Below the pieces are notes generated by a model, which was not told the origin of the DNA, did not search any database, and saw only the letters and a program-made list of their open reading frames with translations. From Pseudomonadota bacterium (lineage in GTDB: Bacteria; Pseudomonadota; Gammaproteobacteria; Burkholderiales; Thiobacillaceae), in contig JAKADC010000004.1 in assembly GCA_021820845.1 (NCBI GenBank), forward strand, positions 62,001 to 126,000: a DNA stretch of 64,000 bases, in the 5' to 3' direction. Position 1 is the first letter of the stretch, and the number at the start of each line of letters is the position of its first letter. Position numbers and translations under genes: made by a program. Of the stretch, positions 1-64,000 are shown piece after piece.

Positions 1-1
1 G

Positions 2-538
2 CTCACGGAGATCTACGGTTCGACCGAGAGCGGCCAGCTCGCCAGCCGGCGCACGACCGCGGGCCCCGCCTGGACGCTCCTGCCCGGTGTGCAGCTGGAA
101 CAGGATGCAGATGCCACGGTCGCGTGCGAGGGGCACGTCGAAGGGCGCGTCGCGCTGTCCGACGTCATCGAACTGCTGCCCGACCGGCGTTTCCTGCTCC
201 ACGGCCGTCACGCCGACGTCGTCAACATCGCCGGCAAGCGCACCTCGCTCGCCTACCTCAATCACCAGATCGCCGCGGTGCCGGGGGTGGTCGACGCCGC
301 GTTTTTTTTGCCCGAGGACGAGGCCGGCGGCGGCGTCACGCGCCTGACCGCCTTCGTCGTCGCCCCGACGCTCAGCACCGGCCAGCTGCTCGCCGCGCTG
401 CGCCGGCGCATCGACGCGATCTTCCTGCCGCGCCCGCCGATCTTCGTCGACGCGCTGCCGCGCAACGGCACCGGCAAGTTGCCGCGCAGCGCGCTGCAGG
501 CCCTGTACGCCGAGAAAACCCGCCATGCAGCCCGCTGA
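2..538 (+). CDS. Acyl/aryl adenylate-forming ligase, C-terminal part (5' end outside window)
   Basis: The window opens inside this gene; 178 residues remain. It belongs to the ANL adenylate-forming superfamily: the visible part begins with EIYGSTESG (the A5-type Y-G-x-T-E motif), continues with GRHADVVNIAGKR (hinge/A8 region) and ends with RNGTGKLPR, which carries the conserved C-terminal lysine of adenylation. In aryl-polyene clusters this enzyme (ApeH in Xenorhabdus, XanL-like in Xanthomonas) loads the aromatic starter acid onto an acyl carrier protein; the substrate is inferred from context, not from residues. Its stop overlaps the next start by 14 bp, so the genes are translationally coupled. 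The missing N-terminus prevents any comment on the start or on a fused domain. Confidence 0.85.
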   Translation, partial: LTEIYGSTESGQLASRRTTAGPAWTLLPGVQLEQDADATVACEGHVEGRVALSDVIELLPDRRFLLHGRHADVVNIAGKRTSLAYLNHQIAAVPGVVDAAFFLPEDEAGGGVTRLTAFVVAPTLSTGQLLAALRRRIDAIFLPRPPIFVDALPRNGTGKLPRSALQALYAEKTRHAAR

Positions 539-824
539 ATTCGTCTGGACCGTTGCGCCCGGCCATCCCGCCTTCCCCGGCCACTTTCCCGGCCGCCCCA
601 TCGTGCCGGGCGTCGTGCTGCTCGACCGCGCCATCCTGTTCGCGCAAACCCTGATCGAGAAGGAACCCGAACGCTGGCAAGTCGGCACGGCAAAGTTCCT
701 GAGCCCGGTGGGCCCCGGCGAAACGCTGGTCTTTTCGCTTCAACCCACGCCGCGCGGTTCGATCGCCTTCAGCGTCAAAGCCGGCGGGCGCGAGGTCGCG
801 TCGGGCAGCCTGACCGCGGCATGA
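525..824 (+). CDS. Small hotdog-fold dehydratase (FabZ/ApeI-like)
   Basis: A 99-residue single hotdog domain. Near the N-terminus (about residues 13-31) it has the FabZ-type helix region with HPAFPGHFPG followed by PIVPGV, where the histidine is the usual catalytic base of 3-hydroxyacyl-ACP dehydratases. It is much shorter than FabZ (about 150 residues), as is usual for the small dehydratase-like proteins of aryl-polyene clusters. The start is the ATG at 525, inside the end of the ligase gene, and its stop overlaps the ATG of the following acyltransferase (ATGA). The probable role is dehydration or proofreading on the growing polyene; a thioesterase role in the same fold cannot be excluded. 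Confidence 0.75.
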   Translation: MQPAEFVWTVAPGHPAFPGHFPGRPIVPGVVLLDRAILFAQTLIEKEPERWQVGTAKFLSPVGPGETLVFSLQPTPRGSIAFSVKAGGREVASGSLTAA

Positions 825-1741
825 GCGGACACGCGACGCCGGGCTGGATGCGCCAGCAGGAACGCAGCAATCTCGCCATCCTGAAGCTGATGGTGTGGAT
901 TTCGCTCACCTTCGGCCGTACGCCCGGGCGCATCGTGCTGCATGCCATCGCCCTGTATTTCACCCTGTTCGCGCCGCGCGCGCGCCGCGCCAGCCGCGCC
1001 TACCTGAAGCGCGTGCTCGGGCGCTGGGCGAACTGGGCCGACGGCTATCGCCACGTGTTCAGCTTCGCCACCACGATCCACGACCGCATCTACCTGCTGA
1101 ACGAACGTTTCGACCTGTTCGACATCGAAGTCTTCGGTGCCGAGGCGCTGCACGAGGCGCTCGCGCGGCAACCCGGCGCCATGCTGATGGGCGCCCACCT
1201 CGGCAGCTTCGAGGTGCTGCGCGCGGCGGGCCGCGGGCAGGCGGGCCTCAAGGTGGCGATGTTGATGTACGAGGAAAATGCCCGCAAGATCAACGCGACG
1301 CTCGAAGCCGTGAACCCCAGGGCGGTGCAGGACATCATCCCGCTCGGCCGCATGGAGTCGATGCTCGAGGCCCGCGACAAGCTCGAATCGGGATATCTTG
1401 TCGGCATGCTGGCCGATCGTTCGCTGGGCGACGACGCCACCGCGGACGTCCCGTTCCTCGGCGAACCCGCGCCGTTCCCGCTCGGCCCATGGCGGCTGGC
1501 GGCGATGCTGCAGCGGCCGGTCTTCTTCATGACCGGCCTCTACCTCGGCGGCAACCGCTATCAGCTGCATTTCGTGCCGCTCGCGGATTTTTCCGCGACG
1601 CGACGCGACGAACGCGACGCCGCCATCGCCGCGGCGATGCAAGGCTACGCCGATTGCCTCACCCGCTTCTGCGGGCTGGTGCCCTACAACTGGTTCAACT
1701 TTTTCGATTTCTGGCAGAAGAAAAAATGTTCCGAAACCTGA
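821..1741 (+). CDS. LpxL/HtrB-like lysophospholipid acyltransferase of the aryl-polyene cluster
   Basis: A 306-residue member of the lipid A biosynthesis acyltransferase family. The HX4(E/D) catalytic dyad is visible as GAHLGSFE, with His126 and Glu131. The N-terminal stretch of about residues 15-50 is hydrophobic and basic, as in HtrB/MsbB proteins that sit on the inner face of the cytoplasmic membrane. Neighbours are a dehydratase and a LolA-like protein, all overlapping or within a few bases, so it is read as the enzyme that esterifies the polyene acyl chain to a lipid or glycan carrier rather than as a housekeeping lipid A enzyme. That assignment is inference from context. Confidence 0.8.
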   Translation: MSGHATPGWMRQQERSNLAILKLMVWISLTFGRTPGRIVLHAIALYFTLFAPRARRASRAYLKRVLGRWANWADGYRHVFSFATTIHDRIYLLNERFDLFDIEVFGAEALHEALARQPGAMLMGAHLGSFEVLRAAGRGQAGLKVAMLMYEENARKINATLEAVNPRAVQDIIPLGRMESMLEARDKLESGYLVGMLADRSLGDDATADVPFLGEPAPFPLGPWRLAAMLQRPVFFMTGLYLGGNRYQLHFVPLADFSATRRDERDAAIAAAMQGYADCLTRFCGLVPYNWFNFFDFWQKKKCSET

Positions 1742-2295
1742 TCGCCGGCGTCGCCCTCGCAAGCCTTGCGGCGACGGCGCACGCCGCCTTCAACATCGAC
1801 CAGTTGATGGCCGGGCTCGCGCAGCACCCCGGCGGCCGCGCGAAGTTCGTCGAGAAGCGCACCCTCGCCGTGCTCGACCGTCCGCTCGTCGCCACCGGCG
1901 AGATGACCTACACGCCGCCCGACCGGCTGGAAAAGCGCACCCTGACGCCCCGGCCCGAGACCCTCGTGCTCGACCGCGATCAGGTCAGCATCGAGCGCGA
2001 CAAGCGCACCTACACGATCAACCTCGCCAGCCGTCCGGAAGCGCTGGCGTTCGTCGACAGCATCCGCAGCACGCTCGCCGGCAATCGCGCCGCGCTCGAG
2101 AAGAACTACACGCTGCAACTGGCCGGCAGCAGCGAGCACTGGGTGCTGACGCTGACGCCCACCGCCCAGCGGATCGCGACCCTGCTGCAGCGCATCACGG
2201 TCAGCGGCGCCGGCGACCAGATCCGCACCATCGACTACCTGCTGGCCGACGGCGACCGCTCCGAACTCACCATCGAGCCGCTCGACCCGCGATGA
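1726..2295 (+). CDS. LolA-like periplasmic outer-membrane lipoprotein carrier protein
   Basis: A 189-residue protein with a clear signal peptide (MFRNLIAGVALASLAATAHA, cleaved after AHA) followed by a LolA-type half-barrel pattern: a glycine-rich lead-in (residues about 30-36), then KFVEKRTLAVLDRPLVATG and repeated beta-strand charge patterns. LolA-related proteins are standard members of aryl-polyene clusters (ApeL) and are thought to carry the lipid-linked pigment across the periplasm to the outer membrane. The ATG at 1726 lies 16 bp inside the end of the upstream acyltransferase, and the stop overlaps the start of the exporter gene (ATGA), which supports one translationally coupled operon. 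Confidence 0.8.
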   Translation: MFRNLIAGVALASLAATAHAAFNIDQLMAGLAQHPGGRAKFVEKRTLAVLDRPLVATGEMTYTPPDRLEKRTLTPRPETLVLDRDQVSIERDKRTYTINLASRPEALAFVDSIRSTLAGNRAALEKNYTLQLAGSSEHWVLTLTPTAQRIATLLQRITVSGAGDQIRTIDYLLADGDRSELTIEPLDPR

Positions 2296-4625
2296 CCCGA
2301 GTCGGCTGGCGCACCCTGCTGCTGTGGTCGCTCGCCATGCTGGCGGGGGCCGCCGTGGTCTGGAACAGCCGTTTTTCGGCCGACATCTCTTTTTTCCTGC
2401 CGGCGCGGCCCACCGCCGAGCAGCAGATCCTCGTCGACCAGCTCAAGGAAGGCGCGGTCTCCCGCCTGCTGATGCTCGCCGTCGAAGGCGGCGACGCCAC
2501 GCAGCGCGCCCGCATGTCGCGCGATCTGCAGAGCCGGCTCGCGGCACTGCCCGAATTCGCCTCGGTGCAGAACGGCGGGACGAGCGGCGAGAACGCCGCG
2601 CGCGATTTCCTGCTCAGGCATCGCTACCTGCTGAGCCCGGCGGTGACGCCGGAGCGCTTCACCGTCGCGGGCCTCAATGCCGCGATTTCGAGCAGCATCG
2701 ACCTCCTCGCCTCGCCGGCCGGGATGCTGCTCAAGCCCACGCTGACGCGCGACCCGACCGGCGAACTGGTCGAACTGGTCGGCGGCCTCGACGCCGGGGC
2801 GGAGCCCGCGAGCCGCGACGGCGTGTGGGCCTCGCGAGACGGGAAGCGCGCGCTGCTGCTGGTGCAGACCCGCGCGCTCGGCTCCGACACGGACGGCCAG
2901 GAACGCGCCATCGCGCTGATCCGCGCCCAGTTCGCCGCCGCGTCCGACAGCGCAGGACTCGGCGCGCTCAAGCTTGAGCTTTCCGGCCCCGGCCTGTTCG
3001 CCGTCAACTCGCGCGCGACGATCAAGCACGAGGTCACGCGCCTGTCGCTGATCAGCCTCACCGCCATCATCGCCGTGCTGCTGTTCGTCTATCGTTCGCC
3101 ACGCGTGCTGCTTCTCAGCCTGCTGCCGGTCGCCAGCGGCGCGCTGGCCGGCATCGTCGCCGTCAGCCTCGTCTACGGCACGGTCTACGGCATCACCGTC
3201 GGCTTCGGATCGGCGCTGATCGGCGAGGCCGTCGACTACGCGATCTACTACTTCGTGCAATCCGGCCGGCTCGGCCTCGACAACTGGCGCCAACGCTACT
3301 GGCCGACGATCCGGCTCGGCGTGCTGACGTCGGTGTGCGGCTTCGCCGCGCTGCTGCTGTCCGGCTTCCCCGGACTGGCGCAACTCGGCCTGTACGCCCT
3401 GAGCGGCGTGCTCGCCGCCGCGCTCGTCACGCGCTTCGTGCTGCCGCCGCTCGCCGGCGCACCGGCCCAGATCCCGGTGTCGGCGCGCATCGGCAACGCG
3501 CTGCACGGCGGGCTGCGCCGCGTGCGGATCCTGCGCGCACCCGCCGCGGTCCTGGCACTCGCGGCCTTCGCCTACCTGGCGGTGCAGCGCCACGAATTGT
3601 GGCTGCCCAACCTCTCGGCGCTGTCCACCGTGAGCGCCGAAGACGCTACGCTCGACACGCGGCTGCGCGCCGACCTCGGCACCCCCGACGCGCGCTACCT
3701 CGTCGTCGTCACCGCACCGGACCGCGAAACCGCGCTGCAGACGGCCGAGCGCGCGGGCCGGCGGCTCGATCGCCTGGTTGCCGACGGGGTGATCGACGGC
3801 TACGACAGTCCGGCGCGCTTCCTCCCAAGCGCCGCGACGCAGGCAGCGCGGCGCGCGAGCCTGCCGCCGGCCGACGAACTGCAGCGTCGGCTGCAGGCGG
3901 CAGTCGCCGGGCTGCCGCTGTCGGCCGGCAAGCTCGCGCCGTTCGTCGCCGACGTCGCGTCGGCCCGCGAGGCGCCGCTCCTCGACCGCCGCGCGCTCGA
4001 CGGCAGCGGGCTCGCGCTCGCCGTCGATTCATTGCTGCTGCACGGCGCCAACGGCTGGAGCGCGCTGTTGCCGCTGCGGCCCGCCGCCGGCGCCCCGACG
4101 ACCGACATTCCGGCCGCGACGGTGCGCGCGGCGCTGGCGGGCAGCGGCGCGCTGTTCGTCGACACCAAGGGCCAGTTCGACGCGCTCTACGGCGACTACC
4201 TCCAGCAGGCCGTCTGGCTGTCCTCCGCGGGCTTCGTCGCCATCGTCGTGCTGCTGCTGGCGGCGCTGCGTTCGCCGCGCCGCCTCGCCGGCGTGCTGCT
4301 GCCGCTCGTGCTGGCGGTCACCCTCGTCATCGCCGGGCTGCACCTCGCCGGCGAGCGCCTGCAGCTGCTGCATCTGGTCGGCATGCTCCTGATCGTCGCC
4401 GTCGGCTCCAACTATGCGCTGTTCTTCGACCGCAACACCGGCGGCGCCGAACTCGACACCGCCACGCTGATGTCGATGGCCGTCGCCGCCACGACCACCG
4501 TGATCGGCTTCGGCACGCTCGCCCTGTCCTCCGTCCCGGTGCTGCACGCCATCGGCGTCACCGTCGGGCCGGGCGCCCTGCTTGCGCTGCTGCTGTCGGC
4601 GGCATTCGCGTCGCACGAGGCCTGA
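2292..4625 (+). CDS. MMPL/RND-family exporter
   Basis: A 777-residue membrane protein with the two-fold MMPL layout: one N-terminal transmembrane helix (about 8-25), a large periplasmic loop (about 30-250), a bundle of hydrophobic helices (about 255-385), a second single helix (about 415-432), a second loop and a final bundle (about 635-770). The first bundle contains GSALIGEAVDYAIYYFV and the second GSNYALFFDRN, the paired charged/aromatic sites of this family. In aryl-polyene clusters an MMPL protein (ApeM, XanF) moves the finished product out of the inner membrane, probably handing it to the LolA-like protein encoded just upstream. The start overlaps the previous stop by 4 bp. Confidence 0.85.
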   Translation: MTRVGWRTLLLWSLAMLAGAAVVWNSRFSADISFFLPARPTAEQQILVDQLKEGAVSRLLMLAVEGGDATQRARMSRDLQSRLAALPEFASVQNGGTSGENAARDFLLRHRYLLSPAVTPERFTVAGLNAAISSSIDLLASPAGMLLKPTLTRDPTGELVELVGGLDAGAEPASRDGVWASRDGKRALLLVQTRALGSDTDGQERAIALIRAQFAAASDSAGLGALKLELSGPGLFAVNSRATIKHEVTRLSLISLTAIIAVLLFVYRSPRVLLLSLLPVASGALAGIVAVSLVYGTVYGITVGFGSALIGEAVDYAIYYFVQSGRLGLDNWRQRYWPTIRLGVLTSVCGFAALLLSGFPGLAQLGLYALSGVLAAALVTRFVLPPLAGAPAQIPVSARIGNALHGGLRRVRILRAPAAVLALAAFAYLAVQRHELWLPNLSALSTVSAEDATLDTRLRADLGTPDARYLVVVTAPDRETALQTAERAGRRLDRLVADGVIDGYDSPARFLPSAATQAARRASLPPADELQRRLQAAVAGLPLSAGKLAPFVADVASAREAPLLDRRALDGSGLALAVDSLLLHGANGWSALLPLRPAAGAPTTDIPAATVRAALAGSGALFVDTKGQFDALYGDYLQQAVWLSSAGFVAIVVLLLAALRSPRRLAGVLLPLVLAVTLVIAGLHLAGERLQLLHLVGMLLIVAVGSNYALFFDRNTGGAELDTATLMSMAVAATTTVIGFGTLALSSVPVLHAIGVTVGPGALLALLLSAAFASHEA

Positions 4626-4628
4626 CGC

Positions 4629-5429
4629 ATGGCGCGGCCCTGGAAACCCGTTCCCGCGCTGAAGGCAACCGCCGCCGTGCACGGCGCCGCCGCGCTCGGG
4701 ACGCTGGCGGTTCCCGCCGCGTGGCCGTGGGCGCTCGGCGCGGTCGCCGTCAACCATGCCGTGCTGACCCTGGCCGGCCTGCTGCCGCGCTCGACGCTGC
4801 TCGGCCCCAATCTGACCCGGCTGCCGCACGCCGCCGCAGCGCGCCGCGAAGTCGCACTCACGGTCGACGACGGCCCCGATCCCGACGTGACGCCCCGCGT
4901 GCTCGACCTGCTCGACGCCGCCGGGATCCAGGCCAGCTTTTTCTGCATCGGCTGGCGCGCCCGCACGTACCCCGGGCTTTGCCGCGAAATCGTCGCGCGC
5001 GGCCACCGCGTCGAAAACCACAGCGATTCGCATTCGCTCGTCTTTTCCACGTTCGGCCCCCGCCGCATCGAAGCCGAGATCGCCGCAGCGCAGGCCACCC
5101 TCGCCGACATCACCGGCGAGGCGCCGCGTTTCTTCCGCGCGCCGGCCGGTCTGCGCAACCCGTTCCTCGATCCGGTGCTGGTCGCCCTCGACCTCAGGCT
5201 CGCGGCCTGGACCCGCCGCGGCTACGACACCCGCGAAGCGCGGCCGCGCGTCGTACTCGGCCGCCTGGTGCGGAACCTCGGCGCGGGCGACATCCTGCTG
5301 CTGCACGACGGCCATGCCGCGCGCACGCCGGAAGGTCTGCCGGTCGTCCTTGCCGTCCTCCCGCCCTTGCTGCGCATGCTCGACGAGCGGGGATTGAAGC
5401 CCGTCACGCTGGCCGACGCGCTGGCATGA
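4629..5429 (+). CDS. Polysaccharide deacetylase (NodB domain), membrane anchored
   Basis: A 266-residue protein with two hydrophobic segments at the N-terminus (about residues 22-55) followed by a complete NodB homology domain: TVDDGPD at 78-84 (catalytic Asp and metal-binding Asp), HSDSH at 131-135 (metal histidines), FRAPAGLR, and LLHDGH near the end. Family 4 carbohydrate esterases remove N- or O-acetyl groups from glycans. It starts 3 bp after the exporter stop, so it belongs to the same transcript. A deacetylase is not one of the core aryl-polyene enzymes I recall; here it may process a sugar carrier of the pigment. The biochemical family is clear, the substrate is not. Confidence 0.8.
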   Translation: MARPWKPVPALKATAAVHGAAALGTLAVPAAWPWALGAVAVNHAVLTLAGLLPRSTLLGPNLTRLPHAAAARREVALTVDDGPDPDVTPRVLDLLDAAGIQASFFCIGWRARTYPGLCREIVARGHRVENHSDSHSLVFSTFGPRRIEAEIAAAQATLADITGEAPRFFRAPAGLRNPFLDPVLVALDLRLAAWTRRGYDTREARPRVVLGRLVRNLGAGDILLLHDGHAARTPEGLPVVLAVLPPLLRMLDERGLKPVTLADALA

Positions 5430-5452
5430 GGCGGCCGCGGGCGCCGCTCTGC

Positions 5453-5475
5453 TAGAATTTTCGATTCTTCGAATC
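5453..5475 (+). promoter_or_regulatory. Possible internal promoter (-10 TAGAAT) and small palindrome before the ketosynthase
   Basis: Between the deacetylase stop (5429) and the ketosynthase GTG (5488) lies the only intergenic gap of the plus-strand cluster. It holds a -10-like TAGAAT at 5453-5458, followed by the palindrome GATTC-TTC-GAATC at 5463-5475. A convincing -35 is not seen. It could allow the ketosynthase-ketoreductase half of the operon to be transcribed on its own. Confidence 0.35.
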
Positions 5476-5487
5476 CGGGCGCCCATC

Positions 5488-6678
5488 GTGACCCCGCTGC
5501 TGCTTTCCGCCTACACCGCCACCACCTGCCTCGGCCGCGGCCTCGACGCCGCCCGGCACGCCCTGCACGCCGGCCGTAGCGGCCTCGCGCCGTGCGCCTT
5601 CGAGACGGTGAAGCTCGACACCTGGGTCGGCGAGGTCGCCGGGGTCGACGACGAAAAGCTGCCCGCGCGTCTCGCCGACTACGACTGCCGCAACAACCGG
5701 CTGACGCAGATGGGGCTGGAGACCGACGGCTTCGGCGACCGGGTGAGGGAAGCCGTCGCGCGCCACGGCAAGGCCCGCGTCGGCGTGTTTCTCGGCACCA
5801 GCACGTCGGGCATCCTCGAGACCGAAATCGCCTACCGCCACCGCGATCCGGCAAGCGGCGCGCTGCCCGACGGCTTCAACTACCGCACGACGCACAATTC
5901 CTTTTCGCTCGCCGAATTCACCCGCGCCTATTTCGGGCTCGAGGGCATGGCGGTGGCGATCTCGACCGCCTGCTCGTCGAGCGCCAAGGTGTTCGCCGCC
6001 GCCGCGCGCCAGATCGAACTGGGCCTGATCGACGCGGCCATCGTGGGCGGCGTCGATACCCTGTGCCTGACCACGCTCTATGGCTTCGCCTCGCTGCAAC
6101 TCACCTCGCCGCGGCCCTGCCGGCCGTACGACGCGACGCGCGACGGCATCTCGATCGGCGAAGGCGCCGGCTTCGCACTGCTCGAGCGCGCCGACAACGC
6201 CGCGCCCGGCTCGGTACTGCTGCTCGGCGCCGGCGAGTCGAGCGACGCCTACCACATGTCGTCGCCGCATCCCGAAGGCCTCGGCGCACGACTGGCGATG
6301 GAAGCCGCGCTGCGCTCCGCCGGGCTCGCGCCGGACGACATCGGCTACATCAACCTGCACGGCACCGCGACGCCGGCCAACGACGCCGCGGAGGGCAAGG
6401 CCGTCACCGCGCTGTTCGGCGACCGCGTGCCCTGTTCGTCGACCAAGGGCGCCACCGGCCACACGCTGGGCGCGGCCGGGGCGATCGAAGCCGTCATCTG
6501 CGCGCTCGCGCTGGCCGACGGTGTCCTGCCGGGCAGCCCGGGCACCGCGGCGCGCGATCCGGCGATCTCCGTGCAGTACCTGCTCGAGAGCCGCGCAACG
6601 GCGGTGCGCCGCGTGCTGTCGAATTCCTTCGGCTTCGGCGGCAGCAACTGCAGTCTCGTCTTCGGGGTCGCCGCATGA
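5488..6678 (+). CDS. Beta-ketoacyl-ACP synthase (FabF-like, ApeO-type) of the polyene synthase
   Basis: A 396-residue condensing enzyme with the full FabF catalytic triad: Cys162 in STACSSSAK, His291 in NLHGTATPANDA and His325 in KGATGHTLGAAGA, plus the C-terminal glycine-rich SNSFGFGGSN. It elongates the aryl-polyene chain with malonyl-ACP. The start is a GTG at 5488. Its 3' end overlaps by 4 bp the gene for a chain-length-factor-like partner; in Xenorhabdus the equivalent ApeO and ApeC proteins work as a heterodimer, which is the natural expectation here. Confidence 0.9.
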   Translation: MTPLLLSAYTATTCLGRGLDAARHALHAGRSGLAPCAFETVKLDTWVGEVAGVDDEKLPARLADYDCRNNRLTQMGLETDGFGDRVREAVARHGKARVGVFLGTSTSGILETEIAYRHRDPASGALPDGFNYRTTHNSFSLAEFTRAYFGLEGMAVAISTACSSSAKVFAAAARQIELGLIDAAIVGGVDTLCLTTLYGFASLQLTSPRPCRPYDATRDGISIGEGAGFALLERADNAAPGSVLLLGAGESSDAYHMSSPHPEGLGARLAMEAALRSAGLAPDDIGYINLHGTATPANDAAEGKAVTALFGDRVPCSSTKGATGHTLGAAGAIEAVICALALADGVLPGSPGTAARDPAISVQYLLESRATAVRRVLSNSFGFGGSNCSLVFGVAA

Positions 6679-7475
6679 ATTCGCCGCTGCACGCCTGGAT
6701 CGAAGGCATCGGCTTTCTCGCGCCGGGTCTTCCGGACTGGCCGGCTGCGCGCGCGGTGCTGCGCGGCGAGCAGTCGTACGCCGCCGCGCCGTCGATCCTG
6801 CCGGCGCCGTCCCTCCTGCCGCCCGCCGAGCGGCGCCGTGCGAGCCGCGTGGTCAAGACGGCGCTGGCCATCGGCCTGGAAGCGGTCGCCCACGCCGGTG
6901 CCGACGCCTCGCAGCTGGCGACCGTGTTCGCCGCGTCCGGCGCCGACGGCCACAACTGCCATGCGCTGTGCGAACAGCTCGCGGGCGACGACCGCCAGAT
7001 CTCGCCGACGCGCTTCCATAATTCGGTGCACAACGCCGCCGCCGGCTACTGGGGCATCGCCACGGGGTCGATGGCGCCGTGCCAGGTGCTCTGCGCCTAC
7101 GACGCGAGCTTCGGTGCCGGCCTTCTCGACGCCCTCGCGCAGGTGGCGCTCGAACGCCAGCCCGTGCTGCTGATCGCCTACGACAGCGAATATCCCGAGC
7201 CGCTGCACGCCAAGCGCACCATCCCCGATTGCGGCGGCGTCGCCCTGCTGCTCGCCGCCGAGCGCAGCGCGCGGGCGCTGGCGTCGATCCGCGCCGTGCC
7301 GACAAATGACGCGGCCGACACGCTGGCCGACGCCGCGCTGGAGGCGCTGCGCGCGGGCATCCCGGCGCTGCGCGCGCTGCCGCTGCTGGAGCGGCTGGCG
7401 AACGCGGCGCGCGGCAGCGTCTGCCTCGACTATCTGCGCCCGATGCAGCTGAAGGTGGACATCGAACCGTGCTAG
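6675..7475 (+). CDS. Ketosynthase-like chain length factor (ApeC-type)
   Basis: A 266-residue protein of the 'ketoacyl-synt_2' type, corresponding to the N-terminal half of a thiolase-fold condensing enzyme. The position equivalent to the active-site cysteine loop reads LCAYDASFGAGL, without the ACSSS signature of the partner ketosynthase, so it should be catalytically inactive and act as the non-catalytic half of a heterodimer that sets chain length. ATG at 6675 overlaps the ketosynthase stop. The next gene begins 7 bp before its stop. Confidence 0.8.
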   Translation: MNSPLHAWIEGIGFLAPGLPDWPAARAVLRGEQSYAAAPSILPAPSLLPPAERRRASRVVKTALAIGLEAVAHAGADASQLATVFAASGADGHNCHALCEQLAGDDRQISPTRFHNSVHNAAAGYWGIATGSMAPCQVLCAYDASFGAGLLDALAQVALERQPVLLIAYDSEYPEPLHAKRTIPDCGGVALLLAAERSARALASIRAVPTNDAADTLADAALEALRAGIPALRALPLLERLANAARGSVCLDYLRPMQLKVDIEPC

Positions 7476-7918
7476 ACCGCGCCTGGATCGCCGCCCACAT
7501 CCCGCATCAGGGCGACATGTGCCTGCTCGATGCGGTGCTGGAATGGTCGGACGCCATGATCGTCTGCCGCGCCACGAGCCACGCCGACCCCGCCAATCCG
7601 CTGCGCGCCGAAGGACGGCTGGGCGCCGCCGCCGGCATCGAGTACGCGGCGCAGGCGATGGCGGTGCACGGCGCGCTGATCGCGGGTGACGACGCGCCGC
7701 CGCGCCAGGGTTATCTCACCAGCGTGCGCAGCGTGGCGCTGCACGTGCCCCGCCTCGACGACGTCGCCGGACCGCTCGACGTGCGCGCCGAGCGGCTGTC
7801 GGGCGACGGCAACCACATCCTCTATCAATTCTCGCTCGACCACGCCGGCCGTTGCCTCGTCGAAGGCCGCGCCGCAGTGGTACTCGACGCCAGCACCCTG
7901 CAAGGAAACAACCCATGA
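7469..7918 (+). CDS. Hotdog-fold 3-hydroxyacyl-ACP dehydratase (ApeP-type)
   Basis: A 149-residue hotdog protein with PHQGDMCLLD near the N-terminus (His13 is the expected catalytic histidine) and a central helix EYAAQAMAVHGAL. Proteins of this group dehydrate the 3-hydroxyacyl-ACP intermediate in polyene chain extension, leaving a trans double bond that is never reduced. The start is GTG at 7469, overlapping the chain-length-factor gene by 7 bp; the stop overlaps the ketoreductase ATG (ATGA). Confidence 0.8.
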   Translation: MLDRAWIAAHIPHQGDMCLLDAVLEWSDAMIVCRATSHADPANPLRAEGRLGAAAGIEYAAQAMAVHGALIAGDDAPPRQGYLTSVRSVALHVPRLDDVAGPLDVRAERLSGDGNHILYQFSLDHAGRCLVEGRAAVVLDASTLQGNNP

Positions 7919-8634
7919 AACGCGCCCTCGTCACCGGCGGCAGCGGCGGCATTGGCGCCGCGATCGCCAAGCGCCTCGCCGCCGACGGCCACCATGTCAT
8001 CGTCCACGCCAACCGCGGGCTCGACCGCGCCGAAGCCGTCGCCGCGGCGATCCGGGCGGCAGGCGGCAGCGCCGAGGCAATCGCCTTCGACGTCACCGAC
8101 CGCGCCGCCACGGCCGCCGCGCTCGAGACGCTGCTCGAAGGCGGCGCCATCCAGATCCTGGTCAACAACGCCGGCATCCACGACGACGCGGTGTTTCCCG
8201 GCATGTCGGGCGAGCAGTGGGACCGCGTGATCGACGTCTCGCTGAACGGATTCTTCAACGTCACCCAGCCGCTGACGCTGCCGATGATCCGCACGCGCTG
8301 GGGCCGCATCGTCAACGTGTCTTCGATCGCCGCGATCGCCGGCAACCGCGGCCAGGTCAACTATTCGGCCGCCAAGGGCGCGCTGCATGCGGCGAGCAAA
8401 TCGCTCGCGCTGGAACTCGCCAGCCGCGGCATCTCGGTCAACGTGGTGGCGCCCGGCATCATCGCGACCGGCATGATAGACGGCGCGTTCGATGCCGACG
8501 CGATCAAAAAGCTGGTGCCGATGCAGCGCGCCGGCCAGCCGGAGGAAGTCGCCGAACTGGTCGCCTTCCTCGCGTCCGACAAGGCGGCCTACATCTCCGG
8601 GCAGGTGATCTCGATCAACGGCGCGCTGATCTGA
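7915..8634 (+). CDS. 3-oxoacyl-ACP reductase (FabG-like, ApeQ-type)
   Basis: A 239-residue classical short-chain dehydrogenase. NADP-binding TGGSGGIG lies at residues 7-14, NNAG follows the central strand, Ser137 sits in NVSSIAAIAG, and Tyr150/Lys154 in YSAAKGA complete the catalytic set. It reduces the 3-keto group after each condensation. No enoyl reductase follows, as expected for a pathway that keeps the double bonds. It is the last gene of the plus-strand operon and ends 12 bp from the convergent antiporter gene, with no room for a separate terminator. Confidence 0.88.
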   Translation: MKRALVTGGSGGIGAAIAKRLAADGHHVIVHANRGLDRAEAVAAAIRAAGGSAEAIAFDVTDRAATAAALETLLEGGAIQILVNNAGIHDDAVFPGMSGEQWDRVIDVSLNGFFNVTQPLTLPMIRTRWGRIVNVSSIAAIAGNRGQVNYSAAKGALHAASKSLALELASRGISVNVVAPGIIATGMIDGAFDADAIKKLVPMQRAGQPEEVAELVAFLASDKAAYISGQVISINGALI

Positions 8635-8646
8635 CCGCGTTGCCGC

Positions 8647-9846
8647 TCAGGCGGCGCGACGGACCAGGGCCTGCAGCCGCGCCAGCTTCGGCGCCACCAT
8701 CGGCACCGTGAGCATCGTGCTCGCGACCGCCATCAGCAGGAGTGCGGTGAAGGTTTCGCTGCTGATGATCCGTTTGTCGAGCAGGATGTTGACGAAAATG
8801 ATCATGATCAGCGCCTTGGTCTGCAGCAGCCAGCCGATGACCGACGCCTCGCCCGGTGCCCAATGCAGGATGCGGCCGGCAATTCGGAGGCCGATCAACT
8901 TGCCGGCGACCGAGGCGACCAGCAGCAGCGCCGCCGCGAGAAAGACCGCCTCGCCGCCGACGCTCCAGTTGGTGCGCAGCCCCGTGGAGAGGAAGAACAC
9001 GGGCATGACGACCAGCAGGACGTGGTGGCGCAGCAGGTCCATCTTTTTCTGGTCAAACCATTCGGCTTCCATGATCGCGCCGGCGAGAAAGGCGCCGACC
9101 ATGAAGTGCAGCCCGGACCAGTCGGCGCCGAACGCGCAGACGGCCAGCCAGATCAGCGCGACGTACCAGCGGTCGTGCTCGGCGAGGCGAGCCATCAGGC
9201 GGCGGAAGAGATAGCCGGCCACGGCGAAGACGGCGAGGAAGGCCAGCTGCCTGCCGACGCGTTCCCAATCCATCAGGATCATCGCCAGCACGCCCCAGAT
9301 CGCGACGTCGTCGAGGCTGGCGTAGCGCAGGATGCGTTGCCCGATCGGCTGGCGCAGGACGTCGAGCTTTTCCATGAGCAGGATCAGAATCGGCAGCGCG
9401 GTCACCGCGCACGCCATGCCGACGCCGAGCACGAACTGCCAGGTCATCGCCTGCGGCCCCGTCCAGCCCTCGAAACCGAGCAGCACGGCCGCCGCCGCGC
9501 AGCCGAACACCAGCGGCGTACCGAGCGCGAGGCCCGCCGTGATGCCGGACTCGCGCCGGTGCGCCCAGACCTTCTTCAGGTCCAGTTCGACGCCGGCGAT
9601 CATCACGAACAGCATCACCGCCCACCAGGCGATGCCGGTCAGCGACTGGATGACGGCCGGATTGAAGACCAGGTTGTAATAGTCGGGAAACGCACGGCCG
9701 AGGATGCCCGGCCCGAGGAGGATGCCGGCGATGATCTGCACGACCACCAGCGGCGCGTAGTAGTCCATGTTGCCGAGGCGCCACAGCAGCCACGGCACGG
9801 TGAAGATGATCGTCATCGCGATCAGGAAGGTCTCGGCGGTGCTCAT
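8647..9846 (-). CDS. CPA2-type cation:proton antiporter
   Basis: A 399-residue integral membrane protein with about a dozen hydrophobic segments typical of Kef/NhaP-like monovalent cation:proton antiporters; DDVAIWGVLAM and the region around AGVELDLKKVW resemble the conserved transmembrane core with acidic ion-binding residues. No TrkA-N domain follows, so it is the membrane part only. Its ATG overlaps the methyltransferase stop (ATGA), so it is translated with the pigment operon. Its role there is unknown; energising export or balancing pH are guesses. Confidence 0.78.
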   Translation of the reverse strand: MSTAETFLIAMTIIFTVPWLLWRLGNMDYYAPLVVVQIIAGILLGPGILGRAFPDYYNLVFNPAVIQSLTGIAWWAVMLFVMIAGVELDLKKVWAHRRESGITAGLALGTPLVFGCAAAAVLLGFEGWTGPQAMTWQFVLGVGMACAVTALPILILLMEKLDVLRQPIGQRILRYASLDDVAIWGVLAMILMDWERVGRQLAFLAVFAVAGYLFRRLMARLAEHDRWYVALIWLAVCAFGADWSGLHFMVGAFLAGAIMEAEWFDQKKMDLLRHHVLLVVMPVFFLSTGLRTNWSVGGEAVFLAAALLLVASVAGKLIGLRIAGRILHWAPGEASVIGWLLQTKALIMIIFVNILLDKRIISSETFTALLLMAVASTMLTVPMVAPKLARLQALVRRAA

Positions 9847-10613
9847 GCCTTGCGGCCGGTGTATTCGCGGAAGATGCCCAGCGTGACCGAGCAGTTCACG
9901 TCGGAAAAGCCGGCGCGCCGCATCGCGTCGAGGATGCGCGCGGGTTCGAGCGCGGCCTCGATGGTGTCGCCGTAGTATTCCCACAGCCGCTTGACCTCGC
10001 CCTGGCTGCGCGTGAGGCGAGCAAGCAGCGGGACGACGACGCGGATATGAAAGCGCATCAGTACCCGCGCCAGGCGGCTCGCCGGCCGGCTGATTTCCAT
10101 GATGCACAGGCGCCCGCCCGAATTCAGCACCCGCAGATACTCGGACAAGGCGCTGTCCAGGTCGCCGACGTGGCGCAGCGCGTAGCCCATCGAGACGAAG
10201 TCGACGTGGTCGTCGGGGAGGGGAATCGATTCGGCGTAGGCCTCGAGGGTTTCGACGGCGACCTTCTTGCGCAGCTCGGCGAGCATGCCGGGCGAGGGGT
10301 CGAGCGCGACGACCCGGCCGCTCGCGCCCACCAGCTCGTGCGCGGCGACGGTCACGAGCCCAGTGCCGGCGGCCGCGTCCAGCAGGGTCATGCCGGCAGC
10401 GAGGCCGTTTCGGCGCAGGACTTCGCGCCGGTACCACGCGCCGCTCCCCAGCCCGGTGAGCTTCTCCGCGCGGTCGTAGGCGGGTGCGGCGTGGTCGAAC
10501 ATCTCGCGGGTGACGGCACGCCGCTCCTCCTCGTCGGAAAAATAGGCCGACAGGCGGGGATCGGGTTTCAGCGCCCCGCGGCGGGGCGTGGTTTCGTTCA
10601 CGGGGCGTGTCAT
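9843..10613 (-). CDS. SAM-dependent methyltransferase (UbiE/Coq5-like)
   Basis: A 256-residue class I methyltransferase. Motif I reads LLDAAAGTGLVTV, followed by VVALDPSPGML (motif II acidic residue) and SMGYALRHVGD. UbiE-like enzymes methylate quinone rings, but this gene is coupled on both sides to pigment genes (start overlaps the glycosyltransferase stop, stop overlaps the antiporter start), so methylation of the aryl head group of the polyene is the more likely job. I chose the ATG at 10613; the frame remains open further upstream but only inside the glycosyltransferase gene. Confidence 0.8.
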   Translation of the reverse strand: MTRPVNETTPRRGALKPDPRLSAYFSDEEERRAVTREMFDHAAPAYDRAEKLTGLGSGAWYRREVLRRNGLAAGMTLLDAAAGTGLVTVAAHELVGASGRVVALDPSPGMLAELRKKVAVETLEAYAESIPLPDDHVDFVSMGYALRHVGDLDSALSEYLRVLNSGGRLCIMEISRPASRLARVLMRFHIRVVVPLLARLTRSQGEVKRLWEYYGDTIEAALEPARILDAMRRAGFSDVNCSVTLGIFREYTGRKA

Positions 10614-11377
10614 GGCGCAGACCTCACAAGACGCCGCACGAGCAGCAGCGGCAGGCGCAGCACGAAACCGACGAACAGCCGCGTGTGCATCCACGTCAGC
10701 AGCACGTTGTCGCGCAGGTATTTGAAGTGCGACACGCCGCCTTCCTCGGCGCTGAGATAGCGCACCGGCGCGTCGAGATTGATCGGCCGCACGCCGGCCC
10801 AGCACAGGCGGACGACGGCTTCCGGATCGAAGTCGAAGCGGCGCATGAAAGGGTGATGCCGCATGATGCGGACGAGGGGCGCGATCGGATAGACGCGAAA
10901 ACCGTACAGCGAATCGCCGATCCCCATCCACAGCGTTTCCAGGTCGGCCCAGGCGTTCGAGATCTTGCGGCCGCCGACGCGCAACGCCGGCGCCTCCGGT
11001 CCGAACACGGGCTTGCCCAGGATCATCGCGTGCGGATCGGCCTGCGACGCCGCCATGAACCGGGGAATCAGCCCGGCCGGATGCTGGCCGTCGGAATCCA
11101 TCGTCAGCACATGCGTGAAGCCGGCGGCCGCAGCCGCCTCCATGCCGGTCAGCACCGCCGCGCCCTTGCCGCGATTCTGCGGCAGCACGATGACGCGCAG
11201 GCCGTCATCGTCGGCAGCGAGCGCCTGCAAGGGCGCCGCCGTGCCGTCGGTGCTGCCGTCGACGACGACCCACACCGGCGTCCACTGCGCGCGCGCCGCC
11301 CTGACCGTATCCAGCACGCGGAGGCCCGGGTTGTAGCTGGGAATCAGGACGAGATGGGTCGACGAGGCTGCGCGCAT
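10610..11377 (-). CDS. Family 2 glycosyltransferase
   Basis: A 255-residue GT-A fold glycosyltransferase. The N-terminus has LVLIPSYNPGLRVLDTV, then VVVDGSTDGT (nucleotide-binding), QNRGKGAAVLTG and the DxD-type metal site MDSDGQHP. The last 30 residues are hydrophobic and basic, suggesting a membrane-associated C-terminus. The layout resembles dolichyl-phosphate mannose synthase-like and ApeJ-type enzymes of aryl-polyene clusters. It lies 4 bp after the acyltransferase stop and overlaps the methyltransferase start, so it is in the same operon. The sugar donor is not predictable from the sequence. Confidence 0.82.
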   Translation of the reverse strand: MRAASSTHLVLIPSYNPGLRVLDTVRAARAQWTPVWVVVDGSTDGTAAPLQALAADDDGLRVIVLPQNRGKGAAVLTGMEAAAAAGFTHVLTMDSDGQHPAGLIPRFMAASQADPHAMILGKPVFGPEAPALRVGGRKISNAWADLETLWMGIGDSLYGFRVYPIAPLVRIMRHHPFMRRFDFDPEAVVRLCWAGVRPINLDAPVRYLSAEEGGVSHFKYLRDNVLLTWMHTRLFVGFVLRLPLLLVRRLVRSAP

Positions 11378-11381
11378 GGTT

Positions 11382-12149
11382 TCAGATGACCGTGGCGGAG
11401 GGGCCCAGTTCCGTGCGGAAATACGTCTCGAGCTCGGTCGTGAAGGCGGACAGGTCGGCCGGCGGCGGAAAGCGCCGGCCGCGGCGCACGCGGAACGACA
11501 GCGGCAGCTCGGGGCGCCGCCAGAGCGGCCAGGACTTGCCCAGGTAGGGCGTCGAAAATTCGATCAGCAGCGTCTGCACGGGCACGTTTGCGCGGCTGGC
11601 GAGAAGGCCGGCCGCCGGCTGGCAGGCGTCGATCGGGAAGCGCACGGTGCGCGTGCCCTCGGGAAAGATCACCAGATGCGCCCCTTGCCGCAGCGCTTCG
11701 CGCGCCTTCAGGATCATTTCCAGCGGCGCATCGTTGCGGATGTAGCCGGCAAGGCGTGCCGCGGAGCCGAACAGGATGTTGTCGAGCAGGCTCGCCTTCA
11801 TCACGCAGACGGCGTTCGGCAGGCGCGAGGCGATCATCACCGCGTCGAGCAGCGACGGATGATTGGCGGCGACGATCAGCGGACCCTCCTCGCGCAGGCA
11901 GTCGAGGTCGGCAAGGTCGAAGCGCGCGCCGCACAGCCACGTCAACAACGCGAGGTAGGCGCGGAAACCAAGCGAGATCGCCGCGCGCCCGAGTGGCTGT
12001 CCGACGCGGCGCGGCAGCAGCGGATGGAGCAGCATCGCGAAAGGCAGCCAGGCGAGACAGATCGCGGCCAGCATGCCGAGGCCGAGCAGCATGGCGAAGG
12101 TTTCGTAGGCGGCCCACAGCGGGTGGCGCGCGGGCAAGGGCTCGGTCAT
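11382..12149 (-). CDS. 1-acyl-glycerol-3-phosphate acyltransferase-like (PlsC family)
   Basis: A 255-residue PlsC-domain protein with an N-terminal transmembrane segment (about 18-45), the NHPSLLD version of the HX4D motif and FPEGTR, both diagnostic for glycerolipid acyltransferases. Together with the family 2 glycosyltransferase next door it is the likely enzyme pair that builds the lipid or glycolipid anchor of the pigment. The ATG at 12149 is preceded by an 88-bp gap after the chorismatase stop, the only real gap of this operon. Confidence 0.83.
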   Translation of the reverse strand: MTEPLPARHPLWAAYETFAMLLGLGMLAAICLAWLPFAMLLHPLLPRRVGQPLGRAAISLGFRAYLALLTWLCGARFDLADLDCLREEGPLIVAANHPSLLDAVMIASRLPNAVCVMKASLLDNILFGSAARLAGYIRNDAPLEMILKAREALRQGAHLVIFPEGTRTVRFPIDACQPAAGLLASRANVPVQTLLIEFSTPYLGKSWPLWRRPELPLSFRVRRGRRFPPPADLSAFTTELETYFRTELGPSATVI

Positions 12150-12237
12150 CCGCGCGCCCGCCGCCCGCGAACGGAACCGGCACGAGGCCGACGTGCGATC
12201 GCGCGTCTCCTCGCCGCGGCGGTCCGGCTCGCGGCCA

Positions 12238-13242
12238 TCAGTCGTGCTCCATGGGGTGCGAGGCCATCGCCTCGATCTCGAGCAGCAGGTCGGCGCGGCA
12301 GATGTCGGCCTGCACGTAGAGCACGCCCCCCGCGCCGAGATGCGGCGCCAGCGCGTCGCGAATCGCGGGAAAATCCGCCGCATGACGCACATAGACGCGG
12401 CACGCGAGTTCGTCGAGGGCGAACGGCCGCGAGCGCGCCGCGCGATTCGCCTCGGCGACGACCGAGCCGACGTTGGCCAGCGCCTCGCGGCACTGCCCGG
12501 CGACGTCGCCGGGGTGGACGGTCCGGTAGCCGACGATGCTGGCGGTGCCGGAGATGAACAGGATCTCCTGGCCGGGCGGACGGACCAGCGCGCCGCGCGA
12601 GAAGATCGGCGCGCGCGGTCCGTATTCGGCCGGGTAGTCGCATGCGCTGACCTGGCGCGGATTCTCGATCGACACCGCAGGCGTCGCCCCGGCGAGAAAA
12701 GCGATCGACAGCGGGCCGCCCGCGAGGCCGAGCGCGCACGCCGCCGGTGCGTTTCCGGCGGCGCTGCGCCGGTGGGCGATGAACGCGTCCTGGCGGCCGA
12801 CGTTGAACTGGCGATAGCGTTCGAGCCCGTGCGTCTCGGCGTTGATGTCCGCCATGTAGTTCCAGATGCGCCACAGGTGCGGCAGGTTCTGCGCGTCGAG
12901 CAGCCGGAAGATGCGATGGTACGCGGCTTCGCTGGCGGCCTGCAGCGGCGGGCGTTCGGCGGCCGCATCGAACCCGGCTTCGTCCAGATCGATGACGCCG
13001 AACAGGATATCGCCGCAGCGCCGCCACGCGATCCCCTCGCTCGCGCCGTGCACGCACGGACCCGCGGCCTGCCAGGTTTCCTCGAAGGCGGGCGCGGGCG
13101 CCCCGAGAAGCGGCGCGCGCACCGCCTGGATGGGCCATCCGGTCGCGGGGGCCGACACGGCCGGCCCGAGCAGGACCGCGCCCAGATCGCTTTCGGAATG
13201 GCGCCCGGCGGGCACCGGCGAGAGACGGAATCGCAGCGTCAC
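12238..13242 (-). CDS. Chorismatase / hydroxybenzoate synthase (XanB2/Hyg5-FkbO family)
   Basis: A 334-residue protein matching the XanB2 family in length and motifs: HLWRIWNYMADIN in the middle, and QADICRADLLLEIEAM at the C-terminus. Family members split chorismate to pyruvate plus 3-hydroxybenzoate (Hyg5, XanB2, which also gives 4-hydroxybenzoate) or a dihydroxy-cyclohexadiene carboxylate (FkbO). A cysteine (Cys315) seven residues before the presumed catalytic Glu322 fits the hydroxybenzoate-forming subgroup as I recall it. The start is GTG at 13242, overlapping the halogenase stop (GTGA). It should supply the aryl starter for the ligase at the left edge of the window. Confidence 0.82.
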   Translation of the reverse strand: MTLRFRLSPVPAGRHSESDLGAVLLGPAVSAPATGWPIQAVRAPLLGAPAPAFEETWQAAGPCVHGASEGIAWRRCGDILFGVIDLDEAGFDAAAERPPLQAASEAAYHRIFRLLDAQNLPHLWRIWNYMADINAETHGLERYRQFNVGRQDAFIAHRRSAAGNAPAACALGLAGGPLSIAFLAGATPAVSIENPRQVSACDYPAEYGPRAPIFSRGALVRPPGQEILFISGTASIVGYRTVHPGDVAGQCREALANVGSVVAEANRAARSRPFALDELACRVYVRHAADFPAIRDALAPHLGAGGVLYVQADICRADLLLEIEAMASHPMEHD

Positions 13243-14576
13243 GGCGCGCTGTTCAGGGCCGGGTCGTCGACCGCGCGGATATTGAAGCGGCGCTCTTTCC
13301 AGGCCATGTAGGCGCGCTTCGGCTGGAAGACGTTGGCGAGGTAATAGAGCCCCTTGAAGGCCCAGATCGAGCGCCAGATCGGTGTGGTGCCGAAGATGTC
13401 GCCCGCCAGCACCGACAGCAGCGCCTCCTTCACGCGGAAGACGTTCTTCGGGCCCATGAAGAAGTCGCGCATGATCGGATTGGTGATCCGGTAGATGAAC
13501 CAGGAAAACTGCTTCGGCCCGAGCCGCATCAGCGCGTCGAAGCGCTTCAGCGCGGCGGGCGCGGCGGCGGGATTCTTGAGGCAGGCGTCGACGGCGTCGG
13601 CGCCGATCACGCCGCTGTTCATCGCCAGCCATACCCCCGACGAGAACACCGGATCGATGAACGCATAGGCGTCGCCGAGCAGCAGATAGTTGCGTCCGTG
13701 GGTGCGCTCGGCGACATACGAGAAGTTGCCGGTCGCCTCGACCTCGGTCAGGAGGCGCGCATCCTTCAGCCGCTGCGCGAGTTCGGGGCAGCCGCCGACG
13801 TTGTCCAGGAGAAACTGCTGCAGGCTGCGCGTGCCCTTGGTTTTCATGTGGTACGGCCAGGTCACCATGCCCACGCTGGTGGTGTCGTTCATCATCGGGA
13901 TGAACCAGAACCAGCCGTGGTCGAACCAGAAGATCGTGATGTTGCCCTCGTCGCGGCCCGCGTGGCGGCGCGCGTGCGCGAAATGGCCGTAGACCGCCGA
14001 ACTGTTGTGCTTCGGGTTGCGGTGCTTGATCTGGAAGCGGCGCGCCAGAAAGGTGTCGCGCCCCGACGCGTCGACGACGAAACGCGCCTGCCATTCGGCT
14101 TCGCGGCCGTCGTCGTGGCGCGCGTGCACCAGCGCCGTGTCGTCCGGCAGGAAATCGACCGCGTTCACCTTGCAGCCCTGGTGCACCTCGACGCCTTTAC
14201 TGCCGGCGTTGCGGATCAGGATCTCGTCGAATTCGGCGCGCCGGACCTGGTAGGCGTGGGGCATCGACTTGTCCCACGCGTCGGCGAAATGGAAGACCTG
14301 CGTGCGGCCGTGGTACGGCGACACGAATTCGGCCGCCCATTTTTCCATCCCGATCGCCTTCATTTCCGCGGCCACGCCGAGCCGTTCGAACAGCGGCAGA
14401 TTGGCCGGCAGCAGCGACTCGCCGATGTGGAAACGCGGATGGCGCGCCTTTTCCAGCATCACCACGCGGTAGCCCTTTTCGGCCAGCAGCGGTGCGACGG
14501 TCGATCCGGCAGGCCCGCCGCCGATGACGAGCACATCGCACTGGTGTCGCTCTCGTGTCTGTTGTTGCCGTTCCAC
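13239..14576 (-). CDS. Flavin-dependent halogenase-like oxidoreductase
   Basis: A 445-residue FAD enzyme. It has the dinucleotide fold GGGPAGS at 19-25, HIGESLLP, a lysine at 79 (MEKWAAEF) in the position of the halogenase catalytic lysine, WFWFIP at 222-227, which matches the halogenase hallmark WxWxIP, and GDAYAFIDPVFSSGV as the second FAD motif. This supports chlorination or bromination of an aryl group rather than simple hydroxylation, although monooxygenase activity is not excluded. The frame is open to a TTG at 14591, but the GTG at 14576 has a good ribosome-binding site (AAGGTG at 14582-14587) and is preferred. Xanthomonadins are brominated aryl polyenes, so the gene fits the cluster. 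It is the first gene of the minus-strand operon. Confidence 0.82.
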   Translation of the reverse strand: MERQQQTRERHQCDVLVIGGGPAGSTVAPLLAEKGYRVVMLEKARHPRFHIGESLLPANLPLFERLGVAAEMKAIGMEKWAAEFVSPYHGRTQVFHFADAWDKSMPHAYQVRRAEFDEILIRNAGSKGVEVHQGCKVNAVDFLPDDTALVHARHDDGREAEWQARFVVDASGRDTFLARRFQIKHRNPKHNSSAVYGHFAHARRHAGRDEGNITIFWFDHGWFWFIPMMNDTTSVGMVTWPYHMKTKGTRSLQQFLLDNVGGCPELAQRLKDARLLTEVEATGNFSYVAERTHGRNYLLLGDAYAFIDPVFSSGVWLAMNSGVIGADAVDACLKNPAAAPAALKRFDALMRLGPKQFSWFIYRITNPIMRDFFMGPKNVFRVKEALLSVLAGDIFGTTPIWRSIWAFKGLYYLANVFQPKRAYMAWKERRFNIRAVDDPALNSAP

Positions 14577-14656
14577 AGGCTCACCTTTCAAATAGCGTTC
14601 CCGCGCGGCGGAGGGGATGCCGCCGCCGCGTGCGGGCCCCTTCGCGGGGTGGCGGA

Positions 14657-14662
14657 ATTATA
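14657..14662 (-). promoter_or_regulatory. Candidate -10 box of the halogenase-led operon
   Basis: On the minus strand the gap between argB and the halogenase contains a perfect TATAAT within GGTATAATTCC, about 80 bp upstream of the chosen GTG. The -35 would fall in the last codons of argB and is weak. A GC-rich hairpin (GCGGCGG...CCGCCGC, around 14610-14630) lies in the leader. This suggests the pigment operon can be started independently of argB. Confidence 0.5.
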
Positions 14663-14671
14663 CCGGGGGCG

Positions 14672-16121
<1,450 letters not shown>

Positions 16122-16211
16122 GTTCGATTCCCCTTTGTCCAAACAACGCATCTCGAGCGGCTCGCGGCCAGGCGTCGGCCGGCCCAACCTGCTCACGATA
16201 TCAAATCGAAG

Positions 16212-16250
16212 GCGGCGGATCGTGCGACATATTGCCGCACGATCCGCCGC
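16212..16250. repeat. Perfect 15-bp inverted repeat in the pcuC/oprC intergenic region
   Basis: Arms at 16212-16226 (GCGGCGGATCGTGCG) and 16236-16250 are exact reverse complements around a 9-nt loop (ACATATTGC). It lies about 90 bp from each of the divergent genes. No T-run follows on either strand, so it is more likely an operator or an mRNA leader structure than a terminator. Confidence 0.7.
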
Positions 16251-16281
16251 GCGCCGCCGGCAGGGGGCGCTTGCGACGATT

Positions 16282-16307
16282 TGTCACATTCTCGCGCTCG
16301 CGTGACA
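16282..16307. promoter_or_regulatory. Inverted repeat TGTCAC-N14-GTGACA upstream of the copper receptor
   Basis: TGTCAC at 16282-16287 and GTGACA at 16302-16307 are exact inverted copies 14 bp apart, 40 bp before the oprC ATG and where a promoter would lie. It has the look of a dimeric regulator site. The spacing is not that of CRP/FNR boxes (TGTGA-N6-TCACA), so I do not name the regulator. Confidence 0.45.
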
Positions 16308-16346
16308 TCCCTAGACTCGCAAAAGTTCAACAATCAAGAGAAAAAT

Positions 16347-18566
16347 ATGCGTTTATCCCGCACCCCGCTCGCCGTGGCGATCTCGCTCGCCTTGCCGCCT
16401 CTCTGCACCGATGCCGCCGCGCAGGATGCGCCGCCTTCGCCGCCTGCGGAGACGACGCTCACGACCGTGGTCGTGCAGGGAAGGAGTCCGACCGACGTCG
16501 ATCTCGGCGGCGCGGCGCTCGACGCGGCCTCGCTCCGCCCCATGCGCGCGGCGACGAGCGACACGGCGACGCTGCTGCGGGACGTGCCGGGGATCAGCAC
16601 CTACGGCGCCGGCGGCGTGTCGAGCCTGCCCGCGATACACGGCCTCGCCGACGACCGCCTGCGCACCAAGGTCGACGGCATGGACCTGATCGCGGCCTGC
16701 CCCAACCACATGAACCCCGCGCTTTCGTACATCGATCCCACCCGCGTCGACCGCATCAGGGTCTACGCCGGCATCACCCCGGTCAGCGTGGGCGGAGACA
16801 GCATCGGCGGCACGCTCGTCGTCGAATCGGCCCAGCCCCGCTTCGCCAATCCCGGCGAGGGGGTGCTGACCGCGGGCGAGGCCGGCACCTTCTATCGCAG
16901 CAACGGGAACGCGATGGGCGCCAATGTTGCCGCAACGCTGGCGGGCGAGAACCTGAGCCTGACGTATACCGGATCGACCGCGCAATCGGACAACTACAAG
17001 GCGGGCGACAACTTCAAGACGAGCACGCTGACGGGCAGGCCCGGACATACGCTGCCGCTCGACGAGGTCGGCTCGTCCGCGTACAAGGCGATCAACCAGG
17101 CGCTCGATCTCGCGCTGCGCAACGGCGATCACCTCTTCGACCTGAAGTTCGCGCATCAGAACATCCCTTACGAGAATTTCCCGAACCAGCGCATGGACAT
17201 GACCGGCAACACGAGCGACCAGGCGAATCTCGGCTACACGGGCCAGTACGGCTGGGGCGTGCTGAAGGCGCGCGTCTACCACGACAAGACCCGGCACGAG
17301 ATGGACTTCGGGGACGACAAGCAATTCGATTACCCGAACAACGCGCACGGCATGCCGATGAACACGGAGGGGAAGACCACCGGGGCATCGACGAGCGCCG
17401 AGATCCTGATTTCCGGACGCGACACCGTGCGGGTCGGCGGCGAATACCAGGCCTACCGCCTCGACGACTGGTGGCCGCCGTCGGGCACCGGCAACATGTC
17501 CCCGGGCGTTTTCTGGAACATCAACAACGGCCAGCGCGACCGCTTTGCCGCGTTCGGCGAGTGGGAAGCGAAACTCGCGCCGCAATGGACGAGCCTCGTG
17601 GGCGTGCGCCACGAGACGGTGAAGATGGACGCGGGCGACGTGAGCGGCTACAACCCGGCTGCGGCAACCACTCTCGCCGACGCCACCGCCTTCAACGCGC
17701 AGGACCACAGCCGGGTCGACCACAACTGGGACCTGACCGCGCTCGCCCGCTATACGCCGGATGCCACGCAGACCTACGAGATGGGGGCGGCGCAAAAGAC
17801 GCGCTCACCCAGCCTGTACGAACGCTACACCTGGTCCGCCTGGCCGATGGCGGCGACCATGAACAACTCGGTCGGCGACGGCAACGGCTACGTCGGCGAC
17901 GTCAACCTCAAGCCTGAGATCGCGCACACGCTGAGCGCCTCTGCCGACTGGCACGATGCCGGCAAGCAGATCTGGAGCCTGCGCGTCGCGCCGTACTACA
18001 CCCACGTCCGGGACTACATCGACGCCCGCTGCAACGCGGCGAGCTGCCCCGACGGTCAGTTCAACGTGCTGAAATACGTCAACCAGACGGCCCGGCTGTA
18101 CGGCGTCGACCTCTCCGGCCATGTCCTCGTCTCCAGCACGCGCGCCTACGGCGACCTCGTCGTGAGCGGCATCGTGAACGTCACGCGCGGCGAGAACCGG
18201 GACACCGGCGACAACCTGTACAACATCATGCCGCTGAACGCGAAGCTGGCGCTCACGCAAAAACGCGGACGCCTGACCAACACGCTGGAAACGCTGTTCG
18301 TGGCGCAAAAAGACCGCGTCTCGGACGTCAGGAACGAGGTCGGCACCGACGGCTACACGCTCGTCAACCTGCGCAGCAGCTACCAGTGGAAGCAGGTGCG
18401 CCTCGACGTCGGCATCGACAACCTGTTCGACAAGGGCTATGCGCTGCCGCTCGGCGGTGCCTACCTCGGCCAGGGCCGGACGATGTCGATGAACGGCGTT
18501 CCCTGGGGCATCCCGGTCCCCGGTCCCGGCCGCTCGCTCTATGCGGGGCTGAACTATCGGTTCTAG
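16347..18566 (+). CDS. oprC: TonB-dependent copper receptor (OprC/NosA family)
   Basis: A 739-residue outer-membrane receptor: signal peptide (cleaved near DAAAQ), TonB-box-like TTVVVQ, plug domain with DGMDLIAACPNHMNP, then a 22-strand barrel ending in aromatic Phe (LNYRF). The plug has CxxxM as Cys118-Met122 and the barrel has HxM as His334-Met336; this Cys-Met/His-Met set is the methionine-rich copper site described for Pseudomonas OprC. Family members import copper and in P. stutzeri (NosA) feed nitrous oxide reductase. The gene is divergent from the periplasmic copper chaperone pcuC, which supports a copper-uptake pair. Confidence 0.9.
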   Translation: MRLSRTPLAVAISLALPPLCTDAAAQDAPPSPPAETTLTTVVVQGRSPTDVDLGGAALDAASLRPMRAATSDTATLLRDVPGISTYGAGGVSSLPAIHGLADDRLRTKVDGMDLIAACPNHMNPALSYIDPTRVDRIRVYAGITPVSVGGDSIGGTLVVESAQPRFANPGEGVLTAGEAGTFYRSNGNAMGANVAATLAGENLSLTYTGSTAQSDNYKAGDNFKTSTLTGRPGHTLPLDEVGSSAYKAINQALDLALRNGDHLFDLKFAHQNIPYENFPNQRMDMTGNTSDQANLGYTGQYGWGVLKARVYHDKTRHEMDFGDDKQFDYPNNAHGMPMNTEGKTTGASTSAEILISGRDTVRVGGEYQAYRLDDWWPPSGTGNMSPGVFWNINNGQRDRFAAFGEWEAKLAPQWTSLVGVRHETVKMDAGDVSGYNPAAATTLADATAFNAQDHSRVDHNWDLTALARYTPDATQTYEMGAAQKTRSPSLYERYTWSAWPMAATMNNSVGDGNGYVGDVNLKPEIAHTLSASADWHDAGKQIWSLRVAPYYTHVRDYIDARCNAASCPDGQFNVLKYVNQTARLYGVDLSGHVLVSSTRAYGDLVVSGIVNVTRGENRDTGDNLYNIMPLNAKLALTQKRGRLTNTLETLFVAQKDRVSDVRNEVGTDGYTLVNLRSSYQWKQVRLDVGIDNLFDKGYALPLGGAYLGQGRTMSMNGVPWGIPVPGPGRSLYAGLNYRF

Positions 18567-18645
18567 GCGCCGGGGCGGAAACATTCCGTCGCCCCGTGCG
18601 AAGCGTGCGGGGCCGTTTCGCGCCCGTTCGACGGCGGCGACAGGC

Positions 18646-18673
18646 AAAAAAATCCCGCCGGGGGAAGCGGGAT
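18646..18673 (-). terminator. Minus-strand terminator-like hairpin between oprC and regB
   Basis: ATCCCGC (18652-18658) and GCGGGAT (18667-18673) form a stem with an 8-nt loop, and the A-run on its left reads as TTTTTTT on the minus strand. It therefore looks like an intrinsic terminator for leftward transcription, although no minus-strand gene lies to its right before 20587. On the plus strand it has no T-run. Confidence 0.5.
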
Positions 18674-18794
18674 AGGCTTGGGGTTGGTGCGCGGTCAGGC
18701 GCCAACCCACTGTAGTCGGATCCCGCTGCACGCACAATTGGACAAATTGCCGCACCCCGCAGAACCCGGCGACGCGGGCATTACAATGGTCCCC

Positions 18795-20051
18795 ATGTCG
18801 TCCGCGACCGACTTCACCCTGCTGTCCACCCTGCCGGCACGCGCTTTGCTCGGCCGCCTGCTGGCGGTGCGCGCATCGCTTGTCGTCGGCTGGGCCGTCG
18901 GGATCGTCTGGCTCGACTGGGGCCTGCATGTCCCGCTCCCCCTGCTGCCGATGGGCGCGGTGCTTCTGCTCGTCGGGCTGTTTTCGCTCGCCACCGCCTG
19001 GCGCCTGCGCCTCGACATCCCCGCCACGCAGATGGAATTCCTGGCGCATCTGCTCGCGGACCTCACCGCGTTCGCGGTGCTGGTGTTCTTCAGCGGCGGC
19101 GTGACCAATCCCTTCGTCTCGCTGATGCTCGTGCCGGTCGTCATCGCCGCGGTCAGCCTGCGGCCGCGCTGGGTGTGGCTGCTGGCCGCGGTGGCCGGCC
19201 TCTTCTACGGCCTGCTGCTGTTCTACTTTCGGCCGCTCGCGGTCTCCAATCCGACCGCCGCTTACGGCATGCACCTGGCCGGCATGTGGTTCAACTTTCT
19301 CGTCAGTGCCAGCCTGATCGCGTTTTTCGTCACCCGCATGCACGCCGCCTTGCGCATGCGCGACCAGGAACTGTCGGCGCTGCGCGAAAGGCAGCTGCGC
19401 GACGAACGCATCGTCGCGCTCGGCACCCAGGCCGCGCTCGCGGCGCACGAACTCGCCACGCCGCTCGCGACCATCCAGACCACCGCGCACGAGCTCGCCG
19501 GCGAATTCGCGAACGATCCCGACATCGGCGCCGATTGCCGCCTGCTCGAAAAACAGGCGCAGGCCTGCAAGCTGATCCTGACCCGGCTTGCCGCGCGCGC
19601 GCAGGACCGCGCGCCCGCCGCGCTCCCGCTCGACGCGTGGCTCACTTCGCTGCTCGAGCGCTGGCAGGTGCTGCGCCCCGATGCCCGGATCGCCTCCACC
19701 CTGTCGGCCGACTCGCGCGCCTTCGCCGCGCCCGACGGCTTCGAGCAGGCGATCCTCAACGTGCTGAACAACGCCGCCGACGCCACCCCGGGGGACGTCG
19801 AGTTCAACGCGACGGCCGGCGCCGACGCACTCGTGATCGACATTTCCGACCGCGGCCCGGGTTTCTCGCCCGAACAGAAGGCGCAGGCCGGCCGCGTGCT
19901 GTTCAGCGGCAAGCCGGGCCGCGGCTGGGGCATGGGTCTCGCGCTCACCCATGCGACGCTCGAACGGGCCGGCGGCAGCCTCGCCCTGACCGAGCGCGAA
20001 GGCGGCGGCACCCGCGTGCGCATCACCCTGCCCTGGAGCCAGACGCCATGA
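18795..20051 (+). CDS. regB: Redox-sensing histidine kinase RegB/PrrB family
   Basis: A 418-residue membrane kinase with six hydrophobic segments in the first 165 residues. GGVTNPF at 101-107 is the ubiquinone-sensing motif of RegB. The phospho-accepting His218 lies in AAHELATPL (RegB HELGTPL), and Cys258, exactly 40 residues later in QAQACKLIL, corresponds to the redox-active cysteine of RegB (His225/Cys265). NNAADA, DRGPGF and GRGWGMGLAL complete the ATPase domain. RegB controls respiration, photosynthesis or nitrogen and carbon fixation in response to redox state. The ATG at 18795 is preferred; an in-frame ATG at 18786 overlaps a TACAAT -10-like box, so the mRNA may be nearly leaderless. 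Overlaps regA by 4 bp. Confidence 0.92.
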   Translation: MSSATDFTLLSTLPARALLGRLLAVRASLVVGWAVGIVWLDWGLHVPLPLLPMGAVLLLVGLFSLATAWRLRLDIPATQMEFLAHLLADLTAFAVLVFFSGGVTNPFVSLMLVPVVIAAVSLRPRWVWLLAAVAGLFYGLLLFYFRPLAVSNPTAAYGMHLAGMWFNFLVSASLIAFFVTRMHAALRMRDQELSALRERQLRDERIVALGTQAALAAHELATPLATIQTTAHELAGEFANDPDIGADCRLLEKQAQACKLILTRLAARAQDRAPAALPLDAWLTSLLERWQVLRPDARIASTLSADSRAFAAPDGFEQAILNVLNNAADATPGDVEFNATAGADALVIDISDRGPGFSPEQKAQAGRVLFSGKPGRGWGMGLALTHATLERAGGSLALTEREGGGTRVRITLPWSQTP

Positions 20052-20590
20052 ACATTGCCGGAATGAAACTCCTGATCGTCGAGGACGACGCCGATTTTGC
20101 CGCGACGCTTGCGCGCGCGATGATCCGCCGCGGCGTCGAGGTCGAGGTTGCGCACGACGCGGCGGAGGCGCAGACGACCGCGGCCGGCTTCGTGCCGAGC
20201 CACGCGGTCGTCGACCTCAAGCTGCCCGGCGAGTCGGGGCTGAAGGTCGTCGAGCAGCTCGCCGCGCAGGCACCGGCTCCGGCCATCGTGGTCCTCACCG
20301 GCTACGCCAGCATCGCCACGGCCGTCGAGGCCGTGCGGCTCGGCGCGCGCCACTACCTCGCCAAGCCCGCAGACGCCGACGAAATCCTCGCCGCGCTGCT
20401 GCGCGACCAGCCCGACGCCGCGCTGGAGGTCAACCCCGAGCCTTTATCGGTCGCGCGGCTGGAGTGGGAACACATCCAGAAGGTGCTGAACGAGCACGAC
20501 GGCAACATCTCGGCCACCGCGCGCGCGCTCAAGATGCACCGGCGCACGCTGCAAAGGAAGCTCGACAAGCACCCGCCGAAGACCGCCTAG
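20048..20590 (+). CDS. regA: Response regulator RegA/PrrA family
   Basis: A 180-residue two-domain regulator: receiver with acidic pocket EDD, phospho-accepting Asp56 in [11 protein letters not shown], Thr in LTGYAS and Lys in LAKPAD, then a Fis-type helix-turn-helix ending [18 protein letters not shown], which is nearly invariant in the RegA/PrrA/ActR family. It is the partner of the RegB kinase (ATGA overlap). The stop TAG shares a CTAG with the stop of the convergent uppP gene. Confidence 0.95.
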
Positions 20591-21417
20591 GCCGCCGTCC
20601 CCCAGTCCACCCAGCCGAGGTAGGCCGACAGCAGCACCAGCACGCCGAACACGATGCGGTACCAGGCGAACACGGTGAAGTCATGGCGGCTGATGAAGCG
20701 GATCAGCCCCCTCACCGCCAGCAGCGCGCTGATGAACGAGGCCGCGCTGCCCACCGCAAACATGCCGATGTCGTTCACGCTGAAGAGCTGCCAGTTCTTG
20801 TAGACGTCGTAGAAGGTCGCGGCGAACATCGTCGGGATCGCCAGGAAGAACGAGAATTCCGCCGCCGCCTTGCGCGACAGCCCGAAAAAGAGGCCGCCGA
20901 TGATGGTCGCACCCGAGCGCGAGGTGCCGGGGATCATGGCGAGCGCCTGCGCGAAGCCCACTTTGAGCGCGTCGCGCCAGTTCATGTCGTCGACCGTCTC
21001 CGCCCGGATGACGTGCTTGCGCCGCTCGGCCCACAGGATGAGCACGCCGCCGATGATCAGCGCCGACGCGACGACAATGGGGTTGAACAGGTAGTACTTG
21101 ATCTGCTTGATGAACAGGAAGCCGAGCACCGCCGCCGGCAGGAAGGCGACGATCAGGTTCGTCGCCAGCCGCTGCGACGCCGGCTCGGTCGTCACGCTGA
21201 CCAGCGCGTGTCCGAGGCGCGCCCGATATTCCCACACCACGGCGAGGATCGCGGCGAACTGGATGGCGATCTCGAACACCTTGCCCTTGTCGTCGTTGAA
21301 GTGGAGGAGCTGCCCGACGAGGATCAGGTGGCCCGTGCTGGACACGGGCAAAAACTCCGTCAGCCCCTCGACGATGCCGAGGATGAAGGCGTGCAGCAGG
21401 ATGGTAGGGTCGGTCAT
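20587..21417 (-). CDS. uppP: Undecaprenyl-diphosphatase
   Basis: A 276-residue membrane protein with about eight transmembrane helices. The signature (E/Q)[14 protein letters not shown] is present as [16 protein letters not shown] at residues about 17-32, and the second motif as [11 protein letters not shown]. It dephosphorylates undecaprenyl diphosphate for recycling in peptidoglycan and polysaccharide export, and gives bacitracin resistance. It ends tail-to-tail with regA and has its own start (ATG 21417) just after the thiC terminator. Confidence 0.96.
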
Positions 21418-21433
21418 GGCAGGGTCCTGAGCA

Positions 21434-21460
21434 TAAAAAAAAGCGCGCCACGGGGCGCGC
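21434..21460 (-). terminator. Rho-independent terminator of thiC
   Basis: On the minus strand GCGCGCC-loop-GGCGCGC (21443-21460, 4-nt loop) is followed by a run of eight to nine T. It lies 23 bp after the thiC stop and before the uppP start. Confidence 0.9.
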
Positions 21461-21483
21461 CTGCGGATTATACGCGGGACCGC

Positions 21484-23613
<2,130 letters not shown>

Positions 23614-23694
23614 GGCGAGCGGCCAAGGTAGCGGAAATGTGGAATAATTGCAAGGCAAGACCTCGTCTAACCTATTGAAATTCAAGGGCCCCGC

Positions 23695-24348
23695 ATGGAC
23701 ATCGAGCAAGCGCGCTACAACATGGTGGAACAGCAGATCCGCCCCTGGGATGTGCTGAACCAGACAGTGCTGGATCTCTTGTCCAAGGTGCGCCGCGAGG
23801 ACTTCGTGCCCGAGGCGCACCGCGCGCTGGCGTTCGTCGACATGGAAATCCCGCTCGGTCACGGCCAGACGATGTGGACGCCCAAGCTGGAAGCGCGCGC
23901 GCTCCAGGAAGTCGCCCTCCGCCCGACCGACCGCGTGCTGGAAATCGGCACCGGAAGCGGCTACCTCACGGCGCTGCTCGCCTCGCAGGCAGCCGAGGTG
24001 GTGTCGATCGACATCGTTCCCGAGTTCACCGCCGCCGCCACGCACAAGCTGCGCGCGCACGGTTTCGACAACGTCCACCTGCATCCCGGCGACGCCGCGC
24101 ACGACTGGCCCGACGAGGCCGGCTTCGACGTCATCGTCCTCACCGGCTCGACGCCGCTGCTGTCGGATGCCTTCCGCCGGCGTCTGCACGTTGGCGGGCG
24201 CCTCTTCGCCATCGTGGGCGAAGCGCCGGTCATGCAGGCGCAGCTCGTCACCTGCACGGCGCCGGGTGCGTTCCGCAGCGTGACGCTGTTCGAAACCTGC
24301 GTGGCGCCGCTCCTGAACGCGCCGCACCCCGCCGCCTTCGCATTCTGA
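23695..24348 (+). CDS. pcm: Protein-L-isoaspartate O-methyltransferase
   Basis: A 217-residue class I SAM methyltransferase. It has the typical N-terminal ARYNMVEQQIRPW, motif I VLEIGTGSGYLTALLA, and GHGQTMWTP upstream of it, in the place of the PCM substrate loop. The family repairs isoaspartyl residues, though this shorter betaproteobacterial type next to tolC is often annotated only by homology. It overlaps the rhodanese gene (TGATG), and the same order pcm-rhodanese-tolC is common in betaproteobacteria. Confidence 0.85.
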   Translation: MDIEQARYNMVEQQIRPWDVLNQTVLDLLSKVRREDFVPEAHRALAFVDMEIPLGHGQTMWTPKLEARALQEVALRPTDRVLEIGTGSGYLTALLASQAAEVVSIDIVPEFTAAATHKLRAHGFDNVHLHPGDAAHDWPDEAGFDVIVLTGSTPLLSDAFRRRLHVGGRLFAIVGEAPVMQAQLVTCTAPGAFRSVTLFETCVAPLLNAPHPAAFAF

Positions 24349-24665
24349 TGCGCCAGCTTCGTCCGTCCGAACTCGCCGCGCATATCGAGTCGGGGCACAC
24401 GCCCGTGCTCCTCGACGTGCGCGAGCCGTGGGAGTGGACTCTCTGCCGCCTGCCCGGCGCGATCCTCATTCCGATGCGTGAACTGCCCGCGCGCCTCGCG
24501 GAGCTGAACAAGGATGCCGAAACGGTCGTCGTTTGCCATCACGGCGTGCGCAGCTTCCACGCCGCGCGTTATCTTGAAGCGGCCGGCTTCGCCGACGTCA
24601 TCAACCTCGCAGGCGGCGTCGCCGCGTGGGCCGACGAAGTCGACCCGGCCATGCCGCGCTACTGA
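24348..24665 (+). CDS. Single-domain rhodanese-like sulfurtransferase
   Basis: A 105-residue rhodanese domain with VLLDVREPWEW near the N-terminus and the active-site loop CHHGVRS, whose cysteine would carry the persulfide. This resembles the GlpE/PspE group of cytoplasmic sulfurtransferases; no signal peptide is seen. The ATG at 24348 overlaps the pcm stop; tolC follows after 24 bp. Confidence 0.88.
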   Translation: MRQLRPSELAAHIESGHTPVLLDVREPWEWTLCRLPGAILIPMRELPARLAELNKDAETVVVCHHGVRSFHAARYLEAAGFADVINLAGGVAAWADEVDPAMPRY

Positions 24666-24689
24666 GCCCATTTTCCAGGACCGGACCCC

Positions 24690-26003
24690 ATGCAATTCAA
24701 GCTGCCGCTGTCCCTCGCCGTCGCCATGGCCGCCGCGTCCGTCGCGCATGCGGAAAACCTGTCCGCCGTTTTCCAGGACGCGCGGGCCTACGATGCGCAA
24801 TACGCCGCCGCGCGTGCCGCGTATCAGGCCGGCCAGGAAAAAGCCGCGCAGGGCCGCGCGGGACTGCTGCCCAACGTGAACGCCAGCGGCAACGTGACGC
24901 GCAACGATCTCCATTCCAGCCTCCCCGGCGGCGACGCCCAGTTCACCTCCAACGGCTATTCGGTCAGCGCCGCGCAGCCGCTGTTCCGCATGCAGAACTG
25001 GGTGCAGTACGCGCAATCCAAAGAGCAGGTCAAGATCGCCGAGATGCAGTTCAAGGCAGCCGAGCAGGACCTGATCCTGCGCGTCGCCCAGGCCTACTTC
25101 GACGTGCTGCAGTCGCAGGACAACATGGCTTTCATCGCGGCGCAGAAAGCGGCGATCACCGAACAGCTGGCCTCCGCCAAACGCAACTTCGAGGTCGGCA
25201 CCGCCACCATCACCGACACCAACGAAGCGCAGGCCCGCTATGACCTCGCCGTGGCGCAGGAAATCGCCGAGCAGAACAGCCTCGACATTCATCTGCGCGC
25301 GCTTGAGAAGCTGATTGGCAAGCCGCCCGGCGCGCTCGATGCGCTCGCCGAGCCGGCGCAATTCAAGGCCGAGGCCGGCGCCATCGACGATTGGGCCGCG
25401 CGCGCGACCCGAGGCAATTTGCAGGCCGAAATCCAGCGCATCACGAAGACCATCGCCGACAAGGAAGTCGAGCGCAACCGCGCCGGCCACTATCCCACCC
25501 TCGACGCGGTCGCCGGCTACAACGTCAACAACAACCAGAGCTTCGGCACGATGCAGGTCGACTCGCGCGTCGCCAGCATCGGATTGCAGCTCAACGTGCC
25601 GATCTACCAGGGCGGGCTCACCAGCTCGCGCGTGCGCGAGGCGGTCGCCAACCAGGAAAAGGCGCGCCAGGATCTCGAGGCCGCCACCCGCGACGCCGGC
25701 TTGCAGGCGCGGCAGGCGTGGCTCAATGTGAACAGCGGCGCCGCGCGCGTGCGCGCACTGGAGCAGGCGCTGGTCTCCAGCCAGGCGCAACTCGATTCGA
25801 CCAAGCTCGGCCTGCAGGTCGGGGTGCGCACCAGTCTCGACGTGCTGAATGCCGAGCAGCAGGTATTTTCCGCGCGCCGCGACCTCGCCAGCGCGCGCTA
25901 CACGTATCTGCTGGCGGGGCTGTCGCTCAAGGCCGCGGTCGGTGCGCTCGGCCCTGCCGACCTCGCCGAGGTCGACCGCTATCTGAAACCAGCGGCGCAA
26001 TAA
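24690..26003 (+). CDS. tolC: TolC-family outer-membrane efflux protein
   Basis: A 437-residue outer-membrane channel protein: signal peptide (MQFKLPLSLAVAMAAASVAHA), then two repeats of the outer-membrane efflux domain with long coiled-coil helices (LILRVAQAYFDVLQSQDN; DLEAATRDAGLQARQAWLNV) and the strand-turn region LNVPIYQGGLTSSRVREA. It forms the trimeric exit duct for type I secretion and RND efflux. Its last 77 bp overlap the convergent waaA gene. Confidence 0.93.
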   Translation: MQFKLPLSLAVAMAAASVAHAENLSAVFQDARAYDAQYAAARAAYQAGQEKAAQGRAGLLPNVNASGNVTRNDLHSSLPGGDAQFTSNGYSVSAAQPLFRMQNWVQYAQSKEQVKIAEMQFKAAEQDLILRVAQAYFDVLQSQDNMAFIAAQKAAITEQLASAKRNFEVGTATITDTNEAQARYDLAVAQEIAEQNSLDIHLRALEKLIGKPPGALDALAEPAQFKAEAGAIDDWAARATRGNLQAEIQRITKTIADKEVERNRAGHYPTLDAVAGYNVNNNQSFGTMQVDSRVASIGLQLNVPIYQGGLTSSRVREAVANQEKARQDLEAATRDAGLQARQAWLNVNSGAARVRALEQALVSSQAQLDSTKLGLQVGVRTSLDVLNAEQQVFSARRDLASARYTYLLAGLSLKAAVGALGPADLAEVDRYLKPAAQ

Positions 26004-27255
26004 GCGTCGCCACCCGCTGCGCTGCGCCGCGATGGCGCGCAGCGAAAGCCAGGCCCGCCTCGCCCATGCGGGCGCGCGCCGCCGGGTCGTCCAGCAGCGC
26101 CGATGCCTTCGCCACCAGATCGCCGGCGTCGTTCACCCGCAGCGCGGCGCCGGCTTCGACGGCGAGCCGCGCCGCCTCCTCGAAATTGAACGTGTACGGG
26201 CCGACCAGCACCGGTCGTCCCACGCTCGCCGCCTCGATCAGGTTCTGCCCGCCCAGCGGCGCGAGGCTGCCGCCGATGAAGGCGACGTCGCACGCCGCGT
26301 AATACGCGAACAGCTCGCCCAGGCTGTCGCCCAGCAGCACCCGGGTCTGCGGATCCAGCGCGGCGCCGTCCAGCGTGCTGCGCCGCTGATACGCCAGTCC
26401 CGCCGCCTCGATCAGCCCCGCCACCTCGTCGAAACGCTGCGGGTGGCGCGGCACCAGCACCAGCAGGACCTCGTTCGATGCGGCCGTGGCAAACGCCCGG
26501 AGCAGCGGCGCCTCCTCGCCTTCGCGCGTGCTCGCCGCGAGCAGGATGCGGCGCGGCCCCCACCCCGTTTTCCAGGTTGCGCCGCGCTCGAGCAGGGCGG
26601 GCGGCGGCGCGATGTCGAACTTGAGATTGCCGGTGACTTCAACCGAAGGTGCGCCGAGGCCGCGCAGCCGCGCCGCGTCGGCTTCGCCCTGCGCCGCGAT
26701 CAGCGCGATTCGCCCGAGGCTCGCCCGCGTCAGCGCCGGCAGTCGCGCGTAGCCGCGCGCGGAGCGCGCCGAGAGCCGGGCGTTGGCAAGGGCCAGCGGC
26801 ACGCCGGCGTGCGCGGCGGCGTGGACGAGATTGGGCCACAGCTCGGTTTCCATCAGGATGCCGATGCGCGGCCGGGCACGCCGCATGAAGCGGCGCATCG
26901 CGCCCGCGTAGTCGTAGGGCAGGTACACGACGCGGGCAAACTCGCCGTACAGCGATTCGGCCGTCGCGCGTCCCGTCGGCGTCATGCACGTGAGCAGCAG
27001 CGGCGCGCCGGGATGCGCGTCGCGCAAGGCTTCGATCAGCGGCTGCGCCGCGCGCATCTCGCCGACCGACACCGCATGGACCCACAGCGCGCCCGCGGCC
27101 GGCGCCGGGCCGAGCGCGAGACGTTCGCCCCAGTGTTCGAGGTAACCGCGCTCGCGACGCCCGCGCCACAGCAGCCGCAGCGGGATGAGCGGCACTGCGA
27201 GCAGCAGCGCCAGCCGGTAGAGGCTCCAGTCGAGAATCAGGCGAAGATCGGACAT
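25927..27255 (-). CDS. waaA: 3-deoxy-D-manno-octulosonic acid transferase
   Basis: A 442-residue GT30 glycosyltransferase that adds Kdo to lipid IVA. It has an N-terminal membrane anchor (LYRLALLLAVPLIPLRLLW), WVHAVSVGEMRAAQPLI, ILMETELWPNL and GGSLAPLGGQNLIEAA with VGPYTFNF, all family signatures. The usual length is about 420-425; the extra basic tail after about residue 422 (RPRRGRQGRAHRPRP) lies over the end of tolC and is probably a recent extension of the frame. Confidence 0.95.
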   Translation of the reverse strand: MSDLRLILDWSLYRLALLLAVPLIPLRLLWRGRRERGYLEHWGERLALGPAPAAGALWVHAVSVGEMRAAQPLIEALRDAHPGAPLLLTCMTPTGRATAESLYGEFARVVYLPYDYAGAMRRFMRRARPRIGILMETELWPNLVHAAAHAGVPLALANARLSARSARGYARLPALTRASLGRIALIAAQGEADAARLRGLGAPSVEVTGNLKFDIAPPPALLERGATWKTGWGPRRILLAASTREGEEAPLLRAFATAASNEVLLVLVPRHPQRFDEVAGLIEAAGLAYQRRSTLDGAALDPQTRVLLGDSLGELFAYYAACDVAFIGGSLAPLGGQNLIEAASVGRPVLVGPYTFNFEEAARLAVEAGAALRVNDAGDLVAKASALLDDPAARARMGEAGLAFAARHRGAAQRVATLIAPLVSDSGRPRRGRQGRAHRPRP

Positions 27256-27312
27256 CGCCGGATTGTAAGGGAGCAGCCCGCGCTTGCGGCGGGGGTGCAA
27301 GCCGCTGGATGC

Positions 27313-27318
27313 TAGAAT
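27313..27318 (+). promoter_or_regulatory. Candidate -10 box of the epimerase gene
   Basis: TAGAAT 25 bp before the ATG at 27343, with a ribosome-binding site TTGGAGA between. The -35 is not clear. It lies in the divergent gap with waaA. Confidence 0.4.
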
Positions 27319-27342
27319 CGGTGCGACCTTGGAGACCGAAAC

Positions 27343-28353
27343 ATGAAGATCCTGCTCACCGGCGCCGCCGGGTTTATCGGCATGCACGTCGCGCAGCTCC
27401 TCTTGAAGCGCGGCGACGAGGTGGTCGGCATCGACAACCTCAACGACTACTACGACCCGGCCTTGAAGCTCGCGCGGCTGGAGCAATTGAAGCCCTATTC
27501 GGGCTTCCGCTTTCTCAAGGACGACATCTCCGACCGCATGGTGATGGAGGACCTGTTCGAGAAGGGCCACTTCGATGCGGTCATCAATCTTGCCGCGCAG
27601 GCCGGCGTGCGCTACTCGCTGAAGAATCCCCACGCCTACGTGCAATCCAACCTGGTCGGCTTCGCCAATCTGCTCGAAGGCTGCCGCCACCACGGCATCA
27701 AGCACTTCGTCTACGCCAGTTCGTCCTCGGTCTACGGCGCCAACACCAAGATCCCGTTCTCGGTGCACGATCCCGTCAACCACCCGGTGAGCCTCTACGC
27801 CGCGAGCAAGAAGGCCAACGAGCTGATGGCGCACACCTACTCGCACCTCTACGGCCTGCCGACCACCGGCCTGCGCTACTTCACCGTCTACGGCCCCTGG
27901 GGCCGGCCCGACATGTCGCCGTGGCTGTTCACCTCCGCGATCCTCGAAGGCCGCACCATCGACGTCTTCAACCACGGCGACATGATGCGCGACTTCACCT
28001 ACATCGACGACATCGCCGACGGCACGGTGAGGGTGCTCGACCGCATTCCGCAGGGCAATCCCGCCTTCGACCACAAGCACCCCGACCCCGCCACCAGCCA
28101 CGCGCCCTACCGCATCTACAACATCGGCAACCACACCCCGGTGCAGCTGATGGATTTCATCGGCACCATCGAGAAGGCGCTGGGACAAGAGGCGAAGAAG
28201 AATTTCCTGCCGATGCAGGACGGCGACGTGCAGGCGACCTACGCCGACGTGGACGACCTCATCCGCGACACCGGCTTCAAGCCGGCGACTTCGCTCGAGT
28301 ATGGGATCGGCAAGTGGGTGGAGTGGTATCGGGGGTACAAGCAGCTGAACTGA
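27343..28353 (+). CDS. NAD-dependent sugar-nucleotide epimerase, UDP-glucuronate 4-epimerase type
   Basis: A 336-residue extended [18 protein letters not shown] binds [14 protein letters not shown] provides the catalytic Ser, and [11 protein letters not shown] the Tyr-Lys pair; [16 protein letters not shown] and [11 protein letters not shown] are typical of UDP-glucuronate 4-epimerases that make UDP-galacturonate for capsule or LPS. Sequences of this group are also annotated as UDP-glucose 4-epimerase, so the exact substrate needs care. It is a single gene with its own promoter-like box and a terminator downstream. Confidence 0.88.
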
Positions 28354-28699
28354 GCCGCCCGAATCGGCTGCCGTACCCCTGTCTCGCCCTCCCGGCGCCG
28401 GCACTCCGATGTCGCCCCACGGCGACAGTCAAAATCGCCGCTATCCATATGTTTTTCAAGAACAATCTCAAAACCGGCCCAATCTGATGTCGCTCTCAGG
28501 CGACGATTTGGCCGGTTTTTTCGCGTGGCGCCTCCCCACCGGACCCCTTAACTGCTGTTTATCAACGGGTTTTCCGCGCTGGCCCGGGCGTTGCTGAGGC
28601 ACCGCTGCGTCCAGTTCCGGGCGCAACCACACCAGAGTGCTGTACCCGTCGTATCCGCTGTTCCCGCCTTACCCCCAGACACCTTTCGAGAGACTGCCC
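28354..28699. other. Intergenic stretch without a gene, containing a terminator
   Basis: 346 bp between the epimerase and the bactofilin. I see one strong terminator (28470-28521) and no convincing reading frame; the short frames here lack ribosome sites and have atypical composition. The region after the terminator presumably carries the bactofilin promoter. Confidence 0.6.
28470..28521 (+). terminator. Rho-independent terminator after the epimerase
   Basis: AAAACCGGCC (from 28470) pairs with GGCCGGTTTT (to 28520) and is followed by T residues. The 28-nt apical part contains a second small stem (GTCGC...GCGAC), so the hairpin is long. The A-run on the left makes it potentially bidirectional. 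Confidence 0.85.
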
Positions 28700-29332
28700 A
28701 TGCTCAAATCCTTCATGCAACCCGGCGCGCCGGGCGCTGCCAGCAATTCAAGAACCGATTCCAGCCGGACGAACTACACGGGCTACCCGGCGAAACCAAC
28801 TGAATCCGGCAAACCCGCCGAGGCGGGCAAGGCAGCGCCGGCCGCCAGCGGGACACCGAAATACGCGTCCTCGTCGGACGAGGGCAGCAAGCTCATCGTC
28901 GGCCCGAACATCAAGCTGAAGGGCTCGGAAATCACCGACTGCGAAATCCTCGTGGTGGAGGGCCGCGTTGAGGCCTCGATGAACAGCCGCGACATCCGCA
29001 TCGCCGAGGGCGGCGTGTTTTCCGGCAAGGCGGAGATCGACGTCGCCGAAGTGCGCGGCACCTTCGAGGGCGACCTGACCGCGCGCAAGCGGCTGGTCGT
29101 GTACGCCACCGGCCGCGTCAGCGGCACGATCCGCTACGGCGCGCTGATGGTCGAGGAGGGCGGCACGATCACCGGCAACATGGCGACGCACGGCGCCAAC
29201 GCAGGCGTCGCGATGCTGCCGGACACCTCCGTGCAAGCCCCGGTATCGGAAACGGTTCAGGAAAAGGCGGCGGAACTGGAAGAGGTCCGCTCCGGCTCGA
29301 CCTATCATCGCGGCCAGCGGCGCCAGGGCTGA
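28700..29332 (+). CDS. Bactofilin (polymer-forming cytoskeletal protein)
   Basis: A 210-residue protein with a disordered, Ser/Pro/Ala-rich N-terminus (about 1-60), a central bactofilin domain (about 65-165) made of short right-handed beta-helix repeats such as EILVVEGRVEASMNSRDIRI and GTFEGDLTARKRLVV, and a flexible Glu/Gln-rich tail. Bactofilins self-assemble without nucleotide into filaments that position cell-wall or stalk enzymes. I chose ATG 28700 (MLKSFMQPG) rather than the upstream in-frame ATG at 28637. The neighbouring polysaccharide gene may hint at an envelope role. Confidence 0.85.
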   Translation: MLKSFMQPGAPGAASNSRTDSSRTNYTGYPAKPTESGKPAEAGKAAPAASGTPKYASSSDEGSKLIVGPNIKLKGSEITDCEILVVEGRVEASMNSRDIRIAEGGVFSGKAEIDVAEVRGTFEGDLTARKRLVVYATGRVSGTIRYGALMVEEGGTITGNMATHGANAGVAMLPDTSVQAPVSETVQEKAAELEEVRSGSTYHRGQRRQG

Positions 29333-29584
29333 TCGAAGCCTTGGCCCGTGCGCGCTGTCGTCGATTCGCAACAGCCCTGAATCGAATCCGCCCGCTGGGC
29401 CGCAGCCTCCTGCGCCTGGGTTATTCGGTCAGGGCCTTGTTGCGTCTGCGCGCGGCACGCGCGAAGGCCCGCCTGAAGAGCCTCGCAACGCAACGGTCCC
29501 GCCGGATGCGCTTGCGCCCCGAAGCGCCGATCCCCTTCAGGGTGCTCGCGCTGACGAAGCGAAAAGGGAAGGGCCGGACGCGAT

Positions 29585-30325
29585 CTACAGCTTCGCGCTG
29601 CGTCCGCCGTCCACCGCCAGGATCTGTCCGGTCACGTAGTGTGTGTCCATCGCGAAGAAGCGCACCGCCAGCGCAATGTCGGCGGGATCGCCGGCACGCT
29701 TCAGCATGGTGTGCGAGACGATGCGCTGGCGCGAGACCTCGTCGAAATTCGAATCGCCTTCCGGCCACATGATCGGGCCCGGCGCGATGCCGTTGACGCG
29801 CACTTCGGGCGCCAGTTCGCGCGCGAGCGACTTGGTCAGCCCGGCGAGACCCGCCTTGGCGACGGAATAGACGACGTAGCTTTTCATCGGCCGGTCGGCG
29901 TGGATGTCGGTGATGTTGATGATGCAGCCGCGCCGCTTCTTCAATTCCGGTGCCGCGGCCTGCGACAGAAACATCGGCGCCTTGAGGTTGCTGCCCATGA
30001 GGTCGGCCCAGTCCTTCTCGGCGATGGTGCCGACCGGCGTGGGATAGAAACTCGACGCATTGTTGAGCAGCACGTCGAGGCCGCCGAAGGTCGCGACGGT
30101 CTGGTTCACCAGCGCGGGCAGGCCGCCGATGTCGTTCAGGTCGGCCTGGATCAGCGCGACCGAATCGGGGCGGCTCGCGTTGAGTTCTTCCTGCAGCGCG
30201 CGCGCCTCGGAAGCCGAACTGCGGTAGTGGATCATGAGCTTGGCGCCGGCGGCGTGCAGCAGGCGTGCCGACGCCGCGCCGACACGCTTGGCCCCGCCCG
30301 TGATCAACACCACTTTGCCATGCAT
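29585..30325 (-). CDS. Short-chain dehydrogenase, pteridine reductase-like
   Basis: A 246-residue SDR with TGGAKRVGAA (Arg in the third glycine position, as in pteridine reductases), NNASSFYPTPVG, a Tyr-Lys pair in YVVYSVAKAG and APGPIMWPEGD. The Arg-containing cofactor motif and the SSFYPTP segment fit the bacterial pteridine reductase/FolM group that reduces dihydropterins with NADPH. A general 3-oxoacyl reductase is the alternative. It is divergent from the MidA-like gene with a 39-bp gap. Confidence 0.78.
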   Translation of the reverse strand: MHGKVVLITGGAKRVGAASARLLHAAGAKLMIHYRSSASEARALQEELNASRPDSVALIQADLNDIGGLPALVNQTVATFGGLDVLLNNASSFYPTPVGTIAEKDWADLMGSNLKAPMFLSQAAAPELKKRRGCIINITDIHADRPMKSYVVYSVAKAGLAGLTKSLARELAPEVRVNGIAPGPIMWPEGDSNFDEVSRQRIVSHTMLKRAGDPADIALAVRFFAMDTHYVTGQILAVDGGRSAKL

Positions 30326-30364
30326 CGCGATTCACCCTTATAGTCCGTCGATTCCGCATTATCC

Positions 30365-31519
30365 ATGAACTCGATGCTCCCCGCCCCTACGCCCGACGCC
30401 CTTGCGCACAGTCAACGGGTGGCGGCGCACCTGCGGTCGCTGATCGAGGACAATGGCGGCTGGGTGCCGTTCTCGCGCTTCATGGAAGCGACGCTCTACG
30501 CGCCCGGGCTCGGCTACTACGCTGCCGGGGCAACCAAGTTCGGCGCAGCGGGCGACTTCGTCACCGCGCCCGAGATGACGCCGCTCTTCGGCCGCACGCT
30601 GGCGCGCGCGATCGCCCCGGTGCTCGTCGAGACCGGCGGCGAGGTGCTCGAACTGGGCGCGGGCAGCGGCAAGCTGGCCGCCGACGTGCTCGGCGAACTC
30701 GACCGGATGGGCGTCCTGCCGGCGCGTTATTCCATCCTGGACGTGAGCGCCGACCTGCGCGAGCGCCAGCACGACACGATCGTACGCGAACTGCCTGAGC
30801 TCGCCTCCCGCGTGCAGTGGCTGGACGCGCTGCCCGAGCGTTTCACCGGCGTGATCCTCGGCAACGAAGTGCTCGACGCGCTGCCGGTGGAGCTGGTGCA
30901 CTGGACGGAGGACGGCCCGATGCTGCGGGGCGTCGCGCTCGAAAACGATGCCTTCGCGTGGCAGGATCGTCCCGTCGCGGATCCGGTACTACGCGTGCGC
31001 GCCGAGGCGCTGGATCTTGGGCCGGGCTATCTGTCCGAGATCAATCTCGCCGCCGACGCGCTGGTCGCCTCGCTTGCACAGCGCCTCGACCACGGCCTGA
31101 TCCTCTTGATCGACTACGGCTTCGGCGCCGCCGAGTATTACCACCCGCAGCGCCACATGGGGACGCTGCGGGCACATTACCACCACCATGCGCTCGACGA
31201 TCCGTTCTATCTGCCGGGCCTCGCCGACCTCACCGCGCACGTCGATTTCAGCGCGGTGGCGCGCGCGGGGAAACAGGCGGGGCTGGAGCTCGCGGGCTAC
31301 GCGAGCCAGGCGAATTTCCTGTTGAACAGCGGGCTTGCCGAGTTGCTGACGCAGACGCCGCCCGATGACGCGGCCGCCTACCTGCCGCAGGCCAACGCAG
31401 TCCAGCGGCTGGTGTCGCCGGCGGAGATGGGCGAACTGTTCAAGGTGATCGCGTTGAGCAAGGGCCGCATTGCGCCGCTGGCGGCGTTCGCGCGCGGCGA
31501 CCGGCGCCACGCGCTCTGA
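30365..31519 (+). CDS. MidA/NDUFAF7-family class I SAM methyltransferase
   Basis: A 384-residue protein of the COG1565 family. It has the family N-terminus GYYAAGATKFGAAGDFVTAPE, motif I EVLELGAGSGKLAADVL, GNEVLDALPVELV and IDYGFGAAEYYHPQR. In mitochondria the homologue methylates an arginine of complex I subunit NDUFS2; the bacterial target is not established. Single gene between an SDR and the corC operon. Confidence 0.88.
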   Translation: MNSMLPAPTPDALAHSQRVAAHLRSLIEDNGGWVPFSRFMEATLYAPGLGYYAAGATKFGAAGDFVTAPEMTPLFGRTLARAIAPVLVETGGEVLELGAGSGKLAADVLGELDRMGVLPARYSILDVSADLRERQHDTIVRELPELASRVQWLDALPERFTGVILGNEVLDALPVELVHWTEDGPMLRGVALENDAFAWQDRPVADPVLRVRAEALDLGPGYLSEINLAADALVASLAQRLDHGLILLIDYGFGAAEYYHPQRHMGTLRAHYHHHALDDPFYLPGLADLTAHVDFSAVARAGKQAGLELAGYASQANFLLNSGLAELLTQTPPDDAAAYLPQANAVQRLVSPAEMGELFKVIALSKGRIAPLAAFARGDRRHAL

Positions 31520-31561
31520 AATCCGCCGGCCCGGCGGCCGGTGCGGTGGCCGGGCGACGCC

Positions 31562-32425
31562 TCAAACCAGCGGCAGCTGCGCGTCCTCTTCCTCGGTCTT
31601 CTTCAGGCGCGTCACGCGCACGGCATAGAGTCGGCGGCTGTCGGCCCGCAGGATGCCGAACTGGAAGCCGTCGAACTTCACCGACTCGCCGCGCTTGGGC
31701 AGATGGCCAAAGCGCGAGATGACGAGGCCGCCGACGGTATCGAATTCCTCGTCGGAAAACTTTGCCCCCAGCGTCTCGTTGAAGTCGGCGATTTCGGTGC
31801 CCGCCTTCACGCGGAACACGTCTTCCTTTTCGCGGATGATGTTGTCCTCGGTCTCGTCGAAGTCGTATTCGTCCTCGATGTCGCCGACGATCTGCTCGAG
31901 CACGTCCTCGATCGTCACCAGCCCCGCGACGCCGCCATATTCGTCGACGACGATCGCGATGTGGTTGCGGTTGGAACGGAATTCCTTCAAGAGCACGTTG
32001 AGCCGCTTCGATTCCGGAATGAACACCGCGGGCCGCAGCATCCCGCGGATGTCGCTGTCGGCCTCGGCATAGTGCCGCAGCAGGTCCTTCGCCAGCAGGA
32101 TCCCGATGACGTCGTCGCGGTCCTTGTCGATGACCGGGAAGCGCGAGTGCGCCGTTTCGATGACGAAGGGAATGAAGACTTCGGGCGCGTCGTTGATGTC
32201 GACGACGTCCATCTGCGCGCGCGGGATCATGATCTCGCCGACGCGCATCTCGGATACCTGCAGCACGCCCTCGATCATCGCCAGGGCGTCGGCATCCATC
32301 AGGTTGTTTTCGTAGGCGCCGTGAAGCAGCTCGATCAGTTGCTCGCGGTCTTCGGGTTCGCGCATCAGCCAGTGGGAGATGCGCTCGAGCAGGCTCGGTT
32401 TGTGCGGACTACTGTCAGGGTCCAT
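31562..32425 (-). CDS. corC: CorC/HlyC-type CBS-domain protein
   Basis: A 287-residue soluble protein with two CBS domains (first around GEIMIPRAQMDVVDIN, second around LLKEFRSNRNHIAIVVDEYGG) and a C-terminal CorC/HlyC transporter-associated domain with VGGLVISRFGHLPKRGE. It modulates magnesium/cobalt efflux in enterobacteria. It is the last gene of miaB-ybeZ-ybeY-corC, starting 6 bp after ybeY. Confidence 0.92.
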   Translation of the reverse strand: MDPDSSPHKPSLLERISHWLMREPEDREQLIELLHGAYENNLMDADALAMIEGVLQVSEMRVGEIMIPRAQMDVVDINDAPEVFIPFVIETAHSRFPVIDKDRDDVIGILLAKDLLRHYAEADSDIRGMLRPAVFIPESKRLNVLLKEFRSNRNHIAIVVDEYGGVAGLVTIEDVLEQIVGDIEDEYDFDETEDNIIREKEDVFRVKAGTEIADFNETLGAKFSDEEFDTVGGLVISRFGHLPKRGESVKFDGFQFGILRADSRRLYAVRVTRLKKTEEEDAQLPLV

Positions 32426-32431
32426 GGTGGT

Positions 32432-32879
32432 TCAGGACTGATACGGATCAGGAATGTGGAAGCGCTTCAGTATAACGGCTTCGCGCGATTCCATGACGTC
32501 GGCATCCGCCGGGGCGACGTGATCGTAGCCCTGCAGGTGCAGCACGCCGTGCACCGTCATGTGCGCGTAATGATGCTTGAGCGGCTTGTTCTGCTCGCGC
32601 GCCTCGCGCGCGACCACCGGGGCGCAGATCACCACGTCGCCGCCGAGGATGCCGCGTCCCGCTTCGTCGCGGCCGACCTCGCCGTACTCGAAGGTCAGCA
32701 CGTTGGGCACGTAGTCCTTGCGGCGGTAGTCATTGTTGAGCGCCTGCGCTTCCTCGGCATCGACGATGCGCACCGTGATCTCCGCGGGATGCTCCAGCGC
32801 GGCGGCGACCCAGCGGCGGACCTGCGCGCGGCTGGGCAGTTCGTCGGCCCCGCTCGCGAACTGCACGGCGAGGCTGAAG

Positions 32880-32890
<11 letters not shown>
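32432..32890 (-). CDS. ybeY: Endoribonuclease YbeY (16S rRNA 3'-end maturation and quality control)
   Basis: A 152-residue zinc metalloprotein with the invariant HMTVHGVLHLQGYDH, whose three histidines bind the metal, and an upstream catalytic arginine in LNNDYRRKDYVPNVL. The start is a GTG at 32890 inside the last 11 bp of ybeZ, preceded by a purine-rich GGAAACGGAAC. Confidence 0.95.
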
Positions 32891-33835
<945 letters not shown>

Positions 33836-33839
<4 letters not shown>

Positions 33840-35176
33840 GCGGTTTCGCTCTCGGAGACGGCGACGTCGCCGCGCAAGCTGTGCGGCAGAGCCTGGGTGA
33901 TGGCGACGTCGACGAAGCGACCGATCAGACGTGGCTGGCCGGCGAAGTTGACGATGCGGTTGTTGTCGGTGCGGCCGGCGAGCTCTTCGGCGTTCTTGCG
34001 CGCATGTCCCTCGACCAGCACGCGCTGCACCGTGCCGACCATGGCCTGGTTCACCCGTTGCGCCTGCGCTTCGATTCGGGCCTGCAATTTCATCAGTCGC
34101 TGCGTCTTCAATTCTGCGGACACATCATCAGGATAGTCCGCCGCGGGCGTGCCGGGGCGCTTGCTGTAGATGAAGGAGAAGCTGGCGTCGAAGTCGAGTT
34201 CCTCGATGAGCTTCATCGTCGCCTCGAAATCGGCCTCGGTTTCGCCGGGGAAGCCGACGATGAAATCCGACGACAGGCACAGGTCGGGGCGCTGCGCGCG
34301 CAGCTTCCTCACGATCGACTTGAACTCGAGCACCGTATAGCCGCGCTTCATCGCCGCGAGGATGCGGTCGGAGCCCGACTGCACCGGCAGGTGCAGATGC
34401 GACACCATCTTGGGCAGCCGGCCGTAGCATTCGATCAGCCGCGCCGTCATTTCGCGCGGGTGGCTGGTGGTGTAGCGGATGCGCTCGATGCCCGGAACCT
34501 CGTGCACCATCTCCAGCAGGAAGGCGAAATCGGCGGTGCCGCCCTCGTGCAGTGCGCCCTGGTAGGCATTGACGTTCTGCCCGAGGAGCGTGACTTCCTT
34601 CACGCCCCGCGCCGCAAGATCGGCCACCTCGGCAATGACGTCGTCGAACGGCCGCGAGACTTCCTCGCCGCGCGTGTAGGGGACGACGCAGAAGGTGCAG
34701 TATTTGGAGCAGCCTTCCATGATCGAGACGAAGGCCGATGCGCCTTCGATTCGCGCCGGGGGCAGGTGGTCGAACTTCTCGATCTCGGGAAAGCTGATGT
34801 CGACCTGGGCGCGTCCGGTCTGGCGCCGCTGGGCGATCAGTTCGGGCAGGCGATGCAGCGTCTGCGGGCCGAATACGACGTCGACGAAGGGCGCGCGCGC
34901 GACGATCGCCGCGCCTTCCTGGCTCGCGACGCAGCCGCCGACGCCGATGATGAGGCCAGGGTTCGCCTGCTTGAGATGGCGCACCCGGCCGAGGTCATGG
35001 AACACCTTCTCCTGCGCCTTCTCGCGCACCGAGCAGGTATTGAACAGGATGACGTCGGCGTCGTCCGGCGTGTCGGTCGGGGTCAGGCCTTCGGCGGCAT
35101 TGAGCACGTCGGCCATCTTGTCCGAGTCGTACTCGTTCATCTGACAGCCGAAGGTTTTGATGTAGATTTTTTTCAT
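33836..35176 (-). CDS. miaB: tRNA-2-methylthio-N6-dimethylallyladenosine synthase
   Basis: A 446-residue radical SAM methylthiotransferase that modifies A37 of tRNAs reading UNN codons. The N-terminal UPF0004 domain starts [16 protein letters not shown] with cluster cysteines continuing at NTCSVREKA and GVGGCVAS; the radical SAM CX3CX2C is in [15 protein letters not shown]; a TRAM domain ends the protein. First gene of the miaB-ybeZ-ybeY-corC operon. Confidence 0.97.
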
Positions 35177-35286
35177 GGGGTGCCGGGGCAGTGAATAGAC
35201 TGGGGGCAGAAACGTCGCTGCGGGTTGGGATCAGGTGAGCAGGAACAAGGAACGGGCCGTCGCCGTCGCCCTTGCCCGCTGGCCGC

Positions 35287-35679
35287 TTACGTCGAACCCG
35301 CCGAAGCGGAGGCGCGATCGCCGGCGGCCGCCATGGCGCGGCCTGCTTCCGCTTCCGCGGCGCCGATTTCGTGCATGTGCGCCTCGAGGGCTCGCTCCTT
35401 TTCCACCAGCTTTTTGAAGCGCCGGGTATTGCTGTTGTACTCGCGCGCGCCGACATAGAAGACGGCGATGCCGGACAGGACCAGCAGGAACCCGCTGACC
35501 TCGAAGAACGGGTGGCCGATCAGCTTGATGAACGCGATGCCGAGAACCGCCATGGCGATGGCGGTGCGGCTGTACGCCAGAAAGGTGCGCTTGTTGGCGA
35601 GGACCGTGCGATCCAGTGCGAGCCAGTCGCGCAGGATCATGGCTTCGCGTTCGAATTCAAGATAGGGATCGTCGATCAC
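35287..35679 (-). CDS. DUF202 small membrane protein
   Basis: A 130-residue protein of the YidH/DUF202 family: a conserved start (FEREAMILRDWLALDRTVLANKRTFLAYSRTA, seen as separate pieces) leads into two transmembrane helices (about 40-60 and 62-80), followed by a charged coiled-coil tail rich in Lys/Glu and Ala. The function is unknown. The start is GTG at 35679 with GAGGT 6 bp before it. Confidence 0.85.
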   Translation of the reverse strand: MIDDPYLEFEREAMILRDWLALDRTVLANKRTFLAYSRTAIAMAVLGIAFIKLIGHPFFEVSGFLLVLSGIAVFYVGAREYNSNTRRFKKLVEKERALEAHMHEIGAAEAEAGRAMAAAGDRASASAGST

Positions 35680-35811
35680 GCTTTACCTCGTCAGCTCATC
35701 TCTCGTTAATCGGGCGGGCGGATGTTGCACGTCTGTGACCCGCGGAAACGCGGATCGTTCCGGTTTCGGGAACCGGGCCTGTCGTCGGCTGCCCGCGTGT
35801 CGGCGACGGAA

Positions 35812-35840
35812 ACGAAAACGGCCTGCATCGCTGCAGGCCG
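35812..35840 (-). terminator. Terminator downstream of the CAT tRNA
   Basis: On the minus strand CGGCCTGCA-GCGA-TGCAGGCCG (35819-35840) forms a perfect 9-bp stem followed by TTTTCGTTT. It starts 9 bp after the tRNA CCA end. Confidence 0.85.
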
Positions 35841-35849
35841 CTGGTGTTC

Positions 35850-35926
35850 TGGTGGTGATGAGTGGACTTGAACCACCGACCTACGGATTATGAATCCGTC
35901 GCTCTAACCGGCTGAGCTACATCACC
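35850..35926 (-). tRNA. tRNA with CAT anticodon (Met elongator most likely)
   Basis: A 77-nt cloverleaf with encoded CCA. The acceptor stem GGTGATG/CATCACC is perfect, the D arm is TAGCTCAGCCGGTTAGAGC, the anticodon arm ACGGA-TTCATAA-TCCGT gives CAT, and the T arm is GGTGG-TTCAAGT-CCACT-like. There is no initiator-type C1-A72 mismatch or three-GC anticodon stem, so it is not initiator tRNA. tRNA-Ile2 (lysidine-modified CAT) remains possible. Confidence 0.93.
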
Positions 35927-36001
35927 GAGGGACTGCTTTTCCGGCTGGCAAGGGCCGAAAAGGCGGGCATTTTAGCCGACCGCGCGGGCCGCTGTCAAAG
36001 T

Positions 36002-36556
36002 TCACTGCGGCCGCAGCTTCGCCAGTTCGTCGAGCAGGCTGATCAGCAGTTCGCGCCCCAGCGGCCCCATGCCGGCGACGAGCTGGTCGGCGTCGCGCTC
36101 GCCGTTGACCAGCCGGCGCATGCGCCCGCCCAGCAGCGCCATGTCGCCGCCCGCCTTCATCATCTGTTCGGCCATGTTGGCGAGCACGGACATCGCCTGC
36201 GCGTCGCCGCGCGCCGAGGCATCGATCAGCGCGGCCAGTCCCGGCGCGGCGCTGCTGCCGTCCGGCCGGGCATCGAGCGGCGGCAGGGTGGCCGGGTTGT
36301 CGAAGCCGCGCAGGATGGCGTCGAGCAGGATGCTGTCCTCCTCGTCCAGGCCGAGCTTGATCGAAGGATCGCGGCGTCCGTCGATCACGTGGCGAAGCGC
36401 ACCGACCAGCCGCGCCCAGCCGGCCTGCTCGGCGGCGTCGAGCTGCTTCATCAGGTCGGGCAGCTGGCTGCGGTCGCGCAGCGCGTTGACCACGGTGTGG
36501 ATGAAGGACGCGTGGACGCGCAGGACCTGTTCGACGGCGGGCGGGAGCTGGGCCAT
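36002..36556 (-). CDS. Hypothetical protein, helical
   Basis: A 184-residue predicted cytoplasmic protein that I do not recognise. It looks all-helical, with Leu/Ala-rich amphipathic segments (VLRVHASFIHTVVNALRDR; MSVLANMAEQMMKAGG; LLISLLDELAKLRPQ) and no signal peptide, membrane helix or cysteine. The ATG at 36556 is the first good start; the much longer open frame upstream runs antisense-like across gluQ and is not credible. It lies 37 bp after the gluQ stop on the same strand, so the two may be co-transcribed. Confidence 0.7.
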   Translation of the reverse strand: MAQLPPAVEQVLRVHASFIHTVVNALRDRSQLPDLMKQLDAAEQAGWARLVGALRHVIDGRRDPSIKLGLDEEDSILLDAILRGFDNPATLPPLDARPDGSSAAPGLAALIDASARGDAQAMSVLANMAEQMMKAGGDMALLGGRMRRLVNGERDADQLVAGMGPLGRELLISLLDELAKLRPQ

Positions 36557-36593
36557 GGCTTTGCGGAGGGCGAAAGAGGAAAGGATTGTCCGG

Positions 36594-37499
36594 TCAGGCG
36601 GCCGGGTTGGCAATGGCGGGGCGCAGCGGCACGCTTTCGATGCGCCAGTGCGCGCCCGCCCACGCCAGGAGTTCGGCGGGCGCGGCATCCTCCAGCGCCG
36701 GCGGCGGCCGCTGGCCCAGCACGGCGAGCGCCGCGGCCAGCACGGCGCCCTGCCCCGCCGCGGGCAAAGGGGGAGCGAGGGTCTGCTTGGAGAGCTTCTG
36801 CCCCGCGGCGTTGGTGATGAGCGGCACATGCGCGTAAACCGGCGTCGCCAGGCCGAGCCGGCCTTGCAGATAAATCTGGCGCGGCGTGTTCCACAAGAGG
36901 TCGGCGCCGCGCACGACGTGGGTGATGCCCTGGAAGGCGTCGTCGACCACGACCGCGAGCTGGTAGGCGAACAGGCCGTCGGCGCGCCTGACGATGAAAT
37001 CGCCGACGTCGTGCGCCAGGTTCTGCCGCAGGTCGCCGTGGATACGGTCGTGAAAACCGACGTCCGAATCGGGCACACGCACCCGCCAGGCGCGCGGGAT
37101 CGCGCCCGGCGGAAGGCCGTTGCGGCAGGTGCCGGGATAGAGAATTTCGCCCTCGGCGTTGCGCGGCGCCTGCGCCAGCTGGCTGCGCGTGCAGGCGCAG
37201 GGATAGACCGCGCCGCGCGCCCGCAGCGCATCCAGCGCCGCGGCGTACGCGTCGTCGCGCCGCGACTGGTAGAGCACGTCGCCGTCCCACAGCAGTCCGT
37301 AGGCTTCGAGCTGGCGCAGGATGGTGTCGGCCGCGCCGGCCTCGCAGCGCGGCCGGTCGAGGTCCTCCATGCGCACGAGCCAGCAGCCGGCCGCCGCGCG
37401 GGCGTCGAGGAAACTCGCCACGGCGGCGACGAGCGAGCCGAAATGCAGGGGACCGGTGGGAGACGGCGCAAAGCGCCCGACGTAGCGCGCGGGATTCAC
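36594..37499 (-). CDS. gluQ: Glutamyl-Q tRNA(Asp) synthetase
   Basis: A 301-residue stand-alone glutamyl-tRNA synthetase catalytic core that puts glutamate on queuosine at position 34 of tRNA-Asp. It shows RFAPSPTGPLHFGSL (HIGH-type), the zinc site starting CAC and closing PGTC, and QKLSKQT (KMSKS-type), and lacks an anticodon-binding domain, as expected. The start is GTG at 37499 (VNPARYVGRFAPSP); no ATG lies upstream in frame before the next gene. It begins 7 bp after the glycosyltransferase stop. Confidence 0.93.
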   Translation of the reverse strand: MNPARYVGRFAPSPTGPLHFGSLVAAVASFLDARAAAGCWLVRMEDLDRPRCEAGAADTILRQLEAYGLLWDGDVLYQSRRDDAYAAALDALRARGAVYPCACTRSQLAQAPRNAEGEILYPGTCRNGLPPGAIPRAWRVRVPDSDVGFHDRIHGDLRQNLAHDVGDFIVRRADGLFAYQLAVVVDDAFQGITHVVRGADLLWNTPRQIYLQGRLGLATPVYAHVPLITNAAGQKLSKQTLAPPLPAAGQGAVLAAALAVLGQRPPPALEDAAPAELLAWAGAHWRIESVPLRPAIANPAA

Positions 37500-37506
37500 C
37501 CCGCGA

Positions 37507-38685
37507 TTATGCCGCGCGCAGACCCGGCCGGGCGGCCGCTTCCGGACGCAGGCTTTGGTAGAGCGCGAGGATGGCGTCGCCCATGCGCGCCTCGCTCCAT
37601 TCGGCGGCGTAGGCCTTCCCCGCCGCGCCGAGCGCGCGGGCCGCCATGCGGTCGGCGAGAAGCGGCGCCGCGACGGCGGCGAAGCCCGCGACGTCGTCCG
37701 GCGCGATCCGGCAACCCTGTCCCTCGCACAGCACGTCCCGCGTGCCCATTTCGGCGAGGGCCACCACCGGCACGCCGAGCGCCATCGCCTCCAGCAGCAC
37801 CAGACCCTGGGTTTCGGTCCTCGAAGCAAAGACGAAGACGTCCGCCGCGCAGTAGCAGGCCGGCAGTTCGGACCTGCGTTCCAGGTAGCCGACGAAGCGC
37901 ACGTTGTCCGCGAGCCCCCGCTTCGCCACCGCGCGTTCGAGCGACGCCAGCGCAGGCCCTTCGCCGGCAATGACGAGCAGCACGTCGGGGAGGCTGCGCC
38001 GCACCGCCGTCGTGACCTGCAGCAGGAAATCCAGGTTCTTCTCGAACGCCACCCGTCCCACGTAGGCCATGACCGGGCGCTCAGGCGGGATGCCATGGCG
38101 GGCGCGAAACGCGGCGCCGTCGCAGGCGGAGAAATCGGCCGTCCGCAGTCCGGTGGGAATGACGTGGACGGGGCTGCTGACGCCGTACGCCAGCAGCGCC
38201 TGTTTCATCGCGGACGACGGCGCGATGACCGCGCTGACGCCGTCGCATTCCTTGCGCGAGATCGTCCGCGCCGCCGCCGCCAGCAGGCTTTTCGGCAGGA
38301 AGGGCAGGTAGTGGTGGAAGTATTCCTCGAACAGCGTGTGGTAGGTCTCGACGCAAGGCAGGCCGTGCCGCCGCGCCCAGCGCACGCCGGCGCGGTGCGC
38401 CAGGAACGGCGTGTGGATGTGGACGAGGTCGAAGTCCGCGGGATCGAGCGCATCGAGCGCGGCGGCGAGCGCGCGCGGGTGCATCAGCCGGTCCTCCGGG
38501 TCGCGCGGGATGGGCCAGCCCCGCACCCGCAACACGTCCGGTTCGGCGGGCGCGGCGGGGTAGTCGGGTGCGACCAGCACACTGGCATGGCCCGCTTCGG
38601 CAAGTACCTGGCGCAGCGTCTGGATCGATGTGGACACGCCGTTGACGCGCGGGAAATACACGTCGGACACCATCAGGATACGCAC
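37507..38685 (-). CDS. Family 4 glycosyltransferase
   Basis: A 392-residue GT-B glycosyltransferase. The N-terminal domain begins ILMVSDVYFPRVNGVSTSI with the GT4 glycine-rich loop, and the C-terminal domain has AYVGRVAFEKNLDFLL and the donor site FASRTETQGLVLLEAMALG (EX7E). It resembles alpha-glycosyltransferases such as MgtA/SqdX that act on membrane lipids. The frame is open to 38748, but GTG 38685 with GGAGAAGGG before it gives the family N-terminus and is preferred. It precedes gluQ on the same strand. Confidence 0.85.
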   Translation of the reverse strand: MRILMVSDVYFPRVNGVSTSIQTLRQVLAEAGHASVLVAPDYPAAPAEPDVLRVRGWPIPRDPEDRLMHPRALAAALDALDPADFDLVHIHTPFLAHRAGVRWARRHGLPCVETYHTLFEEYFHHYLPFLPKSLLAAAARTISRKECDGVSAVIAPSSAMKQALLAYGVSSPVHVIPTGLRTADFSACDGAAFRARHGIPPERPVMAYVGRVAFEKNLDFLLQVTTAVRRSLPDVLLVIAGEGPALASLERAVAKRGLADNVRFVGYLERRSELPACYCAADVFVFASRTETQGLVLLEAMALGVPVVALAEMGTRDVLCEGQGCRIAPDDVAGFAAVAAPLLADRMAARALGAAGKAYAAEWSEARMGDAILALYQSLRPEAAARPGLRAA

Positions 38686-39001
38686 GCGACCCTTCTCCTC
38701 CGGACAAAAGACTCCTTGTATGGCATGCCGGTTACAGCGCGATGACACGGCGTCTTAAGCTTTTCTTAAAATTTCTCGTCCATTAAAGCCATGTGGCACA
38801 CAAGGTTTAGATAACAGCCGCCGGAGAACGCATGACCGCAACGCGGTCGCCCTCACCCGAGTCGACACCGCGCATCCCGAGGAGGAGCGATGCGCGGACC
38901 GGCCGGCTGGGCGGCCGTCGCGCGGGAAGAAGAGCCGGCGTGGGATGGCCCGATCGCTCGACGCCGGCGCGAAACTCACCCGTCCCGGGAAGGAAAGACT
39001 C
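38686..39001. other. Intergenic stretch, AT-richer, divergent promoter region
   Basis: About 316 bp between two divergent genes. The part at 38750-38820 is much richer in A and T than the surroundings (TTAAGCTTTTCTTAAAATTT) and probably contains promoters for both. I see no gene or RNA here. Confidence 0.5.
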
Positions 39002-40024
39002 ATGAAGATTGCCACGTCCGTCTTGTTCAGCCTCATGCTCGTGCCCATGACCGGTTCCGCCGCCGGCTGGGAGCCTCTCCCCTCGAGCGCGCCCGCGCCC
39101 GCCGACAATCCCACCACGCCCGAGAAGGTGGCGCTCGGCAAGATGCTGTACCACGACCCGCGCATTTCGAGCACCGGGAGCGTCGCCTGCGCCTCCTGCC
39201 ACAGCGTGATGGGGGCGGCACCGACAACCGCTCCGTGTCGATGGGCGTGCACGGCAAGACGGGGCGGCGCAACGCGCCGACTGGAACGCGGCGTTCCAGT
39301 CGGCGCAGTTCTGGGACGGCCGTTCCGCGAGCCTGGAAGACCAGGCGAAAGGCCCGGTCACCAACCCGGTCGAAATGGGCATGAAGGACTGGAGCGCCAC
39401 GGTGAAACGGCTGCGGGCGATCCCCGGCTACAAGGCGCCGTTCGCGCGCGTGTTCGGCGACGACGATTCCGTCACCGACGACAACGCCGCCAAGGCCATC
39501 GCCGCCTACGAGCGCACGCTCATCACGCCGGACAGCCCCTACGACCGCTATGTGAAAGGAAACAAGGCGCGCTCAACGCGCAACAGCTGCGCGGCATGCA
39601 GCGCTTCGAGAAGACCGGCTGCACCACCTGCCACTCGGGCCCCGCGTTCAACGGGGTGACCGCGTTCCCGGCGGCCCTGGGCGTGTTCAGGAAGTTCCCG
39701 ACCTTCACCGACAGCGCGTACGTCAAGAAATATGGGCTCGTGGCCGACGAGGGCCGCTACGAGGCGACCAAGCGGCCCGAAGACCGGCACATGTGGCGGG
39801 TGCCGACGCTGCGCAACCTGGGCGAAACCGCGCCCTACTTCCACAATGGCGCGGTCAAGACGCTCGACGAGGCGGTGCGCGTGATGGCGAAGACACAGCT
39901 CAACGAGGACCTCGGCGCCGACGAGGTCCACGACATCGTTGCGTTCCTCGGCGCACTCGACGGCACCTTCCCGAAACAGGCGATGCCGCGCCTGCCGCCC
40001 ACGCCGGGCAACCTGCTCGACTGA
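39002..40024 (+). pseudogene. Dihaem cytochrome c peroxidase (MauG/CcpA family) broken by three frame shifts
   Basis: The ATG at 39002 starts a signal peptide (MKIATSVLFSLMLVPMTGSAA) and a normal CcpA N-terminus up to the first haem site CASCH. Homology then moves to frame 1 (GGGTDNRSVSMGVHGKTG), to frame 3 from 39282 (WNAAFQSAQFWDGR to YVKGNK at 39566), and back to frame 2 with the second haem site CTTCH and an intact C-terminus ending GNLLD. The breaks lie near 39211-39216 (one G short), 39276-39282 (one or four bases short) and 39564-39572 (one G short). Read together they give a full-length peroxidase with both haem sites. Either a recent pseudogene or an error-prone stretch of the assembly. 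Confidence 0.8.
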
Positions 40025-40046
40025 ACGCGCGAGCGCGATTGCCGCG

Positions 40047-40652
40047 CTAGAAATCGACCCCGCGCTGCGCCTTCACGCCGGCGCGGAAGGCGTGCTTCTC
40101 GTCGGCGACGACCGACACCGTGTCGGCCAGTTCGACGAGGGCATCCGGCGCGGCGCGCCCGGTGACGACGACGTGCTGCATCGGCGGGCGATGCGCCAGC
40201 GCGTCGAGGACGACGTCGCCGTCGAGATAGCCGTAGCTCAAGAGATAGGTGAGTTCGTCGAGTACGACCAGTTGATAGGCGGGATCCGCAAGCATGCGCG
40301 CGGCGATCGTCCAGCCGCGCTGCGCGGTGGCGATGTCCCGTTCGCGGTTCTGCGTGTCCCAGGTGAAGCCGTCGCCGGTGACGTGCCATTCGACCCCCGG
40401 CTGGCGGCCGAGGAAGGCTTCCTCGCCGGTATCGGTGCGGCTCTTGATGAACTGCACCACGCCGACCCGCATGCCGTGGCCGAGCGCGCGCGCCACCATG
40501 CCGAACGCCGACGTGCTCTTGCCCTTGCCGTTGCCGGTGACGATGAGGAGCAGTCCACGCTCGTCGGTGGCAGCGGCGATCGCGGCGTCGACGAGCGCCT
40601 TCTTGCGCGCCATTCGCGCGGCGTGACGCGCGTTGCGATCGGGTTCGCTCAT
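40047..40652 (-). CDS. cobO: Corrinoid (cob(I)yrinic acid a,c-diamide) adenosyltransferase
   Basis: A 201-residue CobA/CobO/BtuR-type ATP:corrinoid adenosyltransferase. The P-loop is GNGKGKSTSAFG, followed by VGVVQFIKS, the partner loop GFTWDTQNRERD and VVLDELTYLLSYGYLD. It makes the adenosyl form of the coenzyme, here probably as salvage. The ATG at 40652 with AAGGAGA is preferred to an upstream in-frame ATG. It follows btuB by 18 bp in the same operon and so should share the cobalamin riboswitch. Confidence 0.94.
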   Translation of the reverse strand: MSEPDRNARHAARMARKKALVDAAIAAATDERGLLLIVTGNGKGKSTSAFGMVARALGHGMRVGVVQFIKSRTDTGEEAFLGRQPGVEWHVTGDGFTWDTQNRERDIATAQRGWTIAARMLADPAYQLVVLDELTYLLSYGYLDGDVVLDALAHRPPMQHVVVTGRAAPDALVELADTVSVVADEKHAFRAGVKAQRGVDF

Positions 40653-40670
40653 CGGCTCTCCTTGTTGCAC

Positions 40671-42527
40671 TTACCGCGGATGATATTGCAGCGCGACCAG
40701 GCCGTTGACCCCGGGCGTGTTGTAGGCGGGCACCAGCTGGAAGCTCGTGTCGTAGCCTGCCACCAGCTGGTAATCCGCGTCCAGCACGTTGTTGACCCGC
40801 ATCAGCACGTCCCAGTCGGGATTGATGCGGTACTGCGCCCGCACGTCCAGTCTCGCGTAGCCGGGCAGGCTGACCGTGTTGGCGGAGTCGGCAAAGCGGG
40901 GCCCCGACGCCACCAGGGTGGCGCCCAGGGTCCAGCGGTCGAGCGCTTTCGATACGTCCAGCGAGCCGTGGCGGCGCGCGCGGTAGCTCAACAGATGCCC
41001 GGTCGCATCGTCCGTCGCCTGCAGCCAGTCCATGCTCGCGCGGATGCGCAGGCCGGCGAGCTCGGTCCCGCCCGCGAGCGTGATGCCTTCGAGCGTCGCC
41101 CGGTCGACGTTGGCCATCGTGGAGACCGGGAAAGCCGGAACGTAGACGATCAGGTCGCTGACCCGGTTGCGATAGGCGGTGACGCTCGCCCGGTTCAATC
41201 CCTGCTGATAGCGCAGGCTCATTTCGAGATTGCGGCCCTGCTCCGGCTTCAGGTCCGGATTGCCCTGGAAGCCGTACTGGTTCGGCCAGTACATGTCATT
41301 GAACGTCGGCGCCTTGAACGAGGTTGCGTAACTGGCGCTCGCCCGCCAGGCTGCATTCAAGGCATACGCGTAACCCGCCATGCCGGTGGTGTGCCCGCCG
41401 AAATCGCTGTAATCGTCGTGGCGCAGCGAGGCCTGCAGCGTATGCGGGCCCCACTGCCCGAGATAGCCCACCTGCCCGGCATCGATGGTGCGGCTCGTCT
41501 CCGTGAAGGCGGTCGTGGCGCTCACGCGCTGGTCGTTGTGCTCCAGGCTGGCGGTGAGGTTGCCAATGTCCAGCGCGAAATCGTTTTGCCACAGGTACTG
41601 CGCCTGGTCGGTATCGAAGCGCGAGGTCGGGATCCCCAGGCTGAAGTTTTCCGTATGGTTCTGCCCCAGGCCGGCACGCAGCTGGCTGGTCCAGATGTCG
41701 GAGACGCGCGATTTCCAGTATGCCGCGAGGTCGTTGACCTGATTGTGGGCGACATCCTTCGCCGTGCCATCGTCGAAGTCCACGTTGTCGCGATTGCCCA
41801 TGGCGGTGAGGCCGACATGGTTGCGGCCGTCGATGGCGTGATCGACATTCAGATGTGCGCTGCGCCTGATGTCGCCGTCCTTGTCGGGGTTGTAGCCGTA
41901 GATGCCCGGGCGCGCCGCGGAGAAACCACCCCGCGTGCGGCTATAGCCCGCGCCCAGGTTGAAGCGCGTGTCGCCGGACTCGCCGCCGTAGCTCGCTTGC
42001 CCCTGCACGAGCCCGTAGCTGCCGGCCCCGACCGTGGCCGAGGGCTTCGGCGCGCCGCGACCCTGCTTGGTGAAGATCTGGATCACGCCGGCGATCGCAT
42101 CGGCCCCGTAGAGGCTCGACGCGGGACCGCGCAGGATTTCGATGCGCTCGACCTGGTCCAGCGAGATGTTCTCGAGCGGCGTCGTGCCCGTTGTTGCCGA
42201 TCCTACTCGCAGGCCGTCGACCAGCACCAGCGTATGGCCGCCGTTGCCGCCGCGAATGAATACCGAAGCCTGGCTGCCCGGCCCCCCGGACTGTTTGAGT
42301 TCGACGCCGGGCTGCGCCTGCAGCAGTTCCACGAGCGTGGTCTGGCCGGCGGCAGCGATATCTTTCGCCGTGATGACGCTGATATCGCTGATGACGGCGC
42401 TGGCTTTTTCGGGCGAGCGTGTCGGCGTTACGACGATCGTGTCCGCGGTATATTCCGGCAGGGTTTCCGCGTGCGCGAGCGCGGTGAAAGCGACGCCAAG
42501 AGCGAGCGCGAGGGAGGTTTGACGCAT
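40671..42527 (-). CDS. btuB: TonB-dependent vitamin B12 receptor
   Basis: A 618-residue outer-membrane receptor: signal peptide (MRQTSLALALGVAFTALAHA), TonB box DTIVVTPTRS, plug with VFIRGGNGGHTLVLVDGLRV and ILRGPASSLYGADAIAGVI, then a barrel ending VALQYHPR. BtuB assignment rests on the family pattern together with the cobalamin riboswitch upstream and cobO downstream. Confidence 0.93.
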   Translation of the reverse strand: MRQTSLALALGVAFTALAHAETLPEYTADTIVVTPTRSPEKASAVISDISVITAKDIAAAGQTTLVELLQAQPGVELKQSGGPGSQASVFIRGGNGGHTLVLVDGLRVGSATTGTTPLENISLDQVERIEILRGPASSLYGADAIAGVIQIFTKQGRGAPKPSATVGAGSYGLVQGQASYGGESGDTRFNLGAGYSRTRGGFSAARPGIYGYNPDKDGDIRRSAHLNVDHAIDGRNHVGLTAMGNRDNVDFDDGTAKDVAHNQVNDLAAYWKSRVSDIWTSQLRAGLGQNHTENFSLGIPTSRFDTDQAQYLWQNDFALDIGNLTASLEHNDQRVSATTAFTETSRTIDAGQVGYLGQWGPHTLQASLRHDDYSDFGGHTTGMAGYAYALNAAWRASASYATSFKAPTFNDMYWPNQYGFQGNPDLKPEQGRNLEMSLRYQQGLNRASVTAYRNRVSDLIVYVPAFPVSTMANVDRATLEGITLAGGTELAGLRIRASMDWLQATDDATGHLLSYRARRHGSLDVSKALDRWTLGATLVASGPRFADSANTVSLPGYARLDVRAQYRINPDWDVLMRVNNVLDADYQLVAGYDTSFQLVPAYNTPGVNGLVALQYHPR

Positions 42528-42545
42528 GATGAATTTCCGGTTGGG

Positions 42546-42567
42546 GCGCCTGCTTCCCCGCAGGCGC
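42546..42567 (-). promoter_or_regulatory. Perfect hairpin between the cobalamin aptamer and btuB
   Basis: GCGCCTGC and GCAGGCGC form an 8-bp stem with a 6-nt loop. It is 18 bp from the btuB start codon and just before the purine-rich CCGGAA. With no T-run it is not a classical terminator; it is placed to hide or expose the ribosome-binding site and is the likely expression platform. Confidence 0.55.
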
Positions 42568-42599
42568 GTTGCACATCCGCTGCGCGATCTTCGTCGCGT

Positions 42600-42781
42600 C
42601 AGGGCTCAGGCCGGTATCCGGGCTCGCGCCTGAAGCTCATCGCCTTCCCGGGCGAGCCCAGTGGCGTGGGTGATGAACCGTTTAGCGCTTACCGTTGCGG
42701 GGGCAGCACAGGCGTGGCGGTTTGCGGCCGCGCACCTGTTTCCCGTTTAACCGAAGCGGCGGAAAGCCGCGCCGGCACCTG
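42600..42781 (-). ncRNA. Cobalamin riboswitch
   Basis: On the minus strand the aptamer is complete and in order: AGGTGCC, GGTTAAACGGGAA, CAGGTGCG, GCTGCCCCCGCAACGGTAAG, GCCACTG, GGGAAGGCGATG and the 3' B12 box GAGCCCGGATACCGGCC. A -10-like TATAAT lies at 42791-42796, placing the transcript start next to the aptamer. It should repress btuB-cobO when adenosylcobalamin is plentiful. Ends are approximate. Confidence 0.95.
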
Positions 42782-42814
42782 AAGGCGCGCATTATATCCC
42801 CTGGCCGTGGATAA

Positions 42815-42843
42815 TTGACCGCCCGCACGCCGCCACCTATAGT
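42815..42843 (+). promoter_or_regulatory. Sigma70-type promoter giving a leaderless zapB-like transcript
   Basis: TTGACC at 42815-42820, a 17-bp spacer and TATAGT at 42838-42843. Only 6 bp separate the -10 from the ATG at 42850, so transcription should start at or within a base or two of the start codon. It lies back to back with the -10 of the btuB riboswitch transcript. Confidence 0.7.
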
Positions 42844-42849
42844 CCCGCC

Positions 42850-43047
42850 ATGCACGCCGAACTCGATACCCTCGAAGCCAAGATCCGCCAGGTGGCCGAG
42901 CTGTGCCACACGCTGCGGCGGGAAAACATCGCCCTGCGCCAGCAATTGCTGGCCTCGCAGCAGGACAACAAGCAACTGGCGACCCGGCTCGATGCCGCCA
43001 AGGCGCGCCTGCACGCGCTGCTCGACACCCTGCCGGAGGACGTGTGA
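42850..43047 (+). CDS. ZapB-like small coiled-coil protein
   Basis: A 65-residue protein that is almost one continuous coiled coil (heptads from LDTLEAKIRQVAELCH to RLHALLDTL). It matches the short ZapB-like family found directly upstream of zapA in beta- and gammaproteobacteria. Its stop overlaps the zapA ATG (TGATG), so it probably works with ZapA at the division ring. No ribosome-binding site is present, in line with the leaderless promoter. Confidence 0.82.
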   Translation: MHAELDTLEAKIRQVAELCHTLRRENIALRQQLLASQQDNKQLATRLDAAKARLHALLDTLPEDV

Positions 43048-43349
43048 TGGCGGGCCCCCGTTCGATCGAAATCAATATCCTGGGCCGCGCCTACAAGGTG
43101 GCGTGTTCGCGCGAGGAGGAATCGGCGCTGATCGCCGCAGCCGACTATCTCGATGAAAAAATGCGCGAGATCCGCGACAGCAGCAAGGTCATCGGCGCGG
43201 AGCGCATCGCCATCATGGCGGGACTCAACCTCGCGCACGACCTGCTCAACCAGGGCGGCGGCAGCCTGCTCGGCGAGGCGCGCGCGCGGCTCAGCCATTG
43301 CAACACCCTGCTCGACTCGGTGCTGGAAGATCAGGACAAACTCTTCTAA
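43047..43349 (+). CDS. zapA: Cell division protein ZapA
   Basis: A 100-residue FtsZ-associated protein. The N-terminal domain contains EINILGRAYKVACSREEE and DYLDEKMREIRDSSKVIGAERIAIMAGLNLAHDLL (shown here in two parts of one helix), followed by a C-terminal coiled coil. It bundles FtsZ filaments. It is coupled to the zapB-like gene and followed by 6S RNA, an order conserved in many proteobacteria. Confidence 0.93.
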   Translation: MAGPRSIEINILGRAYKVACSREEESALIAAADYLDEKMREIRDSSKVIGAERIAIMAGLNLAHDLLNQGGGSLLGEARARLSHCNTLLDSVLEDQDKLF

Positions 43350-43358
43350 ACTTGACTC

Positions 43359-43542
43359 CGCTCCCTGCGGTGTTCGAGGCCGGTTGCAATTTCTCTGAAC
43401 CAATGCATACGTGCAAGGCTGCGGTCTATTCCGGTGCGGGCGTGCGCGTGACACGCCTCATGCGCCCAAAGCACCTTTGACTGCGGCCGTCTTGAACCCA
43501 GGTTCAAGAGTCCGCAGCCGGTCACGGCACAGGCGGGGAGCC
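43359..43542 (+). ncRNA. ssrS: 6S RNA
   Basis: The segment between zapA and fau carries the 6S landmarks: the 5' closing-stem half CTCCCTGCGGTGTTCG, a central unpaired region, and the 3' part CTTGAACCCAGGTTCAAGAG followed by GCAGCCGGTCACGGC and AGGCGGGGAG, which closes the stem. The position next to the 5-formyltetrahydrofolate cyclo-ligase gene is the classical one. It binds sigma70 RNA polymerase in stationary phase. Ends are estimated from the pairing. Confidence 0.88.
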
Positions 43543-43553
43543 CCCTTTTCTTG

Positions 43554-44168
43554 ATGGACAAATACACCCTCAGGCGCCAACTCAAGGCCGCGCGCAACGC
43601 ACACAAGCCGGCTGCGCGCCGCCAGGCCGCGCGTGCGGCCCTTCGCCTGGCGCTGCGTCACGGCCTGCTGCTGCGCTCGCAGCGCATCGGTTTTTATCTT
43701 GCGCAGGGCGGCGAGTTCGACGTTCATCCCCTGCTCGACCAGGCGCTGGCGATGCAGCGCGCCTGCTACCTGCCGGTGCTGCCGCGCCGGGGTCGGGTGA
43801 TGCGCTTCGGACGCATGGACAGCACGACGCGCATGAAGGCGAACCGCTACGGCATTCCCGAGCCGCTGGACGCGAAGCCGCTGCGCGCGCGCCAGCTCGA
43901 CCTGCTGCTGATGCCGCTCGTGGGCTTCGACAAACACGGCTACCGGCTGGGGATGGGGGGCGGCTACTACGATGCGACGCTGGCGTTCATGCGGCATCGG
44001 CGGCTGTGGCGCAAGCCGCTGCTCGTCGGCATCGCCTACGAATGTCAGCGAGTGGACGCCCTGCCACACGACCCCTGGGACATGCCGCTCGACGCGGTGC
44101 TGACCGAGCGCGGGCTGCACCGTTTCAAGTCGAATCCGCTCGGCCGCGCCCTTCACTCGCCGAGATAG
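43554..44168 (+). CDS. fau: 5-formyltetrahydrofolate cyclo-ligase
   Basis: A 204-residue enzyme (ygfA/fau) that converts 5-formyl-THF to methenyl-THF with ATP. The basic N-terminus KYTLRRQLKAARNAHKPAAR, IGFYLAQGGEFDVHPL and the C-terminal LVGFDKHGYRLGMGGGYYDATL are family signatures. ATG 43554 is preferred to the TTG directly before it. Its end overlaps the convergent livF gene by 16 bp. Confidence 0.93.
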   Translation: MDKYTLRRQLKAARNAHKPAARRQAARAALRLALRHGLLLRSQRIGFYLAQGGEFDVHPLLDQALAMQRACYLPVLPRRGRVMRFGRMDSTTRMKANRYGIPEPLDAKPLRARQLDLLLMPLVGFDKHGYRLGMGGGYYDATLAFMRHRRLWRKPLLVGIAYECQRVDALPHDPWDMPLDAVLTERGLHRFKSNPLGRALHSPR

Positions 44169-44866
44169 GCCTGGCGCACCGCCGGGTCGGCCGCGAGGTC
44201 CGCCGCGGCGCCGCTGGCAGCGACGACGCCGTTTTCCAGCACGTACCCGCGGGAACAGGTTTTCAGCGCGAGGTGCGCGTTCTGCTCGATCAGCAGCACG
44301 GCAACCCCGTCCGCCGCGATCTTGCGGATGATATCGAACACCGCCTGCACCATCAGCGGCGCCAGTCCCATGCTCGGCTCGTCCAGCAGAAGCAGGCGCG
44401 GCCGCGCCATCATGGCACGGCCCAATGCCAGCATCTGCTGCTCGCCGCCCGACAGCAGGCCGGCAAGCTGCGCGCGGCGCTCGGTCAGACGCGGCAGCAG
44501 CGCGTAGACCTGATCGAGGTCGCGCGCGATCGCCGCGCGATCGTTCCGCGCGTAGGCGCCCATCATCAGGTTCTCCGCCACCGACATCCGCGGGAACATG
44601 CCGCGGCCCTCCGGCACCAGGGCGAGCCCGCGCCGCGCGATCTCGTGCGGCGGCAGCCGGGCGATGGGCTGGCCGTCGAAATGCACGCTGCCGCTTCGCG
44701 GCGCGAGGAGGCCGCTCAGCGCCTTGAGCGTGGTCGTCTTGCCGGCGCCGTTGGCGCCGATGAGACAGACCATTTCCCCCGACGCCACCGTCAGGTTCAA
44801 TTCGCGCACCGCCTGGATGCCGCCGTACGCAACCGACAACTGGTTGACCGCAAGCAAGGCGCTCAC
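44153..44866 (-). CDS. livF: Branched-chain amino acid ABC transporter ATP-binding protein LivF
   Basis: A 237-residue ABC ATPase: Walker A GANGAGKTTTLKAL, signature LLSGGEQQMLALGRA, Walker B LLLLDEPSMGL, H-loop LLIEQNAHLA. LivF-specific PEGRGMFPRMSVAENL is present. The start is GTG at 44866, overlapping the livG stop. Last gene of livKHMGF. Confidence 0.94.
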   Translation of the reverse strand: MSALLAVNQLSVAYGGIQAVRELNLTVASGEMVCLIGANGAGKTTTLKALSGLLAPRSGSVHFDGQPIARLPPHEIARRGLALVPEGRGMFPRMSVAENLMMGAYARNDRAAIARDLDQVYALLPRLTERRAQLAGLLSGGEQQMLALGRAMMARPRLLLLDEPSMGLAPLMVQAVFDIIRKIAADGVAVLLIEQNAHLALKTCSRGYVLENGVVAASGAAADLAADPAVRQAYLGE

Positions 44867-45630
44867 AAGGCCTCATCCCCGAGATAGGCGGCGACGACTT
44901 TCGGGTCGCGGCTGACGACGTCGGGCGTGCCTTCGGCGATCTTGACGCCGTAATCGAGCACCGCCAGCCGGCTGCACAGTCCCATCACCAGCTTCACGTC
45001 GTGCTCGATCAGGAGCAGCGTCAGCCCGTCGGCCTGAAGCTGCAGCAGCAGGTCGCGCAGCGCGGACCGCTCGGCCTTGTTCATGCCGGCGGCGGGCTCG
45101 TCGAGCGCCAGCAGCGTCGGCTCGCTTGCGAGCGCACGCGCGATTTCGAGCCGGCGCTGGTCGCCGTAGGGCAGATTTTTTGCAAGACGCTGGGCATGCT
45201 GCGCGATGCCCACGCGCTCGAGCAGCGCATGGGCACGTGCGCGCGAATCAGCCTCTTCGCTGCGCGTGGCGGGCAGGCGCAGCACCGCACCGAGGACGCC
45301 GCTCCTCGTGCGCGCATGGCGCCCGACCAGCACGTTTTCAAGCGCGGTCATTTCGGCAAACAGGCGGATGTTCTGGAAGGTGCGCGCGAGCCCCGCCTTC
45401 AGCACCTCGTGCGGCTTGCGGCCGTCGAGGCGGACGCCCTCGAGCCGGATTTCGCCGCGATCGACCGTGTACAGCCCGGTGAGCGCGTTGAACAGCGTCG
45501 TCTTGCCCGCGCCGTTGGGGCCGATCAGGCCGAAGATCTCGCCCGCGTTCACCTGCAGCGAAACGTCGGAGAGCGCCTGCAGGCCGCCAAACGTCTTGCT
45601 CACGCCGGAAACGGTCAGCAGCGCACTCAT
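44863..45630 (-). CDS. livG: Branched-chain amino acid ABC transporter ATP-binding protein LivG
   Basis: A 255-residue ABC ATPase: Walker A GPNGAGKTTLFNAL, LivG-type LARTFQNIRLFAEMTALENV, signature YGDQRRLEIARAL, Walker B LLALDEPAAGMN and LLIEHDVKLVM. ATG 45630 overlaps the livM stop; the open frame upstream is not needed for the domain. Confidence 0.94.
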   Translation of the reverse strand: MSALLTVSGVSKTFGGLQALSDVSLQVNAGEIFGLIGPNGAGKTTLFNALTGLYTVDRGEIRLEGVRLDGRKPHEVLKAGLARTFQNIRLFAEMTALENVLVGRHARTRSGVLGAVLRLPATRSEEADSRARAHALLERVGIAQHAQRLAKNLPYGDQRRLEIARALASEPTLLALDEPAAGMNKAERSALRDLLLQLQADGLTLLLIEHDVKLVMGLCSRLAVLDYGVKIAEGTPDVVSRDPKVVAAYLGDEAL

Positions 45631-46682
45631 CCCTGCGCGTCGGCGAATTCGCGGCGGCGGCGCGTCGAGGGCAGCAGGCCTGCAGGCCGATACAGCATGA
45701 CCGCCACCAGCGCCACGCCGAACAGCAGCATGCGCAGGTCGGCCGGGTCGATGTAGACGTGGCCGAACAGGTCGCGCTGCCAGTCGCCGGTGTAACGCAG
45801 CGCCTCGGGCAGCAGGGTCAGGACCACCGCACCGAAAATGACCCCGGGGATGTGGCCCATGCCGCCGAGCACGATCATGCACAGGATCATGATCGATTCC
45901 ATGAGGTTGAACGACTCGGGACTGATGAAGCCCTGGAAGCTGGCGAACAGGCCGCCCGCCAGCCCGCCGAAGGTCGCGCCCATGGCAAACGCGAGGAGCT
46001 TGAGATTGCGCGTGTTGATGCCGGTCGCCGCGGCGGCGATCTCGTCCTCGCGAATCGCGACCCAGGCACGGCCGATGCGCGAATCTTCCAGCCGCATCGA
46101 GACGAAGATCACCAGCAGCGTGAACAGCAGAAAAAGATAGTAGGTGAGATGGATGCCGGTGAAGGTCAGGCCGAACAACCGATGCGGCTCGCTCAGGTTG
46201 AAGGCGCCGAGCCGCACCGGGTCGATCAGGTTGATTCCCTGCGGTCCGTTGGTGATGTTGACCGGCGCGTTCAGGTTGTTCATGAAGATGCGGATGATTT
46301 CGCCGAAGCCCAGCGTGACGATCGCGAGGTAGTCGCCGCGCAGCCGCAGCGTCGGCGTGCCAAGCAGGACGCCGAACAGCGCGGCCAGCATGGCGCCCAG
46401 CGGAAGCACCGCCCAGAACGGCAGGTGCAGGCCGAACTGCGGGCTGGCAAGCCAGGCATAGACGTAGGCGCCGAGCGCGTAGAACGCGACGTAGCCGAGA
46501 TCGAGCAGCCCGGCGTAGCCGACGACGATGTTGAGCCCGAGCGCCAGGATGACGTAGAGAAGCGCGAGGTCAAGCAAGCGCACCCACGAGCGGCCCATGC
46601 CAAGGTCGACCAGGAACGGCAGCGCGGCCAGCCCCAGCGCCAGCACGGAAAAGGCGAGCCAGCGCGGCGGCCGTTTCGTCAT
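45627..46682 (-). CDS. livM: Branched-chain amino acid ABC transporter permease LivM
   Basis: A 351-residue permease with eight to ten hydrophobic segments and LivM motifs VGYAGLLDLGYVAFYALGAY and GRAWVAIREDEIAAAATGI (the coupling helix to the ATPases). ATG 46682 gives the usual N-terminus; an upstream ATG at 46709 would overlap livH. Confidence 0.93.
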   Translation of the reverse strand: MTKRPPRWLAFSVLALGLAALPFLVDLGMGRSWVRLLDLALLYVILALGLNIVVGYAGLLDLGYVAFYALGAYVYAWLASPQFGLHLPFWAVLPLGAMLAALFGVLLGTPTLRLRGDYLAIVTLGFGEIIRIFMNNLNAPVNITNGPQGINLIDPVRLGAFNLSEPHRLFGLTFTGIHLTYYLFLLFTLLVIFVSMRLEDSRIGRAWVAIREDEIAAAATGINTRNLKLLAFAMGATFGGLAGGLFASFQGFISPESFNLMESIMILCMIVLGGMGHIPGVIFGAVVLTLLPEALRYTGDWQRDLFGHVYIDPADLRMLLFGVALVAVMLYRPAGLLPSTRRRREFADAQG

Positions 46683-46683
46683 C

Positions 46684-47613
46684 TCACGCACGCTCGGCGC
46701 CGCGCGCACCCAACAGGCCCGAAGGGCGGAACACCAGCACCGCGATCAGGACAAAGAACGCGAACACGTCCTGGTAGTTGCTGCCGAGAAAGCCGCCGGT
46801 CAGGTCACCGATGTAGCCGGCGCCGAAGGATTCGATCAGCCCCAGCAGCAGGCCGCCCAGCATCGCGCCGCCCAGGTTGCCGATGCCGCCCAGCACCGCG
46901 GCGGAGAAGGCCTTGAGGCCGAGCAGGAAGCCCATGTAATAGTGCGCCAGGCCGTAATACGCGCTGACCATGACGCCGGCCACGGCCGCAAGCGCCGAGC
47001 CGATCGCGAAGGTGGCGGCGATCACCCGGTTGACGTCGACGCCCATCAGGCTCGCCACCTGCCGCGATTGCGCGGTGGCGCGCATGGCGCGGCCGAGCCG
47101 GGTTTTCTGCACGACCAGGATCAGCATCAGCATGATGATCACCGCCAGGACGAGAATGGCGACCTGCACGTCGCTGACCGTCGCGCCCAGAATCTCATGC
47201 CGGCCCTGCGGCAGGATCCCGGGAAAGGGAATGTACTGCTTGCCCCAGATCATCATGGCGACGTTCTGCAACACGATTGACACGCCGATCGCGGTGATGA
47301 GCGGCGCGAGGCGCGGCGCGTGGCGAAGCGGACGATAGGCGACGCGTTCGATCACGAGGCCGAGCGCGACGCAGACCGGGATGGCGACGGCGAGTCCCGC
47401 CCCGAGCAGCAGCACGCCCGGCGCGCCGGGCGCCGCCAGTGTCAGCGCGCCGATGACGGCGAGCGCGACCATCGCCCCGATCATGGTGATTTCGCCGTGG
47501 GCGAAATTGATGAGTTCGAGGATGCCGTACACCATCGTGTAGCCGAGCGCCACGAGCGCGTAGACGCTGCCGAGCACGAGGCCGTTGATGAGTTGTTGCA
47601 GGAAGATGTCCAT
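46684..47613 (-). CDS. livH: Branched-chain amino acid ABC transporter permease LivH
   Basis: A 309-residue permease with about eight transmembrane helices. ALGYTMVYGILELINFAHGE at the N-terminus and GRAMRATAQSRQVASLMGVD in the coupling loop are typical of LivH. It is the second gene of the transporter operon, after the binding-protein gene. Confidence 0.94.
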   Translation of the reverse strand: MDIFLQQLINGLVLGSVYALVALGYTMVYGILELINFAHGEITMIGAMVALAVIGALTLAAPGAPGVLLLGAGLAVAIPVCVALGLVIERVAYRPLRHAPRLAPLITAIGVSIVLQNVAMMIWGKQYIPFPGILPQGRHEILGATVSDVQVAILVLAVIIMLMLILVVQKTRLGRAMRATAQSRQVASLMGVDVNRVIAATFAIGSALAAVAGVMVSAYYGLAHYYMGFLLGLKAFSAAVLGGIGNLGGAMLGGLLLGLIESFGAGYIGDLTGGFLGSNYQDVFAFFVLIAVLVFRPSGLLGARGAERA

Positions 47614-47649
47614 GTTGTCTGCGCCGGACGCGTGCGCCCTCGACGCGCT

Positions 47650-48801
47650 CTATTTGCCGCTGCGCACGGTTTCCAGCGTCTGCCAGTGGCCGTTCTTCAC
47701 CTGGTACAGCGTGACCGCGCCCCCGGCGAGGTCGCCCTTGGCGTCGAAGCGGATGCGGCCGGTCACGCCCTGGTAGTCGGTCTTGGGCAATTCGGCGAGA
47801 TAGATCGCGGGATCGCTCGAATCGGCGCGCTTCATCGCGTCGACCAGCACATGGACAGCATCGTAGGCGTAGGGCGAATAGTTCTGGATCTTGCCGTACT
47901 TCGCCTCGAACTTGGCCTTGAAGGCGCTGCCGCCCGGCATCGCATCGAGCGGCAGGCCGGGATTGGACGCCAGCGCGCCTTCGGCGTCCGGCCCGGCAAG
48001 CGCGATGAAGGCGGGCGTCTGCACGCCGTCGCCGCCGAGGAATTTCGCCGTCATGCCCAGCTGATGCATTTGCTTGATCATCGGCGCGCCCTGCGGGTCC
48101 ATCCCGCCGAAGAACACCAGGTCGGGCGCCTTGCCCTTGATCGAGGTGAGGATCGCCATGAAATCGGTCGAGCGGTCGGTCGTGTATTCGCGCGCCACCA
48201 CCTCGCCACCGGCCGCCTTGACCGCCTTCTCGACCTCGTCCGCCAGGCCCTGACCGTAGGCGGTGCGGTCGTCGATGATGGCGATCTTCCGGGCGCCGAG
48301 GGTTTTGACCGCGTAGGCGCCCAGCACCGAGCCCTGCTGGGCGTCGTTGGTCATCACGCGGAAGGCCGTCTTGTAGCCGGCCGACGTGTAGGCCACGGCG
48401 GTGGCGGAGGGCGAAATCTGCGGAATACCGTTGTCGGAATAAATCTTCGATGCCGGAATCGTCGCGCCCGAATTGAGGTGCCCGACCACGCCGGCCACGC
48501 CTTCGTCGACGAGTTTCTGCGCCACCGTGGTGGCGGTCTTGGGATCCGCGGCGTCATCCTCGCTCTTCAGCTCGAGCACGACTTTCTTGCCGCCCAGCGT
48601 GAGGCCGGCGGCGTTGATCTCGTCGAGCGCCAGGCGCACGCCGTTTTCGTTGTCCTTGCCCAGATGCGCCTGCGGCCCGGTGAGCGGGGAAGCCTGGCCG
48701 ATCAACACCGCCTGCTTGCCGCCGGTTTGCGCTGTCTTGTCGCCGCACCCCGCGACCAATCCTGCCGCCACCATCATCCAAGCAAGCCTGCGACCCGTCA
48801 T
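47650..48801 (-). CDS. livK: Branched-chain amino acid ABC transporter substrate-binding lipoprotein
   Basis: A 383-residue periplasmic binding protein. The leader ends VAAGLVAGC, so Cys18 of the ATG 48801 start is a probable lipidation site and the protein is tethered. The mature part has IGQASPLTGPQAHLGKDNEN, GVVGHLNSGATIPAS and YSPYAYDAVHVLVDAM, as in Leu/Ile/Val and amide-binding proteins. Ligand may be a branched-chain amino acid or a related compound. Confidence 0.9.
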   Translation of the reverse strand: MTGRRLAWMMVAAGLVAGCGDKTAQTGGKQAVLIGQASPLTGPQAHLGKDNENGVRLALDEINAAGLTLGGKKVVLELKSEDDAADPKTATTVAQKLVDEGVAGVVGHLNSGATIPASKIYSDNGIPQISPSATAVAYTSAGYKTAFRVMTNDAQQGSVLGAYAVKTLGARKIAIIDDRTAYGQGLADEVEKAVKAAGGEVVAREYTTDRSTDFMAILTSIKGKAPDLVFFGGMDPQGAPMIKQMHQLGMTAKFLGGDGVQTPAFIALAGPDAEGALASNPGLPLDAMPGGSAFKAKFEAKYGKIQNYSPYAYDAVHVLVDAMKRADSSDPAIYLAELPKTDYQGVTGRIRFDAKGDLAGGAVTLYQVKNGHWQTLETVRSGK

Positions 48802-48884
48802 GTCGGTCTTCTCCGAGCGAACTGAAACGTGGGATTTATACCACAAACCCCGCGCCGGCCGGCCTTTCCGGGGCCTGGAAAGCA

Positions 48885-48910
48885 CAAGGCCGACGCGAGC
48901 GCCGGCCTTG
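48885..48910 (-). terminator. Hairpin after the cytochrome c gene, possible terminator
   Basis: CAAGGCCG (48885-48892) and CGGCCTTG (48903-48910) are perfect inverted copies with a 10-nt loop, 23 bp after the cytochrome stop. Only a weak T-rich tail (GTGCTTTCC) follows, so termination efficiency is uncertain. Confidence 0.5.
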
Positions 48911-48933
48911 GATTGACAGGATGCAGCGCCGGA

Positions 48934-49260
48934 TTATTTCAGGGCGAGGATCCAGGTGACGATCTTGTCGAGATCGGCAGCGCTGACCTGGGGGTTCGGC
49001 GGCATGGGGATTTCGCCCCACACGCCCTTGCCGCCGGCTTTCACCTTGGCCATCAGTTTGGCCTTCGCGCCCTTGTCACCCTTGTATTTCTTGGCGACAT
49101 CCTCGTAGGCGGGGCCGACGATCTTCTTGTCCACGCCGTGACAAGACAAGCAGGCGTTCTTCTGTGCCAGCGCCATGCCAGCGCTCTCGTCGGCCGAGGC
49201 AAGGCCGGACATCAACAGCAGGGCAGCGGACGCTGCGGTCATCATCAACTTGTTCATCAT
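48934..49260 (-). CDS. Periplasmic monohaem cytochrome c551/c552
   Basis: A 108-residue secreted class I cytochrome: signal peptide (MMNKLMMTAASAALLLMSGLASA), haem site CLSCH, and the axial methionine in IPMPPNPQVSAADL, the pattern of cytochrome c551/c552 electron donors to terminal oxidases, nitrite reductase or peroxidases. Good ribosome site (GGAG) before ATG 49260. Confidence 0.92.
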   Translation of the reverse strand: MMNKLMMTAASAALLLMSGLASADESAGMALAQKNACLSCHGVDKKIVGPAYEDVAKKYKGDKGAKAKLMAKVKAGGKGVWGEIPMPPNPQVSAADLDKIVTWILALK

Positions 49261-49391
49261 CAAAGATCTCCGTGGAAGGCAGGTGGGTCGCGGTGAAAAA
49301 GGTATTACGATCTTAATATGACCGAAATTTGCCCCGCGCGCAAGACCCATGATGATGGAATCCCTGCAAGATGCAATAGTCCTTCCAGCGT

Positions 49392-50183
49392 TCATTCGCG
49401 CTCGATCAGATCGCGATACGCATGCCAGCTGGCGTGCCCGAGCCAGGGAAAGATCAGCGCGGTCGCGACGAAGTCGGTCGCCATGCCGACCAGGACCAGA
49501 CCCGCGATGATGGCGGCCCATAGCAGCATCACCGGAAAATTGAGCCGCGTCGCCAGAAAGCTCGTCACCAGCGCGGTGGCGAAGTCGACCTTGCGGTGCA
49601 GCATCATCGGCAGCGACACCACCGAGATGCTGAATATCGCGAGGGCCAGCACGGCGCCGAACGCGAGATAGGTCAGCGCGAAGTCGGCGTGCTGCTGGAT
49701 CGCGGTGATGCTCCAGACGTCGGACAGCCGCCCGATCCCCGAGCCGTTGAGGAAGAAGCCGACCAGAATGGCCGAGATGCGCTCCCAGGAAATCAGCGCG
49801 AACAGCAGCATCACCGTGAACAATCCGAGCGACGAGGGATTGGCGCGCCAGGAAAGCAAGGGCGCGAACAGGCGCGGCAGCCGGTGATGGTGTTCCAGCC
49901 GGTGGCTCAGGCAATAAAACACGGTGGCCAGAAGCGGTGCGACGAACAGAAAACCCGAGATCAGCGCCATCGCCAGATGCGGCTTGTCTTCCGCGGCGTG
50001 GACCATGCCGTAGCCGAGAAGCGCAAACACCGCACCGTAGAAGAGGCTCAAAGGCCACGCCCTCAGCATGTCCTGGGCACCCGCCCCCAGCCAGAGGAGC
50101 GGCCGGTCGAACGCGACCTTGCGGATTCCCGGCACGTTCATGCGCGCAGCCTGCGGGTGGAAGACGGCAGTATCGGTTCCCAT
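49392..50183 (-). CDS. DUF2189 integral membrane protein
   Basis: A 263-residue protein with about six transmembrane helices, the DUF2189 start PLLWLGAGAQDMLRAWPLSLFYG (helix 1) and a Gly/Leu-rich core. The family is common in proteobacteria near cytochrome genes; its function is unknown. A single gene between the cytochrome and the YyaL-type gene. Confidence 0.8.
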   Translation of the reverse strand: MGTDTAVFHPQAARMNVPGIRKVAFDRPLLWLGAGAQDMLRAWPLSLFYGAVFALLGYGMVHAAEDKPHLAMALISGFLFVAPLLATVFYCLSHRLEHHHRLPRLFAPLLSWRANPSSLGLFTVMLLFALISWERISAILVGFFLNGSGIGRLSDVWSITAIQQHADFALTYLAFGAVLALAIFSISVVSLPMMLHRKVDFATALVTSFLATRLNFPVMLLWAAIIAGLVLVGMATDFVATALIFPWLGHASWHAYRDLIERE

Positions 50184-50269
50184 GATCGCTCCTCGTCAAA
50201 GCCGAAAACCGGCTGTTTTTTTGATAGCAGGCGCGAAGGCGGCTTCCAAACAGCAAATGCTGATGCTTC

Positions 50270-52303
50270 CTATTCGAGAACCTGGGCCAGATCGTGCACC
50301 GGGGGCCGGCACGCGTAGGCTTCCGACGCGCTGGCGGCGCCGCAGACCCAGGCGACCGGATGCTCCGATTCCGGCCTTGCGAGCGCCCCATGCAAGGCCC
50401 GTCCGTTGGGCACCGCGAGCATGAGATCACGCGCGCGGAGCTGAGGCGCGAGCGCGCTCGCCCACTCGCGCAGCGCCGCCGCCGGGCCGCGAAGCAGGAT
50501 CACGCGCGGCGGCACCCGTGCCTCGTCGAGCGCCGCCAGCAGCGTCGGATACGCGATCGGCTGCTCGGCCAGATTTGCGTTGAAAAAGCGCAGGCAGCGC
50601 AGACTGGCGTCGTGGTAGCGCGGCTCGCCCGCCAGATGCCCCAACCGCTGCAAGGCATAGGCGGCGACGCCGTTTCCCGAGGGGGTCGCGTTGTCGTAGC
50701 CGGGCTTCGGCCGGCTCAGCAGCGCTTCGTGATCGTGGCTCGTGAAGAAGAATCCGCCCGCCTCGGCGTCCTCGAAATGCGCCAGCAGCGCATCGGCGAG
50801 CTCGCGCGCCCACGCCATGTCCGCCTCTCGGTAATCCGCCTGCAGCATTTCGAGCAACGCGTCGAGGAGGAAGGCGTAATCGTCGAGGTACGCATTGAGA
50901 CGCGCCTCGCCGTGCTTGTAGCTGGCAAGAAGGCGCCCTTCGCGCCAGACATGTCCGCGCAGGAAATCGGTCGCGACGCGGGCGGCGTCGATCCAGTCGG
51001 GACGCGCCATCACCCGGCCGGCGTGCGCCAGGCCGGCGATCGCAAGCGCGTTCCAACTCGTGAGCTGCTTGTCGTCGCGCCCCGGATGAACTCGCGTCTC
51101 GCGCGCGGCGAACAGCTTGTCGCGCGCGCTCGCGAGCCGCGCCGCCGCCGCATCGTCGGCGACGCCCAGTTCCGCCGCGACTTCGTGCAGGGGGCGCGCG
51201 ATGACGGGATTCCAGCTCGCATTCTCGAAATTGGGCGGCCGGTCGAACCCGTAGACCCGCGCCGCGACGGCGTATTCCTCGGCCGAAAGCAGCGCGCGCA
51301 CCGCGTCGGGCGTCCATACGTAGAACCGGCCTTCATGGCCTTCGCTGTCGGCGTCGAGCGCGGAATAGAACCCGCCTTCCGGCGCGCGCATCTCGCGCAG
51401 CAGCCAGTCGGCGATGCCCTCGGCGGTGGCTTTGAACAGAACCTCGCCGGTCAGGGTCCAGGCGTCGGCATACAGATGCAGCAGCGGGCCGTTGTCATAG
51501 AGCATTTTCTCGAAATGCGGGATCGCCCATTGCGCGTCGACCGAGTAGCGGCAAAACCCGCCGCCGAGCTGGTCGACGACGCCGCCAGACGCCATTTTGC
51601 GCAGGGTGAACACCGCCATGTCGCGCGCCTGCGCATTGCCTTGCCCCGCCTGGCGTAGAAGAAAGAACAGCTCGCCGGGGCGCGGGAACTTGGGTGCGCG
51701 CGAGAAGCCGCCCCACCCGGGATCGAATGCCTGGCCCAGATCGCGCACGGCCTGCGCGAGCGGCGCATCGTCAAGCGCCTGCTGCGTGTCCCCGGCGGGC
51801 TGCTGCCGCGCGAACGCCGCGCGCACCGCCTCGTTCTGCGCGAGCACCTCGCCGCGCCGCTCTTGCCACGCGCGCGCGACGTTCTCCATCAGGTCGACGA
51901 AGCCGGGAAGCTGGTAGCGCGGCGTCTTGGGAAAATAGGTTCCGGCAAAGAACGGCGTCTGATCCGGGGTGAGGAACACCGTCAGCGGCCAGCCGCCGCC
52001 GCGCCCGGTCAGCAGCTGGTGCGCCGACTGGTAGATCTGGTCGAGGTCCGGCCGCTCCTCGCGGTCGACCTTGATGTTCACGAAGAGCCGGTTCATCACC
52101 GCCGCTACCTCGGCATCCTCGAAGCAGTCATGCGCCATCACATGGCACCAGTGGCACGCCGAATAACCGATCGACAGGAGGATCGGCCGGTCCTCGCGGC
52201 GCGCGTTTTCGAGTGCCTCCGGGCCCCACGGGTACCAGTCGACCGGGTTGTTGGCGTGTTGCAGCAGATAGGGACTGGATTCGGAAGCGAGACGGTTCGA
52301 CAT
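50270..52303 (-). CDS. YyaL/SPATA20-type thioredoxin-domain protein
   Basis: A 677-residue protein: an N-terminal DUF255 thioredoxin-like domain with [19 protein letters not shown] and the CxxC site ACHWCHVM, then an (alpha/alpha)6-barrel resembling N-acylglucosamine 2-epimerase ([19 protein letters not shown]). Bacterial YyaL proteins are soluble and of unclear role, possibly redox-linked sugar metabolism. ATG 52303 ([14 protein letters not shown]) is chosen over the ATG at 52327. Confidence 0.9.
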
Positions 52304-52393
52304 GGCGGGCGCCGCCTGGACGGCCAATAGTTGATTAAATCAGTCAAGAATTGTAGGCTAGATACCGTCCCGAGAAAAAGCCAGGAGAGACCC

Positions 52394-52972
52394 ATGTCCG
52401 AAGAATTATTCGCTGCCGCCCGCGCGGGCGACGCCGCGCGAGTCAAGAAACTGCTGGAGTCCGGAGCCGACCACGCCGCGACCGACGAAGCCGGCGAGAC
52501 CGCGCTGATGCACGCCGCCCACGCCGGCCACGTCGCCGCGGTACGGACGCTGATCGCCGCCGGCGCGGACGTCAACGCCAAGTCGCCGCAAGGCTGGACG
52601 GCGCTCGCGAAGGCCGCCTACAACGGCGAAACCGACCGCGGCTACGTCGAGGTCATCGAGGTGTTGCACGAGGCCGGCGCGGCGCTCGACGAGCGCATCT
52701 TCTTCGGCATCACGCCGCTGATGCTCGCCGCCGGCGGCGGCGATGCCCCGGTCGTGGAATGGCTGATCAACGCGGGTGCCGACGTGCTCGCCGCCAACGA
52801 AGGCGGCCGCACGGCGCGCCTGATGGCGAACGACAAGTTCTACGTCGATGTCGTCAACCTGCTGACCGAAGCCGAACGCCAGTTGGGTGTGTCGGAGGAT
52901 GGCGCGTGCTCGTCGACCAAGAGCGTGGCGAAGCCGCACGTGGTCAACCTGATGAAGCCGACCACGCATTGA
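52394..52972 (+). CDS. Ankyrin-repeat protein
   Basis: A 192-residue soluble protein with about four ankyrin repeats from the start (FAAARAGDAARVKKLLESGAD; ETALMHAAHAGHVAAVRTL; GWTALAKAAYNG...; TPLMLAAGGGDAPVVEWL). Ankyrin stacks mediate protein contacts; no enzyme domain is attached. ATG 52394 has GGAGAGA before it; the frame is open further left but without a ribosome site. The C-terminal 30 residues are not repeat-like. Confidence 0.88.
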   Translation: MSEELFAAARAGDAARVKKLLESGADHAATDEAGETALMHAAHAGHVAAVRTLIAAGADVNAKSPQGWTALAKAAYNGETDRGYVEVIEVLHEAGAALDERIFFGITPLMLAAGGGDAPVVEWLINAGADVLAANEGGRTARLMANDKFYVDVVNLLTEAERQLGVSEDGACSSTKSVAKPHVVNLMKPTTH

Positions 52973-53035
52973 GCCGCTCGGGCGCGCTCGGCGCCCGACC
53001 GACGGCCGCTTTCCCGCATTCTCTCGAGGGAAAAA

Positions 53036-53641
53036 TCAGTCCTCGAGCCAGTCGATCAGCCCGTGCCACTGTTCGATGTCGCGCTCGGCGACGTGGCGCG
53101 GCAGATCGAACAGGCTCTTTCCCTCGAACGCAGCGTTGACGTAGTGCTGGGTGTTGCGCAGATGTGCGAGCACCGGCAGATCCTGCTGCGCCATGAACTG
53201 CTCCAGCGTGACGCCGGCGCGGGTACGCTGATCGACGCGCATTCCCACGACGCCGATGAACGCGTGCCCCTTGCGCACCGCCTTTTCGGCATGCAGCGCC
53301 GCGAGGAAATCCTGTCCGGCACGGATGTCGAACAGCGACGGCGCGATCGGCACGGCCACCTTGTGCGCCAGTTTCAGCGCACGTTCCAGGTTCTTGCCGT
53401 GCAGGCCGGCCGGCGAGTCGATCACCAGCCAGTCGCTGTCCCCTTTCTGCCCTTCGTGCAGCAGTTCGATCGACGGCAGCGCCGCGGACCGCATTGCCAG
53501 CCACTGGGTGGCGGATTTCTGGCGATCGAGGTCCAGCATCGCCACGCGCTCGCCGGCCGATGCGAGGTAGCCGGCGAGATTCGTCGACAGTGTCGTCTTG
53601 CCGCTTCCGCCCTTGGGGTTCGCCACGAGAATGACGCGCAT
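53036..53641 (-). CDS. ParA-family ATPase
   Basis: A 201-residue deviant-Walker ATPase: NPKGGSGKTTLSTNLAGYL, LDLDRQKSATQWL, and VIDSPAGLHG. It is at the short end of the family, lacks a DNA-binding N-terminus and has no parB beside it, which fits McdA/MipZ/PpfA-type positioning ATPases better than plasmid partition. Which cargo it positions is not visible here. ATG 53641 with GGAGA is preferred to an upstream ATG. Confidence 0.88.
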   Translation of the reverse strand: MRVILVANPKGGSGKTTLSTNLAGYLASAGERVAMLDLDRQKSATQWLAMRSAALPSIELLHEGQKGDSDWLVIDSPAGLHGKNLERALKLAHKVAVPIAPSLFDIRAGQDFLAALHAEKAVRKGHAFIGVVGMRVDQRTRAGVTLEQFMAQQDLPVLAHLRNTQHYVNAAFEGKSLFDLPRHVAERDIEQWHGLIDWLED

Positions 53642-53655
53642 GCCGTCTCCTGACT

Positions 53656-53694
53656 GAAAAAAATCCGTCCGCGAGCCCTCGGGCACTCGCGGAC
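53656..53694 (-). terminator. Rho-independent terminator of the ilvD fusion gene
   Basis: On the minus strand GTCCGCGAG...CTCGCGGAC (53667-53694) forms a 9-bp stem with an inner loop, followed by GGATTTTTTT. It lies 8 bp after the ilvD-fusion stop and just upstream of the parA ribosome site. Confidence 0.88.
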
Positions 53695-53701
53695 AAAGAA
53701 T

Positions 53702-56479
53702 CTACAGCGCTTCGACGCTGTACGTCACGCTCATCGTGTGCGTTTCGCCCGGCGCCACGGTGACGACATTGTCCATCGCATTCGCCGACTCGACGCACAC
53801 CATCTCGCGCCAGCCTTCGCCCGAGCCTCCGCGCCCCATGTCGCCCATCTTCGCCGCCTTCTCGGTCCACGGCGACCACACGACGGTCGACCGCGAACCG
53901 GTCTTGGCGATGCGAATGCGGCGTCCGAGGCCGGCGTCCTCGATCACGCAGTCGGCTGCGGTGTCGACGTAGACGCGGTCGACTTCGCCGTCGAATCCGA
54001 TGGCCCCCTGCTGCTTCCTGGTGGCGAAGTTGTCGACCTTGTCGTGGAAAGTCGCGCCCTCGAGGCCCGCGACCTTCACCGAGCCGATGTCGCTGATATG
54101 GAAATAGGTATGCAGCGCTTCGCCGATCTGCACCGGCGCATCGCCCGTGTTCGTCGTCGCGAGCCGCATCTCGAGCCTGTCGCCGACGACCACCGTGAGC
54201 GTGAGCCGCGTGGCGTGCGGCCATTGCGCGCGGGTCTGCTCGCTGTCGACGAGTTGCAGCGTGATCTCGGTCCTCGCGTCGTTGCGCTTGCGGCTGCCGA
54301 TGACGGTCCACGGCACGGTGCGCGCGAACCCATGGGCGGGGAACGCGGCTTCGCTCGCGTGGGCGCCGAACCAGGGCCAGCACACCGGCGCGCCGCCGCG
54401 GATGGACTTGCCCGGCGCGAATTTGGCGGCGTCGGACACCCACACCACCGGCGTGTGCTGCGACTTGGGACGGTAGCTCACCACGTGCGCGCCCTGCAGG
54501 CAGATCGTCGCGCGGCCGCCGTGGTTGTCGATGTCGGCATAGGTCAGGCCGCCCGCGCCCACGCGGAAGCTCAACTGCCCGGGAATCGCAAAACGCGCCA
54601 GCGGATCGGCGTGTGCCTGCGCCTCGCTGGGATGCTCGACCTGGGAAACGTCGCGCACGGCGCCGAAGGCCGCCGACGTCGCCATTGCAGCATAGGCACG
54701 CAGCGCCGCCGAGACCTCGCGGGCACGGTTGACCGGCTTCCACGCCAGCGCGCCCTTCGCGTCCATCGCGGCGCGGCGGCGCGCGAGCTCGGCATCGCTC
54801 ACTGCCAGGTTGATGCGGCGGTTGGGAATGTCGATCTCGATCGTGTCGCCCTCCTCGACCAGGCCGATCGCGCCGCCCTCGGCCGCTTCCGGCGAGGCGT
54901 GGCCGATCGACAGCCCCGAGGTGCCGCCCGAGAAGCGGCCGTCGGTGATGAGCGCGCAAGCCTTGCCGAGGCCCTTGGACTTGAGATACGAGGTCGGGTA
55001 CAGCATTTCCTGCATGCCGGGGCCGCCGCGTGGGCCTTCGTAGCGGATCACCACGACGTCGCCGGCGACGATCCTGTCGCCGAGGATGGCGTCGACGGCG
55101 GCGTCCTGCGATTCGAACACGCGCGCCGGGCCCGAGAACGTCCAGATGCTCTCGTCGACGCCGGCAGTCTTGACGATGCAGCCGTCTGCCGCGAGGTTGC
55201 CGTACAGCACGGCGAGGCCGCCGTCCTTCGAATACGCGTGCTCGATGTCGTGGATGCAGCCGTTGGCGCGGTCGTCGTCGAGCTTCGCGAAGCGGCGGTC
55301 CTGCGAGAACGCGGTCTGCGTCGGCACGCCGCCGGGCGCGGCACGGAAGTAGTCCTTCACGTCCTTGTCGGCCGTACGACGGATGTCGTAGACGTCGATC
55401 TGCTCGCCGAGCGTCTTCATCAGCACGGTCGGCACGTCGCGATGGATCAGCCCGCCGCGCTCGAGTTCGCCGAGGATCGCCATCACGCCGCCGGCGCGGT
55501 GCACGTCTTCCATGTGATAGGTCTGGATCGACGGCGCGACTTTCGACAGGTGCGGCACGCGGCGGCTCATGCGGTCGATGTCGGCCATGGCGAAATCGAC
55601 GCCGGCTTCGTGCGCCGCGGCGAGCAGGTGCAGCACGGTGTTGGTTGAGCCGCCCATCGCGATGTCGAGCGCGATCGCGTTCTCGAACGCGTCGAAGCTC
55701 GCGATCGCGCGCGGCAGCACGCTCGTGTCGCCGTCCTCGTAGTAGCGCCGCGCGTTCCTGACGATCAGGCGGCCGGCGGCGAGGAACAGATTTCTGCGGT
55801 CGGCGTGGGTCGCCAGGAGCGAGCCGTTGCCGGGCAGCGAGAGGCCGAGCGCTTCGGTCAGGCAGTTCATCGAGTTGGCGGTGAACATGCCGGAACACGA
55901 GCCGCAGGTCGGGCAGGCCGAGCGCTCGAGCTGGTTCACCTTGTCGTCGCTGAACGCGGCGTCGGCCGCAGACACCATGGCGTCGACGAGGTCGAGCTTG
56001 ATGGTCTTGGATTCCCACACCACCTTGCCCGCCTCCATCGGTCCGCCGGAGACGAACACCGTCGGGATGTTGAGGCGCAGCGCGGCGTTGAGCATGCCGG
56101 GCGTGATCTTGTCGCAGTTCGAGATGCACACCAGCGCGTCGGCGCAATGCGCATTGACCATGTATTCGACCGAGTCGGCGATGAGGTCGCGGCTCGGCAG
56201 CGAATACAGCATGCCGCCGTGGCCCATGGCGATGCCGTCGTCGACTGCGATGGTGTTGAATTCCTTCGCCACGCCGCCCGCCGCCTCGATCTCGCGCGCC
56301 ACCAGCTGGCCCATGTCCTTCAGGTGCACGTGGCCCGGCACGAACTGGGTGAACGAGTTGGCGATGGCGATGATCGGCTTGGAAAAATCGCCGTCCTTCA
56401 TGCCGGTGGCGCGCCACAGGGCGCGGGCGCCGGCCATGTTGCGGCCGCGGGTGGTGGTCCAGGAACGATAGTCAGGCAT
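53702..56479 (-). CDS. ilvD: Dihydroxy-acid dehydratase fused to YeaD-like hexose-6-phosphate mutarotase
   Basis: A 925-residue open frame. Residues 1-615 are a complete IlvD (valine/isoleucine synthesis, Fe-S dehydratase): [14 protein letters not shown], cluster cysteines in [12 protein letters not shown] and [11 protein letters not shown], and the normal C-terminus [19 protein letters not shown]. The frame then continues without a stop into about 310 residues of a YeaD-type aldose-1-epimerase fold with [20 protein letters not shown] and MVCVESAN, the His/Glu catalytic pattern. E. coli IlvD is 616 residues and YeaD about 294, so the join is exactly at the family end. No internal start codon is seen at the join. 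ATG 56479 ([14 protein letters not shown]) fits the family; a GTG lies 9 bp upstream. Confidence 0.88.
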
Positions 56480-56498
56480 GGTGGTCACTCAGGCGATC

Positions 56499-56504
56499 TA
56501 TAAT
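56499..56504 (+). promoter_or_regulatory. Candidate -10 box of lgt-vanZ
   Basis: A perfect TATAAT in the 92-bp divergent gap between the ilvD fusion and lgt, 67 bp before the lgt ATG. No clear -35 upstream. Confidence 0.4.
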
Positions 56505-56571
56505 CAGCCCGCCATTTTACCCGCGCTTTGACCGCGCTGAATCCCGACTCCCGAATCCCGGCTTCCTTCTC

Positions 56572-57351
56572 ATGCTCGCTCCCCAATTCGATCCGGTCGC
56601 CCTGCAGCTCGGGCCTGTCGCCATCCACTGGTACGGCCTCATGTACCTCGTCGCATTCGTCCAGGTCATCGTGCTCGGGCGCTGGTGCATCACGCACCGG
56701 CCCTGGACCGGTTGGACGCAGCAGATGCTCGACGACGTGCTGTTCTACGGCGTGCTCGGCGTCGTGGTCGGCGGCCGCCTCGGCTACGTGCTGTTCTACA
56801 AGCCCGGCGACTATTTCGCCCACCCGCTCGACATCATCAAGGTGTGGCAGGGCGGCATGAGCTTCCACGGCGGCTTCCTCGGGGTGATCGTCGCGATGGC
56901 GCTGTTCGCGCATCGGCACAAGCTCCGCTGGCTCGCGGTCACGGACTTCGTCGCGCCGCTGGTTCCGCTCGGGCTCGCCGCGGGGCGGCTCGGCAACTTC
57001 ATCAACGGCGAGCTGTGGGGCCGCGCCGCCAGCGTGCCCTGGGCCATGATCTTCCCGCAGGCCGGTGACGGCATTCCGCGCCACCCCTCGCAGCTCTACG
57101 AGTTCGCCGGCGAAGGGCTGCTGCTGTTCGCCATCCTCTGGCTGTATTCGCGCAAGCCACGCCCGGCCGGCGCCATCTCCGGCGTGTTCCTCATCGGCTA
57201 CGGCAGCCTGCGCTTCCTCGTCGAATTCACGCGCGAACCCGACAGTTTCCTCGGCCTGCTCCAGTTCGGCCTGTCGATGGGGCAGTGGCTCTCCCTGCCG
57301 ATGATCGTCGCCGGCATCGTCATGCTGCGCTGGGCGCTGCGACGCGCATGA
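56572..57351 (+). CDS. lgt: Prolipoprotein diacylglyceryl transferase
   Basis: A 259-residue membrane enzyme that transfers diacylglycerol to the lipobox cysteine. Seven hydrophobic segments, [16 protein letters not shown] (catalytic His region) and the Lgt signature [14 protein letters not shown] are present. Its stop overlaps the vanZ-like ATG. Confidence 0.96.
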
Positions 57352-57707
57352 TCGCCCGCCTCTGGCGCGGCGTCGGCTGGCTCGGCGTCATCGCCGCCCT
57401 GGTGCTGTCGCTGATCCCACCCGTGGTGAACGAGGCCGGCCACACCGACAAGATCGTGCACCTGTCCGGCTACGCGGTGCTCATGTTCTGGTGGGCACAG
57501 CTCATCGTCGCCCGGCGCTGGCGGCTCGCGCTGGCCGTCGTCCTGTTCGGCGGCGCCATCGAGCTGCTGCAGGGCCTTACCCCGGATCGCGACCCCGACA
57601 TATTCGACGCGCTGACCAACGCCGCCGGCGTCGTCGTCGGCTGGTTCGCCGCCCGTCTGCTGCCCAATCTGCCGGCCACCCTCGGAAAGTGCTTCCGGCC
57701 CCGCTAG
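57348..57707 (+). CDS. VanZ-like membrane protein
   Basis: A 119-residue protein with three to four transmembrane helices and the VanZ pattern: [37 protein letters not shown]. VanZ-like proteins are widespread and only some confer teicoplanin resistance; a function with Lgt is not known. Overlaps lgt by 4 bp. Confidence 0.82.
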
Positions 57708-57733
57708 AAACGCGGCTATAATGCCGCCGCAAT

Positions 57734-57809
<76 letters not shown>

Positions 57810-58178
57810 AATTGATGTCTCATGAGGCTTCTTTCACACACCTCACGAGAAAAAAAAGCCGCAAACCTCCTAAATCAAGGTTTGCGGCTTTTTTTTGCGA
57901 CAAAGACGGTCTGCCTACCCATTGCGAGCAACCGTGGGTCGAAGAACAACAAAGAAATACAAACCGCGAGCCACCAAGCCCCGTTCGATTGAGCGCTTAT
58001 GGATATGAGCGCGGCCGCCCGACGCGGTCAAGGTCGCGTCGTCGGCCTGGCTTTCCGGCCGCCTTACCCCCCGCGCGTGGCGCCGCCTCGAACTGCTGCC
58101 TATGATGCATTTGGGCGCACGCCATCTTTAATGCCAGTCCGCGCCGCTCTAGTTTCCAAAAGCCAAGGAGAAGAAGCG
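57810..58178. other. Intergenic stretch with terminator and promoter-like box, no gene
   Basis: 369 bp between tRNA-Ala and the Ala-rich protein gene. It holds the strong terminator (57849-57897) and, near its right end, a -10-like TATGAT at 58101-58106 that may serve the next gene. The short frames here have no ribosome sites. Confidence 0.55.
57849..57897 (+). terminator. Strong bidirectional terminator after tRNA-Ala
   Basis: AAGCCGCAAACCT and AGGTTTGCGGCTT form a 13-bp perfect stem flanked by an A-run on the left and a run of eight T on the right. Confidence 0.93.
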
Positions 58179-58751
58179 ATGAAACTGCAACAATGGTTGA
58201 TCCTGTCGGCGCTCATGGCCGGCGCAAATGGGTGGGCCGCCGAGGCGCCCGCGGCTAAGCCGGCCGAGCCGGCCACGACGGCGGTGCAAAAAGCCGAGGA
58301 CGGCGCCAAGCAGGCTGCGGAAGAGGCCAAGGAGGCGAGCCGGAAGGCGGCGGATGCTGCCAAGGTTGCGATGGAGAAGGCCGAGCTGGCGGTCAGCAAG
58401 GCCTCGCAGGAAACGGCCGATGCGGCGAAACAGGCGGCCAAGGACGCCGAAGCCGCGGCAAAAGTGGCGGAGCAGAAAGCCGCGGCGGCCACGCGCAAAG
58501 CGACCGCGGCAACCCGCGCGGCCGCGAGGAAAGCCGAGCGATCCGCCAGGAAGGCGGCCGCCGCCAGCCATCGCGCGCTGATGAAAGCCGAGGTGTCGGC
58601 CAGCAAGGCGGCCTCCAAGGGCAAAGGCATTGCGCAGAAAGCAGCCGAGGAAGCCCGCGAAGCCGCTAGAAAAGCGGTGGCGGCCACGAAGGAAGCGTTT
58701 TCGGCTTCCGGAGGAACAGAATCCGATACCCAGGGTGACGTGAAGAAATAA
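58179..58751 (+). CDS. Secreted Ala/Lys/Glu-rich helical repeat protein
   Basis: A 190-residue protein with a signal peptide (MKLQQWLILSALMAGANGWA) and a mature part made almost only of Ala, Lys and Glu in an 11-residue-like amphipathic rhythm (AAEEAKEASRKAADAAKVAM; KQAAKDAEAAAKVAEQ; ARKAERSARKAAAAS). It predicts one long amphipathic helix or coiled coil, similar in composition to TolA linkers, LEA proteins, apolipoprotein-like phasins and histone H1-like tails. Good ribosome site (AAGGAGAAG). The family is not recognised; the periplasmic export and helix content are the firm points. Confidence 0.8.
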   Translation: MKLQQWLILSALMAGANGWAAEAPAAKPAEPATTAVQKAEDGAKQAAEEAKEASRKAADAAKVAMEKAELAVSKASQETADAAKQAAKDAEAAAKVAEQKAAAATRKATAATRAAARKAERSARKAAAASHRALMKAEVSASKAASKGKGIAQKAAEEAREAARKAVAATKEAFSASGGTESDTQGDVKK

Positions 58752-58772
58752 CGGATCGGACCGGCTTTTCGC

Positions 58773-59621
58773 TCAGCCGAGTTCGACCCACACCGGCTGG
58801 TGGTCCGACGCCGCGGTCACGGCGTCGATGCCGTGCGCCTTGAGACGGACCGCCAGCGCCTCGGTCACGAAAACGTAGTCGAAGCACTCGGGCTGGCCGA
58901 CGAAGCCGACCGGATGGATGCCGACCGTGGGGGCGTGGGGCTCGTCAGGGTGGCGCACGGTCCACGCGTCGCGAAAGCCGGGTGCGCCGTCGGCGAAGGG
59001 GGCAAGGATGCGCGCCCGCTCGGGCGCCGAAGCGGGAAAATTCATGTCGCCACAGAGCAGCGCCTGCGCCGGCCGGGGGAACACCTCGAAGGCGCCGCCC
59101 GCTTCCTCGGGCAGCGGACGACGCGCCGAGGCGACGCAGGCCTCGGCGTGAAGGCGCCGGACGGCCTCGATCTGGGCGAAACGCTGCGCCTGCGAGTAAT
59201 ACTCGAGGTGGGTCGTCATCACGCGCAGCGGGCCGACGTCAGCCTCGACCACGGCCTCGACCAGCACGCGCTGCATGCTGGGCTGGTCCATCTCGACCGG
59301 CCACGGCAGCAAATGCCGCCAGACCTGGCCGACGGGCAGGCGGCAAAAAATCGCGTTGCCGAAATGGCTGCGTCCGCCGCCGGCGGCGGGGACGTCGGTG
59401 GCGGCGCCGTAGACCGGCGTGTAGCCGGGCAAACCTTCGGCGAGTCGGGCGACTTCGTCCTCGCCCCGGCTTCCCGGCAGCGCGGGAAAATTGACCGCGA
59501 CCTCCTGCAGACAGACGACGTCGAAATCGCCCAGCTCGCGGATCGTTCGCAGGATGCGCGCAAGGTCCACCCGGCCGTCCATGCCGCGCCCCCACTGGAT
59601 GTTCCAGGTCAGCAGTCTCAT
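58773..59621 (-). CDS. Endonuclease/exonuclease/phosphatase family protein
   Basis: A 282-residue DNase I-fold protein: TWNIQWGRGMDGRVDLARI, VVCLQEVAVN, VMTTHLEYYSQAQRFAQIEA, LLCGDMNFP and the C-terminal SDHQPVWVEL give the metal-binding Asn/Glu/Asp/His set. The substrate could be a nucleic acid, a phosphoinositide or another phosphodiester. ATG 59621 is preferred to the GTG directly upstream, with GGAGG 7 bp before it. Confidence 0.88.
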   Translation of the reverse strand: MRLLTWNIQWGRGMDGRVDLARILRTIRELGDFDVVCLQEVAVNFPALPGSRGEDEVARLAEGLPGYTPVYGAATDVPAAGGGRSHFGNAIFCRLPVGQVWRHLLPWPVEMDQPSMQRVLVEAVVEADVGPLRVMTTHLEYYSQAQRFAQIEAVRRLHAEACVASARRPLPEEAGGAFEVFPRPAQALLCGDMNFPASAPERARILAPFADGAPGFRDAWTVRHPDEPHAPTVGIHPVGFVGQPECFDYVFVTEALAVRLKAHGIDAVTAASDHQPVWVELG

Positions 59622-59856
59622 CACTCGGCCTCCCCGCCGTCTGTTGTCAGCATAGGCAGGAATTTCGCGGCGGCGCGACCCGACCGTGTCCCACGCCGCG
59701 CCGCGTAAACCCTTGGCGCGGCAAGGCCTTGCCGGACGCGGTCATTGCCGGAGGCGGTGCGAGGGATTAAAATGCCGCACTTTTCGCTTGAATTTTTCGC
59801 GGCTTGCCCGATCCGATCGTGACGGGCAGGCCGCTGCTATCTGGGCTCACGGAAAC

Positions 59857-64000
<4,144 letters not shown>

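Follow-up and report, generated by a model that had tools for sequence, protein, structure and literature searches.

A probable single-locus arcuflavin- and xanthomonadin-type aryl-polyene gene cluster encoding a halogenase-class flavoprotein

Two convergent operons occupy the beginning of the window, the whole 64,000-nucleotide stretch of DNA that was analyzed. The plus operon has its 3' end at 8634, the minus operon spans 14576 to 8647, and 12 bp separate their ends; within either operon, adjacent genes overlap or are spaced by at most 88 bp (ORF coordinates; Table 1). Thus, the phrase "two convergent operons," used in a first-pass annotation of this DNA, holds literally. All gene classes named in that annotation are present, in frame, and where it placed them, the second dehydratase by position only. 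Its inventory otherwise requires amendment: the HtrB-type acyltransferase gene was not listed, the window edge cuts the ligase gene, and the operon begins at about -3245, approximately 3.2 kb upstream of the window. Specifically, ACP1, a FabF-like ketosynthase, ACP2, and an ApeG-position membrane protein are encoded outside the window. A PAP2-family gene lies just upstream of the plus operon, and such a gene accompanies the cluster in some relatives (14 of 80 loci).

Table 1. Genes of the cluster and its upstream neighbor. Plain coordinates are window positions; L003:8755 corresponds to about -3245 of the window.
Feature	Coordinates	Strand	Evidence or remark
PAP2-family gene	L003:7990-8649	-	just upstream of plus operon
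ACP1	L003:8755-8994	+	outside window; first gene of plus operon
FabF-like ketosynthase	L003:8998-10251		outside window
ACP2	L003:10270-10554		outside window; NF006617 139.9 bits, cut-off 70
ApeG-position membrane protein	L003:10551-11198		outside window; no family match
Aryl-acid ligase (ArcT/ApeH-like), C-terminal part	1..538 (whole gene L003:11195-12538)	+	AMP-binding 8.2e-18, AMP-binding_C 7.5e-6
Dehydratase 1 (FabA/ApeI-like hotdog)	525..824	+	FabA 4.5e-7, above cut-off; ApeI-like 3.1e-6, slightly below cut-off
HtrB/lipid-A-type acyltransferase, arcR place	821..1741	+	Lip_A_acyltrans 1.1e-13
LolA-like periplasmic carrier	1726..2295	+	LolA_3 1.6e-22
MMPL/RND-type exporter (ArcP/ApeM-like)	2292..4625	+	MMPL 8.4e-13
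NodB-type polysaccharide deacetylase	4629..5429	+	Polysacc_deac_1 1.7e-27
Ketosynthase (ArcK/ApeO-like)	5488..6678	+	NF006618 558.4 bits, cut-off 407
Chain-length-factor-like truncated ketosynthase (ArcJ-like)	6675..7475	+	Ketoacyl-synt_2 8.6e-26; solved chains 7f28_A 7e-8, 6qsp_B 7e-6
Dehydratase 2, arcI place	7469..7918	+	position only: between chain-length factor and ketoreductase as in arc list
Ketoreductase (FabG-like)	7915..8634	+	last plus-operon gene; NF004200 366.5 bits, cut-off 273
CPA2-type Na+/H+ antiporter (arcG-like)	8647..9846	-	last minus-operon gene; Na_H_Exchanger 3.5e-29
UbiE-like methyltransferase	9843..10613	-	Ubie_methyltran 7.5e-29
GT2 glycosyltransferase	10610..11377	-	Glycos_transf_2 2.8e-22
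PlsC-type acyltransferase (arcD-like)	11382..12149	-	Acyltransferase 4.9e-15
FkbO/Hyg5/XanB2-type chorismatase	12238..13242	-	FkbO_Hyg5-like_N 1.5e-39; TIGR04444 233.8 bits, below cut-off 325
Flavin-dependent halogenase-class protein (ArcA-like)	13239..14576	-	Trp_halogenase 4.9e-30, above cut-off

The locus holds all parts of an aryl-polyene pigment gene set, built around a type II PKS, and is a complete cluster. The aryl-acid ligase, the ketosynthase with its truncated chain-length-factor-like partner, the ketoreductase, the dehydratases (the second by position), and the ACPs are all present, as are, by profile matches, the MMPL exporter, LolA carrier, glycosyltransferase, and PlsC-type acyltransferase. 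Pfam and NCBIfam profiles match neither dehydratase 2 nor the ApeG-position protein. The best NCBIfam match of the GT2 protein is a polyprenyl-phospho-GalNAc synthase model (50 bits versus a cut-off of 370). The deacetylase carries the motif-like stretches TVDDG, NHSDSH, RAPAG, and LLLHD, picked with motif patterns of NodB-type enzymes. Given the gene-by-gene match to the arc list of Azoarcus and the core order of ape clusters, the locus is very probably a single-locus arcuflavin/xanthomonadin-type aryl-polyene cluster. By analogy, its product would be a yellow membrane pigment. The original suggestion, a xanthomonadin-like cluster that is primed with hydroxybenzoate and encodes lipid-anchoring functions next to a halogenase-class enzyme, is supported.

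This bacterial gene set is complete and widespread. Two Hydrogenophilales/Thiobacillus MAGs have the same gene order, and most of it recurs in many betaproteobacterial loci, contrary to the impression in the first-pass annotation that the order was unrecorded. A scan returned at least 588 halogenase relatives. Among 150 genomes of the order, 17 (the genome studied here included) carry halogenase orthologs, 27 carry the chain-length factor, and 16 carry both, a co-occurrence with a hypergeometric probability of 1.5e-13 when relatedness of the genomes is ignored; a family search aimed at the Azoarcus BH72 and Xanthomonas halogenases matched in 26 of 150 genomes. The halogenase is about as conserved as the ketosynthase (89 versus 88 percent in one relative, 82 versus 87 percent in another), which argues against its being a relic. 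The rpf genes were considered as part of the cluster and rejected: they adjoin it in two near relatives but not in the two G111 stretches. RpfF was found in 3 of 10 genomes searched, those of L029, L093, and L070 (Rhizobium sp.).

With regard to the primer, the chorismatase shares the Gly and Cys of chain 5ag3, which we take to be Hyg5, at two sites where FkbO (4bps) has Ala. We assume that these residues separate enzymes forming 3-hydroxybenzoate from FkbO-type enzymes. The pair recurs in 50 of 53 chorismatase alignments to related loci, and the remaining three do not span both sites. Profile and residues together, the latter under our assumed rule, assign the protein to FkbO/Hyg5/XanB2-type chorismatases with 3-hydroxybenzoate-type residues. 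The available text on Azoarcus cautions that chorismatase products are not accurately predictable from sequence (PMC3949708). The same source reports that Azoarcus fed 4-fluoro-3-hydroxybenzoate produced labeled arcuflavin and that the ligase ArcT takes 4-substituted benzoic acids, so a 4-halogenated primer is usable chemically.

The halogenase-class protein carries GGGPAG, Lys79, and WFWFIP (residues 222-227), the latter two as originally reported, with numbering from a GTG start at 14576. NCBIfam models for CmlS and QhpG match it below their cut-offs. QhpG belongs to this superfamily as well and acts as a dihydroxylating monooxygenase. We compared these proteins in a 39-row tree that includes seven solved chains (CmlS left out) and one QhpG row, with the root chosen on two UbiH-type rows and with long outgroup branches. 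All 22 cluster-linked rows form a single clade (support 99/99) among the solved halogenases and outside the UbiH-type and QhpG rows. The branch separating the halogenase clades from the QhpG row has support of 93/89, and the tree fixes no order among those clades. Phylogeny had been set beforehand as the refuting test, and it does not place the protein inside the non-halogenating FAD oxidoreductases; its position does not support a UbiH/QhpG-type hydroxylase.

The fold of the protein is common to FasV (8zop), CndH (3e1t), PltA (5dbj), ChlB4 (7fco), Mpy16 (5buk), and CmlS (3i3l), at 28-34 percent identity in structure alignments, and in the tree five of these (CmlS apart) also have the Lys and WxWxIP. 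In the structure search, halogenases fill rows 1-8, and the functionally uncharacterized 3nix appears from row 9 on, with the top target TM-scores among the best 50 rows. The Lys and WxWxIP are kept in 80 of 80 nearest loci and in 22 of 22 clade rows, but they are not specific: 3nix and all seven uncharacterized "other" tree rows have them too. Thus, neither motif nor fold proves halogenation. K79, A82, E83, and F84 occur in 80 of 80 nearest loci; a fixed K-x-x-A-E-F signature for the whole family was nonetheless rejected, as L010, L012, and L018 have Val for Ala, L017 has Gln for Glu, and L019 has Val for Glu (tree). In that stretch, only the Lys, the Phe, and a shorter loop are constant in all 22 clade rows.

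By analogy with the pigment systems below, the product is likely halogenated. A firmer statement is not warranted because arcuflavin (C41H52O4) was reported as halogen-free although its cluster includes arcA, annotated as a halogenase (PMC3949708, available text); the cells producing it were LB-grown. One alternative, which we consider rather unlikely, is a non-halogenated pigment, the halogenase-class protein being idle for want of halide or acting on the polyene as a monooxygenase or other oxidase. Arcuflavin and the activity of QhpG would fit that reading, as would the clade's own loop, which in 22 of 22 rows is one residue shorter before Lys79 than its counterpart in the seven solved chains. 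However, the single QhpG row has Arg at the Lys site and Ser for the Ile of WxWxIP, whereas the clade rows and the 80 nearest loci keep both motifs, and the ketosynthase-like conservation also speaks against it. Moreover, according to the available text of PMC3691225, Xanthomonas clusters with a halogenase gene give brominated pigment, whereas the Lysobacter cluster lacking the gene gives a non-brominated one. Still more doubtful, in our estimate, is a reading in which arc-type clusters encode a flavoprotein family of their own, marked by the shorter loop before the Lys, whose reaction is something other than polyene halogenation, or halogenation only conditionally. If true, this would explain how intact motifs in the 80 nearest loci coexist with the lack of halogen in the one arc-type product analyzed. 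No characterized enzyme of the clade was found in the literature searched, from which subscription journals were mostly absent.

We favor a halogenated aryl polyene and propose a pathway whose steps are drawn from arc, xan, and ape analogy, starting from the gene content, order, conservation, halogenase clade, and active-site residues observed directly. The notion is that the chorismatase makes 3-hydroxybenzoate, which the ligase would put onto an ACP. The ketosynthase/chain-length factor pair, the ketoreductase, and two dehydratases would build the conjugated polyene, and the methyltransferase would O-methylate the ring. When halide is available, the halogenase-class flavoprotein could halogenate the aryl end and perhaps also the adjacent chain. 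The GT2 protein, the NodB-type deacetylase, and the PlsC- and HtrB-type acyltransferases, with the neighboring PAP2 protein, may produce an amino-sugar phosphoglycerol-like anchor, of a kind reportedly described in a preprint, onto which the polyene would be loaded. Read this way, the cluster suggests a role in building the anchor for the deacetylase, GT2, and PAP2 genes, which would then not be bystanders. MMPL and LolA would carry the product to the outer membrane, and we guess that the antiporter provides ion or proton balance for export.

The cluster kind is already known. E. coli ape shares the order of ACPs, ApeG-position protein, ligase, dehydratase, acyltransferase, LolA, RND exporter, ketosynthase, dehydratase, and ketoreductase, and this common core order is what a plain ape-type cluster here, with a 4-hydroxybenzoate primer and a methylated, halogen-free product, would predict; the published ape table, however, contains no chorismatase, halogenase, deacetylase, or antiporter, making that reading highly improbable (PMC8253772). 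The Lysobacter enzymogenes cluster offers a ketosynthase/chain-length factor pair, two dehydratases, and a DPM-synthase-like gene adjoining that pair, and halogenase genes beside such a pair in other genomes had already been remarked (PMC3691225, available text). Xanthomonadin clusters of Xanthomonas are likened here by description, not by named sequences: they combine a XanB2-type chorismatase, a type II PKS, and a halogenase gene, and their brominated product is reported whereas none is reported here (PMC3691225). The 14-gene cluster of Steroidobacter 35Y shares the XanB2-type chorismatase and type II PKS, and its main text names no halogenase (PMC5979037).

Azoarcus sp. BH72 arc is a close match. 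Its published list has the halogenase, chorismatase, acyltransferases, glycosyltransferase, Na+/H+ antiporter (arcG), ketoreductase, two dehydratases, chain-length-factor-like protein, ketosynthase, methyltransferase, polysaccharide deacetylase (arcN), exporter, LolA, ligase, and ACP (PMC3949708). The idea that a set with deacetylase and antiporter was unrecorded is therefore not supported. As described in the available text, the arc genes form two unlinked loci, whereas here there is one, and they include arcC, arcF, arcL, and regulators, none of which was found inside the present cluster; their product is a non-halogenated dialkylresorcinol ester (PMC3949708). The shared cluster type would favor such an ester here too. 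Against it, a genome-wide PF08541 search (assembly 99.98 percent complete) found no DarB-like gene. DarB is presumed to match that profile, and the single KASIII match, between plsX-like and fabD-like frames (by eye), is by context the housekeeping FabH; a resorcinol ester is thus not expected, and we regard it as extremely improbable. What the locus adds to the arcuflavin cluster described in 2014 is a complete one-locus version from a lineage close to Thiobacillus MAGs, together with a question: why is an intact halogenase gene kept in many aryl-polyene clusters when arcuflavin itself is halogen-free?

The interest of this cluster lies in the role of its halogenase. The pigment cluster itself is real and complete, of a known kind, and ordinary in its parts and order. 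It resides in a genome of 2.85 Mb in 24 contigs, where the window covers positions 62001-126000 of contig C3, and comprises two operons (see table). Translation and family scans confirmed each gene class proposed in the first-pass annotation, DH2 by position only. The proposed convergence of the operons is likewise borne out: 12 bp separates their two ends. Within the operons, adjacent genes either overlap or are separated by no more than 88 bp.

Features of the pigment locus and its upstream neighbors. Coordinates are window positions or, where prefixed L003, positions in a stretch reaching upstream of the window.
Feature	Coordinates	Strand	Remarks
rpfG-like (receiver-HD), rpfC-like (hybrid kinase with Hpt), rpfF-like crotonase	L003:1956-6498		~5.5 to 10 kb upstream of window
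PAP2-family membrane protein	L003:7990-8649	-	divergent from pigment operon
Plus operon	~-3245 (L003:8755, beyond window edge) to 8634	+	ACP, FabF-like KS, ACP, ApeG-position membrane protein, ligase, DH1, HtrB-type acyltransferase, LolA, MMPL, NodB-type deacetylase, KS, CLF-like, DH2, KR
ApeG-position membrane protein	L003:10551-11198		no match in Pfam or NCBIfam
DH2	7469-7918		
Minus operon	14576 to 8647	-	halogenase, chorismatase, PlsC, GT2, methyltransferase, antiporter
argB-like amino acid kinase	14672-15556	-	beyond halogenase; argB is a label given in this analysis

In an order-level survey of 150 genomes, the source genome included, the halogenase has a match at 1e-40 in 24. Identity is at least 51 percent in 17 of these, again including the source genome, and at most 37 percent in the other seven. 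CLF, a chain-length-factor-like truncated KS, is present in 27 genomes, two of them with weak matches (1e-13, 1e-15). Halogenase orthologue and CLF occur together in 16 of the 150 genomes, CLF without the orthologue in 11, and the halogenase without a CLF match in one, G135, whose locus keeps chorismatase, PlsC, GT2, KR, and DH2. The halogenase is linked to the polyene genes yet dispensable to them, as expected of tailoring.

A named-collection scan yielded at least 588 halogenase relatives, the best 80 of which (identity at least 62 percent) were analyzed as named loci. Of the 80, 54 extend 9.9 kb or more past the halogenase, and neighbors were counted in these, presence being a match of at least 35 percent identity anywhere in the locus. 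With distal genes often dropped by the 10-kb limit, GT2 and PlsC are present in 54 of 54 loci, followed by the polyene genes CLF (46), DH2 (45; no match in Pfam or NCBIfam), KR (44), and KS (38), and by chorismatase (37), antiporter (29), methyltransferase (27), and deacetylase (26). Six loci from Hydrogenophaga and relatives (L055, L058-L061, L067) contain halogenase, PlsC, and GT2, with no chorismatase match within the loci; directly upstream of the halogenase is a second protein ~25 percent identical to it (frames read for L055 only). The order from ACP1 to argB is fully kept in two relatives, a Hydrogenophilales metagenome-assembled genome (MAG; JACPYT010000014.1, 79,111 bases) and a MAG titled Thiobacillus denitrificans (DHHQ01000017.1, 192,907 bases). 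Extra stretches of ~1 to 3 kb lie between KR and antiporter and between halogenase and argB in the former, and between KS and deacetylase in the latter.

The deacetylase keeps NodB-like motifs, and the best NCBIfam match of GT2, a weak one, is polyprenyl-phospho-GalNAc synthase. Xenorhabdus aryl-polyene lipids reportedly carry a galactosamine-phosphate-glycerol group. Given these three points, GT2, deacetylase, PlsC, and PAP2 are most likely used in an amino-sugar anchor. PAP2 directly adjoins ACP1 in three relatives (genome G111 and two MAGs), and among the 80 named loci, the best of at least 588, 14 contain a PAP2 protein that is 43-59 percent identical; PAP2 may be an overlooked cluster member. 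The nearby rpf set is possibly a DSF-type signaling locus. Its RpfF-like protein scores above the PRK08788 cut-off and below that of the RpfF equivalog model. The order purC-rpfG-rpfC-rpfF-tauE-EVE-PAP2 is conserved in two near relatives, and the two G111 stretches contain no rpf genes.

Two UbiH-type proteins from the source genome served to root a 39-row tree, in which the outgroup branches are long. In this tree, all 22 cluster-linked proteins form a single clade (support 99/99) neighbored by the solved halogenases 8zop, 3e1t, 5buk, 5dbj, 7fco, and 5bva. One QhpG-family protein falls outside (93/89), and the tree does not resolve how the halogenase clades branch relative to one another. The halogenase class assigned at first pass thus places with solved halogenases, apart from the UbiH-type and QhpG rows. 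An AlphaFold model (15 sequences, mean pLDDT 84.0) has FasV, CndH, ChlB4, CmlS, and PltA as its first-listed structural matches; 3nix, whose function is not known, appears from row 9. Lys79 and WxWxIP are present in 22 of 22 clade rows and in all 80 nearest loci (best 80 of at least 588), where K79, A82, E83, and F84 are invariant; A82 and E83 vary in five more distant tree rows. One fewer residue precedes the Lys in all 22 clade rows than in the seven solved chains of the tree. The QhpG row has Arg in place of Lys and reads WxWxSP. Because seven uncharacterized relatives and 3nix share both Lys and WxWxIP, these features mark the superfamily and are no proof of halogenation.

Xanthomonadin I bears one bromine on its ring and one on the adjoining chain. 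Two reports count in favor of halogenation. Specifically, Xanthomonas clusters with a halogenase gene are described as giving brominated pigment and Lysobacter, without the gene, non-brominated pigment (PMC3691225), and a Steroidobacter that produces a dibrominated pigment has a xanthomonadin cluster of 14 genes, the main text naming no halogenase (PMC5979037). Counting against it, arcuflavin of Azoarcus sp. BH72 is reported without halogen despite the presence of arcA (PMC3949708); a shortage of bromide in the LB medium could explain this. According to that report, disruption of arcK or arcT renders Azoarcus colorless, 3-hydroxybenzoate is detected in assays only with ArcB present, and ArcT adenylates it (PMC3949708). 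The arc genes, in two unlinked loci, are listed as arcA (halogenase), arcB (chorismatase), arcD, arcE, arcG (antiporter), arcH (KR), arcI (DH), arcJ, arcK (KS), arcM (methyltransferase), arcN (deacetylase), arcP (exporter), arcQ (LolA), arcR, arcS, arcT (ligase), and arcV (ACP) (PMC3949708). The deacetylase and antiporter, noted at first pass as unfamiliar additions, are therefore known members, since this list holds both. As these sources describe them, the arcuflavin genes include the gene set of the present cluster (PMC3949708), and the E. coli ape cluster shares its core order (PMC8253772).
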